DNA of 64,000 bases from Gibbula magus (Eukaryota; Mollusca; Gastropoda; Trochida; Trochidae): NCBI GenBank assembly GCA_936450465.1, contig OW388293.1:31935860-31999859 (forward strand). Direction: 5' to 3'. The notes beneath the pieces are model-generated. The model searched no databases, was not told where the DNA came from, and worked only from the letters and a program-made list of their open reading frames with translations. A program made the position numbers and the translations under genes. Below are positions 1-64,000 of the stretch, one piece after another. Within the stretch, counting starts at the first letter, position 1. The number at the start of each line of letters is the position of its first letter.

Positions 1-1100
1 AGATAAATCAATAAAGATCAGATGGATTTTGGTCAGGTTTAGTATTAGATATTTTGATAGAATCCCCATGCAAGCAGTAGATCAATGTCACAACTCTACA
101 GAACCAATGGGTGTATCTGGTCCAAATTTGGTATCATTTGAGGAAGTTTTATCTTAAGTTTTAGAAAACTACTTGTGAGAGATTTTGATGCAACATGTCA
201 AATATGTAGTGTAAAGTGAGCGTGAAATTCATTTGCAGTAGGCCTATATGTTGCAAATAAGTACAGCCAGACTGGTAAACTTTCACCCTAAACAAAACTT
301 GCCCTTTTTAGACAGAAGTGACCTTTAAGTGACTAATGTGGTAATGCCATTATATAATCAAGACGTCAAACATGGGTGTTTTGCGTTGTCTGAGCCCTGA
401 CAGATGTGTGTGTGGTGCTTGTGTTCATGTGAAACATTCCAAATACCAACTTGCAGGCAACTGAGGTACTCCATCTAACATAATCAATCACCTTTATGTC
501 TTAAATGCATGTTTTTTGGTAAAAATGCTACCAGGTGATCTGTCCACACTAAAACAATTAACTTTCCACCTATTAATCTCCTGTGAAAGATACTGCAGTG
601 TAATATTTATATGTGTCAATATTACACTAGTGTACTGCCACAAGGTAAATGGTAAATATATGTCATCATAATGATTCTTGGTTCGCCTTCAAAGTACTTC
701 CGTCACATTCATATTGACAGTCTTTGATTCACACATGTTATTACATCGAAGGCAAGTTCTCTCAATTTATGTTAGAAGGATAACAAACAGAACACTAAGC
801 TGGTTGAAAGATCTTTCTATAACCTGTTTGTACTCGTTTGATACCATATCATGACTAATATGACTTGGTTGATATGGAAGGTATGTTACAATGGATGGTA
901 CAGTGGTATTATGCTCTATGTACGGCATGGACAGCTGATGTTGATTAACACCCTAAATAGGAAATTATACATCATATTCTATCCATGATCAACACTTTCT
1001 TCAACTGATGGACTCCTAGTGAATGGTTGTTTTAACTTAGCACCTCTAGTGGTGGCATGAGTTGTGTACTTACAACAGTCATGCCCACAACGTTCAAACG
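1..1100. other. Non-coding, probable GOPC intron
   Basis: AT-rich sequence with no exon, repeat or RNA gene that I can support. Because the next exon at 5182 enters mid-codon, the stretch from 1 to 5181 is presumably intron. Confidence 0.5.
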
Positions 1101-1104
1101 TTAC

Positions 1105-1310
1105 GAGGCTTGGATAGCGCAGTGGTTAGTGCGTTCAGCTTTGGATCAAGAGGTCCTTGATCCAATCCTGCCAGAGGCTCGGCAACTTTGTCTGGTTTAG
1201 AGAACTGTTGGGTGCAATGCTACACTGAATTTCAGCGTAGTACCACCCATGGTTCACTAGTTCCAGCCAATGCTTGCAGGTTGCACCGCAAAGCTGCTAT
1301 AAATTTGTGC
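1105..1310 (+). repeat. tRNA-derived SINE, diverged copy
   Basis: The A-box-like TAGCGCAGTGGTTAG, the anticodon-arm GGATCAAGAGGTCC and the tRNA-unrelated body GGGTGCAATGCTACACTG match the better copy at 5928-6205. The B box is damaged (TTGATCCAATCC instead of GGTTCGAATCC), so it is unlikely to be transcribed. The 3' tail is missing. Confidence 0.85.
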
Positions 1311-1399
1311 GCAGTTTCCGCCGCCCGCGCGTTTTGTATTGGCTATAACTTTTTTTCTAGAAGGTTGTGAGAACTCATATACATAACTACTTACTTATA

Positions 1400-2215
1400 C
1401 CCCTGGGGAATTTTTTTGACATGTTCACATTCAAGGTCAAAGTTCAAGGTCACAAGTTCTGAAATCACTAAAAAAAATTCTTGTAAACATGATAACTTCA
1501 AACTTTTTATACCCCCGAATCGGAAATTCCGGGGTTTATTGTTTTTCACCTGTCCGTCCGTCTGTCCGTCCATCCGTCCGTCTGTGTGTTTGTCCACAAA
1601 AACTTTAACCTTGGCCATAACTTTGGATTGCTCAGAGCTAGGACTTTCATACTTGGCATGTGCATACCTTGTGATGAGACCTTCAGATGAGGTCATCATA
1701 TTTGACCCTCTGACCTTGACCTTGCCGCAGTGGACAATATTTAGAAAATGTTAACCTTGGCCATAACTTTGGATTGCTCAGAGCTACGGCTTTCATACTT
1801 GGCATGTGCATACCTAATGATCAGACCTTCAGATGACCTTGTGACCATGATCTTGCCGCAGTGGACAATATTCAGAAAACTTTAACCTTGGCCATAACTT
1901 TGGTATATCCGGGGGCATCCATGTTTAACAAACACATCTTGTTTTGTGCTATTAGGCTCTTATTTGGTATATGTGAAATATGGAGAAAGACCAAGATTTG
2001 AAAATGTTTTCGCTAAAATCTGTCAAAGGTCAAGGTCACAGTGAGGTCAAAACTTAAGCATGCTTTTCTGAATATGCCGTATTTTAACTATGGAGACTTT
2101 GAGTCATTGCATGATTGTTATACACGATGAAAAGTGATCATTGATGGTGTGACCTTGAAGGTCAAAGGTCAAGGTCATGAGATATTGGTTAAAGATAATA
2201 GAACCTCACAGTTTT
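1400..2215. repeat. Mollusc-type TCCGTCC / AGGTCAAGGTCA dispersed repeat
   Basis: From 1506 the text runs ATACCCCCGAATCGGAAATTCC, TGTCCGTCCGTCTGTCC, then two units of about 140 bp starting TTTAACCTTGGCCATAAC (1601 and 1750) and a third partial at 1877, closing with ATATCCGGGGGCATCCATG near 1905. Flanks carry the hexamer-like AAGGTCAAGGTCA several times. Such blocks are common in molluscan genomes. Open frames on both strands here are by-products of the repeat. Confidence 0.75.
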
Positions 2216-3717
2216 GTTCGATGTTAATTCGTTTATTCATATAGACAATACTTTCAAGTAAACAAAACACTAACTAGTATTTCGAAGCGTCACCTACTTA
2301 GCCAGATATCGCGGTTCAAAGTGAGTAAATTTGGCCTGCTAATTATCTCATTCTTCAAACAGTTTTCCGCGGCCCCTCAGTGTAGCATAACCTTCGAAAG
2401 CGATGTGACGTCATACACAGGAGTTGCTACAATGAAATCCTTAGGCGATTTGTCTATTTTCTTCGATGATTCGTTTAAAACACAATAACAACTTTTGACA
2501 TTGTAAGTTTCCGATAGAATGGGTATTTGTGCGTCTATAGGAAGTAAGTTCGGAGCTTTTGAAGGATTTTTCGATATTCAGTTGCAGGTTTTAGTTTGGT
2601 TCTTTTACCAATCGACCGGAGCGTTGGGTTATTTTATATAGGCTACAATATGCTTTGAAATGAATAATTTCAATTGTAAACGTCACTATTATTTATTTTT
2701 TTGTTGTGCTTGATTTTAAGTTAGAGAGGTCAGTATAGTTTGAGGTCTACTGGGTCAATATTTCTCATGGTGATTTTTATTCATAATAGAATAATTGCAT
2801 TATAACTTAGACATTTTCAACATTGTTACTGGTGTAATGTAGAATGCTGAAAATCTAGTTTTTGATTTCTATATTAATTCTATATTGTTCAGAAGTTAGT
2901 CGTGAAATCAATACTCACTATAATTGCGCTTAATGCATTAACACCTTTGCTTTGATGTCAGATATCGGTCACTGGACCGGTTCAATTATATAAGAGGTGT
3001 CGCGTCAAGATATTACCAACGTCCTGTCAAATGACGTAACTGGTGATACTTAACTGGTCGTTACACATACAAGATACACATATAGGCGACATTCAGTCTG
3101 GACAGGGTGAGCCAATCAAAATTAGGAATGTTATATTCAGCCAACGAAATTTAAGAATATTATATTCTGTTATTTCGTCGGTGATAGCAGCCGGTCATTC
3201 ACTATTATGTATGATGCACACCGATGTACATGGATTAGCAATCATATGGTCACAACAGGTTAGTTATTTAAATCAATAAGGACATTGTAAAGTATTGTTA
3301 ACATGCGAACTAGTTAGAAAATCATCACAATGTAGTGACACAATTGTTGATATGTATTTCTTTTAATTTGTAAAATGATATAGATATATACGTCGCAAAA
3401 GTCTCGTTTTTCGTTGAGTAGGATTAGCATGGATTCTGGTTTGTTTGCCGATCCAATTTTGTATACTTGTGGAAACACATTGTTGAATGAATTGTTTTAT
3501 TGAATCAAAATACTTTGAGATAGTATCCTACATATGTGCTGTTATTTCATTTCAACTGTTAAATAATGGAATAGATACGCGTGAGACATAGAAACGAGAT
3601 ATGTATCTCGATCATTTGGTACATTCGCTTGTTCTTCAGTCAAATCTTTGTTATCGCTTGACTTACGTTGTTCAAAGCGAGATCTCATTGCTAGAATAAG
3701 AGTCTGATATAACGGAA
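2216..3717. other. Non-coding, no feature recognised
   Basis: A 78-residue open frame at 3043-3279 ends near a GTTAGT, but it has no recognisable homology and no supporting exon partners. Treated as intronic. Confidence 0.4.
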
Positions 3718-3888
3718 ATGGTCAGTGGCTCCGGGGCGTCTCGCTCCAAAACCAGTTCCTCACAGGTCGGTTCGCTCCAAAAAATGAATGAGAAGTGATA
3801 GATTTGTTGTTGTTGTTTTATGTAATAAGAGCGAACCAACCTGTGAGGAACTGGTTTTGGAGCGAAACGCCCCGGAGCCATGGTCAGT
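3718..3888. mobile_element. Hairpin MITE with 9 bp target duplication (MULE-like)
   Basis: The element at 3727-3879 (153 bp) has inverted ends of about 49 bp: left GGCTCCGGGGCGTCTCGCTC, right GAGCGAAACGCCCCGGAGCC. It is flanked by the direct repeat ATGGTCAGT at 3718-3726 and 3880-3888. A 9 bp target duplication with long inverted ends is typical of Mutator-like non-autonomous elements. The inner part carries a (TTG)n stretch. No coding capacity. Confidence 0.85.
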
Positions 3889-5181
3889 GATGGACATTCA
3901 CGCAGTAACTGTATAGAATTGACACAAAGAAAAGACAATGGCAGTAGATTTACGCTGAAATATCCACTCGGCATTATCGGAGACTAAACAATCTAAACAC
4001 ATGTGTACAACAACCAAAGTTTATAAACGACTGAACAGAATATGCCGACATTATTTCTAATAGCTTTGATCACTTTTAGGCTGTTTTGACAAGTGAAATC
4101 AGTGAAAAAAACGTGACGGCTATACGTGTGTAAAAAGGAAACAATAACATAAGCCAGCTACCCGTTGAGCAGGACTCCTGAGTAACACGTCACACTTCTG
4201 CTAGCAGCTGATTGGCTAATGAAACGTTTGGCGGCTGTAAAAATGAAGTATTTTTTAAAAACGTTTTTTCCACTATTTTGGGGTTGATTTGTAATCCAAT
4301 ACTTTTGTGTCGTTATTCTTTACTGTTGTCAGAATCATTTCCGCGAAGCCTACCCCCTGAGGTTAGCATATCTTTAAGGCCACGTTAAATTAATCCTTTG
4401 ATCAAATTTTGAAAGAAGAAATAGGTTTTAAGAACAAACTTGTGAAAAGTGACCCCAGTGATGATTACCCCGGGTAGTAATAACTCGAATAATGAAAAAA
4501 AAATTGTTAAAAAGAATTCCCATTTCATTGATGCTGAAGAGAAGGCGGAACAGGGAAAGGCGAGACCCTAAGTTTCGGAGCTGCTCTGCTTTTGCGGTGT
4601 CCTGCAAATGCTAATCTAGTATTTTTATGTCTTTATGTTTTAAATCTAGATAAAGCCTAGCACATATCCATTCAAATATAAACAATAAGAAGTGAAGCCA
4701 TTCATCAGTGATAATTAAAGTTTCAAAAGCTTTTCTACGGCACAACAGGACATTGTTGATTAGCTTAATATATGTTAAGTATTAGGTATTTATTACTTTG
4801 TGAATATTCTATCAATATATATTTTTTATTTAAAAAAAAATAAGAATAATGGAAATACAGTGTTTTTTTATTTCACATATTGCAAAAAAGCAAGATGACG
4901 TCTAGTCAGCAAAAGAAGTCTATCTTTAAGGTTACTTTGTGAATCAATCAGTTATGAATAATGTAAATACATTGATCAGGGGTTAGGCTCCAGTGAGCAG
5001 CATACTAATAAGATTAACAGTGAAGCTGTGGATCGAATTAATTACTGCCAAATCATGATGTTATACAAGATAACACAGAGAAAACCTGCTAGTAGGCAAC
5101 GGCTATGTTGCATGTTCTGGGATACATAAGGGTTACGGTCAAGCAAGAGTTGATGAACTCATGTCTATTTGTTTGTTGCAG
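3889..5181. other. Non-coding GOPC intron
   Basis: AT-rich intron sequence upstream of exon A; poly-A/T runs at 4495-4520 and 4810-4875. The acceptor polypyrimidine stretch TTTGTTTGTTGCAG lies at its end. Confidence 0.5.
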
Positions 5182-5347
5182 GATCCAACAGATCCAGCTG
5201 TTAGGTCGAGACATGCGGGGCTCGGAACACGACAAACTGTGGAACCAGTTAGAGGCAGAGATACATCTTCATCGACACAAAACCGTCATCCGAGCATGTC
5301 GAGGACGCAGCAACAGAAAGAAGAGGCTACCGGTACCTCCCGGCCAT
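5182..5347 (+). CDS. GOPC: GOPC exon A: end of coiled coil and post-coil block
   Basis: Acceptor TTGTTGCAG ends at 5181 and donor GTATGT begins at 5348. The exon enters with one base of a split codon and leaves in phase 0. It encodes [21 protein letters not shown] and a basic stretch [12 protein letters not shown] ending PPGH. The match to this part of GOPC is nearly residue for residue. Confidence 0.95.
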
Positions 5348-8300
5348 GTATGTTCATGTGGTTCATTACGTACTGTTTATCAAAGCTGGTTCTTACTTCC
5401 ATTAATTTCATCTTCAAACTCTTTACTTGCCTGTTTTGACAGATGTGTACCTCATTAAAATGGCTTTTTGATTATATGAATTTTAAGTAAAAAACAACTG
5501 GTGCACTTGCACAAAACCCCTTAGACTAAGGATACTATAGTCATAACATCAAGTTACATTCACCTTAATTTACCGAAGTTCTTTTTTGACAAATGTGCCT
5601 TTGGTTTTAAGACATAGTTATTGTGTAAATGTTCCCTTTTGATTGAGTTGCTCTTTACTCGATGGTTGAAGAGTCATAAAAATATTCAAAAGTATATATA
5701 GTTATGTATGTATAGTTACCTTCCTTTGATTTGTGTGTACATTAAATAGATTTTAATCCAAGCACAATAGAAATCATATCCTTACTTTGGAAAGGAATTG
5801 TCAGTTGCAATCTGTAGTATGCAAGAATGATTACATAATCTGTCTATCCATATTCTAGAACTTCCTATCTCTGAAAAGAAAAAAATATTTTGGTGATGAT
5901 CCAACTATAAATTTACGATCCGTTGTGGGGGGCGGGATAGCGCAGTGGTTAGCGCGTTCGGCTTCGGATCAAGAGGTCCGGGGTTCGAATCCCGCCAGAG
6001 GCAAAGCAACTTTGTCTGCAGTAAAGAACTGGTCTACACACAGGAAGGTTTGGGTGCAATGCTACACTGAATTTCAGCGTAGTGCCACCCATGGCCTAGG
6101 TACATGGCGTTGCGGGTTTTCTCCCTGCAATAATACTAGCAGTCGTGATATAAGTGAAATACTCTTGAAAGCGGCGTTAAACCCCAACTCACCTCACCTC
6201 ACCTCACGATCTGTTGTGTATTTTCAATGGCAAGCTTGATTATATGTGAATGAATACATACTGTGTACTTATATATTATGTATATTGTAGGACTTTCAGA
6301 CCCTTAAGAGGAAGCATGGTTTGGGCGAGGCTCGGACAATCACCCTGGAGAAGAATTCAGACGAGGGCTTAGGGATGTCAATAACTGTAAGTCTTACTGC
6401 ATTGGTGTCAGGTTCAGAAACATGTTAACATAATTTGTTGTGAATATTATATATCAGCAAACTGTGGTCCCTTTTATATCAAAATATTTATTCAGGGAAT
6501 TGACTCAGCATACACAGATCCATAGATGTATAAATTCAGGTAGATCCATTAGAGCAAGACAAGCTCTACCAAAAGGTCTCAAGTATTACAGATCTATTTC
6601 GTTTGGTGATCTAAGGGAGAAAACGCTTGAAAACTTTCGTGAATGTCATCCAAGAGCATCATTACCAATGCTCACATATATCACCACAATGTCTAATCAC
6701 CATGTCTATGTCTAATCACCATGTCTATGTCTAATCACCATGTCTATTTCTGTCAGCATTGACATTGTTACAACTGGTTCAGGTAGATGTATTAGAGCAA
6801 GACCAGCCTTTTATGACTGCTTTACCACAAGGTCTGCTGAAATACAGATCTCTTGCATTTGGTAATCTAAGGGAAATAACTCTTGAAAACTTTGTGAATG
6901 TCATCCAAAAGGCTCATCACCAAAGCTAACATGTTTCACCACAATGTATAACTGCAAATTGTCACAATGGTGTCTATAACTCTCTGTATTGATACTATTG
7001 ACATAAGTTACATGGTTAATCTTATTTCTTTGTTTAAAAGATAAACCAAGGATCTGGAATATGACTAATGTTAATGAGTTATGAATCCTGTAGATCACTT
7101 TGAATTCAGCAGCTTGTGTTTAAACTACCTCAAGCATTATCAATCCTAACATTTTAAACATCGTTTCACAATTGTCAACATCACACAGTCAAATGTTGTA
7201 TTGAATTCATTTCCCCAAACCCAGGGCGGGAAGGAGCACGGAGTCCCAATCCTGATATCAGAGATCCATGAGGGGCAGCCTGCTGACCGATGTGACGGAC
7301 TCTTCGTGGGAGATGCGATTCTCTCCGTTAACGGTATCGACCTGAAGCAATCTAAACATTCGGAGGCAGTGCAGGTGCTTTCTCAACAGGTACGCTGCAG
7401 GTGTTCAAGTCATCCCTTGAAATTCACATCTAATTCACATTTCAAACCTATGGAACTATCTTTTCGTTCCCAAGCCCTTCTAACTGAGATATTGAATAAG
7501 AATTTAATTGTGATGATACACATCCAATCCTCATTGAATACGATACTTTGTTTTCAGATGAAAATCTTTGAGTTATCTAAAATCAAATAATTTAGTCTCC
7601 ATGATTTCTGTTGCTCTCAAATATTGGAAATGAATTGTTAGTTATGTGTACTTTGATAATGATTGTGGAAACACCATGTATCATTAGTATCAATGTGTAT
7701 TTCAGCAAGGGGAGATAACTATGGAAGTGATGTTTGTTGCCCCGGATGAAGACAGTGATGACGAGAACAAAGAATATGAAGATGAGCACGGCTTCAGGTG
7801 AACACTAAAATTATCTCTAGTAATTAATATTGATACAGTCGTCTTTAATCATTGATCATCATAAATGCCTTTGTACAGCAAGTACAAATATCCAAGACTT
7901 CGAATTCTGCACACCAAATTAATAGAAATGATACACTTAAGAAATGAAATGAATATACATCGAACTTAAAGAGACAGTAATGCCAGGAAGTTTTGAGGTT
8001 TCGGGGGTATATGAACTTCTTTATGTGTTATATTGTTAAACCATGATTGTATAAGATACATCATATTGTGAACCATATTGTTCAGAAAGTCAATTATATG
8101 AAGATTAACAAAATATATTTTTACTGAACTGGAGTATTTGAATTTTAAGTCTACAAACACTCCAGATGTACTGTTTCTCTAAAAGTTTTCAGTCCGTTTT
8201 CATGTTGTATCTCTTCCTGTATGCGTCCAGGTATAGGATATACGACGATGAAGTGATCAGTGACACAAGCGACTTCAGTCGGCCTGAACCACCTCCTCAA

Positions 8301-8751
8301 GGGAGACTACTCACTAACGGACCCTCGTCACCAGGGGGAGCCAAACCAGTCGTTAAACACGAGAACACAGTAAGGTAACTTACGCACAGAAATTCTTTTC
8401 ATTTGTGAAATAATCATTATGCAAGATGAAGGCTTATGTTTCATAATGACAAAATTGGGATCAAATGGGTCCTGATGATGTAAGCATACTTCAAAACGTT
8501 AGATATGTTCACAATAAAGTAGTTGATATCAACAAAATCTTGCTGTTCTTATGCTGATATTATTACATTGTAGATTTGACTCCCAATTTCTCTTATCCTA
8601 CAGTCAACATAAGAGCGCCAGTAACGCCATGGCAGCAGCCTCAGCATCAGGGGGCAGTGAACAGAGGGTCGCAGTCGGACATATCCAGCCCAACGCGATC
8701 CAACACCAGCAGCTTGGAGACAAGGATGCGGTGTTCAGCGGGGACCACTGA
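5182..8751 (+). CDS. GOPC: GOPC (Golgi-associated PDZ and coiled-coil protein), 3' exons
   Basis: Six exons joined in frame: 5182-5347, 6291-6386, 7225-7389, 7706-7797, 8231-8374 and about 8604-8751. Every junction is GT-AG and the phases agree (0, 0, 0, 2, 2 after the first). GOPC is a peripheral Golgi/trans-Golgi scaffold whose class I PDZ domain binds C-terminal peptides of membrane cargo and whose coiled coil binds syntaxin-6 and Rho/Rab partners. The first exon carries the near-invariant [16 protein letters not shown] block that follows the coiled coil. The PDZ carboxylate loop reads GLGMSIT, then [15 protein letters not shown] and the alpha-B helix SKHSEAV with the class I histidine. 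An acidic DSDDEN-YEDEHG linker follows, as in vertebrate GOPC. The amino-terminal exons with the coiled coil are not in the window and must lie to the left. The PDZ domain looks intact; only the C-terminus is uncertain. Confidence 0.95.
5928..6205 (+). repeat. tRNA-Arg(TCG)-like SINE, full length
   Basis: The head is a tRNA-related region: A box TAGCGCAGTGGTTAGCGCG, anticodon loop CTTCGGA (anticodon TCG), B box GGTTCGAATCCC. The body has GGGTGCAATGCTACACTGAA, and the end reads GAAAGCGGCGTTAAACCCC followed by a (CTCAC)n tail. A 13 bp target duplication ACGATCYGTTGTG flanks it at 5915-5927 and 6206-6218, with one mismatch. It lies in a GOPC intron in the sense direction. The intact boxes and good duplication suggest a fairly young insertion. 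This is the reference copy for the other two in the window. Confidence 0.93.
6291..6386 (+). CDS. GOPC: GOPC exon B: start of PDZ domain
   Basis: Acceptor TATTGTAG ends at 6290 and donor GTAAGT begins at 6387. There are 32 whole codons, phase 0 to 0. It carries the PDZ beta-A strand (ARTITLEKN) and the carboxylate-binding loop GLGMSIT. A leucine-rich KRKHGLGEA linker precedes the PDZ domain. Confidence 0.93.
6530..6960. repeat. Diverged tandem duplication, about 241 bp unit
   Basis: CAGGTAGATSYATTAGAGCAAGAC begins at 6538 and again at 6779. Both copies continue with AGGTCT, ACAGATCT, ATCTAAGGGA and GAATGTCATCCAA. Between them an 18 bp unit TAATCACCATGTCTATGT is repeated three times (about 6692-6748). 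Lies in a GOPC intron. Confidence 0.8.
7225..7389 (+). CDS. GOPC: GOPC exon C: PDZ core
   Basis: Acceptor AAACCCAG ends at 7224 and donor GTACGC begins at 7390. There are 55 whole codons. It encodes [24 protein letters not shown], the GDAILSVNG loop and the peptide-binding helix [12 protein letters not shown]. The class I-defining histidine is present. Confidence 0.96.
7706..7797 (+). CDS. GOPC: GOPC exon D: last PDZ strand and acidic linker
   Basis: Acceptor TATTTCAG ends at 7705 and donor GTGAAC begins at 7798. It encodes [12 protein letters not shown], the last PDZ strand, then an acidic run [15 protein letters not shown], and leaves in phase 2. Confidence 0.95.
8231..8374 (+). CDS. GOPC: GOPC exon E: post-PDZ segment
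   Basis: Acceptor GCGTCCAG ends at 8230. The split codon restores RYRIYDDE, matching the RYRLYLDE of vertebrate GOPC. The donor is either GTAACT at 8375 (phase 2, used here) or GTAAGG at 8370 (phase 0), which would lead to an early stop in the next exon. Confidence 0.88.
8604..8751 (+). CDS. GOPC: GOPC terminal exon (frame uncertain)
   Basis: A strong acceptor TTCTCTTATCCTACAG ends at 8603. In phase 2 the exon then reads [18 protein letters not shown] and stops at 8751. Using a nearby AAG acceptor ending at 8613 instead gives a serine/threonine-rich tail with [14 protein letters not shown], stopping at 8770 with a C-terminal ASVV. The second reading looks more like real protein, the first has the better splice site. 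Alternative use of the two acceptors is possible. Confidence 0.65.
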
Positions 8752-11700
8752 TAGAGCTAGTGTTGTTTAGATTGACTGTCAGTCAGTGGGGAAATCATCG
8801 GGTTCTGTGTTTCAATATTATCCATGTCAAATGCTGTTCAAAACCTGATTGGTTTGTGGTTGGACCTTATCATTATATTATTTCTCATCATGTCATTGTT
8901 TGTTTCACTGGTGTTATCATTGATGATGTCATTGATGTTATCTTTGATGGTGTCATTGGTGTTATCATTGGTGATATCATTGATGGTGTCATTGGTGATA
9001 TCATTGATGGTGTCACTGGTGTTATCATTGAAGGTATCTTTGATGGTATCTTTGATGGTGTCATTGATGGTATCTTTGATGGTATAATTATATCATTGAT
9101 GATGTCATTGATGGTGTCATTGATATCATTGATGGTGTCATTGGTGGTATCTTTGATGGTGTCATTGATGATATCATTGATTGTGTCATTGTTTGTATCA
9201 CTGGTGTAATCATTGATGATATCATCGATGGTGTCATTGTTTCACTGGTGTAATCATTGATGATATCATTGATGGTGTCATTGATGGTATCATTGTATCA
9301 TTGATGATATCATTAATGGTGTCATTGGTGGTATCTTTTATGGTGTCATTTGTGATGTCATTTATGGCATCATTTTTTATGTCATCGAGGGTATCATTGG
9401 TGATATCATCAAGGGTATCATTTGTGATGTCATTGATGATTTGGTGATATAATGAATTTTGTGTTAAATATCCATGTCAAATGACCAATGTCATTTTCAT
9501 TACTTAATGTCTGTGCTTTGTGACATCAATGTTGAAAATAATGTTATTGAAGGTATAAGTTTTAATGGGATGTGAAATATATTTTGAAATATCAGCATGG
9601 TTTTTCATTCATGTTTCATTTTAGGTACCATTATATTCTTAAGGAGAACAAAGAAGTCATTTTATTCTTGATTGGAATGTCCAAACTAACCCTATCTGTA
9701 TCACGTAACATCATTCACGTGATGTTGAAAGTTGACATCATTCTGTGGAGTTCACTCATTGTGATATTAGTGATAGAGCACGGGAAACTTGTTGATCATT
9801 GACTGATAGTCAGTTGGTGATATCACTGTGGTTTTGTATCGTACCATATAACTCTGAGGTTCCTGTCAGATGGTGATGTTGTCTCTTGCACTGTGAAGAT
9901 ACAAAGATGCTGAATGTAGGGCTGATTAATATATTGTAAGAAATGTTAAGAATGATATATATACAGCTTCATTTCTGTTTATAATCAATGCTTTGTGGGC
10001 ACTAAGCTTGAAATTATTTCATATTTTTCTTTTAGATTTTCTAAATCCTATCTTGATTGGATCAATATTGCTTGCGTTTGGTTCTCTTTTTGATCTGTTT
10101 CTGTTAATGCAATATTTTTGGGATGTATACATATTTTAGCATGCTTTTTGAATTTGAGTTTTTGCTTCTATAACTAACAATAAGACATGAGTATTTTCAT
10201 TTCATGTATAGATTTATGTAAGATAATGTTATTGATAAGTTTCTTGTACCATTGAAGTATTGAACTAACTAGATGTATATTGACATTATGTATCATTTTA
10301 TATATATGTATATAAATATATAGAAACCTGGTTAGTAACATGTTATGCTGGCATCACTTACATTGAAGAGATGATATCACGTAATGACCACATATATATA
10401 TATATTCATGGTATATATTCTTTACATGTTGGGAATCTTGGGATTATTGCATTAGGCATTTGATAACTCAAATTTCATTTTCCCTCATTTAAGTGAAAAT
10501 GTATTCATGGCCCGTATCTACAATTGCTTTTATAAAATGTTGGTAGCTTTATGGTCATGCTTTGTTATCATTCCAGTGGTTAGTGTTTGTTTGTCTGCTT
10601 CAGATATCTTATGAAGGTTCTGGTATACTTCCTGGGACACAATTAGAAGATAAACTTTCTGTGTTTGAAAATCAGCGGCATACAGCAGAATTATTATAGC
10701 TCTAAATTACATTTAAAGTCAAACATGTTGCATGAGGCTTTAAATGGATAATTTACAGCTATAATAGAAAATAAAAGTAAACAGAGCACTGTATAACCAA
10801 ATTATACTGTCTCTGATTTTTCACAGTAGCCAATCAGATATGAATCTTTCACAGAGTTATGATAGAATTCATATTTGCACTGGTACATATATACATATAC
10901 ATAGTTCTGACATTGTTTATGTTTTATCTTATGAGTAATGTAGGCCAGTCTTTGTTATTATCCTTTCAAGAACACAACAAATAACAAATCTGAAGTCAAC
11001 ATGGCAGTTCTAAATTTGATATGATTTATACATATTGTTTCATTGGACTAATTTGATTTGTGAATCCATCTTTTCCATATTTACATTAATCACACGTTGG
11101 CAATTCCAAACAATCACTCTATTTTCAATAAAGTATTAAGCAATACCAAAAAATAGAAGTTTGAAAACTTTTGACAGAGTATGTTGATAAAGTGACTTAA
11201 AGAACAAACATTGTTAAAGGGTAGTTCAGACAAGTGACACGTATCTTTGAAAAGAAGTATTATTTACTATATGTACTTCATTTATCAAATTATTTCTTTG
11301 AATTTATGTTTGATTACTTATAATTTTATGTTCAATGTCATTTTCATGTACATGATGTTAAACAAGTTGTTTCTATGTTCATTGTTATGTCTTGTCATTA
11401 AAATATTGAATTCCATTTTGTATATATTAAATGTGTTTCATGTTGACTCCCAAAAGAGGATACTCAAGCCACATCTTCCTACAAAACCTCTGTTACAAGT
11501 AGGTTACGGTCACATCGTGTTGCTCTTACAGAGATGTTACTTTATTCTAGGATTTAGTATTATCACTATGCTTCAGATAAACTAGAGCACATTCACAGGG
11601 GAGAATCAAGTCACTACGAAGATTTGAGGCCATATATTGAAAAGATAGAAATATTGTAGAATATCTGTTGAGGACACAGTTGCAGTTGGAGGTCATGAGG

Positions 11701-14500
11701 TCATGTGGGAAGATACGACTTGGGTTACTTCTCTTGGTAGAGAATGTGATTGTTTACTGTTGAAAACATTGTTTTGATTATGTAGTGTTATTTGTCACCA
11801 AAGTCTGTCAGGTCTGAGGTCTAAATGTTGTTTGTATAATCTGAATGATTTCTATGGATTTGTTTATGGTATACACAGTACATTTGAGATTATATACTAA
11901 ATAGTGTACCAACTGCAGTTCTAATGGATGTGAGAATGATAGAACAATCTTGTTTATGACATGATTAAACCATCTCTAGTAATGGGTATTCATAAATAGT
12001 CATATAGGCTTTTTTTCCATTCATGTCAATTGAATAAATATTATGAAGAAAAAATGTTCACGACCTAGTTTTTGTACTTTAAGAAGTTTAAATTTATTAA
12101 TTCATTCTTTAGATTAATTCTATTTACAACAATGATCAGGTAACATGGTGTCATTGGCGTTTCAAATAGTTTTGTCAAATAATGATAACTGAGGTTTTCT
12201 TTCCTTGAAACTACCGTAGTTCTTTTACGAGTGCTTCAAACAATTCCTCAATTTGAAAGATTTTACATTAACTGTGCATAAACTGTATAAATCTTTATCA
12301 TAAACACATTGTGTCATATGATTATGAGGTCAAATTAAAATGTTATTGTACATTTGTTGATGTATATTGATTTCAAGATGTTTGTTTGCTTAATGTGGGA
12401 GATTTTCAAAACTAACAATCATTAACTGCTGCGAAGTAAAAAGTAATTTTTTATGCAAAAAGATCACTTTTTTATATCTTATTTTTTTTTGGTAAAAAAA
12501 AGATGGATCTAGTTTTAGTTATAATGTTTGGGTTAAGGTACAGCTTCTTGTTGACTGTGTACATTAAAGCACCTTCTATCTCTATTAGCATCAATGTGTC
12601 CAATTCAAGTGTACATAAAGTTAAAATATGCAAATATTAATAATTGTTTCCCAAGCACTAATGTTTCTATTTTAGAGGCTATTTTTATTTGTAATGATGG
12701 AAAAGGGCTTTCTTCACTGATACTAATCTGATTGTTAATAATTGTACATACCAACATCCTATTTATTAAATAGACAAAGCCGTGAATGAACACTGCATAA
12801 TGTTTCTTTAGTGTGTATCCATAACGGTCGTTCTACCTCTGTACCTTATAACAACTTTGTTTTAGTTCATAGATATTTGAAAATTGTAAATTAAGTTACT
12901 GTAATGACTGTACAATTTAATATGACTGTTAAATAATGTTATTTCTAGCATATAATCAATGTCCAAGTGGGTTTCACAAACCAAGACAAGCTTCTCTAAA
13001 CTAATTACTGTAACTTTTAAAGTATTGGTTATTTCATTAAATTCTGGTATACTACTGGTAATGCTACTACTATATTTTGAATATATTTTCTAATGTGTGT
13101 GTGTTATAAGTCATGGAAAGTGTGATTTTTTTTCAAATACACATTTACTAATTATACATCACATATGTAAAAAAAAAAGTATGTCAGTGTATGAAATAAA
13201 GCCTCTCAGACACCCAATAACCTGGTAACCTTTGGTCCAATTTTTAGCTTTGTTTTCTTCTACCACTAAACTTGACAAGGAACCACATAGGGTTGACTAC
13301 TTTAGCATCCACTGGTTTTGGAATTTTAAGCCTTGGTACATTAACTGTTTGGTGATGGGTTAAACTTTTTTACTACAGGGAGAACCGTGGAATTAATGCC
13401 TGTCTTAAATGAAAGTAATGTCAAATATGTGGGATTGAAAAGTGGGCTTGACATACCTTTGCTGGTATCATATAAAGATCTGAAGACTATTTATGTTCTT
13501 GGCAATTTCCTATTCAACAACCTGGTTTAATTATTACTATTTTTATGAGAGGTGAAATATGGGCTGATGTACAGTGCTATGTTTTATAATTAACAAACTT
13601 TATCTTTCTATGTATGGCAATATGATAATTATTTCTGTAATTTTTAAATTAATTTAATTAATTTCTAATTCTATTTAACATTTAGTTTATTTTCTATTCC
13701 TTCTGTGAACAGCTGAGTTAATGAAGTTTGTTTATTTTGTAAATTTTTCAATTATTTTCTTTTATGCTTTTTGAAAACCATTAATCAGTTGTAAATCCAT
13801 TCATTTGTTCTATGTCGTGTTACTGTTTATGTCCCGAGGTGAATCAATCAACAGTATTCTAAGTTTTAATGTATATCATGAATTTGTTGATTGCTATGTT
13901 TTGTTTAAAAACAACTTTGTTTTTTTTTGTAAAAACTGAAAATATAATACTTATTCAGTTGAATAATTGTCGGTAAATTGTCAAAAACTTTTTAAAATGT
14001 TTTGACATTTTCTTATAAGAATTTCTTCATCACAACTAGCAAGTAATTTTGTGATAAGTATTGTATAAGTATTTATGATATCAAAAACTTGATTACAATC
14101 TATTATCATAATAATGTTGCATGTTCATTTGTACTGTAAAGAATCAGATTTCAGGTAAAATCAAAATTAGAATTTTTGTAAAAAAAATATTTGTAAAACT
14201 GTATTCATGACAACCCTGATGTAAGCTTTATCTATGGTACTAAAGTAAGTAATGTCCCAGAAAATAATATGACATGCATAATGACAAATAATTTTAGAGG
14301 GATTTTCAGTCATATTCATATTCTCAGATGAAATATTTTTAAATCAACAAAAATAACAAATATAAACTTTATTAGAAATCAATTTGAAGTAAAATTAATA
14401 GTGATGCATTCCTGGCCGTGAGTCCCATAGTCTTTATGTGTTCTGTATGTGAGGAAGGAGGGTGTGTTTATGTGAGGGTGAACAATTGAATAAAATGGTT
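8752..14500 (+). other. GOPC 3' UTR and downstream non-coding DNA
   Basis: AT-rich DNA without coding signal. Candidate poly(A) signals AATAAA occur at 11127-11132 and 13195-13200; a 3' UTR ending near either is plausible but not shown by the sequence. It contains the tandem array at 8880-9450, an AT dinucleotide run near 10390, and many TTTTTATG-type A/T runs. The open frames here, for example 9572-9802 and 11247-11585, have random composition. Confidence 0.5.
8880..9450. repeat. Degenerate (TCATTGATGGTG)n minisatellite
   Basis: About 570 bp of irregular 12-18 bp units built from TCATTGATG, GTGTCATTG, GTATCTTTG and GATATCATTG. It begins about 130 bp after the GOPC stop, probably in the 3' UTR. 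The open frames of 149 and 87 residues here are the periodic array read in frame, not genes. Confidence 0.9.
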
Positions 14501-14539
14501 TTCAAATACACCTCTTGGTATTATGTTCTTGTTTCAATT

Positions 14540-14905
14540 TGGATGTGAGGTCAGAAGGTTATTATACATCGTGATATAAGCGATTATAAGCGCTCGCTGT
14601 TATGGATGTTATGGAACAGAGCCCTGTTCTGTGAAAAGGGCCCAAAAGTGTCACTCCAGTCCCAATGTTTAAGAAGTTAATGCTTGACAAAAAAAAACGT
14701 GAAATTTTCGGAACCTGGGATATTGGCCGATTGCATGCTGAACAGTTTGCAAGGACTGTAAATGTGCTCGTGGAACACCCTGATACTGAAAAACAATGCA
14801 AAAGCTTGAAGTTTTACCAAAATGAGACCTATAAAACCATTCTGAATGAAATTCAAAATGACATCATAACATCAAATCAACAATCAGCAAAGACAGGGGT
14901 TTAGC
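14540..14905 (+). other. Unrecognised open stretch, possible gene relic
   Basis: A 79-residue frame (14665-14904) has fairly normal amino-acid content, with KKREIFGTWDIGRLHAEQF and ending near SAKTGV, unlike the AT-driven frames around it. I find no known domain, no splice-site pair and no start context. It could be a relic of a mobile-element protein or chance. Confidence 0.25.
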
Positions 14906-15606
14906 AGTAACAACTTCATGGGAGTGTTTGCACAAGTTCCAATTGCATAAAGCACATTGGGCCCTTCATCTGAACAGGAATGTATGTAGCTGTTTTCCCA
15001 GAGAATGACTATATAAAGGTAATGCTCTGCAGAAGTTCTAGATCTATACCAGAATTAACTTTTCATTCTGTATGCATGTTGTTCAACAAAATTTGAATGC
15101 TCTGATATCATAAATTTGTGCTGAATACAGCGTAATAAGTAATTACGAAATCGTGGACTTGAGTTTCTTTTGCTGTTAACTATACATTTACAGCTTATGA
15201 GTAATAACATGGTAACACCAAATAACTGTTCTAACGGATGCTTATATAGTCCTACTTAAAAGAATTCTTGGCACAAGTCAAATATAAAGGCTCATATAAT
15301 TCCTATTATTGAGCCGTTCCCGGATATGCCAGTAACGCAAACATTTTCAGCGTAGACTGGATTAATGATAACATGGTAACGCCAACGAACCATCCTAATG
15401 AATGCCTATATATGCACTAGCCATGTACATTTGCAAATTAAAGAGCGTCTCGCAACACCTGTCAAATTCTCATTGATGCAATCAAGTATTGACGGTTAGT
15501 TTTCTCCGAAATCATGGCTTCGGATCAAGAGGTCCGAGGTTCGAATCCCGCCAGGGGTACGGCAACTTTGTCTGTGGTAGAGAACAGTTCTACACGCAGT
15601 AAGGTT

Positions 15607-16327
15607 AGTTAAGATAAGATAATATAATTATTTATTATCAAGAGGGATATTTTCATTTACATTACATCTAATACAGTTCTCCAGTATAAAAAACATACAT
15701 CAGCCATATAAACACTATTTTAAACATTATATACACTTGTGTAAATTGATCATAAAAAGTCCATTAAAGTTCCATTAAAGGCGTAAATACTATTCAGAAC
15801 AAATGATTGACGAAACCTGTTTGTTCTACTCGTCGGCATACGCAGTCTGCGTGAAGTGAAGTGAAGAATATTCCGAAAAAAGGATGTGAGTTGAGTCACT
15901 TGAAATTTTATTTGCTTTTTTGGAAAGTTGCTGCTCATAAAAACTGCCGATACTTTCAATAGGAAGTCCAATAAATTTTGAAGCGGTGTTACAATTTAAG
16001 AGAGTTTATTTTGATTTTGAACATACAGGTTTCCGTACCAACTAAAATAAATAAATGTTACCACACTTTGAATAAACGTTTGGTATAATAACCTCAAAAT
16101 TGATGATCTATTTTAAAATGTTTCAACTTCCAAAAAAATCCAATCGTTGCTGTCCTTTTCTATAAATTTGTCAGTGTTTTCATTCCAAGAAAGTTTCGAA
16201 TGTAAGACAGTACCCACATATTTATATTCCGTTACTCTTTCAATTTCATTATCACCAATAGTCACATGGTTTATTACATCACATCGTCTGTACTGTTGAT
16301 ATATTTAACATTTCACCAGATGGAATG
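15607..16327 (-). mobile_element. L2-like LINE 3' fragment inserted in the SINE
   Basis: On the minus strand the fragment encodes the C-terminal part of a non-LTR reverse transcriptase: first NEIERVTEYKYVGTVLHSKL, later RMPTSRTNRFRQSFV, with several frameshifts and stops between. The 3' end is a TTATCTTATCTT short tandem tail at 15610-15635. The 5 bp AGGTT is present on both sides (15602-15606, 16328-16332), consistent with a target duplication. It is 5' truncated and dead. Confidence 0.8.
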
Positions 16328-16547
16328 AGGTTTGGGTGCAATGCTACACTGCATTTCAGCGTAGTGCCACCCATGGTCCGCTAGTTCCAGCCGATGCTGA
16401 CAGGTTTCACCACATTGCATAGCCACATAGCGTTGCGGGCTTTCTACCTCCCATAATACTAGCAGCAGAGATATATAAGTGAAATACTCTTGAAAGCGGC
16501 GTTAAACCCCAAATAACCTCACATAGGCGTAGGAACAGGGGGGGCCC

Positions 16548-16578
<31 letters not shown>

Positions 16579-16899
16579 ACTTCTGAAACTGGGGGGGTTT
16601 TTCACACACGAAAAAAACTTCAATAGCGCTTTCTAGGAGCAAATAGTACGTGTCAATTTTGAAGAAAATTTCTTTTCTCATACTATTTTTTCAGAAACAG
16701 ATAATATGACGAGTTCTCACCCTATTTTTAACACTAATAGGCCTATGGATGAAAATTTTGATCCTACAGCATCTTCTAGTGAAAATACGACATGGCAACC
16801 CCAATTTTCAGACGAAATTGAAAATAATGTTGTTCCTATAGCTGTGTTTGGTGGGAGGGGGTGCTTTGATACGTTTTTAATACCCGTAAAATCTCTTTT

Positions 16900-17770
16900 C
16901 ATCTTCTCAAGAACGAAAAGGCCAATAAAGCTGAAATCTTGTGTACATACTCCTTGGCAAATGGGGATCTTAACTTAAAGAGTTTGTGGCCCTGCTAGTC
17001 CTCAGATGCCATGGCCCAAAAAACCTATTTTAGGATTTTTCTCCAGAAGTAAGAGCTAGAAAGTTCAAATATCGACTCCTAAGACATTTGGGATTGAAAT
17101 TGTACATTTGGTGACCATGTGACCCAGTCTGATTAAAACCGACGGTATTCCGTGGACAAAATTTGCAAAATAGTGCATCTATCGGGATACGAACTCATAT
17201 CGTTCGGAGATTTCCGAGGAATCTACAGAACCTGTTCGTATCCCGGTGATATATTATTTTGCAAATTTTATTCCTCGGAACAAGGTCGATTTTAATCAGA
17301 CTGTCATGTGACCCCTAGTAAGGGCAACATTGGCCACTCCTGAAAACGGTTTTAGCTCATCAGACCTGACCTCAAAAACCTATTTCGTCTTTCTTCTCTA
17401 GAACCAGCTCTGTAGTGACTACAGACAGTTGGCATCTCGTGTACATACTCCTACTGTCACTCCTTAGATCATGGATATCTTGATTAATAAGGGCCCAAGG
17501 AACCACAGCATTAAAACCTATTTTCGTCTTATTCTCCAGAACCACTGATTCCAGAGAACTGGAATCATTAGTACAGTTAACTTGACAAGCGGAGATTCTG
17601 ATTCATATATTTGGTGACCATTTGATCCCTAATAAGGTCCTCAGGGGCCACAAACTCAAGGACTATATTTGTCTTTTTCTCCAGAACCAGTAACTCTAGA
17701 GAGTTGAAGTTCTGTGTACAGGCACCTTGGCAAGTGGGGATTATAATTTATAGATTTGGTAACTTTTCGG
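16900..17770. repeat. Diverged repeat of about 170-200 bp units
   Basis: Four or five degraded units share ACCTATTT-CGTCTTTTTCTCC, AGAACCAG, and TTCTGTGTACATACTCCTTGG, often followed by a GGTGACCATGTGACCC-like phrase. They are interrupted by the MITE at 17126. Identity between units is low, so boundaries are approximate. Confidence 0.6.
17116..17314. mobile_element. MITE with 10 bp target duplication
   Basis: The element 17126-17304 starts AGTCTGATTAAAACCGA and ends TCGATTTTAATCAGACTGT, with a longer imperfect inverted repeat inside (AAAATTTGCAAAATA / TATTTTGCAAATTTT). CATGTGACCC is present on both sides (17116-17125 and 17305-17314). A 9-10 bp duplication suggests a Mutator-type transposase in trans. 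Confidence 0.85.
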
Positions 17771-18485
17771 TGTCATGGTTTTATGATCTTCTACAGAATG
17801 AAAAGTCTTTGTATTGGTCTCTTGGATTATGAATTGTAATTTTTCAAACAATATGTCTAGTGTTTATTTAAAACCTGATTTTCGACATCATTTTCGATGC
17901 TATTTCAGGATTAATTCTGATCGAACTGAGATATGAATGTTCTTTCTCAGGCTCTGGAACAAGTCAAACTTGTCGACTTTATTTCAATCCTATTTTATTT
18001 CCATTTTATCGTGACTTCCGTTGTCTTGTCTGCAAATATTGAAGCTCATACAGGTCCTGAGTACCCTAACACACGCACTCAAAAATTCCAAATTGTTGCC
18101 ATTATGGACTAATCGTGGCCTAGTGTAAACGCAGCATATGCAGATTAAACATTTGTAATGATTATTATCCGAAATATTAAGAACAAAAGCACTAGGAATA
18201 TGATACATGCTAACTTTCAACTTTCTCGCGAGTATAGGTCTCTGTCCCTTTCACAGCTAGGACATATACTGTCCTTTCCCTCAAAATGAATGATTTCTAT
18301 TATAATTTTTTTAAATTTCCGCCTTTAAAAATATGTTAACGGTGCTTATTCTATTCAGGTGCATGTTTCAGTTCAAACACATTTTCAAATGTTCATTTCT
18401 GATTTGATCTAGGTACTATTTGGTGTATTTTCTTGACATAAAATCGATTTTTTTTACAGCCACACCTGTGTCAAGTGACTTTTTT

Positions 18486-18672
18486 TGGCCTCAAAAGCAA
18501 GGTCACATGACATTTTTGGCTTCCAAAGCAAGGTCACGTGACTTTTTTTTGCCCCAAAGTAAGGTCACGTGACTTTCTTTTTGCCCCAAAAGTAAGGTCA
18601 CGTGACTTTTTTTTGGTCCCAAAGTAAGTTCACGTGACTTTTTTGGGACTGAAAGCAAGGTCACGTGATTTT
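18486..18672. repeat. 37 bp tandem array with CACGTG palindromes
   Basis: About six units of roughly 37 bp with the core AAGGTCACGTGACTTTTTT and the spacer TGCCCCAAAGT. Five units keep the palindrome GTCACGTGAC or a one-base variant, the E-box/USF-type recognition core. It lies inside the 2.4 kb element, about 1 kb upstream of the next gene. Confidence 0.85.
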
Positions 18673-18897
18673 AAATTTAAATAATCAGTGAAACACACTG
18701 TAAACCCCATCCAAATTGACTAAGATTCCCCCCCCCCCCCCCCCCCGTCATCCTGAGAAGCTAATTGGCCCCCCCCCCCCCCCCCCACTCAACACAGACG
18801 GGGTATTCTGATCCAAGCTCGATCCACCCCCCGCTCTCAAGAAAAAAAATTGGGCCCCCCCACCCCAAAAACCGTTCCTACGCCTATGCCTCACCTC

Positions 18898-19470
18898 ACT
18901 AAAGTCATGTCGTGTGATTGAAATCTATCAAGAGAACCATTTAAATCATCCACTTCAAACCATGCAAACCCTGATGACTCTGTTTTGTATGATTTGTATA
19001 AGTTTGTTGTGTAATTCGAACCATGACACAGCACCATCAATGAATACCTCCCTCAACCTCATTTACCATTTGCTCAGATAGTTTAATATTGATGCCTTTA
19101 ATCATTCATGTACAACCTTGACAGACTGACTTTGAAGCAATCCTAGCGATCTTTAGCGAATCTGGTATTCTCATTTTCATTCAATGAACAATTTAGAAAT
19201 ATCCATTAAAAGAAAGAGAATCAATTGATCTATCAATACGAGTTCATAAATGTTACAAATATCCTAGGCTTGAAATAATATGCAGTAGATGATCATCCCC
19301 TTACACTTAATATGAAAAGTAAATACCTTGTTCGTAGGGGCTCGATCGTTTACTGCACTTGCTTTTTAGTCGCTTGTTTTCCACAATACATTCCCCTTTG
19401 GATCTCATTGAAAAAGACAATGAAACAACTTCAATTTATTTAGAAACACATGTTGCTGTTTTAACATAAT
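18898..19470. other. Non-coding upstream region of the six-cysteine gene
   Basis: No repeat or coding signal recognised. Given the ATG at 19671 it may include promoter sequence, but no clear TATA or initiator can be assigned apart from the repeated TATATATG units just downstream. Confidence 0.35.
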
Positions 19471-19477
19471 ACCTGTC

Positions 19478-19567
19478 CCAACCTGGTAATATATATGCGC
19501 CCAACCTGGTAATATATATGCGTCCAACCTGGTAATATATATGCGTCCAACCTGGTAATATATATCT
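19478..19567. repeat. Four 23 bp units just upstream of a start codon
   Basis: Units of CCAACCTGGTAATATATATGCGY start at 19478, 19501, 19524 and 19547; the last is cut off after ATATATCT. The array ends about 100 bp before the ATG at 19671, so it lies in the 5' UTR or core promoter, and each unit adds an ATATATAT element. Confidence 0.9.
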
Positions 19568-19670
19568 GAGTTGTATCTGCGTAATCAAGACGACAATATT
19601 CCTGATCCACGACTTTGATAGGACAACTCCACTCTGCGGACCAACTAGATCAAGACAGTAGACGCGTGCA

Positions 19671-19704
19671 ATGGAGCGACTTGGCTTCACCACTGTGTGC
19701 ATAG
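19671..19704 (+). CDS. Six-cysteine gene exon 1: start and half of signal peptide
   Basis: The ATG opens MERLGFTTVCI and the donor GTAAGC starts at 19705, leaving phase 1. Joined to exon 2 it forms a canonical signal peptide. There is no other reason for an ATG and a strong donor to lie 34 nt apart here. Confidence 0.72.
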
Positions 19705-22700
19705 GTAAGCGTCGACTCTACTGGAATATATTTGTGACGATATAATAAGATATTTTATCATTACAAGTTTTACACTACTAGTAGTTTTGTTTACTTACTG
19801 CATGTATGAGATCAAATATGCGTGTTCTTAGACCCAGTAGTTTGTCATCCTGACCCTGCTATTGAATAAGAGACAAAGTAAATCTAGTGGATCCTAGCAA
19901 GTCTAGAAAGCTTAACGAACAGCTATCATGCGTTTCCATGTGTCCATTTTTAATGTGGACATTTCTGTATTGTTCATGTCAGACAGATTTCAGATTCAAT
20001 CACTACCGTCGGTTTCTGATCATGACTGCAGAGTATAGATCAGGAATATATATAATATTGATAGTATACAGTAATGATATAAGAATTTGTATATGGACCT
20101 TTATATACTCGTGTATATATCCCGTTGTTTACATTGGATATCTCCATTATTAGATTTCCTGCTTGTTGAGTAAATCCGAAGTAATGCAATGATGTAAGAT
20201 TTTAATAGTGAAACGCTATCTACTTGTATTCAGTTGTGTTTTTTGTATTGAGTTAGTACTTGTTCTGATATTGTGACATCAATTTATAGACGTAATCGTA
20301 AACTAAAACTTTTTAAAAATAAATATGAATATTATATACATGGATTATTAAATGTCTGCGTTTTCAGTGTTTAACTTTAGGAATAACATATGTCATTACT
20401 TATTTCTTATTACTTTTAATTATCGACAATATTATTGCATTATAAATGCTCTCTCTCCGTCTGGTGATAGACAACAACCTTGCATAACACGATATCACGC
20501 TTATGCAAGGCTCAAAAACAAAATACTCAAGATACACAGTGAATCTCATATGTTTACATTGGTCCTTTGCTTCATGTAAGAAGTGTTTGTAGTTACCATG
20601 GAGTTAATTCCTCCCTTTGAGACCGCCATGGTTTAACTTCTCTTTTTCATGTTCTCAAATTCTTTCTCGCAAGAAGAGTATATACTTTCTTTGTGAAGAT
20701 TTGTATCTCCCCTACTTATCTACTGCGCTTGCTCTACCTACTTACATACTCGCCTACAGCCACACTGTGTGTTGTGTTGGGACGGACAGTAATGCTTCCT
20801 AAAATGTTATATACTTCAACGACATTTTGACTACAATATACCCCTCTATGTGTTATCGTAACTTGTTGTTTGCATTATAATGTCAACCAACAACCCCCTA
20901 CCATGCATGTTCCTGTGGTAATATTGAATATGTTTCAGTTTCGTCATAGTATGTAATTGTATATATCGTCAAAGTATATCATCAATGTATATATCGTCAT
21001 AGTATATCATCATTGTATATATCGTCATAGTATATCATTGTATATACCATCATAGTATACCGTCATAGTATATCATCATAGTATACCATCATAGTATACC
21101 ATCATAGATTATCATAGTATACCATCATAGTATACCATCACATTATATAATCATAGTATATCATCATAATATACCATCATAGTATACCATCATAGTATAC
21201 CATCATATTATACCATCATAGATTATCATAGTATACCATCATAGTATACCATCATAGTGTACCATCATATTATACCATCATAGATTATCATAGTATACCA
21301 TCATAGTATACCATCATATTATACCATCATAGATTATCATAGTATATCATCATATTATACCATCATAGTATACCATCATAATATACCACCATAGTATATT
21401 ACCATAGTATATCATCATAGTATACCATCATAGTATATCATCATAATATACCATCATAGTATACCATCATATTATTCCATCATATTATACCATCATAGTA
21501 TACCATCACATTATATAATCATAGTATATCATCATAATATACCATCATAGTATACCATCATATTATACCATCATAGATTATCATAGTATACCATCATAGT
21601 ATACCATCATATTATACCATCATAGATTATCATAGTATACCATCATAGTATACCATCATAGTATACCATCATATTATACCATCATAGATTATCATAGTAT
21701 ATCATCATATTATACCATCATAGTATACCATCACATTATATAATCATAGTATATCATCATAATATACCACCATAGTATATCATCATACCATCATGTTATT
21801 GCTATAGTTTAGAGTTAAACTGAGAACAATATTCGTGTAGTAATTTCATATATACACTAACGGATTGAGAAGTCAAGTCAATAAATACTTATTTAAAACG
21901 TCATTCAATATTATGCAATACAACACCTACCAAAGCGAGTTCCGACTTAATCAGTATATTTCGCTCACTTATTTCTTGATGTAGGTATCACATATTCATG
22001 CAGCGCAGGCCTATATTTACACACTAAACATGACTTAGAAATGCAGTACATGCCATCTGGATAGTAAATCCCAAATTTAAACATGACGCATCAAATAAAA
22101 AGATGACATCTCACTGTACTTAGAAGTTTCAATTTGAAGAACATACTTTGACTCGACGATCATAATTGAATTGATTGAAAACATATTTTATTCATTTAAG
22201 AAATGGATTGGGCACAAGTTATAAAACTTATAGAAGCCCTCTCAACATAATCGACAAATATTTACAAGGCTAAAATACATAAGACAATGTCATGCAGAAG
22301 AGATTAAAAAAATCTACAATTGAAGTAGACATAGTTTGAGTGGGTTATATACATGATTAAAGCAACACACAAGTAGAAATATTATTCTCATGACAATAAC
22401 ATTATGAATATGGTTAAAAAAAACATTTGTATTTACGTATTAATTGAACCGTTGACTCTTTCCAATGAATTTATGCACATAGTGAAACATGTTTTCATTG
22501 ACTGGTTGTGGAAGATTTGTATTGCCATACAGGATTGTATTTAGATCAAATTCTGCCGTAAGAAGAAATGATAAACATCTTCAACCAAAGCACCACAAAT
22601 GCAAGGTTTACTTTCAGATAAATTGACAAGATACAGATCACCGTTTAGGGAACTACACTATGTTTTTAACTTACTGTGTATAATGTTCGTCTTCCTATTA

Positions 22701-25700
22701 GTAAATCGTACACAATTCTTTCCAAGCGACTTCTTCTTTCAGTACTACTGTGTGCAGGAAGAGGCGAGTGCACGTGTAAGACAGAACTGTGCACACAGAC
22801 CAGTGGCTTAGTGACGTCCGTGCTGTTCGGCAACTTTTCCTCGGACACGTGTGAGTAAGTATAAACTCTAACATTATGTCAATTTCAAAATTTCAGTTTG
22901 AAAGTTTGAGAACATTGAAAATAAAATTAAAAGGAGCCTCTGAAATGTGTTCATTTTCACCTTAAACTGGGCTCCGTAGTTTAATTGTATACTTATTTAG
23001 GCTCTTTAAGAATTAAAGTGTTTGGATGACAGACAAGTAATCATACAATGCTCTTTGATAGATTGTTTCATAGTGTCATGTATTTGCATGTATTTTCCTC
23101 CACTTCAACTGTGAAGGCCCACTTGCAGTTATAACTCAGTATTGTCCTAATACGTATCCTTATATTTCTTATGTATGTATTTTGAATATTCCGTATACAG
23201 CGAACGGGTATTACAGTATATAGCTGTTTCAGGTATAACCCATCTCTTCTGATTACCCTAGAACCACCCTTGCCAAGCACGGACAGACTTGCATGATGTA
23301 TACCATGAACGCACTTTGTTTCAAACAAAGGTTATTTATGGAGAAACTCTACCATAATGCTTATTTTCAATTAGAACTGCTTCGAATCTATGTCTCCACA
23401 TTTCCAAGATGTGACGGTCTATGACTATTTTCGACTATACGACCTATTCAAGGGCATGGTATACGAAATCGTCCTGGCACAATATTGATCATTTGACAAC
23501 TATGTAGTTCTTCAAATACAATTACATGCGGTCTTAAATACGAACTAAACTTGATTGATTGATATTTACTAAAACAATTCTCCTCATGGTCCCTTTTCAA
23601 AAGATCGTATATACCCGATGTTACAGGGACCTGAAGAGCTATGTGCACTGTTTGACCACTGAGCTGGACGGGTGTGTGGGCGAGAGTGGACAGAGGACAG
23701 CCCTCCAGATACTCGCTGAGATGCACTACAACCTGGTGCACAGGCAGTGTGGTGAGGAGAATTGGACAAGTTATACTTTATATACCTAAATGCCCATTTA
23801 ATAGTCTTAGAATTCAGTTGTTTCTCCGGGAGAACTTCCCTACGAAAGGAACTATAGGGCCTTACAATTCCTACTGAGACGGCTGACGCGCCCTCGGGTC
23901 TTCCCTAGGGCCAATGCCTCTCTTTGCTAGAACGGCCTCGCATTCAGGTGATATCCATTACATATATAATGAACATATATATACATCCCCAACTTCCGTA
24001 AACCAAGCAAATCTTCTGTGTGTTATTTCATACCACTCTCTGCTCCTATCCTAAGCGTTCATTTTATGCAAACTTGAGAAATATAGGATAAGAAAAAAAT
24101 ACGGTCGGAACAATGTTGATGGAAACTTCTTTCTTGTGGACGGGAACTGTTTTCTTACTGATAAAAATGTATTATGCATGACAATCTCTTTCTATGATAT
24201 ATATGGCACCTGTGTTATAGTTCTCTACAGTTTGGCAAAGCACCTTTAGTTAAGTTACTTTAGAAGAAGAGAAACATTATCACCCATTTTTTATATTATC
24301 ATTTTGTGTCATGATGTAGGGATTTTGTCTACACCATTTGGATTTGAAGGGTCACCTTCTCTTATAGGTACATCCATTGTGTTGTTGGGGGTCACACATT
24401 CCAAACGTTGTAAATGGTGTTACTTTATAGAGAGGTACCGACTGTTACCGAAAACTACCATTTTGATGATAGTATATTGACGATATGAAGGTAAAAATAG
24501 GACAATGCATCGCGATTGACGCGCGCCAATGGTCAAACGTAATTTTGGAATCGTATTTACAGCAGACAGAGACAAATTTGTGTTGATAATGTTTAATAGG
24601 TCATATAACTACTGTGCATGTAAATTGGACGTGTAGTTTCGGTTTCTACACATGCATAATGATGTTACTCAAATTTAATTGGAAACTAGTAATTATGATA
24701 TATTTGGCGATAGGTGATGAATATGCAAGCTGAGTGAATTTATTTGTACTGTAAACAGCACATATGGTGTGTTGGAATGTATTAAAGCCAAATACAATTT
24801 TATGAAACACAATGGATGTTCCTTTAAAGATCCGTGCAGAAATTGTGTAGAAGTTATGCACTAACACTTGAATATGTTGGTGACCATTGACATTATAAGG
24901 TCATGTCGAGTGATTGTGCTTTATCTGGAGAAAATGTCAGTCTTCAACTTCAAACAATACAACACTGATGAGCTACAGAGCCCATGACAACTTAGATATT
25001 AAGGCTGACAACTTATTATAATGGCAGACATCTTATATATTACTCATACTTGATGCCAACTTACAAAATACTGCTCGAAGAAAGATAAATAATAACACGA
25101 GCATAGCGTATATTGACAAACATGCATTTTCATTTGTTGATATATACTAATATTAATGTTTATAAAATATGATAAAATTGATAGATGTGCATGGTCTCCC
25201 CGACTCTTAAATGAAGATAAAGTTGAGTCTATAACAAGAATAGAAAGAACAATATATCTCAAAATGCAGATAATTCGTAGGCCCAGTTTTAGGTTATTTT
25301 CAAATTGTTTTCTTGAATTGCTGACGTTTCTATTACAGAGCCTAAACATTAGTCTCGCGGGCTCTCTCAGATCAAATAACCTTTCATGTTGTTCTATCAC
25401 CAAATAACCACACATGCTGAAAATACCTGCTATAGTCTCACATGAAACAAAGTTGTACCCTACTGTTCGTTAACTGTCTCAGACAGTGCACTTCAAGCGT
25501 TGAGGGTCCATTATCTTTATTAGATAATAGCTGGTGCTCGAAAATAAACAGGAAACACATTTTTCTTTAGCTTTTCATTTTATTTTTGTATTAAATAAAT
25601 ATAACAAAGCAATGACAAGAAGTACATACTATATCTAAACACTATATAAAAATAAATATCAACAAAATAAAACATTTGAAAGAAGAAAGAAGACTGGATG

Positions 25701-28700
25701 CGTTCACTGCCCGAGGATTAAGAGTGAACATACTTCCAACTAGAAGAGAATAAAGAGAAGGCACAAAGAGAATCATAAGCCACATTAGACTATAAATGTA
25801 TTCGCTTTAAATAACGGTTTCCCGGTGAAGAAATATGCATATTGAAAAATAAAGTTATAATTTTTAGATTTGATATGAGTCTTCAGTGTACTTTTTAAAT
25901 TCTCTTATATACTTCTCCATGCCTTATTCAATATATTACTTTTGACGTGGAAACACACTGAAGATGATTAATACAACGCTCATAATCAGCTCCATAAGAC
26001 AACTAGAAAGCAAGCGGAAAAACATATTTGGAAGAACTAAAACTTGAAATCGGAACAGTTGACAATATACGAATGAACAATCCCTGTTTTATTACTACAA
26101 ATCTAGCAGAGTAAGAACCGTTCATTCCACCATAGTTTATGATGGACCAAGACCCCATCAATACCAGCAGTGAGGAAAGTGTAGCGGGTGACATACACAA
26201 CTTACTTTGTAAAAACGCCGTAAGAAAACATATCAATAAAATGAACTGTATTGAGTAACATCACCTGGTTACGGAGGTCAATCTTCGCCATGATCGCATA
26301 ACCTGTCCAGTCAATGATGCACAGTGTAGCTAATTATAATCTCCTACTGTGTCCATTTATTAACTGTTGTAAACTATGTATCTACTTCAATGGACCGACC
26401 CCAACGTAACATTTTGAGAAAATTAAGATGTGGTACTTTACCCCTAGAAATTGAAGTTGGAAGATTTTCAAAACCTTAAGTGCCACTTAATCAAAGAATT
26501 TGTAAATTTTGTGATTGTAATGATATTGAGGACAAGGTCCATTTTTTGACTAGTTGCAGTTTATATTCCGATATAAGGTACGATTTTTGGAATTATTTGT
26601 CGAGTAGGGACCCTCTTTTTATCAAGCTTTTTCCGGTTGATCAATTTGTATAGTTAATGTTAAACGAGGATGTTGGTGTATCTCTTGCTGCTATATTATA
26701 TAAAATGTTTAAAAAGTAAAATGTAGTTAACATCTGCGCCTGTACCACATCTGCGACCACGACGATAGCAATGTACCTGTTTTTTATCCTACCATATTTT
26801 AAGTTTGATGAATCTGTGTCTAATAAGCCTTCAAGGCTGGATGTTGTTTTTTTTTAAACTGATTTTGTAAATATATAATCTGTTTTAATAACAACATGTG
26901 ACATAAGTAACTTAGATTAGGCTTTAGAAACCATTGTATACTTGAACCCTTAATTATGCAATTCGGCCCTTATATACGGGATACACCAATCCCTTATACG
27001 GGCAGTAGGCAACAATCATCTACAGTCGGCAACACAGACAGTGGAGTCTGCATCAAGCCAGACACATCACCCACGTCTCCAGCTTGAACACCACATGTAC
27101 CTGGTGAAGTTCCAACTAACATACAAGTCCTGTTCTCAAATACAAGCTCAAACTCATCCTGACTTTTGTTCATCTACCATCTGTAAAACAGAGGTACACC
27201 AAAAAGCCGTGTTTTTAAAGGAAGAACATTGCAGTGTGACAGATGGAGGATCGTGATAACCTTCTACACTAAATGCTAAACTAATAACAAGTATCAGCAA
27301 GGATTCGACCAAAGAAAAAGTCCAGGAACTTAGGACAAAGGATGTAAGCTGTGAGGAATCCAAATCGAAGACAATCTGGCAGAAAGAAGACTGGATGTGT
27401 TCCCTGCCCGAGAGTGAAAAGTCTTCCAACCAGCAACACAAGAAATCAGAAGCTATATAAGACGACTACATTGCTTCAGATAGCAATTCCCTGGCGAAAC
27501 CTCAAAACAATAGGCAGAAGTATGCATATTTGAAGATAAAGTCATGATTGTGAGAGTTGGGAGTCTTCAGTGTACCATTTTAAACTTCCTTATACATAAT
27601 TCTCCACATTTTGACACTTCATACTTTTTCAATATACCATATGTATTATATACGAGTTGTTTCTCTCTTGAAGTAAGGTCAAAGATAGAAAATGTACGGT
27701 TATATGTAGAATGCACATAGGGTGCTTTCTTCAAAGAACAAGCAGACAAGAAGCACTTAGACTGGCATATGCAACAAGAAAATCCATTTCAAAGATGTAG
27801 AATAGGAAACTTCAGAAAAGGCTTTCTACCATTCTTGAAGACCAAACATACCACATATCTACCACGAATATGTCAGCTTGGATATGTAACGGGGCAAAAA
27901 CCTGTGTATTTCCTACCCTGGTGATAAAGGAGTGTGACACAGTCTTGTGTGACTTTGTTAAAACCTAGTGACCTATCCTTGGGATAATCCCTAGGCTGAT
28001 TGGTTACTAGTGGTTCCTATGTTGCGAATCGTGATGATTGTGTGGCAACTGCTTCATGGTTGGCTATATAGAGGCCAGACCCAGACTGGAAGGGAAGATT
28101 GACTCGGCCTGGAGAGACATGTGAGCCCACAGGAGCAGAGGGGCCTGGTTAGGTCCCACCGGAGGTCTGCTAGACCCCAGTTGGACATATGACCATGTGA
28201 GACGTCACCATGGATGTCCAGGATGATGTGAATCTAGCGGACTTGATTGTAAATCTATATTGTATATATTGTATCATGAAGTTAGAAGTGAATGTTGACC
28301 ACCAGACGTCACCTTCTTTGTTGGATTGAAGTGTACGCGATAGTGGTACAGGGTATTCAAAACTTCAGAGTTTATTTGGCAGGGAACACATTCAAAATTT
28401 ACACTGACCACAGAGCTCTCCAGTGGCTGAAAAATATAAAAGCTGAAACAGGACGCCTTGGAAGATGGTCAATTCTGCTCCAAGAGTATGATTATGAAAT
28501 TGTTCACAGGCCAGGTAAATCAAATACCAATGCAGGCGCTCTATCACGTACTCGATACCCTGAGCCACCCTGAGCCACGGTCGCCACCACCCATTACAGA
28601 TGACATACCATCTCCTCCTAGTCCACCTCGCAAAACATATGCAGAAGTGGTAACATGAAAACCAAATCTCTCAAGGGTAACACTTCATTCGTCTCAGACA

Positions 28701-31700
28701 CAAGTACACAATCACGTGCTCTCGAAACACCCACTCCATCACCTCCCACAATCTCCTCTGTCAGTATTTCTTCACAACATTCACGTTCACATTCAACAAC
28801 TGAGCAAAGCACAGATTCTGATATCCCTTGTCCACTAGCTGTTGATTTGTTTTATGCACAGGACACGGTACCCTCTGGTCCATCAGTCATGCTTGTTGAA
28901 GCTGACCACAAGGATGATGAGATGGCTGCTCAACAATATAACTCGCCCGACCTCAGACCTCTAATTGACTACATTGTTAAAGGTGAAATCCCTACAAATT
29001 ACAATGAGTCCCAAATAAAAGGTCTTGTGGGTCGTTCTCAAGAGTTTGTTGTTCGAGATGACATCCTCTATCATCTTTACCAGGCAAAACACCGAGGTGC
29101 CAAGGCTACCAGGCCTCCATAAATCACACAATTAGTGGTGCCACTCACAAAGAAAAGTTTTGCTTTTATCTTATCACGACTCCAAAGTCGGCGGTTGCCA
29201 TCTTGGAAGGGATTAAACTTTTCAGGCCCTCCTTTCAAAATATAACTGGCCAGGCATGTACCAAGACATTGACAATTACATCAGGTCATGTGATACTTGT
29301 CAAAAGATCAAGTCAACCACTCATGGTAAGCATGCTCCTATGGTACCAATGCCAATCGAAGATACCTTCTCACGTAACCACATAGACATACTTAGTGCTC
29401 TTCCAGAAACACCAGATGGACATAAGTTTATGTTCTGCTTGTTGTGGATTCGTTTTCACGATGGTGTGAAGGTTTTGCAATGAAAACACAAGATGCAACC
29501 GAAGGGGCGCGAACTCTCTTCAATGAAGTCATCACACGCTTTGGTGCGCCCAAAACACTTCTATCAGACAGAGGTAGACAATTCACTTTCAAGCTAGTTA
29601 ATGCTCTGTGTGAACTACTTGACATCAAACATCATCTCACATCCTCCTATCATCCTCAAACCAATGGTATGTGCGAAAGGTGAAACAGAACTATCGAGCA
29701 AGCCCTCCGTGCATACATTGACTCAGATCATTCAAATTGGGCAGACCCATGTGTGATGATGGCAATGAGAAGTACACCATGTGCTTCCGCTGGGTACACT
29801 CCCTATTACCTTCTCTTTGGTCGAGAAATGCATCTCCCTATTGATACTGCTTTGCTCCCAAAGCCATCGATTGGCAAAACTGCAGAGCAGCATCTTAAGG
29901 TTCTCCGGGACAACCTTAAAATAGCAAAATCAATAGCCAAAGACAATACAACAATATCACAGGATGTCAACAAGAAAGAGCTGATCTCAAAGCTCGAATA
30001 CCAAAATTTTCATTTGAAGACCTTGTCTTACTGAAAAACGAACAAGTCCTAACGGGACACTCACCTAAACTCACAGTCAAGTGGGTAGGTCCTCGCACTA
30101 TTCTTGAAGTAGGTCCAAATCACACATACAAGCTGCAATATGTGAACACAGGGAAAACACACAAAGCATTCACCATGCTAATCGCCTCAAACCCCACATT
30201 GCACGTCCACAGCACAATGATCGCCTCCCAGATCCCGTGCAAAATCTTGGACATCAACGTCCAGATCAAAACACTTCTGCTGACGAAGCAAATGTTGACA
30301 ACCAGGTGGCTCCCTCTCAGACACAGTCATCTGATGAACACAATACGCCACATCAGTCAACACAACAAGACAAATCATCACAGGATGACATCATATATCC
30401 TGTTGAGCACATCCTCAGGTGCAAAATTCAAAAGGGCATTAAATGGTACCAAATCAAATGGAAAGACAATTCTCAAAGAACTTGGGAACCAGCTTCCAAT
30501 ATCGATCCATCCTTGCTGAAACACTTTCACAAGACAAAAACAATGAATGGTCAATCACGCCGTAAAGGACATAAGTACTTCAGTTAAACTGAAATAGGAC
30601 ACATAAACTTCAGACATCCTCTTGAGAGATTGTAAAAGATACCTTGAAGTAATTGACCACCCTCTCTACAGTTATCCTGCTGTGTCCTATAGTGCTAGAT
30701 TGTTAAGATGTTGGTGGCCACAGCATTCTTATCAATCAGGTCATGTCTTCTAATGGTTCTCTTATTTTCTCTCTCTTGGAGTCTAATGGTCCTGGTGCTA
30801 GTCCTCTTGTCGTGCGCAAATCTTGTCAAGTGTAGTGGACCAATACAATGCATTAACTACAGCATCATCTTCAAACCTGCCTCAGAAGTGCACTCGCAAA
30901 GGATAACTAGGTGCACACGTATGAGGTGATGATGCCGCATGTTCCAAACATCCCCACAATGGCTGGATGCCACCAAGGCAATGGAACCTGTGCCTTGCTA
31001 CACCAAATTTAAATGTACCTAAATGTTATCAAAACACAATGCATCCCACATCTCAACGAAACAAGACAACACATAGTACAATTAATTCCAGAATCCAAAA
31101 TCCCTTCATCTCGTACAAAACTTGCTGTTCTTAGTTTTGCAGGTTCTCTTTTTGGCACAGCAACCACCAATGAAGTTAACATTTTAGCAAAACATATTAA
31201 CGCCCTCACAAGACAACATTAGCGTAGCAAACATTACGGAACAACACTCAGCTCATCTGTCATCTTTCATAAAGTTAGTAGACAACCGCTTTAAAAATGC
31301 ACTAAAAGGTGTTAAGGCTAACCATGATGCCATCACTTTTACGGCTTCTGCCATCGAAAACCATGCCAAAAACGTACGCGCTACCCTAGTCTCTCTCACT
31401 TCTCTGCTTATTGACCAGATACACAAAGCGAGCACAGTTGAACATCAACTTGAAGAGCTTAAATTGGGGATTCTCAACTTAGCTAAAAATAAATTATCTC
31501 CCCTTCTCATTGCTCCTGAAATTATTAAGCAAACAATTCATCATATATCTAGGATTATGGCGGATAAATATCAAAATTTTCATCTCCTCCAAACAAAACC
31601 CACTTATTACTATTCTCATGCAAAATTCATCTTTGCTCGCACGAAGTCACATGTGTATATTTCTGTCAAATTTCCTTTATCATCTTTAAGTAAACCCTTC

Positions 31701-34700
31701 CATCTGTACGAAATTATATCCCTTCCTGTCCCTGTTAACTCTACATCAACCCACTCAACACAACTGTTTTTACCATCTTCATTTGCTATTTCTTCGGAAT
31801 CTAAGTATCGCATCAACCTTGATCCTGACCTCTTGAAAAAGTGCACTGGCGACGATACCACGATATTTTGTCCATTCCGTGTACCACTTCACTCTACGCC
31901 TAAACCTTCATGCAGTCTTGCTCTCTTTCAAAATAGCAAAAGTCTAATAAAATCATTGTGCGACTTTCGCTACATCACAGAGCAGCAGCCTCCAAATCTT
32001 TTTCCTATCGACAGTTCAAACTTCCTTGTTTATCAGGTTCCCTTCCTCACACTTACGTGTCCTGGATCACACCGTGTAATTCCTGGGTCTAACCTGTCTT
32101 GTATCTACTCCTTGCTACTGTTCTGTCCACAGAAGATCTTTTCTATCCTGATCCATTCGGTTCATGTCGCCACTCTCAAACTCAGATCTCTATCTCCATC
32201 CTGTCAATCTTGCTTTACTACAACATTTCTTTGACGACTATAACAAAGTCATAGATAATCCTTTGTCGTGTACATCTAGATTCGATTATACCTACTAATC
32301 CCATTTACCACAAGAGATTTAGTGATTAGCTATAAGCTAATAAGTTGCCAGAGGGAACCATGATATTGTTGTTAGATACTAAGCATATCGTCTGTATAAG
32401 TATCAAGGGTTAGAGAAGAGACAGCAGGACAGCTTGGTCAAGCCAGAGACAGCGCCTCGAAGTATACCAACACGGCCCAGAGAAGTTTGAGGTAGCGAAA
32501 CCAAACTTGTATAGATATCATCATTAAAAGCCGGTCATCTTGACCAGAAAATCCAGATCTGTGTTTTGTCGAATCAACGAAGTGTGCTGCAGTGCTACAC
32601 GACACTGTTCTCTCAACTATCTCTGGAGATACCACCTTTCGGAACCCATTAATTTCACCATTCCAAAATTCAATTTATATTCTCACGAAATCTCAGATGT
32701 TTTGGCCTCTGATCACAAAGCTCATCTAAGCCTTAAATGGGTAGCAGAAGCTGCACGAAAATCCAGAACAATTTTTCAATCCATTTCGGAACCTCTTCTT
32801 GATGGTGAAATTACTTTGCCAAATTCTTGGCCAGACACAAATTCAAATAGAAATATGTGCATGTGATGAAACTGTGATGTCCCCCGCTCCAACTTTCAAT
32901 CCAACCTAGTCATATTACCCTTATTTTCCCCTTATGCTAAGCACTAAGTTCAATACTGCATAAATAACGAGAAATAAAAAATTCAGAATAGCCAAAGTAG
33001 CGAAAGGCACCACTCTATCACTAGGTCTAAGCAAATACAAAGTTTGGTGAACAAATATTTAACGGTTTTTGAGATATGGCCGGAAAAGATCCCTACCCCC
33101 AATATGCACTAAGTTCAAATTGTTTCCATGGAAACCAGAAAAAAATAATTCAGAATAACCAAAATAGCAAAAGGCACCACTCCACCACTAGGTCTAACCA
33201 CATACCAAGTTTCGTAAAGAAAAACTTGATAGATTTTGAAATAGAGGCCGGAAAACGTCTCTACTCCCAATATGCACTAAGTTGAAATTGTTACCATGGA
33301 AACCAGTAAAAATTAAAAAAATCAGAATAGCCAAAGTAGCCAAAGTCACCAACACTAGGTCTAAGTAAATACCAAGTTTGGTGAAAAAATATTGAACGGT
33401 TTTTGAGATATGGCCCGGAAAAGAAAGCATTTCAGAATGACGGAATGACGGCATAACGGAATAACAGACGGAGGCGATAATAAAAGCCATGTCAGCCTCA
33501 GCTATATCTATTCTATCACTCATATTGTTCGTTTGGATGTTCTTCAAAGTTCGGACTTCTTCTAGTCACCAGAGTGACCCCCAGTGAAGGCTATTGCACC
33601 ACCTTCCTTCCACTATCAAACACCAACAACCTCTTCACCCGACTTTGTCATCTCTGATCTGGCTGACTATCATGTCTCTATCTTACTTGGCATCATTACT
33701 CTCGCTGTGACTTCCATCCTTTTCCTCATCCTCTATCAATGCCAGTCTAATCAACACAGTGGTCTTGCAATAGAACTCACAAATGGTCCTGAATGTGTCG
33801 TGGATTCTCTCTGACGCTCTGACCTACCTACTGGCACATTCTGCCTCCAGATTCTGTGGACAATTTCCGGATCACGGGGTACTTCTTTCCTACCCTAAGT
33901 GTTGATTGGCCGGCATTCACTGTCGCCAACCTACTCACTAAGAAATCTTTGGCTGTACCTAATCAGGTCCAAATTTCAATTTTTACCGCTAGGAAAATTA
34001 AGAAAATCTTTAAACAACCGTTTGCAGCATATGTGATACAAATCCACAAAGGATTGTATCACATGCCAAAACTGTCTGCATCTTTATATAATAATATCAT
34101 TGATACTTAAATGGGCAATGTCTACTCCCAACACAACTTATCCTTATCTCTTATTTATCTATGTGTGTGAATGTTTATTGGTGTGCTATTCTGCTTGTAA
34201 TTACGTCATTATGTTTTGGTGATTGAATTTATTGTTGTGTATTATTCTAAGGCTTTTGCGGTCAAAAGCTTCACGAAGCGTAGGGGTGCAGTAACGGGGC
34301 AATACATGTTATATCAAATGATAACTATTAAAATGTGGGCAACATTAACAATGCACATTAGAAGCCGACATCAGAAGACCAATACTTCAAAATTACTAAG
34401 AATACACATCTTACAGGCTTGACTTCATACCTATTTCAAGATATTACTTTCGACGTGGAAAGACACTGAAGATGATTAATACAACGGTCATAATCAGCTC
34501 CATTAGACAACTAGAAGCAAGCGGACAAACATCTTGGAAGAAGTAAACTCAAGAACATCCAAGACAGGAAGCGGGCGTATCACAACCTCATTCGATGTAA
34601 AGGTACTGCAGAAGTACTACAAGACCAGATGAATGGGGAAAAAACAGGAGAATATACACAAACAGTGAAACAATATGTTGAGAATACATATATGGAAAAT

Positions 34701-37700
34701 ATTTCAAGCAAATCGAAGAAAAGGATGTGAAAAAAATGCCTTCAGCAAACTAAGATCGATGTCTAAAATGTGGTTTAGACGACTGAATGACAGGAAACAG
34801 GCTCTTTACAACGCCAATTGTTGTAAGCATTGCAGAATGAAATATGAGCCTTTTGCATGGCCAATATGTCAGACTACAACCCAACACCCATGCAACAGAC
34901 TCATCAAAGCACAGTGCACGTCCATAGACCAGAGAGATCAACACCGAATGGCCGGTATCTTCTCAAACCACAACGGTACGAAACATGTCATGTCGTTTCT
35001 TAGATTTGCTGCGTTGTATTCTGTATCATTTATAAGTTGTATTGTTTCCTGATTATCAATGTACAATATTAATACTCACATACAAGACAAACTTTGTAAT
35101 ACTTGTGCATATGTGAATTTATATAAAATGGGTTGTCACTATAATCAATGTTTAAAAATATACTTTACAAACCATTTACCTCATATCATGTTAATATCAA
35201 AATATGTAAATATGGAACTTGTTCACTATTACCTTATATATGCTTTGTAATTTATAATGTATTTCTGAACGATATCATGTAAACTGCGACATCTACATTA
35301 AAAAGCCTGAACCCAGATCCTCTGTTTTTAAGGTGTATGTCACATTGAGTTGCTCTACTAGAGTAATTCCCCATACTTAAAGGACCTCACCATCATAACC
35401 CTATACGAGTTGTTTATCGTGAACGTCATACAACAGGCGGAAACCACCGACAACAAAACTACTGCATTGCTTCAAATACCAGTGTCCCGACAAAGCCTCG
35501 AAACAAAAAGCAGAAATATGCATATTGGAAGATAAAGTTATGATTTTGAGAGTAGATATGTCTTCAGTGTGTTATTTAAATTCTCTTACATACTTCTCCA
35601 GGTTTATCACTTCATGCCTTTTTCAATATATTACTTTCGACGTAGAAAGACACTGGAGATGGTGAATACAACGCTCATCAGCTCATTAGACAACTAGAAG
35701 CAAGCGAAGAACTAAAACTAATGTCGAGAAGGTCCAAGAACAGTTGACACATATTTCCAATTATATCGTCATGGAAGAGAACACATTTTAAAGACACTGT
35801 GGGCAATCTTAGAGGATCTACACCAAATGAAACATTGAAACAATATGTTGAAAATACGTATGAAAATTACTACTAAGACTAGAAGAATTACGAACCGTTC
35901 ATTCCACCATATAATTTATGATAGACCAAGACACCATCAATGCCAGCAATGAAGACAGGAAGAACATTGCAGTGAGACAGATTGAGGAGGAGTGTGATTA
36001 CCTTCTCCATCAAAACACCAAATATGTGAAGGACTACTCACGCATCGATGATCAAATGCTAAATCTAAAAAATGATACCAGCAAGGATTCGATCAAAGAA
36101 AAACTCCAGGAACTTTGGTTAAGATGTAGACTGTGGGGAATCCAAATCGAAGACAATCAGGCTGGCAGAAGAATGAAAACTGGATGCGCTCTCTGCCCAA
36201 GATAACTAAGCATGAACAGATAGAATAAAGATGAGAAACAATAGTTTTTCATTGCTTCAAACAATAATTATCTGATGAAGTTTTGAAACAAGCAGCAGAA
36301 ATATGCATATTGGAAGATAAATATATGATTGTGTGAGTTTGTATAATTTTTTAAAATTTAAATGTTCTATTATACTCTCCACGTTTGATACTTCACTTCA
36401 TATCATTTCAATATATATATATATCTATGAATATATATGTCTTAATGAGTTGCTTCCCAAGTAAAGTAAGTTATATATAGAAAATGTAAAAGTATTTGTA
36501 GAACGATCGTGTGACTCTTTCCTCAGACAATAAGCTTAGCACGAAGCACTATGACTGGTACCTGCAAAAAGAAAATCCATTTCAAAGATGTGGAATAGGA
36601 AACTGTCCACCACTCTTTGAGGACTAAGCATACATCAGATATATACCATGAATATCTGAGCTTAGAAACACCACATATCCCCCGAAAATTCACAGAGAAG
36701 AATTGGAATGAAGAAGATATGACCCAATTCTCAGTCACACAGATGGAACAGGAGAGTGAGAAACTTCTATATAAACACATAAAATGTTAAGATAGTTTAC
36801 TTGAAAAGGCCAATGTACTGGTGGAAATGAGCTCATCGTATTAAAGAAGATTGATCCAATCATAACCATATGATGTTTACTCTTTTCTATATATGTACAT
36901 GTATATGTAATATGATATATAATCTATGTATATAATATGTAACTTGATAAGCTATTTAATTGTGGGTAACATTAATGACATGATCTGCACAGATCTGATT
37001 ACATCAGTCGGTATATAAGTAACACCAGGAGATCAATACTTAAACATTGCTCCGAATACACATCTCGACCCATTGTTTTCTTTATACTGTATACTTTATG
37101 TCTACGGTTTACCTACATTGTTAATTATAAATACTGTTAGTAAAATTGTGTTTATAACTCTTCCTCGCTTGTAATACTATGTTCTATTTATCATCTTGCT
37201 TTATATTTGTCGTGCATTTAGTCGTTTTAGTGTATACAACTTAGATGTGTCAGATTATTATATTTTGTGCGCTTTGAAAGAAACCGTACACATGTCAGGG
37301 CCTGTTTGATCCTACACATTACAGGAAGGCCCAGCCAGGAAGTGACAGAAACATCTGCCTGAAGCAACAAGGAACACATGGGCCAACTTCATGGTTGCCT
37401 TCCAGGAACAATTTAGGCAGGACCTGCAGACGGACCCGTCAGTGTTAAACATCAAGCAGCAGCCCGGTGGGACCGTGACGACCTACCTCAACAGGGTACA
37501 AGAAGGTTCAACAAGGACATCTCAGAGAAACATCTTGTGGCAATCACCATATACGGACAGTTGCCTGAACTTAATCAATGGATTCAATTGCAACAACCAA
37601 AGACTCTAAGAGGCAGCAACATGTAATGTTTTATGTTATGTTATTGTTTTTCTGTTACAATACGTGTGTAAAATCTTGACTTACTAATGTTAATTGTAAT

Positions 37701-40700
37701 ACAGTATTCCATTTTGTTGTATAGCAATGCCTCAACATTCGCTGCAAATACATTCACATCTCGACCCTCATCTGTGTTCAGGCATTCCTTGGGAATATTC
37801 TCGAGCAAATATGTGTGCGCAACCGTGTGACTGCTAATATACCCGATTAACTGTCTACATAAAACTCCCTCAATCCACGTGACTTCAACGTGATAAAATC
37901 ATCGACGTTGTCGACTGTAAACAGATGACAATGAAAGATGGCTTGAGAACGTCGACCCAGACGCACTGATGTCGACTGGAAGAGCAACCCAAATCAACTA
38001 CCCGGACAAACTACTGTATTCAGTCAAACCCTCACAATAAGAAGATACTGGGATCTTCACACTTCACTCCAACTCCTAACACCAGTCTATCATCACAAAC
38101 ATCAACTGCTTCATCTCCTGAGCAACGCCAACATCTTGACGTCGTAGAGTAGCCCTCTACATCAGGACACCAGCAACAGATACATAAACTTCCCCAACCC
38201 CGATTGTTCAGCCAGTCATGTCGTCTCTTCACCTCCTCAAGTTCAGTGGATCACAAGACGGACCAGCTTGGTGGACATATTTTGAAGCATGGATAAAACT
38301 GTCAAATCATAAAAACGACCATTCTACTTGGAAGGCCAAGCCAAGCAATCACACAGACATCTGCCTGAGGCAACAAGGACCACATGGGCCAACATCAAGG
38401 TTGCTTTCCAGGAACAAATTGGACAGGACATGCAAACATATCTTGTCAGTATCAAACATCAAGCAGTAGTCCAGAGAGACAGTGACGACCTATCCCAAAA
38501 GAGTACAAGAAGGTTCCTACAACAAGACCATCCTTGAGAACCTTCTTGTGGCCATCACCATCAACGGACAGCTGCCTGAATTTAAACAATTGGTTCAATT
38601 ACAACGACCAAGGACTCAGAGAAGTTCAGCAACAGGCTAAGTTAGCTGAATCTTCTCAGCCATCAGCAAACAGTGTAGATGTTGATGTAACATAGGACGT
38701 TATGAATGTAACACTCTTAATGAAACAAATATATAAGTACAAATGCCGTGGTCGCATCCCTTAATTTCAACTTTCATTTAGACTGGTGGCCTTAGTATAA
38801 CACACTTTTCTCAGAAAAATCAACTCAAAAACTCGCCCAGCCCAGACTGTGCTCATTATTTCTACCGCCTCATACCCGTAGTCCCCCCCCCCCCCCCCCC
38901 CATTTATACTAAACTCTACCTGACACTTTGTTTCAACAAAATATCTTACACTACTCCACTCACTACCAACGGCATATATCCCGTTTACCGCCTCATATGC
39001 ACCACCTGCTTCCTCTTATATTATTCTCCTCAAGTCTCATCCTCGTACAGGTACAGGGTGTGGTGGGTACTGCTCAAATCCAAAAGAACTGTCCTCGTAA
39101 CACTCTCTGCACGCACAACAACCTTTTATAAGACTGGATATCCTCACTCCTTATGTGACAGTCTTTCTGGCGCGAGATCTATCACAGTAGAGACTGTCTG
39201 TCTCCAAGATTCCAGAGGCAATTCTCTTATATTGCTTCTACTCATTAACCCAGTGCTGTCTTCAATGTCCCTTCTTCCAAGTAGGAGCCAGTCTACATCC
39301 CATCAGCTTCAACCTTGCTCACTTAAAATACAATATCACTTAAGGTGAATCAGATAACAGAAATCACTGTCAGCATCCCTTATATCCATTCCAATTGAGC
39401 ATTCCATACTTATGTATATCACTTCTAAATGTCCTTCAAAAACATTCCAATTGGTTTTAAAAAGTGGGCATTTCTGATAAAGAATGTCACAACAAAACCT
39501 CCATTAAATGAAATCCTAGGTGTGGGTGATGGTCGTCACCCTGTTTCTTGGCACTGTCACAACTGTTGTTCTTCATGTAGGTTTGCACTGTCATTCGTGG
39601 AGACTAATGTTGGTTTCGCCAGACAAACTCTGAATCAGACGTCCAAGTCAAGCTTTCCATATGTTCAGCACACGAGACTTATTCCTGAGCCCTTTCTGAC
39701 ATGTCCATGCTGCTACAAGGTGCCAAGTGTGTCATACAGAACACAAAAGGTAAAGCATGCATGAGATTTCTAAATCCTTCATAATCCCCTGTCACTCAGT
39801 TGTCAACAAATCGTTGCTTTTCCTTATAAAGTTGCTCTTGATTCTATCATATCTCCAGTTGCGTTTTGAGCTTCAGTTGAATTTCATTCCTAGATGTTGC
39901 TGTACCTACTTCCGATTGGCCGGACTCTTTATCCTTCACTCTTAGTCATTCTGACCTTGAGCGCTGGTCTTAATTTCAAGTTGAGTGCTGCACACATACA
40001 CAAAAGTCAAAGTTTGCACAAGACTGGCCATAGTTCTTTCATTTGAATCCTTTTCATGAACATCATATTGAAGCTGAAGATGTTTCTCCCATCAGACGAA
40101 CCTTCTATCTTCAATCAGAGGTTAAGCAAGAACGTGCTTCACAAGTTCAGAACATGTTATAGATGCAGACATGACTGAGTCTAGTTCATCAGAAAGGCTA
40201 TCCCAAGGTTTTGAAGATGGCTGATGGTACTTATCGTTTTGGAGTAGAAGACAGGAGGTTAAATACTTTTACAAAGCCGCTATGTTTTCCTCCTCCTCAA
40301 TGTCCACCTTTCATCCAGTTGGTTGTCGTTTTTCCGCCGACGTTGACGTGGTTTATGGAGTTTTATGATGACAGCCATTTGGGGAAATCGGTAGTCACAC
40401 GGTCGAGGGGTTGTCTAAGGGATATACCCAATGGAACTCTGAAACAGATGGAGAACGATATTTATATGTATATGTATATGTATATGTATTCGTTGCAATG
40501 TTAATCTGAAGTTATACAACATTAGCTCAAATAATATTACAATTAACAATAGTAAGGCTCGCTTATACAGGAGTATTGTAACAAAAATAATATGAAGATA
40601 ATTTCATAATCTTACATTACTAAACTGTTGAATAAAATTAACTCAGATTTACTCGGTAATATACAGTAATGCATGGATTTAATATATGTAATTGGTATGC

Positions 40701-43700
40701 AGTAATGTATATAAGTTATACAGAGCAGAATGTTCATATCTTAGAAAGAGTAAATCTATGCAACTAAAACGAAACACACATATTTTAACGGTAATTAATA
40801 AAAAGCCTACAACCACATGAATGTGAATAACTGAATAAATTCCGAGATTATTTGAGTTCAATATGTTTATTAAACACTTCTTATATAAGCCAATGCCGTA
40901 AGTAGTGACCGTATATTTGCTCAGGATCACCTTTATTTCTTTATTTCAGTACTGAAAAGGTCACAGGCCTATAGTACATTTACAGTTCATATGAGTAATA
41001 AGTCATAAGTTCTTATCTATTACAATCTGTTTTCTCGAATCCATTGCGAAATATATGTACATTGCAAGATTCTGTAGTGATAATGTGTATCTGTTAACAG
41101 TGATATTAATTTTCTTTCGCTTGGGTATTTATAAAAGTATGGTTTTAGGTACTTAGTTCGTAAAGTGTTATACACAGGGTAGACGAGAAGAAAATGTAAT
41201 TCATTCTCTATAGAATTATGGTCACATAATTTACATATTCTCTGTTCTCTTTGTATACCTAGTTATTTGCCAGTTTCAATAAATAATGCATGGGAAGAGC
41301 AACGAGATCGAATGAGATATACGAAACTTTTTCACGTCAACGTCAACTTTTGCTAGATACTCTTCGAAACATATACCCGATTTCCATTCCTTGTAAAATG
41401 ACTTTAGTTGATAGGAGTAGAGATTCCGACCATGATTAAGACAAGTTTATTGAAATTGAGTTTGAAAGTTCATACTGCTTTAACGAGTCGCTTTTGTTAA
41501 AAAGTCCGCCAGTAAAATGTTATCACTTCACTTGAAAGAATGACACTAATCACATTACAGCCAGAAATATTGACTTTCATTTTCCACTATAATGGAACTT
41601 GGATTTTGTCACCAAAATATCAAATTATCGTAAGAGCCCTATATGCAAAAGAGTGACCTTTCGTTTCAACGCTGCTACACGATTTTTCTACCTAGAATCA
41701 CTGTTTTCCTGACAATTGTCTTCAGTCAAAATGGAAACGATTTCACTGTTAAAAAAATCGGATGTTAGTTAATTTCCAAGTGTATAGATAAAAATGAGGA
41801 TAAATAGAAAAAAATGTTTTGCAAATCAAGCGAGGTAGAGTTGTTATACACATTTCTAACAAACCCTCGCCGCTAATGGGTGCGATACTGCCGAAGCGGC
41901 GTTAAACAATAACTCACTCACAAACTGTATTTACAATCAATAATGTAGGTAAGTATTATATAGTATATAAAGTTGCTTGGCTTACCTCAGCTCAGATGAA
42001 GGTCGAGATGTATATATGGTTCCGTATGTATTGGTAGTAAATGTTGAAAGCACCGAGTTCGCGATGTGGGTTACTTATATAGGCCTACTACATAATGGTA
42101 ATCGGAGCTGTATCCATGCAATTAATGTTTCTGAATTATGTAATACAGTAGCATTTGACAGTGGCCGTAAGCGCATTAATTGCTGAGTTTACCGAATGTT
42201 ACCTAATGATATCAAATCCTTATGCTTGGAGTGCCCATTGCCTGGGGCAGTTAACAAACAGTGGGGTACTTTGTTTCATCATGCGTGAGTACTTGGAAAA
42301 TAAAATTACAATATGGCAAGTTATTTTGATCTATCACTGCTGTACTGAATGTTCGCTGCTGTTTATACTCCGAATACTGCTTATACAACATGGAAGTTTT
42401 TGTTTATAAAGTTATTTAATCAAGATTGACCTCTATAATTTATAAAGAGTTTCGTTTTTCTCAACAACCGCTTTTGTTATTTTACCCTGTAAGAATATAA
42501 CCATAGTTTAACCTTATTATAACCATACGATATTTTCAGACCCGTATAATTGCTAGTGTCCTCCTTCCTCCAAGGATTTTGTGAGATACGAATACATTTT
42601 ATGGATTGAAATCTTTGTTTCAGACTACTACGGTTCTAACGGTATCTGTGATATGGCCGACTGCACGTTTGTCGCAGACATCTCCGAGGGGTACACCTCC
42701 AGCATATGCGAGTACGTGGTCGGGTTCGAATCCCCTTTATACGTTTAATTGTAATATCATTATCTAGTTCAATTATTATCAGAAAAAAAACCCATTAATA
42801 ATAAGCCTTAATATTTTGGAACATTTGTGATACGATGACTATGATTGTTCCTCTGTATTTTATTCACTTTGACTCTGGACTATTACTTACGATATAGAAG
42901 TCTTCCATAACTCACACGGTTGTCTTATACTTGAACAGCTTCTTAAAGGGACACTGCGTCGAGGATAAAAATGAGATCACTTTTATCTGCTTATGCTGGT
43001 TAACTTGTCTGCTAACGAGTTACGCTTCGCTTCACTGTCTACATGCAGTATAGTTTTATTACCAATTTCTTCAATTGTCTGAAATTGGGGGTCTGTGACT
43101 CGTTATCAGACACGTTAATCAGCATAGGTAGATACATCTTATTTCATAGTTATCCTCGACGCGGTGTCCCTTTAAAGGCACTGTAGCACGTTTTTTCGCT
43201 CAAATAAGTTGATGAAATGTATTTGAAAAATATTTTCACCAATGGTAAAACATCCTTCTCTCTTCGGAAAATAAAGTTTAAAATGAGTGTACATGTTTCG
43301 GTAAAGCCATGGGAAACGTTTTTGTAATATAAAATAATAAATTGTGTTCACAATAAAATGGCCGCCATGCAATTTTTGCTTTATACGCTTTTTACCGCTA
43401 CAAATAATTGGTTTGTGTAATAAGATGTTTTACCCTCTTAAGTTAGTTTAAATGACATAAACTATCATTATAAATGGGAAAAAATAAATTTTGCAAAAAA
43501 CGTGCTACTGCCCCTTTAATGTCTCTCTGGTATATTAGTACATACATTTCTAATACATTTAATCACCATTACTAATATAGGTTGTGCTGAGTACATCAAA
43601 ATTATTAATAATTAACCACATGGACATATCATGGTCACTGGTCAACGTGTTCAAATTGTGCCAAGTGAAAGCTTTGTATGTTTAGACAATCGTTACGCTA

Positions 43701-46208
43701 AGATTCTACAACAACAACCCAATAATACATGTATACTCCGAGTGTATATAGATACACATCTATAGGCGACGTTGTGACGTTCAGAACATGAAAACAGTAT
43801 TACTCAAAGATCTTCTTAATGTTATTGATCAATTTAACCTATATTTTAGTACACATATATTACATACATAGGTATAGCCATTCAAATATGCATCATTTTC
43901 AGTAATTAGTCCATGCATTTAATCGTATATTTACCTCATAAGAGGTACATGGCCGTGCATGAATCACTAGCACTTAGGTTGGTTTGAGAAGTTAGCAACC
44001 CAATAATACATGTATACTCCGAGTGTATATAGATACACATCTATAGGCGACGTTGTGACGTTCAGAACATGAAAACAGTATTACTCAAAGATCTTCTTAA
44101 TGTTATTGATCAATTTAACCTATATTTTAGTACACATATATTACATACATAGGTATAGCCATTCAAATATGCATCATTTTCAGTAATTAGTCCATGCATT
44201 TAATCGTATATTTACCTCATAAGAGGTACATGGCCGTGCATGAATCACTAGCACTTAGGTTGGTTTGAGAAGTTAGCAAAATAGTCCCTGTTACAGTTCT
44301 TTATTGAAACTTAAACCGTTTAGGTTATTTATTGACAAATCATGTTATGCCAATCTAATAAATGTATAACATAATATAGAGATATCGATCTAAATTTATT
44401 TATATTCAATGCTATTCCAATATTATATAATAATATGGTATATTTTGAAGAATGTGTCAGTGACTACATTAATCAAGATATATACGAGACATTTCTACTT
44501 TTCATCTGTGTACTACCAGCCGACTGAGGATTTTCATCGCCTGTTTGAAGATAGAGCTGAGTGAGTGTGGTACTGGCTCCATATTTGGAAGTATTGTACA
44601 GTCGGAAGTCGACGGCAAGGAACTTATTGAAGAACAGTTCTGTTGTGAGTTGTTATGTTATTCCAAACTCAAAATTACCATAGGTATCCGAGTCATTAAT
44701 TTAAAAAAATACAATTTATTAATTTAAAAAAATACAATTTATTGAAATTAAATGTTATTAAAGTTTACTTTGCTTCTTAATAAGTTGATAACACAATGAA
44801 GAACAGTTCTGTGGTCAGTTGTCACATTATTCCAAGCTTATAATTACCATACCACATGCGTTGGTGTCGTTAATAAACAAAAAACATTGTTTATTAAAAT
44901 TATTTTTAATGTTTATACTTTGCTTCTCACTGATAAGTTGATAATACAGTTTTGTATATGAGCTCTCACTCACTGAACATGCTTTTCTGATCCATTATCA
45001 TAAAAAGTATTTCAGTAAGGAATTCAAAACATTTCTAGCACACGATAACGCGAAGGCTTGTGGGCGAGACAATTAAATTGATGAAAACAATTACATGTAA
45101 GTAGTAAGTAATGCAATGGTCATGGGTAGGCCCGCAGGATGCAGAATAAATTATCAATATACATAGATATGCTATTTCTCTGTAACAATCTGTCTTTAAT
45201 TTTTGACATGCGAACACAAGAATGTTAGTCCTTCCGTCCATCCGTACGTCCGTAATCATTTCTCGAAAACGGTTCATGATATCTTGTTGAAACTTTCCAT
45301 GTGTATTACCCACCAACTGAAGTGGTACCTTTCGATATTTAGAATTTTTATTTGTTTTCCTTTTCATAAAAACGTGTTTTATTTGAACTTTGTTCAGAGA
45401 TAAACTCCAAAACCCTTTATCATACTTGAAACTGAAATATGTATTACCCCCTAACTGAAGTAGTAGATATACAGTTATCTGTCAAAGATGTGTTTTACAA
45501 GTTATGTGGGACCGGTGGGATATGTCATCTTCTGATGACTCTTGTTTTCATCTGTGTGTATCGAGTGTAATTGTCTTTGTTAATCTATTCTGGGGGTAAA
45601 TTACTAGTATTCATTTCACCTGGGACGCTCACTTCCGTTTTTGCTTGTTCCTTCGGGGTCTCATTTCAGAATACTTTTATTACCCATATAATTGAAAATA
45701 ACCTAGTTAATATTATTGATATGAGCACATGTGCACATATCACGTTTACCTAGCAACCATTGTTTCACCGCGACTTTCCGTATTTCGTCGTTTGTGACGT
45801 CATAAAACGATTGTTCGTAACGTCACTGTAGGTTGCCGCCGCAAGAGAAGTGGGCCGTTTCCTGGCTAGTTTTACGCGAAGCAAATGGACTAGGATGGGT
45901 AATAAATAAATTACACTCGAAAGTGTGCCATATGACTTTTACGAAACTCTTGCAATTTATGTATAACCCTCGCTCTCGCTCGGGCAATACAAAAATTCAC
46001 ACTCGTTTCGTAAAAGTCATATGACACACTTCCTCGGGTAATAATCTCTATATATACAATATTTACAAGTGACACGCTGTTTTTCACGATAATGATCAAT
46101 TACTAATGATCTTAACCTGTATCATGTTTTGTTTCAGCGTCCGCAAGACCTGGAGCGTTGTTACCTGTGCTGATTGCCTGTGTGATAGTGTACAGTTTCT
46201 CATCTTGA
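19671..46208 (+). CDS. Predicted GPI-anchored protein with two six-cysteine modules
   Basis: Six exons join without a phase error: 19671-19704, 22743-22854, 23627-23751, 42624-42711, 44520-44644 and 46138-46208, giving 184 residues. Residues 1-19 form a signal peptide, created only by the first splice. Residues 23-90 and 99-161 are two copies of one module with cysteines spaced C-x4-C-x14/19-C-x8-C-x7-C-x24-C (Cys 23, 28, 48, 57, 65, 90 and 99, 104, 119, 128, 136, 161). The end, residues 168-184, is hydrophobic and uncharged after a small-residue patch SSARPG, as in GPI signals. Each module is an exon pair with identical phases, and the second exons are both 125 nt. I recognise no named family; it recalls small helical cysteine-rich secreted domains of invertebrates. 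The role is unknown, probably at the cell surface. Confidence 0.8.
19705..20944. other. Intron 1, non-coding
   Basis: Nothing recognised beyond AT-rich sequence; the open frames at 19887-20153, 20352-20579 and 20617-20802 have no known domain or splice partners. Confidence 0.45.
20945..21795. repeat. (ATCATAGTATACC)n array in intron 1
   Basis: About 850 bp of 10-13 bp units: ATCATAGTATACC, ATCATATTATACC and ATCATAGATT, in higher-order blocks of roughly 60-70 bp that recur, for example around 21190, 21300, 21560 and 21670. It begins with TATATCGTCATAG units near 20950. AT-rich and self-complementary (GTATAC). Confidence 0.93.
22175..22660 (-). mobile_element. LINE 3' end (family 1)
   Basis: On the minus strand it encodes the typical C-terminal zinc-ribbon-like tail of a non-LTR reverse transcriptase: DLYLVNLSESKPCICGALVE followed by DVYHFF. 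A frame break follows, then an AT-rich 3' UTR that ends in AATAAAATATG. The same sequence occurs in the opposite direction at about 48110-48466. It is strongly 5' truncated. Confidence 0.8.
22743..22854 (+). CDS. Six-cysteine gene exon 2: module 1, first half
   Basis: Acceptor TTCTTCTTTCAG ends at 22742 and donor GTAAGT begins at 22855. It encodes the rest of the signal peptide, then ECTCKTELC and, after a 19-residue spacer, the third cysteine (SSDTC). It leaves in phase 2. A LINE 3' end stops about 100 bp upstream. Confidence 0.82.
23627..23751 (+). CDS. Six-cysteine gene exon 3: module 1, second half
   Basis: Acceptor CCCGATGTTACAG ends at 23626 and donor GTGAGG begins at 23752. It is 125 nt long and enters with one base of a GAG codon. 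It encodes DLKSYVHCLTTELDGC, an amphipathic stretch ALQILAEMHYNLV, and the last cysteine in RQC. It leaves in phase 1. Confidence 0.85.
25549..26260 (+). repeat. Unrecognised repeat family, copy A
   Basis: Landmarks in order: ACTGGATGCGTTCACTGCCC (25693), GTCTTCAGTGTACTTTTTAAATTC (about 25872), TTTTGACGTGGAAA, CACTGAAGATGATTAATACAAC (25957), and CCGTTCATTCCACCATA with GATGGACCAAGACCCCATCAA (about 26118). The same landmarks occur in copies B, C and D. The family has protein-coding remnants with stops. I cannot place it in a named class. Confidence 0.65.
26395..26885 (+). mobile_element. LINE 3' end (family 2)
   Basis: The plus strand reads KLRCGTLPLEIEVGRF, then after one stop LNQRICKFCDCNDIEDKVHF, the Cys-Cys-His motif found at the C-terminus of CR1/Jockey-like non-LTR reverse transcriptases. 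It continues SCSLYSDIRY to a stop, followed by a 3' UTR. 5' truncated and broken. Confidence 0.82.
27020..27884 (+). repeat. Unrecognised repeat family, copy B
   Basis: Shares with copy D the phrases ATCAGCAAGGATTCGACCAA (about 27293), GGAATCCAAATCGAAGACAAT (27354), ACTGGATGTGTTCCCTGCCC, GTCTTCAGTGTACC, and at the end GAAAATCCATTTCAAAGATG. Fragments encode AGRKKTGCVPCPR-like and ENPFQRC-like peptides in several frames. Not autonomous. Confidence 0.65.
27885..28290 (+). mobile_element. LTR-like segment
   Basis: It begins TGTAACGGGGC, has a TATA-like GCTATATAGAGGCC at about 28063, and runs up to the point where the gypsy RNase H frame opens. The layout suggests a solo or truncated LTR next to a 5'-deleted element. 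A matching partner LTR was not found by eye. Confidence 0.4.
28292..28573 (+). pseudogene. Gypsy RNase H fragment
   Basis: Contains YTDHRALQWL, the core of Ty3/gypsy RNase H, and VHRPGKSNTNAGALSR near the end, which corresponds to the conserved H-x-PGK-N-x-x-DALSR ending. The N-terminal half is missing. The final aspartate of the DALSR motif is changed to glycine. Confidence 0.9.
28655..29765 (+). pseudogene. Gypsy integrase, zinc finger and DDE core, broken
   Basis: An open frame at 28655-29122 is a serine-rich linker and the N-terminal approach to integrase (FVVRDDILYHLY). The zinc-finger cysteines lie in SCDTCQKIK at about 29290. The core holds the first acidic residue (RNHIDIL, about 29379), the second (LLSDRGRQF, about 29565) and the third in NGMCER (about 29675), immediately followed by a stop. 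There are frameshifts around 29120-29260 and 29440. The catalytic residues are visible but on separate frames. Confidence 0.88.
29753..30587 (+). pseudogene. Gypsy integrase C-terminus and chromodomain
   Basis: The frame 29753-30034 carries the end of the integrase core (GYTPYYLLFGREMHLP). After frameshifts, 30237-30587 encodes a chromodomain: VEHILRCKIQKGIKWYQIKW then the WEPASNID motif at about 30385-30525. Chromodomains on integrases target chromatin marks such as methylated H3. It ends with a stop at 30587, about 120 bp before the next frame. Confidence 0.85.
32320..32605 (+). mobile_element. LTR-like insertion inside the envelope remnant
   Basis: Envelope-like coding on both sides is separated here by non-coding DNA resembling an LTR: TGATATTGTTGTTAGATAC at the left and a polyadenylation-type TCATTAAAAGCCGGTCATC with a GTGCTGCAGTGCTACACGACA right end. 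No second copy was found by eye, so it is a candidate solo LTR. Confidence 0.4.
32880..33545. repeat. Three-unit repeat insertion inside the envelope remnant
   Basis: Units of about 150-180 bp start near 32975, 33140 and 33310. Each carries AATAGCCAAAGTAGC, CACTAGGTCTAAG, CCAAGTTTGGTGA, GGTTTTTGAGATATGGCC and TTCCATGGAAACCAG. It closes with AGAATGACGGAATGACGGC. This is the same class of dispersed repeat as the TCCGTCC blocks, common in mollusc genomes. Confidence 0.75.
34250..34995 (+). repeat. Unrecognised repeat family, copy C
   Basis: Contains TTTCGACGTGGAAAGACACTG (34447), GATGATTAATACAACGGTCA and CAACTAGAAGCAAGCGGAC, then AAACAATATGTTGAGAATAC (34668). It is preceded by a segment (GACCAATACTTCAAAATT, AATACACATCTTACA) that recurs at 37040-37070 as ATCAATACTTAAACATT and AATACACATCTCGACC. 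The 125-residue frame at 34675-35052 is lysine/cysteine-rich but matches nothing I know. Confidence 0.6.
34996..35479. other. Non-coding DNA between repeat copies C and D
   Basis: AT-rich, with no landmark of the A-D family until about 35480. No gene signal. Confidence 0.4.
35480..36770 (+). repeat. Unrecognised repeat family, copy D (longest)
   Basis: The most complete copy. It holds the 3'-type block twice (GCATATTGGAAGATAAA at 35521 and 36308) and the CACTGGAGATGGTGAATACAAC block, then a 95-residue frame (35918-36205) rich in charged residues, QIEEECDYLL, ending KTGCALCPR. A second coding trace with ENPFQRCGIG lies at about 36570. The doubled block could be paired ends of one element or two nested copies. 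Confidence 0.6.
37260..38700 (+). mobile_element. Two gypsy gag remnants
   Basis: The second (38218-38690) begins LHLLKFSGSQDGPAWWTYFE, the usual start of a gypsy-type gag (F-G-x-WW-FE). It continues with frameshifted TWANIKVAFQEQIGQDMQTY. The first (37320-37610) is a diverged copy of the same region: FMVAFQEQFRQDLQTDPSV. Between them (37620-38200) is non-coding sequence that may be LTR and leader. Both are broken. Confidence 0.7.
38701..40049 (+). pseudogene. Degenerate retroelement-like coding DNA, unclassified
   Basis: A poly-C run (38885-38901) is followed by a leader-like hydrophobic frame (38928-39131: LLPLILFSSSLILVQVQG) and a 111-residue cysteine-containing frame (39429-39764: HCHNCCSSCR, LTCPCCYK). 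They lie between a gypsy gag and a gypsy reverse transcriptase trace, so they may be an envelope or gag relic from another element. I cannot name them. Confidence 0.35.
40050..40345 (+). pseudogene. Gypsy reverse transcriptase fragment
   Basis: After a stop-ridden NPFHEHHIEAEDVSPIRR stretch the frame reads MADGTYRFGVEDRRLNTFT. This is the KKDGTYRFCVDYRRLN box of Ty3/gypsy reverse transcriptases, about two-thirds identical. It ends abruptly near 40345. The catalytic YxDD part is missing. Confidence 0.75.
40930..41300 (-). mobile_element. LINE 3' end (family 3)
   Basis: The minus strand encodes QRICKLCDHNSIENELHFLL, the same Cys-Cys-His ending as family 2 but divergent, then VYNTLRTKYLKPYFYKYPSE. 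The 3' end, toward 40935, has ACTGAAATAAAGAAATAAAGG, a short A-rich tail. 5' truncated. Confidence 0.8.
41866..41932 (-). repeat. Short GCGGCGTTAAAC repeat
   Basis: Reverse complement of the segment at 47339-47405: GAGTGAGTTATTGTTTAACG, CCGCTTCGGCAGTATCGC and CATTAGCGGCGAG. It shares the GCGGCGTTAAAC core with the SINE tails in this window. Confidence 0.8.
42624..42711 (+). CDS. Six-cysteine gene exon 4: module 2, first half
   Basis: Acceptor CTTTGTTTCAG ends at 42623 and donor GTACGT begins at 42712. It encodes YYGSNGICDMADC and the third cysteine in TSSIC. It leaves in phase 2, exactly like exon 2. Reading through the donor gives a stop after VVGFESPLYV. Confidence 0.83.
42943..43175. mobile_element. 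MITE with TTAA ends, first of an adjacent pair
   Basis: Inverted ends TTAAAGGGACACTGCGTCGA (42943) and TCGACGCGGTGTCCCTTTAA (ending 43175) with one mismatch, about 230 bp. The TTAA at each end suggests a piggyBac-type target. It lies in intron 4 of the six-cysteine gene. Confidence 0.8.
43172..43519. mobile_element. MITE with TTAA ends, second of the pair
   Basis: Inverted ends AGGCACTGTAGCACGTTTTTT and AAAAAACGTGCTACTGCCCCT between TTAA at 43172-43175 and TTAA at 43516-43519, about 340 bp. It shares its left TTAA with the right end of the neighbouring MITE. No coding capacity. Confidence 0.8.
43715..44279. repeat. Exact 281 bp tandem duplication
   Basis: The block starting CAACCCAATAATACATGTAT at 43715 restarts at 43996. 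I saw no difference between the two copies up to GAAGTTAGCAA. It lies in intron 4. Very recent, or an assembly duplication. Confidence 0.93.
44520..44644 (+). CDS. Six-cysteine gene exon 5: module 2, second half
   Basis: Acceptor CATCTGTGTACTACCAG ends at 44519 and donor GTGAGT begins at 44645. Its length of 125 nt and its phases are the same as exon 3. It encodes RLRIFIACLKIELSEC, aligning with DLKSYVHCLTTELDGC of exon 3, and ends in EEQFC. The last 14 nt and the donor are part of a 169 bp duplication. Confidence 0.83.
44631..44960. repeat. 169 bp diverged duplication covering an exon edge
   Basis: AGAACAGTTCTGT at 44631 recurs at 44800, followed in both by AGTTGT, ATTATTCCAA and later TTTGCTTCT-TAAGTTGATAA-ACA. 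Copy 1 holds the end of exon 5 and its donor (GTGAGT); copy 2 has GGTCAG there instead. A 27 bp unit TTAATTTAAAAAAATACAATT is also doubled inside copy 1. Confidence 0.82.
45180..45520. repeat. TCCGTCC dispersed repeat, degraded
   Basis: Carries CCTTCCGTCCATCCGTACGTCC and twice a GTGTATTACCC-CCAACTGAAGTGGTA phrase (45299 and 45436). Similar in style to 1400-2215. Lies in intron 5. Confidence 0.7.
45918..46031. repeat. Hairpin repeat in intron 5
   Basis: Arms GTGTGCCATATGACTTTTACG and CGTAAAAGTCATATGACACAC, about 28 bp each, with a (CTCG)n loop, 100 bp upstream of exon 6. Probably a small MITE; no clear target duplication. Confidence 0.75.
46138..46208 (+). CDS. Six-cysteine gene exon 6: hydrophobic C-terminus
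   Basis: Acceptor TTTTGTTTCAG ends at 46137. In the phase set by exon 5 it reads SSARPGALLPVLIACVIVY and then SFSS before TGA at 46206. Small residues followed by an uncharged hydrophobic end fit a GPI-attachment signal; a short membrane anchor is the alternative. The other two frames give shorter, ordinary-looking peptides. Confidence 0.78.
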
Positions 46209-47014
46209 TGTGAACAGCAGGTACCAGAGATATACAGGACACTGTAACTGGTTTCCTTCGCAACAGTTCAGATAAATCTACCTATATTGTCTATGGGACA
46301 AGCCGTTCATTCCATTCGGCCAACAGACATTTTTAATTGAATTTGATTGATATTACTCTGATACCACCATATCTGATATTGTCTTGCACAAGGAGATTTG
46401 AACTTCTTTCACTGAGTTTATACGGCGATATATTGATGTTCAACAAAGAAAAAAAAATTCATAATGAACATCTGCATGAAAAATAGTTTATCTATTCTAT
46501 AATGCAAATACGAATTAAGCTTCTTTCTCCGATTGAAGGCACGTTAATGCCATATATTGTAGAGACCGACGTGACGATCATCGCAATTTTATGCATAAAT
46601 TACATGACTATAACGATATATTCGTTGGCGAAAGTGCTATATATGCTTTTAAAGCCTATATTGAAGGTACATAGCTTTTCATTCTTTCTAATGCAAACTT
46701 GCAAATCACCTCAAACCTTTGGAAATTACTTGCATTTGCACCACAAATCTATCTTGCTATCACTGTACTTGTCTGTCTTTTCTTTTGTAAAATCCTTGTA
46801 CGTATATGCGTCATGAGCATACTTCTAAAGTGGATATGTGAACTATATAAATATGCACTATTATTATTATTATTATTATATGATGTCACACGTGTCTTAA
46901 ATCATGATCATATGTAAACACTGTTTCACTAAGCAGGATAACGTGTGCCCGATCCATTCTTTTGAATTAGTATGTTTAAATTAAACAAATCACAAAGTTT
47001 ATGTTCACAATAAA
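46209..47014 (+). other. Probable 3' UTR of the six-cysteine gene
   Basis: AATAAA at 47009-47014 is the first good poly(A) signal seen after the stop. A (TTA)n run lies near 46859. The open frames here (46502-46917) are AT-driven. Confidence 0.4.
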
Positions 47015-47224
47015 GCCTTAAATTATTTGAGTTAAGTATGTTACAGAACACGGTCTTCTTACACAAAAATATATCTAACTACATCAACCATACTATAGAC
47101 TAAGGTTAATCTTTGTGACATTTTCGGAATAAACTCCCGAAATCTTTTTAAAAAAAGGTAACCTTGAGATCCTTTCATTTTGAGATTTGATTACCTATGA
47201 TAGGTCTTTCAAATGGATATCGGG

Positions 47225-47335
47225 CACAGGAACTCGAAATCGTAATTAAACGTAGAGTACTCTATTTGATACAGGCTGAAGATTTTTTTTATCTACGTGT
47301 TATCCCCGTTTTAATTACGATATCGAGTTCCTGTG
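47225..47335. repeat. Inverted repeat
   Basis: Arms CACAGGAACTCGAAATCGT and the complement ACGATATCGAGTTCCTGTG (with AATTAAAC/GTTTTAATT continuing inward), loop about 55 bp. Adjacent to the short GCGGCG repeat. Confidence 0.75.
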
Positions 47336-47338
47336 ATA

Positions 47339-47405
47339 TTGAGTGAGTGAGTGAGTTATTGTTTAACGCCGCTTCGGCAGTATCGCAGCCATTAGCGGCG
47401 AGTGT
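47339..47405 (+). repeat. Short GCGGCGTTAAAC repeat, forward copy
   Basis: Starts (GAGT)n, then TATTGTTTAACGCCGCTTCGG and ATTAGCGGCGAGTG. Mirror copy at 41866-41932. Repeats of this kind are numerous in gastropod genomes. Confidence 0.8.
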
Positions 47406-48109
47406 GATATTGACTCAATTCGATACAAACGACCGACTAAACATAACATGGCAACCACGTTGAACCGTTAAACAGTCTACTGTCTCTGTGCCAAGGCACT
47501 ATGTACCTATAGCCTATATTACGTGTGTTACTCAAGCCATGGAACAATCTGTATTGTAACAAGGTTAAAACGTGCCTGTGATACCAACCTTCTCTCGTGC
47601 TACCATCACCATACAAATAATGGATGTCGGGCGTCAATGAAAGGGCTTGCGTCGCACGTGCATGTCAAAGGTCACATGTCGTTGGTTAATACGTTTTGTG
47701 AAAACACTCTTGATTTCGATGAACGTGCACTGTATTCGTTCAAGTAATTTTCTTCTCTTTTCTACCAAGTGGATAACAAACATACTGTCATTTATATATT
47801 TAAATTTGAATGTTTTTCATATTTATTGTAATATGATATGCAATGACGATGCATATCGAACGATTGTAAATACTATATTCCTTCCACATGTTACGCTTTA
47901 TCTTATCATTAAACTTTTACAACTTTTACAGGTGATTATATATCTTTATATCATTACCTCTTCGTGGCGCCTAGAACACCGTATAATGTTATGTTAAAAC
48001 AGGCGTGGTTTTCATCTTTATTCATGTTTTTGAAACAGTGGTTGCTGTTTGTTTTAAGAATACTATTTTCAGTGAAATGTGAAAAACAATTTTTGTTCAT
48101 TGTTAAAGA

Positions 48110-48466
48110 TGTAAGTTTAGATACAATTCAAGGTAAACAAGTTCCATGTCAATGAAAAACATATTTCACCATGTTCATAAATTCATTGGAAAGAGTCAAC
48201 GGTTCAAATAATACATTAATACTAATGTACGTATTTACCATATTCAAAGTGCATTTTGTCATAAGAATAACATTTCCAATTGTGTGTTGCCTTAATAATG
48301 TATATTACATGTTTACCCACTTCGTCACTTGTAGATTTCTTACTTTCTTGTTATGTATTCTAGCCTTGTAAAATAGTTGTTGATTACCTGGAGAGGGCTT
48401 CTATAAGTTTCACAACTTGTGCCCAATTCATTTCTTAAATGAATAAAATATGTTTTCAATAAAAAA
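48110..48466 (+). mobile_element. LINE 3' end (family 1), second copy
   Basis: Plus-strand copy of the element at 22175-22660. Shared phrases are CATAAATTCATTGGAAAGAG, GAGAGGGCTTCTATAAGTTT and CCCAATTCATTTCTTAAATG; it ends GAATAAAATATGTTTTC. The 66-residue frame at 48171-48371 is a by-product of this repeat. Confidence 0.8.
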
Positions 48467-51174
48467 AAACAACAAAAAACAAGTTCCAGCCCTAAGTTTG
48501 CATATAAAGAAACATTAGATCTACAGGAACCCACTGACGCCTGGTACCAAACGAAGAACCTAAATGTGATTAATGCTTTGCTAAACAGTCCAATTGGCAC
48601 AGATAGGTTTCTAAACAGTGGTCGGCCCTAATCCAAACAAAACCCTGTTAGTCCACAGTACATGTATAAACGTTTACTTTCCTTAAGGGGCAGTATACGA
48701 CTAGGTGAGCTTGTGGAAATGAAACATCCAATTTGTGTTTGCAACTTTACATTTTGTATCTTTGAATAGTAATCATTCATCATGAACTCGAAATTGTTCC
48801 AATGAGTTGTCTGACTTTTAAAAGTATGTTCAATTATTAGTATTGACATCTACACCTCAGGCAGCCATTGTTTTAGCTAGACTAATTAACGTGCCATCTC
48901 TCTTTTAATCTTAAATGCTGCAGTTCTTTAATTACATCATCATTGTTATTTATAAGAAGTTACTAAGCTCTCCAATTTATGTTTAATTACTTAATTACAC
49001 CCATTGTATTTATTCCCTATAAAACTGTAACGTATAAAACTGTAGAGTGCACTTACTCACACAATCAAGACAACCAGTTTCAGTAATATACCTCAAGACA
49101 ATTCTCTTTAAAATGCTATATAAGTTGAAGCGTGATTGCAATTTTTTTTTTTTTACAGATATACAACTTCTTAATTCGTCGTTTGCATGTAATCGACTTT
49201 TCGACACATATTCTCAGTTTCGTTGTCATCGTTTACTTGACAACGACATTAGAATATATGTCAAAACGTACTCTATACGATATATACAGAAGTTGTATAC
49301 GAAAAATATTCTCATTATATCTTCATCATCTCAACATCTAAAAATGGCATTCGAAAAAATCTTAAATATTTGAGCGTTGACGGACGACAATAAGATTCAA
49401 ACATACACGCCGGACGAAAAGATTGTATCGTAGTACAATATATCTTTATCCCAAACCCAGAAATATCACTAGGACGGGTGAACTATGCCTCGTCAATACA
49501 CTTGGAACAATACCCCCTGTGTAACAGTCCCCAGGAAAACAGTACATTAGTGTCAGGTACGTAAGACCGGCCTGTTGAACTGTGGACACTTCAAGTGTTT
49601 TCTCCCTGTTTTACATACTTTTCTCTTCCGGCCAACAGGTTAATGAAAAATGCGTAACTCTAATCAACCAATCGCAGGTTTTACGAACATTTTTTGGTTT
49701 AATAGATTTAATAGTCCGTAACCCAGACCCCTGTAGTTTTAAAGGACTAGAGAAGTCTACAATAAGACTACAGGGCTCAGTAAAATTTCACAAAGAATCA
49801 TTTCAAATCTACATGTTACACTTTAACTAAAAGTTCTGTTAGTAGTAACTTCCCCATAACGATAATTTGAACTAGACAAATGCTTCGGTTATCGAATTAG
49901 AGAAAGTTACTCATGCAATAAATAAACATATGTGGACCAAAACATGTCGGTTTACAGGTAGTGTATGTTTAACAGGATACAGGTTTGATGGAGTGCTCGC
50001 TTTAAAACGAGAATTCTTTAATTTGTTAAGGGATTTATTTCCCCTTACAGTTTCTCGATGGTGGAGCATGTCTGTCATAAACAATATTCTTTAAACCCTA
50101 CAGTGAAATACGAGTTCAGTGTATTACTCGACGTAGACTTTAGAGACACAATAAAAGAAAGGAGTAAAATTTATCAATAACACCTGTCGATTGTTAGATC
50201 TAAATGTAGTTAAATTGGTATTTCAAAAGTTAAACGCCCAAGTATATATGTGTTGTTAATGTCTTTATTCTATCTCCACTCAAAGTGTCCATGATTCAAC
50301 ATGTCTACACAAACCGTGTACCTTAAAATACTGCAAATCATTGAATAATCCCCCGCCTTAAATCGGTTAATTGCTTGTCTAAATTGAATAATCGCAAGGT
50401 TGAATCAATGTGATTAAACTTGTTATCGTAATTTTTATTTATATCACGTTAATGCCACATTTAACCTCGTGGTAAGAACTTCTGTCAAAATATTCACAAT
50501 ATATTATAATATATACGGAAACAATTGCCTGCTCTGAATAATCGTATGTGAAATCGATGTTGAAATTAATAACCACAAGGCTATTTTTCTAGGATTAACG
50601 GGACGTACATTCATTCAAATGTTAATGTATCATTCTTAAATGAACGATTTCCGTAACAGTGACATAGTTTGCATCTATATAAAACATGTATTTGAAAATG
50701 ACATTTTCAAAAATAATAACAACGCATTTATGATATATTTATTGAAGACGTACATTTATTTAAGTATAAACAAATTGAAAGTTTCAAAAATGAAACTAAA
50801 ATGTATTAGTTATTCAGTATATCTGACTTTGAAGGTGGCCCTGGATACGAGCTGGCAGATTTGTGCGACAGCCAAACACTTAAATTTAATTTAGTCATTA
50901 ACTTTGTACAGTTTAGATAAAGATAGATACAGCAAATATCTAAATCAGGTCAGAATCTTAAATCTTGAAGAAAAGATGAACAAAAGACATTTTTACCTAA
51001 AATGTTTAGAACAAATATAAAAATAGCCTAATTATAAGGTTATATCCTTATTTATTTAACATCAATGAACATGCATACTGAAGATTATGTTATACTAGCA
51101 AAGATTATATATCCAGAACTATAAAGTACATTAGAATTTCACCCTATTGAAGGCATTATTTGGCTATATTGAAT

Positions 51175-51290
51175 TCAGTCTCATTAAAATCAAACTAATA
51201 GTTACACTACGTTACACAATAAGTTACACTGCGTTACACAATATTGTGTAACGTATTGTAACTAATTACGGTCTGATTTTAATGAAACTG
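51175..51290. repeat. Hairpin repeat
   Basis: Arms CAGTCTCATTAAAATCAAAC and its near-complement GGTCTGATTTTAATGAAACTG, with nested GTTACACTACGTTACACAAT / ATTGTGTAACGTATTGTAAC. An internal TTACACTRCGTTACACAA unit is doubled. MITE-like. Confidence 0.8.
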
Positions 51291-52194
51291 TCATGCATTT
51301 TGTTTTCCTGTAATCAGTCCATATCATGCTGGGACACCGACATGCGAGCTTCGCAACAATACCTGACATATTAAAATAATATTTTTCACAGAATCAGCTT
51401 TGTTGAACAATGCTTGCCACTTTCCCCACAAATCTGACACCTTTAAACTGGCGGATAAAATACATTCACAATAGAACGCCACGCTTCAACACGTAATTAA
51501 ACACACACAAGAAAAGAAATCTTCACAGAAGGAATATATGGTAAACGATAACAAATACATGTATATAAAAATAACTAAATATCTATAAATCAAAATCTGG
51601 TGACAAGTGATATGAAATGATAAATGTTGAGGTGGGGGACTGATTATGACGTCATTTTGTCTTTAATGATTTGCATCATCAAGTTTTAAAAGTTCTTAAA
51701 TCAACACAAATCTAAAATTCCAATTCCTTCCAAGTGTATGCTCAGTGACTTTAACTTCCTTCTTTGACATTTTTATACAAAATATGTATTTAAACACTAC
51801 TATACATTCAACTTGTTATCATGCATTGAGGTTATTAGTCTTAATCGATATATATTTCCATAGAAATGTATTTGAACATTTTTCTTGACAAATGTGCATC
51901 TCCAAAGCTATTTTCAGCATCTTCATGATCTTCTTTGTCACTGATATTGCGAGAGTACACTAAACAAATGAAGTAAGCTAAGAAATGCACACTTGCATGG
52001 TTACATTCAAGAAAAACGTCTATAGTTACTAAGGTGTAATACTGTTGCTCATGTTAACTAAGGACACTGTTGCTCAAACTGATGAAGGTGAGTATTTCTG
52101 GAGTAATTGAAGTTATGTCCTGTGGGGCACGTAAGCACGAATACTTGACAGGGAACTGTGAGTATGTTGTAACTTGTTCTTCAACAGGACATGT

Positions 52195-52862
52195 TTACTT
52201 CCCCGGGACATTCAGTACATAATGTACTGACACGTGACCACTCGGTAATTGGGAGGGGGGTTGGTGTACTCGCTGTCCTCGATACGTTATTGGTATCATC
52301 GGAAACGTCACGTGACCCGTTGCCATATTTCCCCGGTGTCTAAGTTGCGTACTTTGTCGGCTTGACGTATTGTCAATACGAGTGTTCACGTTTATGTTAG
52401 CATTGGAAATGAGGTTACTGGACCTTGGCCTTGACCTTGAACCGCTAGTTAGGTTAGGCTTATCCTGCATGACATTCGAAGACGTCACGTGACCATTTGA
52501 TCCGTTTCCTTGAGATTGAAGTTTCCTGGAGGGCAAGTTTGAATTTGATGAACTTCGTATAGGGTTCACATTTGTTCTTGCATTTGAAACCATTTGTGTA
52601 ATTCTCGTTGCTAACCGAAGAGGATTGATAAAGTTACTGAATGTACTTGTAGGATACGACAAACGTCTCGGAGGATACGTAACACGAGACATTGTGGAAT
52701 TCGTCACGTGATCTGTTCTACGTGTCACATGATCTCTTGATCTGGCCACATGTCCACGAGCATACAACCAAGGTGTTGAGGGATCATAACCTTGCAGAAA
52801 GGTCACCTTGTCCCCCGGATCATCAATGGGGGCGCTTCCTCTCGGATACGCTATATCATTCC
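52195..52862 (-). CDS. Unrecognised open exon, basic and serine/asparagine-rich
   Basis: The frame is open on the minus strand from about 52884 down to a stop at 52195. A possible acceptor TTGATGTTCCAG ends at 52863; from there it reads NDIAYPRGSAPIDDPGDKVTF and continues for over 200 residues, ending VLNVPGK. It is rich in Ser, Asn, Arg and repeats a G/D-H-V-T motif at least five times, encoded by CACGTGAC-like DNA. It lies about 800 bp downstream of the esterase stop on the same strand. It could be a 3' exon of another gene, an alternative esterase tail (phases do not fit exon 1), or chance. I recognise no family. Confidence 0.45.
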
Positions 52863-53637
52863 CTGGAACATCAAATATTCTCTTTTATCCAGGAACAGTG
52901 TCTTGTTTGTGTCAAGAGTGAAATAAAGCGACCTGTAGCAACTGCAGCACTTGTTATTAGGTGATATACAAACTGTTATAGTATTTCATATATAGAAATT
53001 TTAACAACGTCAAATCAAATCACCTTAATCACCTTGTAACGGGCATCTGCTAGCTTTCTTAAATCGCCTATTGAAAGAGTTATTTGATTTGCATTGTGAT
53101 ACTCTGTTTTTTTGTTTTTCCGGAATTATGTTCTGATCTAAGATAAAACTGTGATGTAATAGTGCTCGAAAAGAAATCTAAAATGATAGTGTCATATATC
53201 GTGATTCAGAGCCTCCTCATAAATATAGAGACCCTGTAACCAAAATATTTATCATTTTAGGTTTTTCTTAAGTTGGTCGTGCAGTAGTTTTAAACACCAC
53301 CTTGATCTTCCATCAGAACACACACACATCCTTTCAACCTTGACATCGGTCATTATCTGTCCCACCGCCTCGTGTATATGGTATGGCATACATATGATAA
53401 ATGGATATGAAGCTATGCGATACATGATATGTATACATGGTTTACGAATTATGGAAATAAGTTATAATTTTTTACAATTCCGACTTTGAGGTATGAAAAT
53501 AGGATTTCTCTATATAAGCCTATCATCTGAGAGGCTTTGACTGTTATGTAGTCCAACAAGCATTAATTAAAAATAAAACTTGTATAAAACTGACTTTGAT
53601 GATCATACCTGATGAATAATAACGTGGGCAGCATGCA
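52863..53637. other. Non-coding between the open exon and the esterase
   Basis: AT-rich, no feature recognised; probably the esterase 3' UTR and spacer. Confidence 0.4.
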
Positions 53638-54025
53638 CTAATATACAGTCCTGAGCGATAAGCCGACGGGTAAAATAAGACTCAGAAGTGTACCCAAATA
53701 ATGCGTGTAACCGGAAGTAGCTTGACCGACATTCTCGCGATCTCCATTGGGGTCCCGGCCACCTGGACCTCTCGACGGCCTTGTACTCTGACCTTGACCT
53801 TGACCTGTGATTGTTCCTTTTGTTGAGGGCGTGGTCCACGGTGCTTCTGTGATTCTCGGGAAACGGTCGAGAATCTGCGGAACGTGTGACGTGAAGAACT
53901 GCATCCTCTCCGGCCAGAGATCTCGTTTCGGTTGTATTGTAGGCCCAAGATCAATGTAGTTCTTCTGGGATCCTTCAAACTGCTGCCATTGGAGCTGGGG
54001 AGATTCCGGGGATCCGTTTGGGTTC
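53638..54025 (-). CDS. Carboxylesterase exon 2 (C-terminus)
   Basis: A weak acceptor TTATTTGAAG ends at 54026; the split glycine codon continues NPNGSPESPQLQWQQFE, the usual esterase C-terminal strand, then PERMQFFTSHVPQ. The stop is at 53638. Two other frames are also open over this exon but break the esterase alignment. Confidence 0.88.
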
Positions 54026-55918
54026 CTTCAAATAAATGGTTACATGTCAGTATACACAGCGTATGTATGAAGAATATTCCTACAAACAGACTACAAATTC
54101 TGATTGGAATATACAGTTATCTCGTCTATAGCATACATGAGAAGAATGCGTTTATCTCTTGAATGGCTCTTTTCTTGATACATCCCTAAATGAAACTTTA
54201 AAGGTTTTACTGAATTTCTATACTAACAATGGTAACAATCTGTAATCCCATGCAGATTCTAGTCGATGAAATATGAGTTATATGTTCGATGTATATAACT
54301 GAATCTCTATCTAACACCTTAAAGAATGCCCTTCAATAACAACGTTGATTCGGCCGAAACTCTAAAAGCGGATGCACAGGAAGATAGACCAATTGTTTTG
54401 CCCTTGCACTACTCACCCGAACTTGGCATAGTTGGACCAGTACTTCATCATCTGAAGCGAGAGGGAGGGGTTGATGACCCTGTTCCCGAACACGTAGGCT
54501 ACCTCAGCCCCGTGTCCTGCCCCGACAAACCACCGTGGGGACGACTGGGGGCGGGGCTGCTGTGAGAACAGGTACACATAGGTCCGGCGCCCGTTGTTGT
54601 TGCGCGAGTGGATCATGGCAGAGAGAACTGTGGGCGCCACAAACATCATGTCCCCGTACAGGTTCACCACCTGGCGTCCCTGGGCAGCCTCGGTTTCGTT
54701 CGTGGAATAGAGCTGACACATGCCTTGTGAGATTTCTTGGGATCCGTTGTAGTAGTCCGTGGTCAGACTTGGAGCTATGTTATTGCACAGAACTCGTGTA
54801 GGGATACCTCGGTTCACAGAAAAGTTAAGATCGTCTTCAAAATTCCTCAAGGGCCAAAATATCAAACTTCCTTCTGCGTTGTTAATACCGGCCATGAAGT
54901 CGATGTCAGGCATAGGGTTGTAGTGTTGAGTGTTGGATCGACTGATGAGGAACTCGGGTCTCTCTGGGAGGATCTCTCCATCCACTGTTGGGGCAATCTC
55001 AAGTCTCCACACCAAACCCTCTGGGTTTCTTGCTCGAGCTGACGCTTGAAGAATATCGCGTGTTCTTTTACGTCGAATGCAATTCATAAAGCGGACAGTA
55101 TCCATTGTACCATTAGCATTCAGTGTGGTACACCCGAGGTTGTCACTTACCCTTCTGGTAAAGTTGACCGGGTCGAAGGCAATAGCTCTTGGACTAAGAC
55201 CAACTCCGCTCTCACAAATGACTCTTTGAAAGAGACCTTGACTCAGTGGTGAAAGAGCCAGTAGACCAACAGCATAGCCCCCACCAGACTCGCCGAATAA
55301 CGTAATGCTGTTACTGTTGCCGCCAAACGCTTCAACATTGTCCTTCACGAATCTGGCTGCCATCAACATGTCCCACATACCATAGTTGCCGAGGGAGCCG
55401 CCATCACCAGTGCTCAAGAACCCGAAGACATCTAGTCTGTAGTTGATGGTCACCACGATGACGTCACCGGTCAGAGCCAGATTGGATCCATCGGTACTCA
55501 TACCCTGTCCAGCCACGAACCCTCCCCCATGGATCCACAGCATCACAGACTTGGTTGTGTTGGGAGTCAGAGTCCGCGGCACGTAGATGTTCAGTAAGAG
55601 GCAATCTTCGTTGGCCTGTCGGTTGGGCAACCATCTTGTATTGGCAGTCTGGGCGCAAGAGGGTCCGTATCTGGAAGCATCCAAAACTCCTGACCAGGGT
55701 TGCCTTGGTACTGGCTTCTTAAACCGAAGTCGACCAACCGGTGCCACGGCGTATCTCACTCCAAGGAACTGGTACACAAACTCGTTGCCGAACCTTCGAG
55801 TTCTTCCAGACATTTGTCCCAAGTTCGTTGTCACTGTTGGAGAGTTATTGTTGGGTCGTTGAGCCTCTACAAGGGCCGCAGCGGTGAATAGGAGCACCAG
55901 AAGCATGGAGAACGTCAT
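53638..55918 (-). CDS. Type-B carboxylesterase (cholinesterase-like), secreted or GPI-anchored
   Basis: Two exons, 54417-55918 and 53638-54025, encode 629 residues on the minus strand. Residues 1-19 are a signal peptide. It hydrolyses carboxyl esters with an alpha/beta-hydrolase fold. The triad is complete: Ser211 in the elbow GESGGG, Glu349 in NNAEGS, His469 in GAGHGAE. The oxyanion loop HGGGF is at 130-134, and EDCLLLNIY with Cys88-Cys106 marks the first disulfide loop. The elbow has Gly where GESAG is usual. Several N-glycosylation sites (NTT, NFT, NGS, NET) fit an extracellular enzyme. Exon 2 supplies the last conserved helix region and a linker rich in Gly/Gln/Arg, ending in a hydrophobic stretch LGTLLSLILPVG that may be a GPI signal. 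The substrate cannot be read from sequence; it is not clearly an acetylcholinesterase. Confidence 0.93.
54417..55918 (-). CDS. Carboxylesterase exon 1 (catalytic domain)
   Basis: Starts at ATG (55916-55918) with MTFSMLLVLLFTAAALVEA and ends GCCAAGTTCGG before the donor GTGAGT at 54416-54411. It has 500 codons plus two bases. The whole catalytic domain in a single exon is notable. Confidence 0.95.
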
Positions 55919-57170
55919 GGTGTAGTATTATGCAGTTAATGATCTGAAAAAAAATAGAATTGTTTAACATAGTTTTGTTTTTCATGTTTAATTGATATCT
56001 AGATAACGATATACACAAGATAAACTACTATCCTGGCCTTGAAGGTTGCAATGTAAAAAGTTTGAAATAACGATTTTCATTTATACTAAAGCAAACTAAT
56101 GGAATGATTCACAAAAGCAGCTTAGGCCCGTCAACATTAACTAAAATGCAACTTTGGCCTTGTGTACACTGTCAATCAAAATTTATAAATGGGCATACCA
56201 TATTAGGTTACTTGTGTTTAGTTTGTTGACAAATTTGGGATCATTTTTAAGGGAAGGGGGTGGTATTTATCTCTTCAAATGTTTTCAAAATTATGGCAGG
56301 AAAGTTCATAAAACAACGCAAAACATTGTTTCAGACATTCAGTCATTGTTTATTTACGTTCTGTTTCAGATTAAATTGTAAACATTACTTTTCTCATGAT
56401 CTAGAATTGTGTTTCATTATTAGCATATATTGATATAATATTCTTCATCTTTTTCAACATTAAATTTTGCATTTCATTATTTCATAATAGTTCAAATAAG
56501 ACTCTTTATTTTTAAATTAGGTATGGACTAAGAATAGCAACATTTTCCGAATTCGACGAAAAGTCGTGTATACATGTTCGAAATAAAGAAGTTGTTTACC
56601 AGAACATGTTAATTTCCAACGTAGTCTACTTCTTAATGTCATTCAAAGACTTGACACGTCTTAATTTTAAATTTCCTTGTGGGTGGTAATTTCTATCGTT
56701 ATTTCAATGTTCTATATATGCTTTTTGTTTCGTACGTGTTAGGTAAAACAAGTCGGTTTAACACTAATTACTTTCTCAAATTACTTGAAATCCTTTTAAA
56801 CTGTTTCTCGCAGGTTTGTTAAGACTGGAAGCAGAAGAGCTCGGACTATACCAGGGCCAGAAACACGGTAAAAGCCTGTCACAGTCCCAAAAGGGGACAC
56901 TTTGTGGCGGGGTGTTGGTTTAGGGATCACCGGGATAAAGGGTGATTCTAGATTTGGTTGTTCCGAACATCTGGCAAGGGACTGCCATAAACCATAGGGA
57001 CTATCCCTTAGGAAAATATAGTATTAACTGGACAGAAATAAACATGCTAAAACGACAAACCATGCATCTTGAAAGAAAAACTTGAATGAGGTTTTGAAAG
57101 ATTTTGTTCATGCAAAATGGTTCCTTGGAAGGAAAATGTTTCACTGCAAGTTTTAACATGATATTTCATA
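55919..57170. other. Esterase upstream region
   Basis: AT-rich sequence that should contain the 5' UTR and promoter of the minus-strand esterase. No TATA box or CpG-rich stretch can be assigned by eye. Confidence 0.4.
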
Positions 57171-57668
57171 TACAGTCAGTGGACATAAGTATTCGTGACT
57201 TGACGTTATTCCCATAGCATGCATAGACTTGCATGCTATTTTAGTTTAGCTTAAATAATTGTCATGGATTTTATTTCTATCGTATAACTATTGAATTTGT
57301 CTACACTTGTGACATCTTGGCTACAATCTCATAATTTAAACTTAATTTTCCATTGGTTATCGAAGGAATGACAGCAATTTGATTAACATATATACATAAT
57401 AGTTGTATCGTTTAACATGGCCGTCTATGGGAAACGTTTTTATTTAATGTACATACTTAGCTATATCTAATGCCAATTATTAAATATTAGTCCGGAAATT
57501 TAACGGACATTATGTACTTCAAGCTGAGATGATTTCAATTCAACCTGAAAAGTTTTACAACGATCCATTCAGAACTCATCTTAAGAAAATGATTTAGGCT
57601 ACACTAAATTAACATGCAAGTCTATGGAAATAACGTCAAGTCACGAATACTTAAGTCCACTGACTGTA
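57171..57668. mobile_element. Tc1/mariner-like MITE with long inverted ends
   Basis: The element 57173-57666 (494 bp) begins CAGTCAGTGGACATAAGTAT and ends with ATACTTAAGTCCACTGACTG; the inverted repeats extend about 60 bp (ATTCGTGACTTGACGTTATT / AATAACGTCAAGTCACGAAT). A TA dinucleotide flanks each side. No transposase frame remains. Confidence 0.9.
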
Positions 57669-60600
57669 CTTTAAATAATAAGCAAGTGTTCTCCTAACCT
57701 TGTTCGTATAGGTCTTTGTTTTATTCCTGAAGTTTTGAACTATACAGTATAATGAATAGTCATTGATTATTAAACATTTATCCTAAAGTCATGACTTGAG
57801 TTCTAAATCATTAAGAGTCTATTTTGTCAGTAAAATACGACCTTCTGATTGGCTGAGAAAGAAGGTTACGTTCTAAGAGCATTTGGAATATGAAAGTCTA
57901 CATGGTCAAATTGTAACGCATAAAACAGCTGCATCAAACAGCAGGCGGAATGCGATGATTATAGTGATCATTCGATTCTCGCAAGAGAACATACATAGCT
58001 TTAAACATTCGTACAGACAAGGACATAATGTCAGGTTGTTAAACTGTAATATGAAATCAATTGAAACAAAATATATATCCTTTTGAACATTCCCTTTCAT
58101 GTTCCTTTGGTTACTTATTTGTAGATTAAAGTGTAAATCATACGTCAATGAAATGGTATAAAAGAAGAGATTTATTCAAATGAATTTTGTTTTCTTATAT
58201 GATAAAACGTGTAACACGTGATCTCAAGTTTTTATACATGTAAAACTCTGCTTTGTCAATGAATTGTTCATTTGTCCTTACTAGTTACCACGGTTATTTT
58301 TTTCTTCTCTAAAACAATATCAGTTCTGTTTCTTAAAGCAATCATATGTTATTTCCATTATGCGTTTGGATGAAATGTGTCATTATGACCTACAATATGA
58401 TATAAAATATCTCCATCATCTTTAAACTAAATATTAAAACTCAATATACGTTTAGGTATATGAGAGTGCATGACCTACAATATGAACATGAATAAAAAAA
58501 ATCTCTGAAAAATTCTCTCTTTCCCCACAGAGGTTACTCCTCTCAGTTCTTCCATCTTAACCCCAAGTTTAGGATCGAAGAACTGAATGGAGAAACCTCT
58601 GTGGAGAGAGAATGATAAAAACTCAATATCAAAATATTCATATAATTGTCCTCCTCACAGTTTTCTCTTCAATTAAGAAATCCATTTAATATTTCTAGTT
58701 GCCAACTCATCAAAAATTAAAATATTATAGTAAGAACATAAACGCCTCTTGAGAAATACAATTTTAATTTTTAGATATGATTTAATGATAGTATGGTTAT
58801 CATTAAAAGCCTAAATTCTTTTTAAGTTTAATTTTTCAAGTATGTCAAACATGAAATTCAATATAATGGGAATGATTGTGTGGTGCAAATACTAATTAAT
58901 AAAAGTTGAAATTATTCCAAAACCAAAGAGAATAGCCAGTAACTAATAACAGAAATTTCCAGTAATTATTTGATATTAACTATATAAACCGTTAACTCGT
59001 ACACAACAAAGTTGAATTTGTATATGAAATATAAAGTCGTATACTATCTTGCCATTTTCGGACACCGACTTTATAGTTCGACATATGATACATATAATTT
59101 GATCAAATATTACAACAAATGATTACAAAATGTGCTATATTTTTTCAAAAGTATACATGTTTGATATTTCTATAACTCTAAATGCCAAAATGATTTACGT
59201 AAAAGACGAAAGCCTCATTTTTTTTATAAATCAGCTAGAGATTGTTTATGCATCTACTATATAATTTTTTATATTCTTTTTAATAGCTTTTCACACAATT
59301 TCGAATAATAGAATTATTAAACTACCAGTATGCAGGAAAATTAGCATTCAAAGAACAAATGGCAAGTAAGTTAAAAGTTTATTAAAACATCTTTGAACAT
59401 TATTTAGAAAACTTCATACTATGCCATAGTAAAATATGATGGAGTCAATACATATTACAGTGTAAATATTTTCCTTATAAGTTTGTGGAAGATGACTTTT
59501 AGCAATTTCAAACAAATATTATGAAATATATATACATAATAAAGCTCTTAAGGTAATAAGCAGGCTTTCTTACCTTTACGTGGATATCCACTTTAAAACA
59601 ATTCTGTAATTCCAAAATCTAGTGTCAAGTCAATGTCGGACGGTCATCTCTCAAATAAGTGACCCATACCTTTAAGTGTTTCAGATTCAACTTAGCTCAA
59701 CTGCGTTCTCGCGCTTATAAGCCACTGTCTCAAGCGTCCCTGGAATTTCTACATCACAGGCCGGCAGGGGAGGTAACAATGCGACATTTTCCAACTAATA
59801 TGTCAACAGAGTGGACCTCAAATAGGTTCTTTTTGCGACGTGTTGCTCCGCCTCAAAACCAGTTACTTCCCTTTCTTTTCAATACGCAATTACATTGTTT
59901 CACTATTGTAGTAAGCTACTACAGTTTTTCAACCAAGAAGCAACCAATAAAATGAATCAATTGTATTTTTATTTTAACCAAAAATATTAGATGCTGTAGC
60001 ATTTTAGATGTACTTTATAAGACGTGTTTAAATGTCATCATCATTTCAATATTTGAAATATCTACAATATATGCAATTTATTTAATTATTTCCGTTTCAC
60101 GCAGTGATAAGCTTATCTAGATCGGTGCGATGTGGCTAACACAAGAAATTTGAATATCTTTAGCAATTTTTCAAAATTAATTTTAATTATACACATATGT
60201 ATAAATGCGTCCATGTACTAACTGAACTGACAGAAGCTGCTTCAAAGGTCAACTAAGGAGGTAGCCACCTTGACATTTCCCCGGAAGTGGTAATGTTTCT
60301 ATACGTGATTGGCCCTCTAACATTTAATTGTTGTTTTCAAACACAAGGCAACTACAATACATGTACGTGTTTCATCTTGTTATTTTTTCTACACCATATT
60401 TCACAACGTTAGATGGGTTTTTTTTTTAAAAAAATGTAGGTACTTTTTCTGAAACCATGTATTCTGCATGATATGGAGATTATAACATTTATATTATTGC
60501 CCTTTTCTCATATATCAAAATTCTAAATCATGCAGATTTAGCTTAACACATTTGGATAAAAGAAAATGTAGTTTAACGTAACTTTAAATTGAGCTGTAAA

Positions 60601-61520
60601 TATTGTTCGCAAGAACAGCCTTGGATATGTCGAGTTTTACGCAATAATATCGTAAACGTATGCACGATGCAGTAAAAAATGATATCTTATATATTAAGTA
60701 AAAAGAAATTGCTCCCAAACATAGGTTGACTATCCATTAACTCTTATATCGTTGCCCTCATAGGTAATACAAGACAGAAGTAAACATGGCACACATACCC
60801 CGACCATCGGTTATACATTCATTTCAGCAGTATATAGTAGTTACTGGAAATGGTTAAAAGTGTTAATACTCAACTGAAGCCTCATATGTTTTAAAAAGCG
60901 TCAAAAATAATAGTTTGATCATTGGTCAAATAAGAAATTATTTATGGATATAACGTCACCGTCTGGATACGTTTTGTTTGATTTTGTAAATATGACATAT
61001 TTCACGAGATAATTCTCCACTTTGACCAATATAGAATGAAGTCCAAAAAGTAACTCTTCCCCGGAAACGACACAAATTTGAAAGCAAGGAGCTGCACATG
61101 ACGAGACGAACACGGCTAACAAATGTACAAAGTCGGGTTGGTGTACAAGTGAGAAAACTGCATGAACTAACGTCCGACTTTGTTGGGGTTTAACTTGACA
61201 AACACATTATCCTTCATGAACAGTAACATCATTGTAGTGAGAGGTGAACAAAGATCATACCCGAACTGTACGATTTTCAATATTTCAAATGAATAACTTA
61301 CATTAACAAATTTATAGATCAAGAAAATGCGAACCAAACACAAAAGGGCTACCTTATTAACAGTTTCATAATAACTACTCATTTTCATTAAGTAAGTCAA
61401 AAAGGCGCAACAGCAGGCGATTAATTAAGAACTGATCGTTTACCAATTGAAATAATAGATATTATAATTTAGAGAAAATTACTGTATGTTAAATATATGA
61501 TTACATGTCCAATAATAAGC
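57669..61520. other. Non-coding interval
   Basis: AT-rich, with the hairpin at 58513-58613. Open frames at 57883-58148, 59659-59955 and 60919-61400 carry no recognised domain or paired splice sites. Confidence 0.4.
58513..58613. repeat. Hairpin of about 100 nt
   Basis: Arms TTCTCTCTTTCCCCACAGAG and CTCTGTGGAGAGAGAAT, extended by CAGTTCTTC / GAAGAACTG, with a loop of about 24 nt. It could be a small MITE; a hairpin RNA is possible but the arms have bulges. Confidence 0.75.
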
Positions 61521-61535
61521 AGGGCATAGGTGATA

Positions 61536-62671
61536 GGATGACTATATAATAAGATAGGATGACTATATAATAAGATAGGATGACTATATTAAAAGATAGG
61601 ATGACTATATAATAAGATAGGATGACTATATTAAAAGATAGGATGACTATATAATAAGATAGGATGACTATATAATAAGATAGGATGACTATATAATAAG
61701 ATATGATGACTATATTAAAAGATAGGATGACTATATAATAAGATAGGATGACTATATAATAAGATAGGATGACTATATAATAAGATAGGATGACTATATT
61801 AAAAGATAGGATGACTATATAATAAGATAGGATGACTATATAATAAGATAGGATGACTATATAATAAGATAGGATGACTATATAATAAGATAGGATGACT
61901 ATATTAAAAGATAGGATGACTATATAATAAGATAGGATGACTATATAATAAGATAGGATGACTATATAATAAGATAGGATGACTATATTAAAAGATAGGA
62001 TGACTATATAATAAGATAGGATGACTATATTAAAAGATAGGATGACTATATAATAAGATAGGATGACTATATAATAAGATAGGATGACTATATAATAAGA
62101 TAGGATGACTATATAATAAGATAGGATGACTATATAATAAGATAGGATGACTATATTAAAAGATAGGATGACTATATAATAAGATAGGATGACTATATAA
62201 TAAGATAGGATGACTATATAATAAGATAGGATGAATATATTAAAAGATAGGATGACTATATAATAAGATAGGATGACTATATAATAAGATAGGATGACTA
62301 TATGATAAGATAGGATGACTATATAATAAGATAGGATGACTATATTAAAAGATAGGATGACTATATAATAAGATAGGATGACTATATAATAAGATAGGAT
62401 GACTATATAATAAGATAGGATGACTATATTAAAAGATAGGATGACTATATAATAAGATAGGATGACTATATTAAAAGATAGGATGACTATATAATAAGAT
62501 AGGATGACTATATAATAAGATAGGATGACTATATAATAAGATAGGATGACTATATAATAAGATAGGATGACTATATAATAAGATAGGATGACTATATTAA
62601 AAGATAGGATGACTATATAATAAGATAGGATGACTATATAATAAGATAGGATGACTATATAATAAGATAGA
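61536..62671. repeat. 21 bp satellite array, about 54 copies
   Basis: The unit GATAGGATGACTATATAATAA is repeated with very little divergence. One variant, GATAGGATGACTATATTAAAA, is interspersed at irregular spacing (for example 61584, 61626, 61710, 61794). Single changes (ATATGATGAC, GATGAATAT, ATATGATAAG) are rare. A related TGGATGACTATAACG occurs alone at 63513. Confidence 0.97.
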
Positions 62672-64000
62672 GGACGTTTGACATTTCTCGTCGAATACCA
62701 TCTATAGATATCTCATCGAATGAAGTAAAAAATAATATTTTCACGAGTGGCGCAGAAAGAGACTGAACTTCTTGCTGGAAAATAAGCCTTTCTTACTCTT
62801 TATTTGTCTAGATTGTACATATATGTTCATCAAAATATAATAATAAATTAGTACAGCATGTAAATGTGCAAAATGAATGTTCAGTAGCCTGAATGCTGAA
62901 AACGGAAAGGTTCCACAAGTTATCCCTTCTCGTACTATAGGTTACTACAGAAGGAAACTGAAAGAGAGGATCGCGACAACACAACCCATTCATCTTCTGC
63001 TAGCAGGGGTTTAGGTCTTAAACAATACTAAGGCCAAAGATACACTATTAAAGTTCAGAAGAAAAGAAAAGAATATATCTTCAAACAAAGGTTCCCATGG
63101 TGAAAGGGTTCAAAACTCACTGATCTTCCCCCGTACATTTCAGCTATGTATACGCCGTGTGTTATTCAGGTTTGAGACTGACCACTAACTTCCTTGACCA
63201 GTGTGTGATGGGCGAGGCTTTGTAAAAATATGCTGTACTGGTCAAAGGAAGTTTCTCTTGTGAAGATAATGTATTACGTGAGAGAATTAAAATTAAAGGT
63301 TTTACTACAAAACAAACTAACATGTACCTCGAAAGGAAATTATTATATAATTTCACCTTGTTATAATTATGTTGTTTTAAAAAAAAGGCCTATATCGAAA
63401 TTAAAGAAATGGAGTATTTAAGAGATCCGCTGTCGACATTTTTTGGAAGGGTCAACATTTAAGTCGACATTTCTTTTCCTAATCTTTATTTTGAAATGCA
63501 TTAACGTCTAAGCTGGATGACTATAACGTTCGGCGACGAGACATGCCAGGGCGATTGTTTGTATTGACGAGTAGTGGGTTAATGATTAACGTCAATATTT
63601 TGATGTCCGACCTTGGGGAAAAAATAATCACAAACATTTTGGGACAATAATTTTGTGTCTTGTTGGGAAAAGGATTATTTTCTGATAAAAACATCTTGGA
63701 ATTTTCTTGGAATTTTACACAAAATGCTTGTATCGTGGACGCCACGATGGCTCGTAGGCTGCATGAGGACTCGTGTATCAGCAGGTCCACATGACTGAAT
63801 ACACGTTGACTTGAAAGCTTGAAGGAATATTTAGCACCTTGTCGAAGGTACAGAATAATGATAATCGACAATCATTATCATAGACTTAAATGTCATGTAG
63901 TTCAATGTTATGAGATAATACTCTTACGAGAGAAAAATAAATATGTAATCATTTTAGTGGGTGGAATTAATTTTAACGTTTTTAAAATAATAATTTCTTT
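62672..64000. other. Non-coding, no feature recognised
   Basis: AT-rich DNA. A 116-residue minus-strand frame (63521-63871) and smaller ones have no recognised domain. Confidence 0.4.

Follow-up and report, generated by a model that had tools for sequence, protein, structure and literature searches.

A two-module six-cysteine protein of the top shell Gibbula magus, probably membrane-anchored, with a cysteine spacing close to that of RGM_N

RGM_N (PF06535) is the BMP-binding three-helix N-terminal domain of RGMA, RGMB, RGMC/hemojuvelin, and DRAG-1. The RGM N-domains are described as three-helix bundles with three disulfides, they sit in GPI-anchored host proteins, and they bind BMP2 and GDF5 (PMC7354924). 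The contacts with BMP are placed in the linker between helices alpha2 and alpha3, where a Leu enters a hydrophobic pocket, the RGD/RGN loop contributes a Gly, and a His stacks; in RGMB, the pocket-filling residue is Leu103 and the stacking residue is His106 (PMC7354924). The N-terminal domain of TWSG1 is likewise a small three-helix, cysteine-rich extracellular domain that binds BMPs, and its authors report no structural homologue of it in the PDB (PMC11167000). It differs from the modules described here in holding seven disulfides within about 50 residues (PMC11167000), and no sequence match to it appeared for our protein. In the openly licensed PMC literature, we found no paper on RGM_N in molluscs, no paper with RGM terms among the matches listed for RGM domains in gastropods, and no title that describes a six-cysteine GPI-anchored mollusc protein like ours; the accession PF06535 occurred in no paper found there, and by title only PMC7354924 was relevant to it.

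Gibbula magus has a true RGM gene of its own (C1:80224864-80225064, RGM_N 52.8 bits, RGM_C 92.6 bits), which is the only one of nine genome matches to score above the RGM_N cut-off. The RGM_N domain of this gene and the start of RGM_C share one open frame, and its cysteine spacing is C-x4-C-x20-C-x8-C-x7-C-x21-C. We compared both the snail's own RGM and the wider RGM family with a second gene, located on chromosome 5 (C5), that encodes two copies of a six-cysteine module.

Gene model and duplicated modules

The gene was analyzed within a window of 64,000 nucleotides at C5:31935860-31999859, the whole stretch of DNA under study. The earlier note had proposed six exons joined in phase by five introns to encode 184 residues, and we could reproduce the coordinates, the GT..AG ends, and the join from the window sequence, which yields 184 amino acids and a stop codon. 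The features of the locus are as follows, in window positions:

19477..19565, + strand: 23-bp tandem repeat with TATATA boxes, some 110-180 bp 5' of the ATG; possible promoter element, a putative function
19671..19704, + strand: coding part of exon 1, with the ATG and the start of the putative signal peptide; donor GTAAGC, phase 1
22743..22854, + strand: exon 2; remainder of the putative signal peptide, then the first half of module 1 (C21, C23, C28, C48; sequon N42-F-S)
23627..23751, + strand: exon 3, 125 nt; rest of module 1 (C57, C65, C90); two-helix hairpin predicted
23752..42623, + strand: intron 3, 18,872 nt, between the modules; dispersed repeats and a retroelement-like stretch that bears env
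42624..42711, + strand: exon 4; linker, then the first half of module 2 (C99, C104, C119)
44520..44644, + strand: exon 5, 125 nt; rest of module 2 (C128, C136, C161); helices predicted at low confidence
46138..46208, + strand: exon 6; stretch of small residues, hydrophobic GPI-like tail, stop codon TGA
47009..47014, + strand: AATAAA, the first after the stop codon (about 0.8 kb); possible polyadenylation signal

The introns measure 3038, 772, 18872, 1808, and 1493 nt, with phases 1-2-1-2-1, and the GC content of the exons (45-58%) is higher than that of the introns (31-38%). A TAG stands in frame four codons 5' of the ATG, and the joined exons contain 12 and 9 stops in the two alternative frames.

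The protein begins with MERLGFTTVCIVLLCAGRG, which resembles a signal peptide as judged by eye and by hydropathy. At the other end, residues 168-182 form a hydrophobic tail (mean KD 2.55) that has SSA shortly upstream and runs almost to the stop; this arrangement of small residues followed by a 15-residue hydrophobic stretch at the C-terminus fits a predicted GPI signal. The cysteines lie at positions 23-28-48-57-65-90 in module 1 and 99-104-119-128-136-161 in module 2. These positions yield exactly the spacing that had been claimed, C-x4-C-x(19/14)-C-x8-C-x7-C-x24-C, with a second gap of 19 residues in module 1 and 14 in module 2. An extra cysteine (C21) just before module 1 brings residues 21-161 to an odd number of cysteines (13), which the earlier note leaves unmentioned and which counts against the RGM_N-like reading given below; cleavage of the signal after C21 would take this residue off. 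The 184 residues hold one N-glycosylation sequon (N42). Overall, the spliced mollusc protein looks real and is probably secreted and membrane-anchored.

Each module corresponds to an exon pair that lies between phase-1 introns; inside the pair, a phase-2 intron closely follows the third cysteine. The second exons of both pairs have the same length (125 nt). In a hand-made, cysteine-anchored alignment, 14 out of 63 aligned residues are identical between the modules, six of them cysteines. We scanned both strands of the window for the pattern of the second exon without stops (AG-N-7 codons-C-x7-C-x24-C-N-GT) and found it in two places only, at 23625 and 44518. Sequences simulated with a first-order Markov model contained one match in 38.4 Mb, or about 0.003 per 128 kb, a figure that bears on the duplication rather than on the discovery of the exons, since the pattern was fitted to exons 3 and 5. 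A fair reading of this count is that the second copy is not a chance copy of the first, and on the evidence of sequence the modules are a tandem duplication. The earlier note took it as a strong argument for the gene model that the signal peptide comes into being only through splicing; we regard this as fair support, and the in-phase duplication of the exon pairs as the stronger evidence.

To place the protein among known sequences, we searched for homologues and paralogues. Word-based protein searches returned no homologue at E ≤ 10, neither for the whole protein (77 candidates) nor for residues 41-140 (5 candidates). The coverage of molluscs in the protein database is not zero, since RGMs of Bulinus, Lottia, Lymnaea, and Elysia were among the matches listed; diverged vetigastropod homologues would be missed, as these searches need shared exact words. 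When the protein and each module were used as queries against the snail's own genome, with scores computed for the best candidates of a loose first pass, we recovered the gene's own exons and other matches at chance level (best 0.71). Within 100 kb on either side, neither the pattern nor a profile of the two modules detected further module exons (best other E 0.31), and the other matches to the pattern in the flanks were unlike the modules or lay in a repeat array near 32.05 Mb. The locus is very probably a genuine gene of Gibbula magus, apparently present in a single copy.

Resemblance of the modules to RGM_N

None of the libraries searched has a name for the protein: no Pfam family scored above its cut-off and no NCBIfam family was found, in agreement with the earlier description of it as undescribed. 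The further claim that this spacing is found in no named domain did not stand, because the gaps of RGM_N match three of the five gaps of the modules exactly (x4, x8, and x7) and overlap the variable second one. To define the spacing of RGM_N, we used a set of 120 out of 167 RGM-family proteins scoring E ≤ 1 and a pattern in which x4, x8, and x7 were fixed and the other gaps were free. The 62 proteins that fitted this pattern have the spacing C-x4-C-x(17-32)-C-x8-C-x7-C-x21-C, with x21 as the last gap in 62 out of 62. The second gap of module 1 (19) falls inside this range, whereas that of module 2 (14) is shorter, and the last gap is 24 in both modules instead of 21. Six of the remaining 58 proteins were inspected and proved to be truncated or to have longer gaps; the RGM spacing is thus not absolute either. 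This close match with a named domain reduces the novelty of the modules.

Beyond the spacing, the modules and RGM_N have in common the motif C..L..[YF]..C between the third and fourth cysteines, and the part of module 1 encoded by exon 3 is predicted to form a helix-loop-helix, in the place of helices 2 and 3 of RGM_N. RGM host proteins are GPI-anchored, and the two-module protein has a GPI-like tail. Unlike RGM, it contains two copies of the module and lacks RGM_C, for which the Pfam scan gave no match, as the protein ends after module 2 and the tail. The phase-2 intron inside each module is another difference; the snail's own RGM_N does not have it.

Family profiles matched the protein below their thresholds. 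For the whole protein, Pfam returned DUF1397 (E 0.22) and RGM_N (E 0.51). For module 1 alone, RGM_N was the sole match (11.5 bits, E 0.38), well under the curated cut-off of 24.2 bits and the 56.1 bits that the snail's own RGM_N reached in the same scan, and module 2 alone had no match in Pfam. DUF1397 (PF07165) is a 207-position family, that of the insect 27 kDa haemolymph glycoprotein; it matched residues 42-70 weakly in two stretches (11.3 bits against a cut-off of 25.7). The snail's own RGM_N also matched DUF1397 in the Pfam scan (E 0.0099), and these weak cross-matches suggest that the two families may share a cysteine pattern or a fold.

We then compared the modules with sequences in the PDB. 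A profile of the two modules, built from a MAFFT alignment in which the last cysteine is out of register, matched four sequences at E ≤ 10, all of them RGMB (E 0.21-1.1). The whole 184-residue protein and module 2 alone had no match in the PDB, and module 1 alone matched an odorant-binding protein first (E 1) and RGMB second (E 2.5). In hhalign, the modules aligned with the snail's own RGM_N at P 0.0013 (probability 18.6%) and with an alignment of 63 RGM_N sequences at P 0.0008 (probability 24.3%).

We also scored shuffled modules with an RGM_N profile. When all residues were shuffled, the score of the real module was reached by 0 out of 2000 shuffles of module 1 and 6 out of 2000 of module 2; with the cysteines held in place, these numbers rose to 24 and 52 out of 2000. 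In Pfam, 5 out of 10 cysteine-fixed shuffles of module 1 drew some family: one drew RGM_N at 12.9 bits, more than the real module, one drew DUF1397, and another drew the unrelated TSP1_CCN with an E of 0.00043, stronger than any real match. As shuffles of module 1 draw RGM_N and DUF1397, the spacing itself points to named families. None of the 10 cysteine-fixed shuffles of module 2 matched anything in Pfam. When an RGM_N profile was run over a six-frame translation of 264 kb, exon 3, which is handicapped by lacking the third cysteine, ranked tenth. The top match (16.4 bits, E 0.0031, against 13.1 bits for module 1) lies near C5:31882031 on the minus strand, 54 kb upstream of the window, and contains C-x8-C-x7-C and no sixth cysteine. 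By eye, the DNA of this match looks like a tRNA-derived SINE, and it had no Pfam match; we attribute it to chance, and that such a stretch outscores module 1 is a warning about RGM_N scores of this size. Taken together, these comparisons tie the modules to RGM_N chiefly through the spacing, with a slight surplus at the level of residues. We did not adopt RGM membership as a settled claim, since shuffles can match equally well (1 out of 10 for module 1), and we treat the resemblance as a lead; the score under the cut-off, the longer last gap, the missing BMP-contact Leu, and introns unlike those of the snail's own RGM also stand against membership.

Structure models were made for single exons (3 and 5). 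The model of exon 3, with exon 5 aligned, has helices at 2-16 and 25-40 and a mean pLDDT of 76.6 (63 to 77 across five models), whereas exon 5 alone gave a poor model (pLDDT 50.6). The exon 3 model, of moderate confidence, supports a helix-loop-helix like that of helices 2 and 3 in RGM_N, but such a hairpin is not specific; Foldseek found three matches to it in the PDB, all with E > 7 and none of them an RGM.

Possible function and alternative readings

Our best reading, to which we assign a probability of about 0.45, is that the gene encodes a GPI-anchored surface binder composed of two RGM_N-like bundles. The protein would be GPI-anchored (or tail-anchored) at the cell surface, and we infer signal cleavage, GPI attachment, and three disulfides per module. 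Its ectodomain would consist of two tandem, disulfide-locked helical modules with an RGM_N-like architecture. We propose that it may serve as a binder or co-receptor on the cell surface and keep a protein ligand, soluble or apposed, at the membrane; because it has no cytoplasmic part, it would bind at the outer face of the membrane without signalling of its own. If the modules are of the RGM_N type, the BMP-binding bundle of RGMs exists outside full RGMs and in tandem, which would bear on the origin of the RGM co-receptors. If they are not, top shells have a small, undescribed cysteine-rich surface module. A more far-reaching version, which we consider speculative and rather doubtful, is that the protein represents a vetigastropod receptor family of stand-alone, tandem RGM_N-like, GPI-anchored proteins, in which the BMP-binding bundle of RGM was freed from its RGM_C/Neogenin partner domain, was doubled in the form of a symmetrical 1-1 exon-shuffling module, and now binds on the cell surface either a growth factor or some other extracellular partner.

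A serious alternative, which we rate somewhat short of an even chance, is that the gene is real and its module is an independent six-cysteine helical fold, with a spacing that converged on that of RGM_N because short disulfide-linked helix hairpins favour it. This would account for the absence of a significant score anywhere, for the cysteine-fixed shuffles that match RGM_N and DUF1397 as well, for the SINE-like stretch that exceeds module 1, for the weak match of DUF1397 to the protein, and for introns and a C5-C6 length that are unlike those of RGM; it fits less well with a similarity outside the cysteines that is somewhat above that of most shuffles and with RGMB as the sole PDB match of the two-module profile. 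The probabilities given for the RGM_N-like binder, the independent fold, and the binding of BMP overlap and need not sum to one.

By analogy with RGM, the first candidate ligand of an RGM_N-like binder would be BMP/TGF-beta, although the main contact residues of RGM are not kept. Specifically, one could picture a membrane-tethered co-receptor or decoy whose two bundles hold the growth-factor dimer at its wrist site. The RGM_N-like spacing, the predicted hairpin, and the GPI-like tail are in line with this, as are the binding of BMPs by RGMs through RGM_N (PMC7354924) and the binding of the small helical, cysteine-rich N-terminal domain of TWSG1, also at the wrist site (PMC11167000). However, the linker that starts at the fifth cysteine reads CVGES in the first module and CGTGS in the second, as opposed to C-R-G-[DN]-L in the RGM sequences of the PDB: only module 1 keeps the contact Gly, the position of the Leu is a Ser in both modules, and the position of the His is not a His in either. 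The snail's own RGM has C-N-G-D-I, with Ile at the position of the contact Leu, so this Leu is not invariant and some change is tolerated, and the three extra residues between the fifth and sixth cysteines of the modules could shift the contact positions or rebuild the loop. On balance, we think it unlikely that the protein binds BMP in this way.

We find it similarly improbable that the gene encodes a rapidly evolving protein for adhesion or gamete recognition in a broadcast-spawning vetigastropod. Gibbula magus is a trochid vetigastropod described as having external fertilisation (PMC10394393), which would suit such a role, as would the lack of homologues in the word-based searches and of paralogues in its own genome, but the gap in homologues may only reflect sparse vetigastropod proteins and a word-based search. 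Finally, that open segments were chained by chance and do not form a gene is very improbable, because the exon pairs are duplicated in phase, the exons contrast with the introns in GC and are bounded by GT-AG splice sites, and the signal-like start and hydrophobic tail sit at the proper ends of the protein, even though no transcript or homologue of the gene was seen and its 18.9-kb intron 3 holds repeats and retroelement remains.

Other features of the window

Within intron 3, positions 28622-32231 (+ strand) form a retroelement-like stretch with an env-like frame at 31188-32231 (Baculo_F PF12259, E 6.8e-9). The frames upstream of it appear integrase-like by eye; one of them had no Pfam match and one had a sub-threshold match to SH3_Tf2-1 (E 0.0092). 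The presence of this stretch helps to explain the length of the intron. Elsewhere in the window, positions 7150-7587 (+ strand) contain a PDZ-domain exon of another gene (E 4.3e-10), and positions 54416-55927 (- strand) contain a 504-residue open frame with a signal-like start that encodes a carboxylesterase (COesterase, E 6.3e-124, profile positions 2-472 of 515). No Rfam family matched the window. A 21-bp tandem repeat of 54 copies occupies positions 61532-62670 and includes a repetitive 403-residue frame on the minus strand that is probably no gene. In addition, a 281-bp unit occurs twice at positions 43715-44279 in intron 4 with 100% matches, which points to either a duplication of very recent date or an artefact of the assembly.
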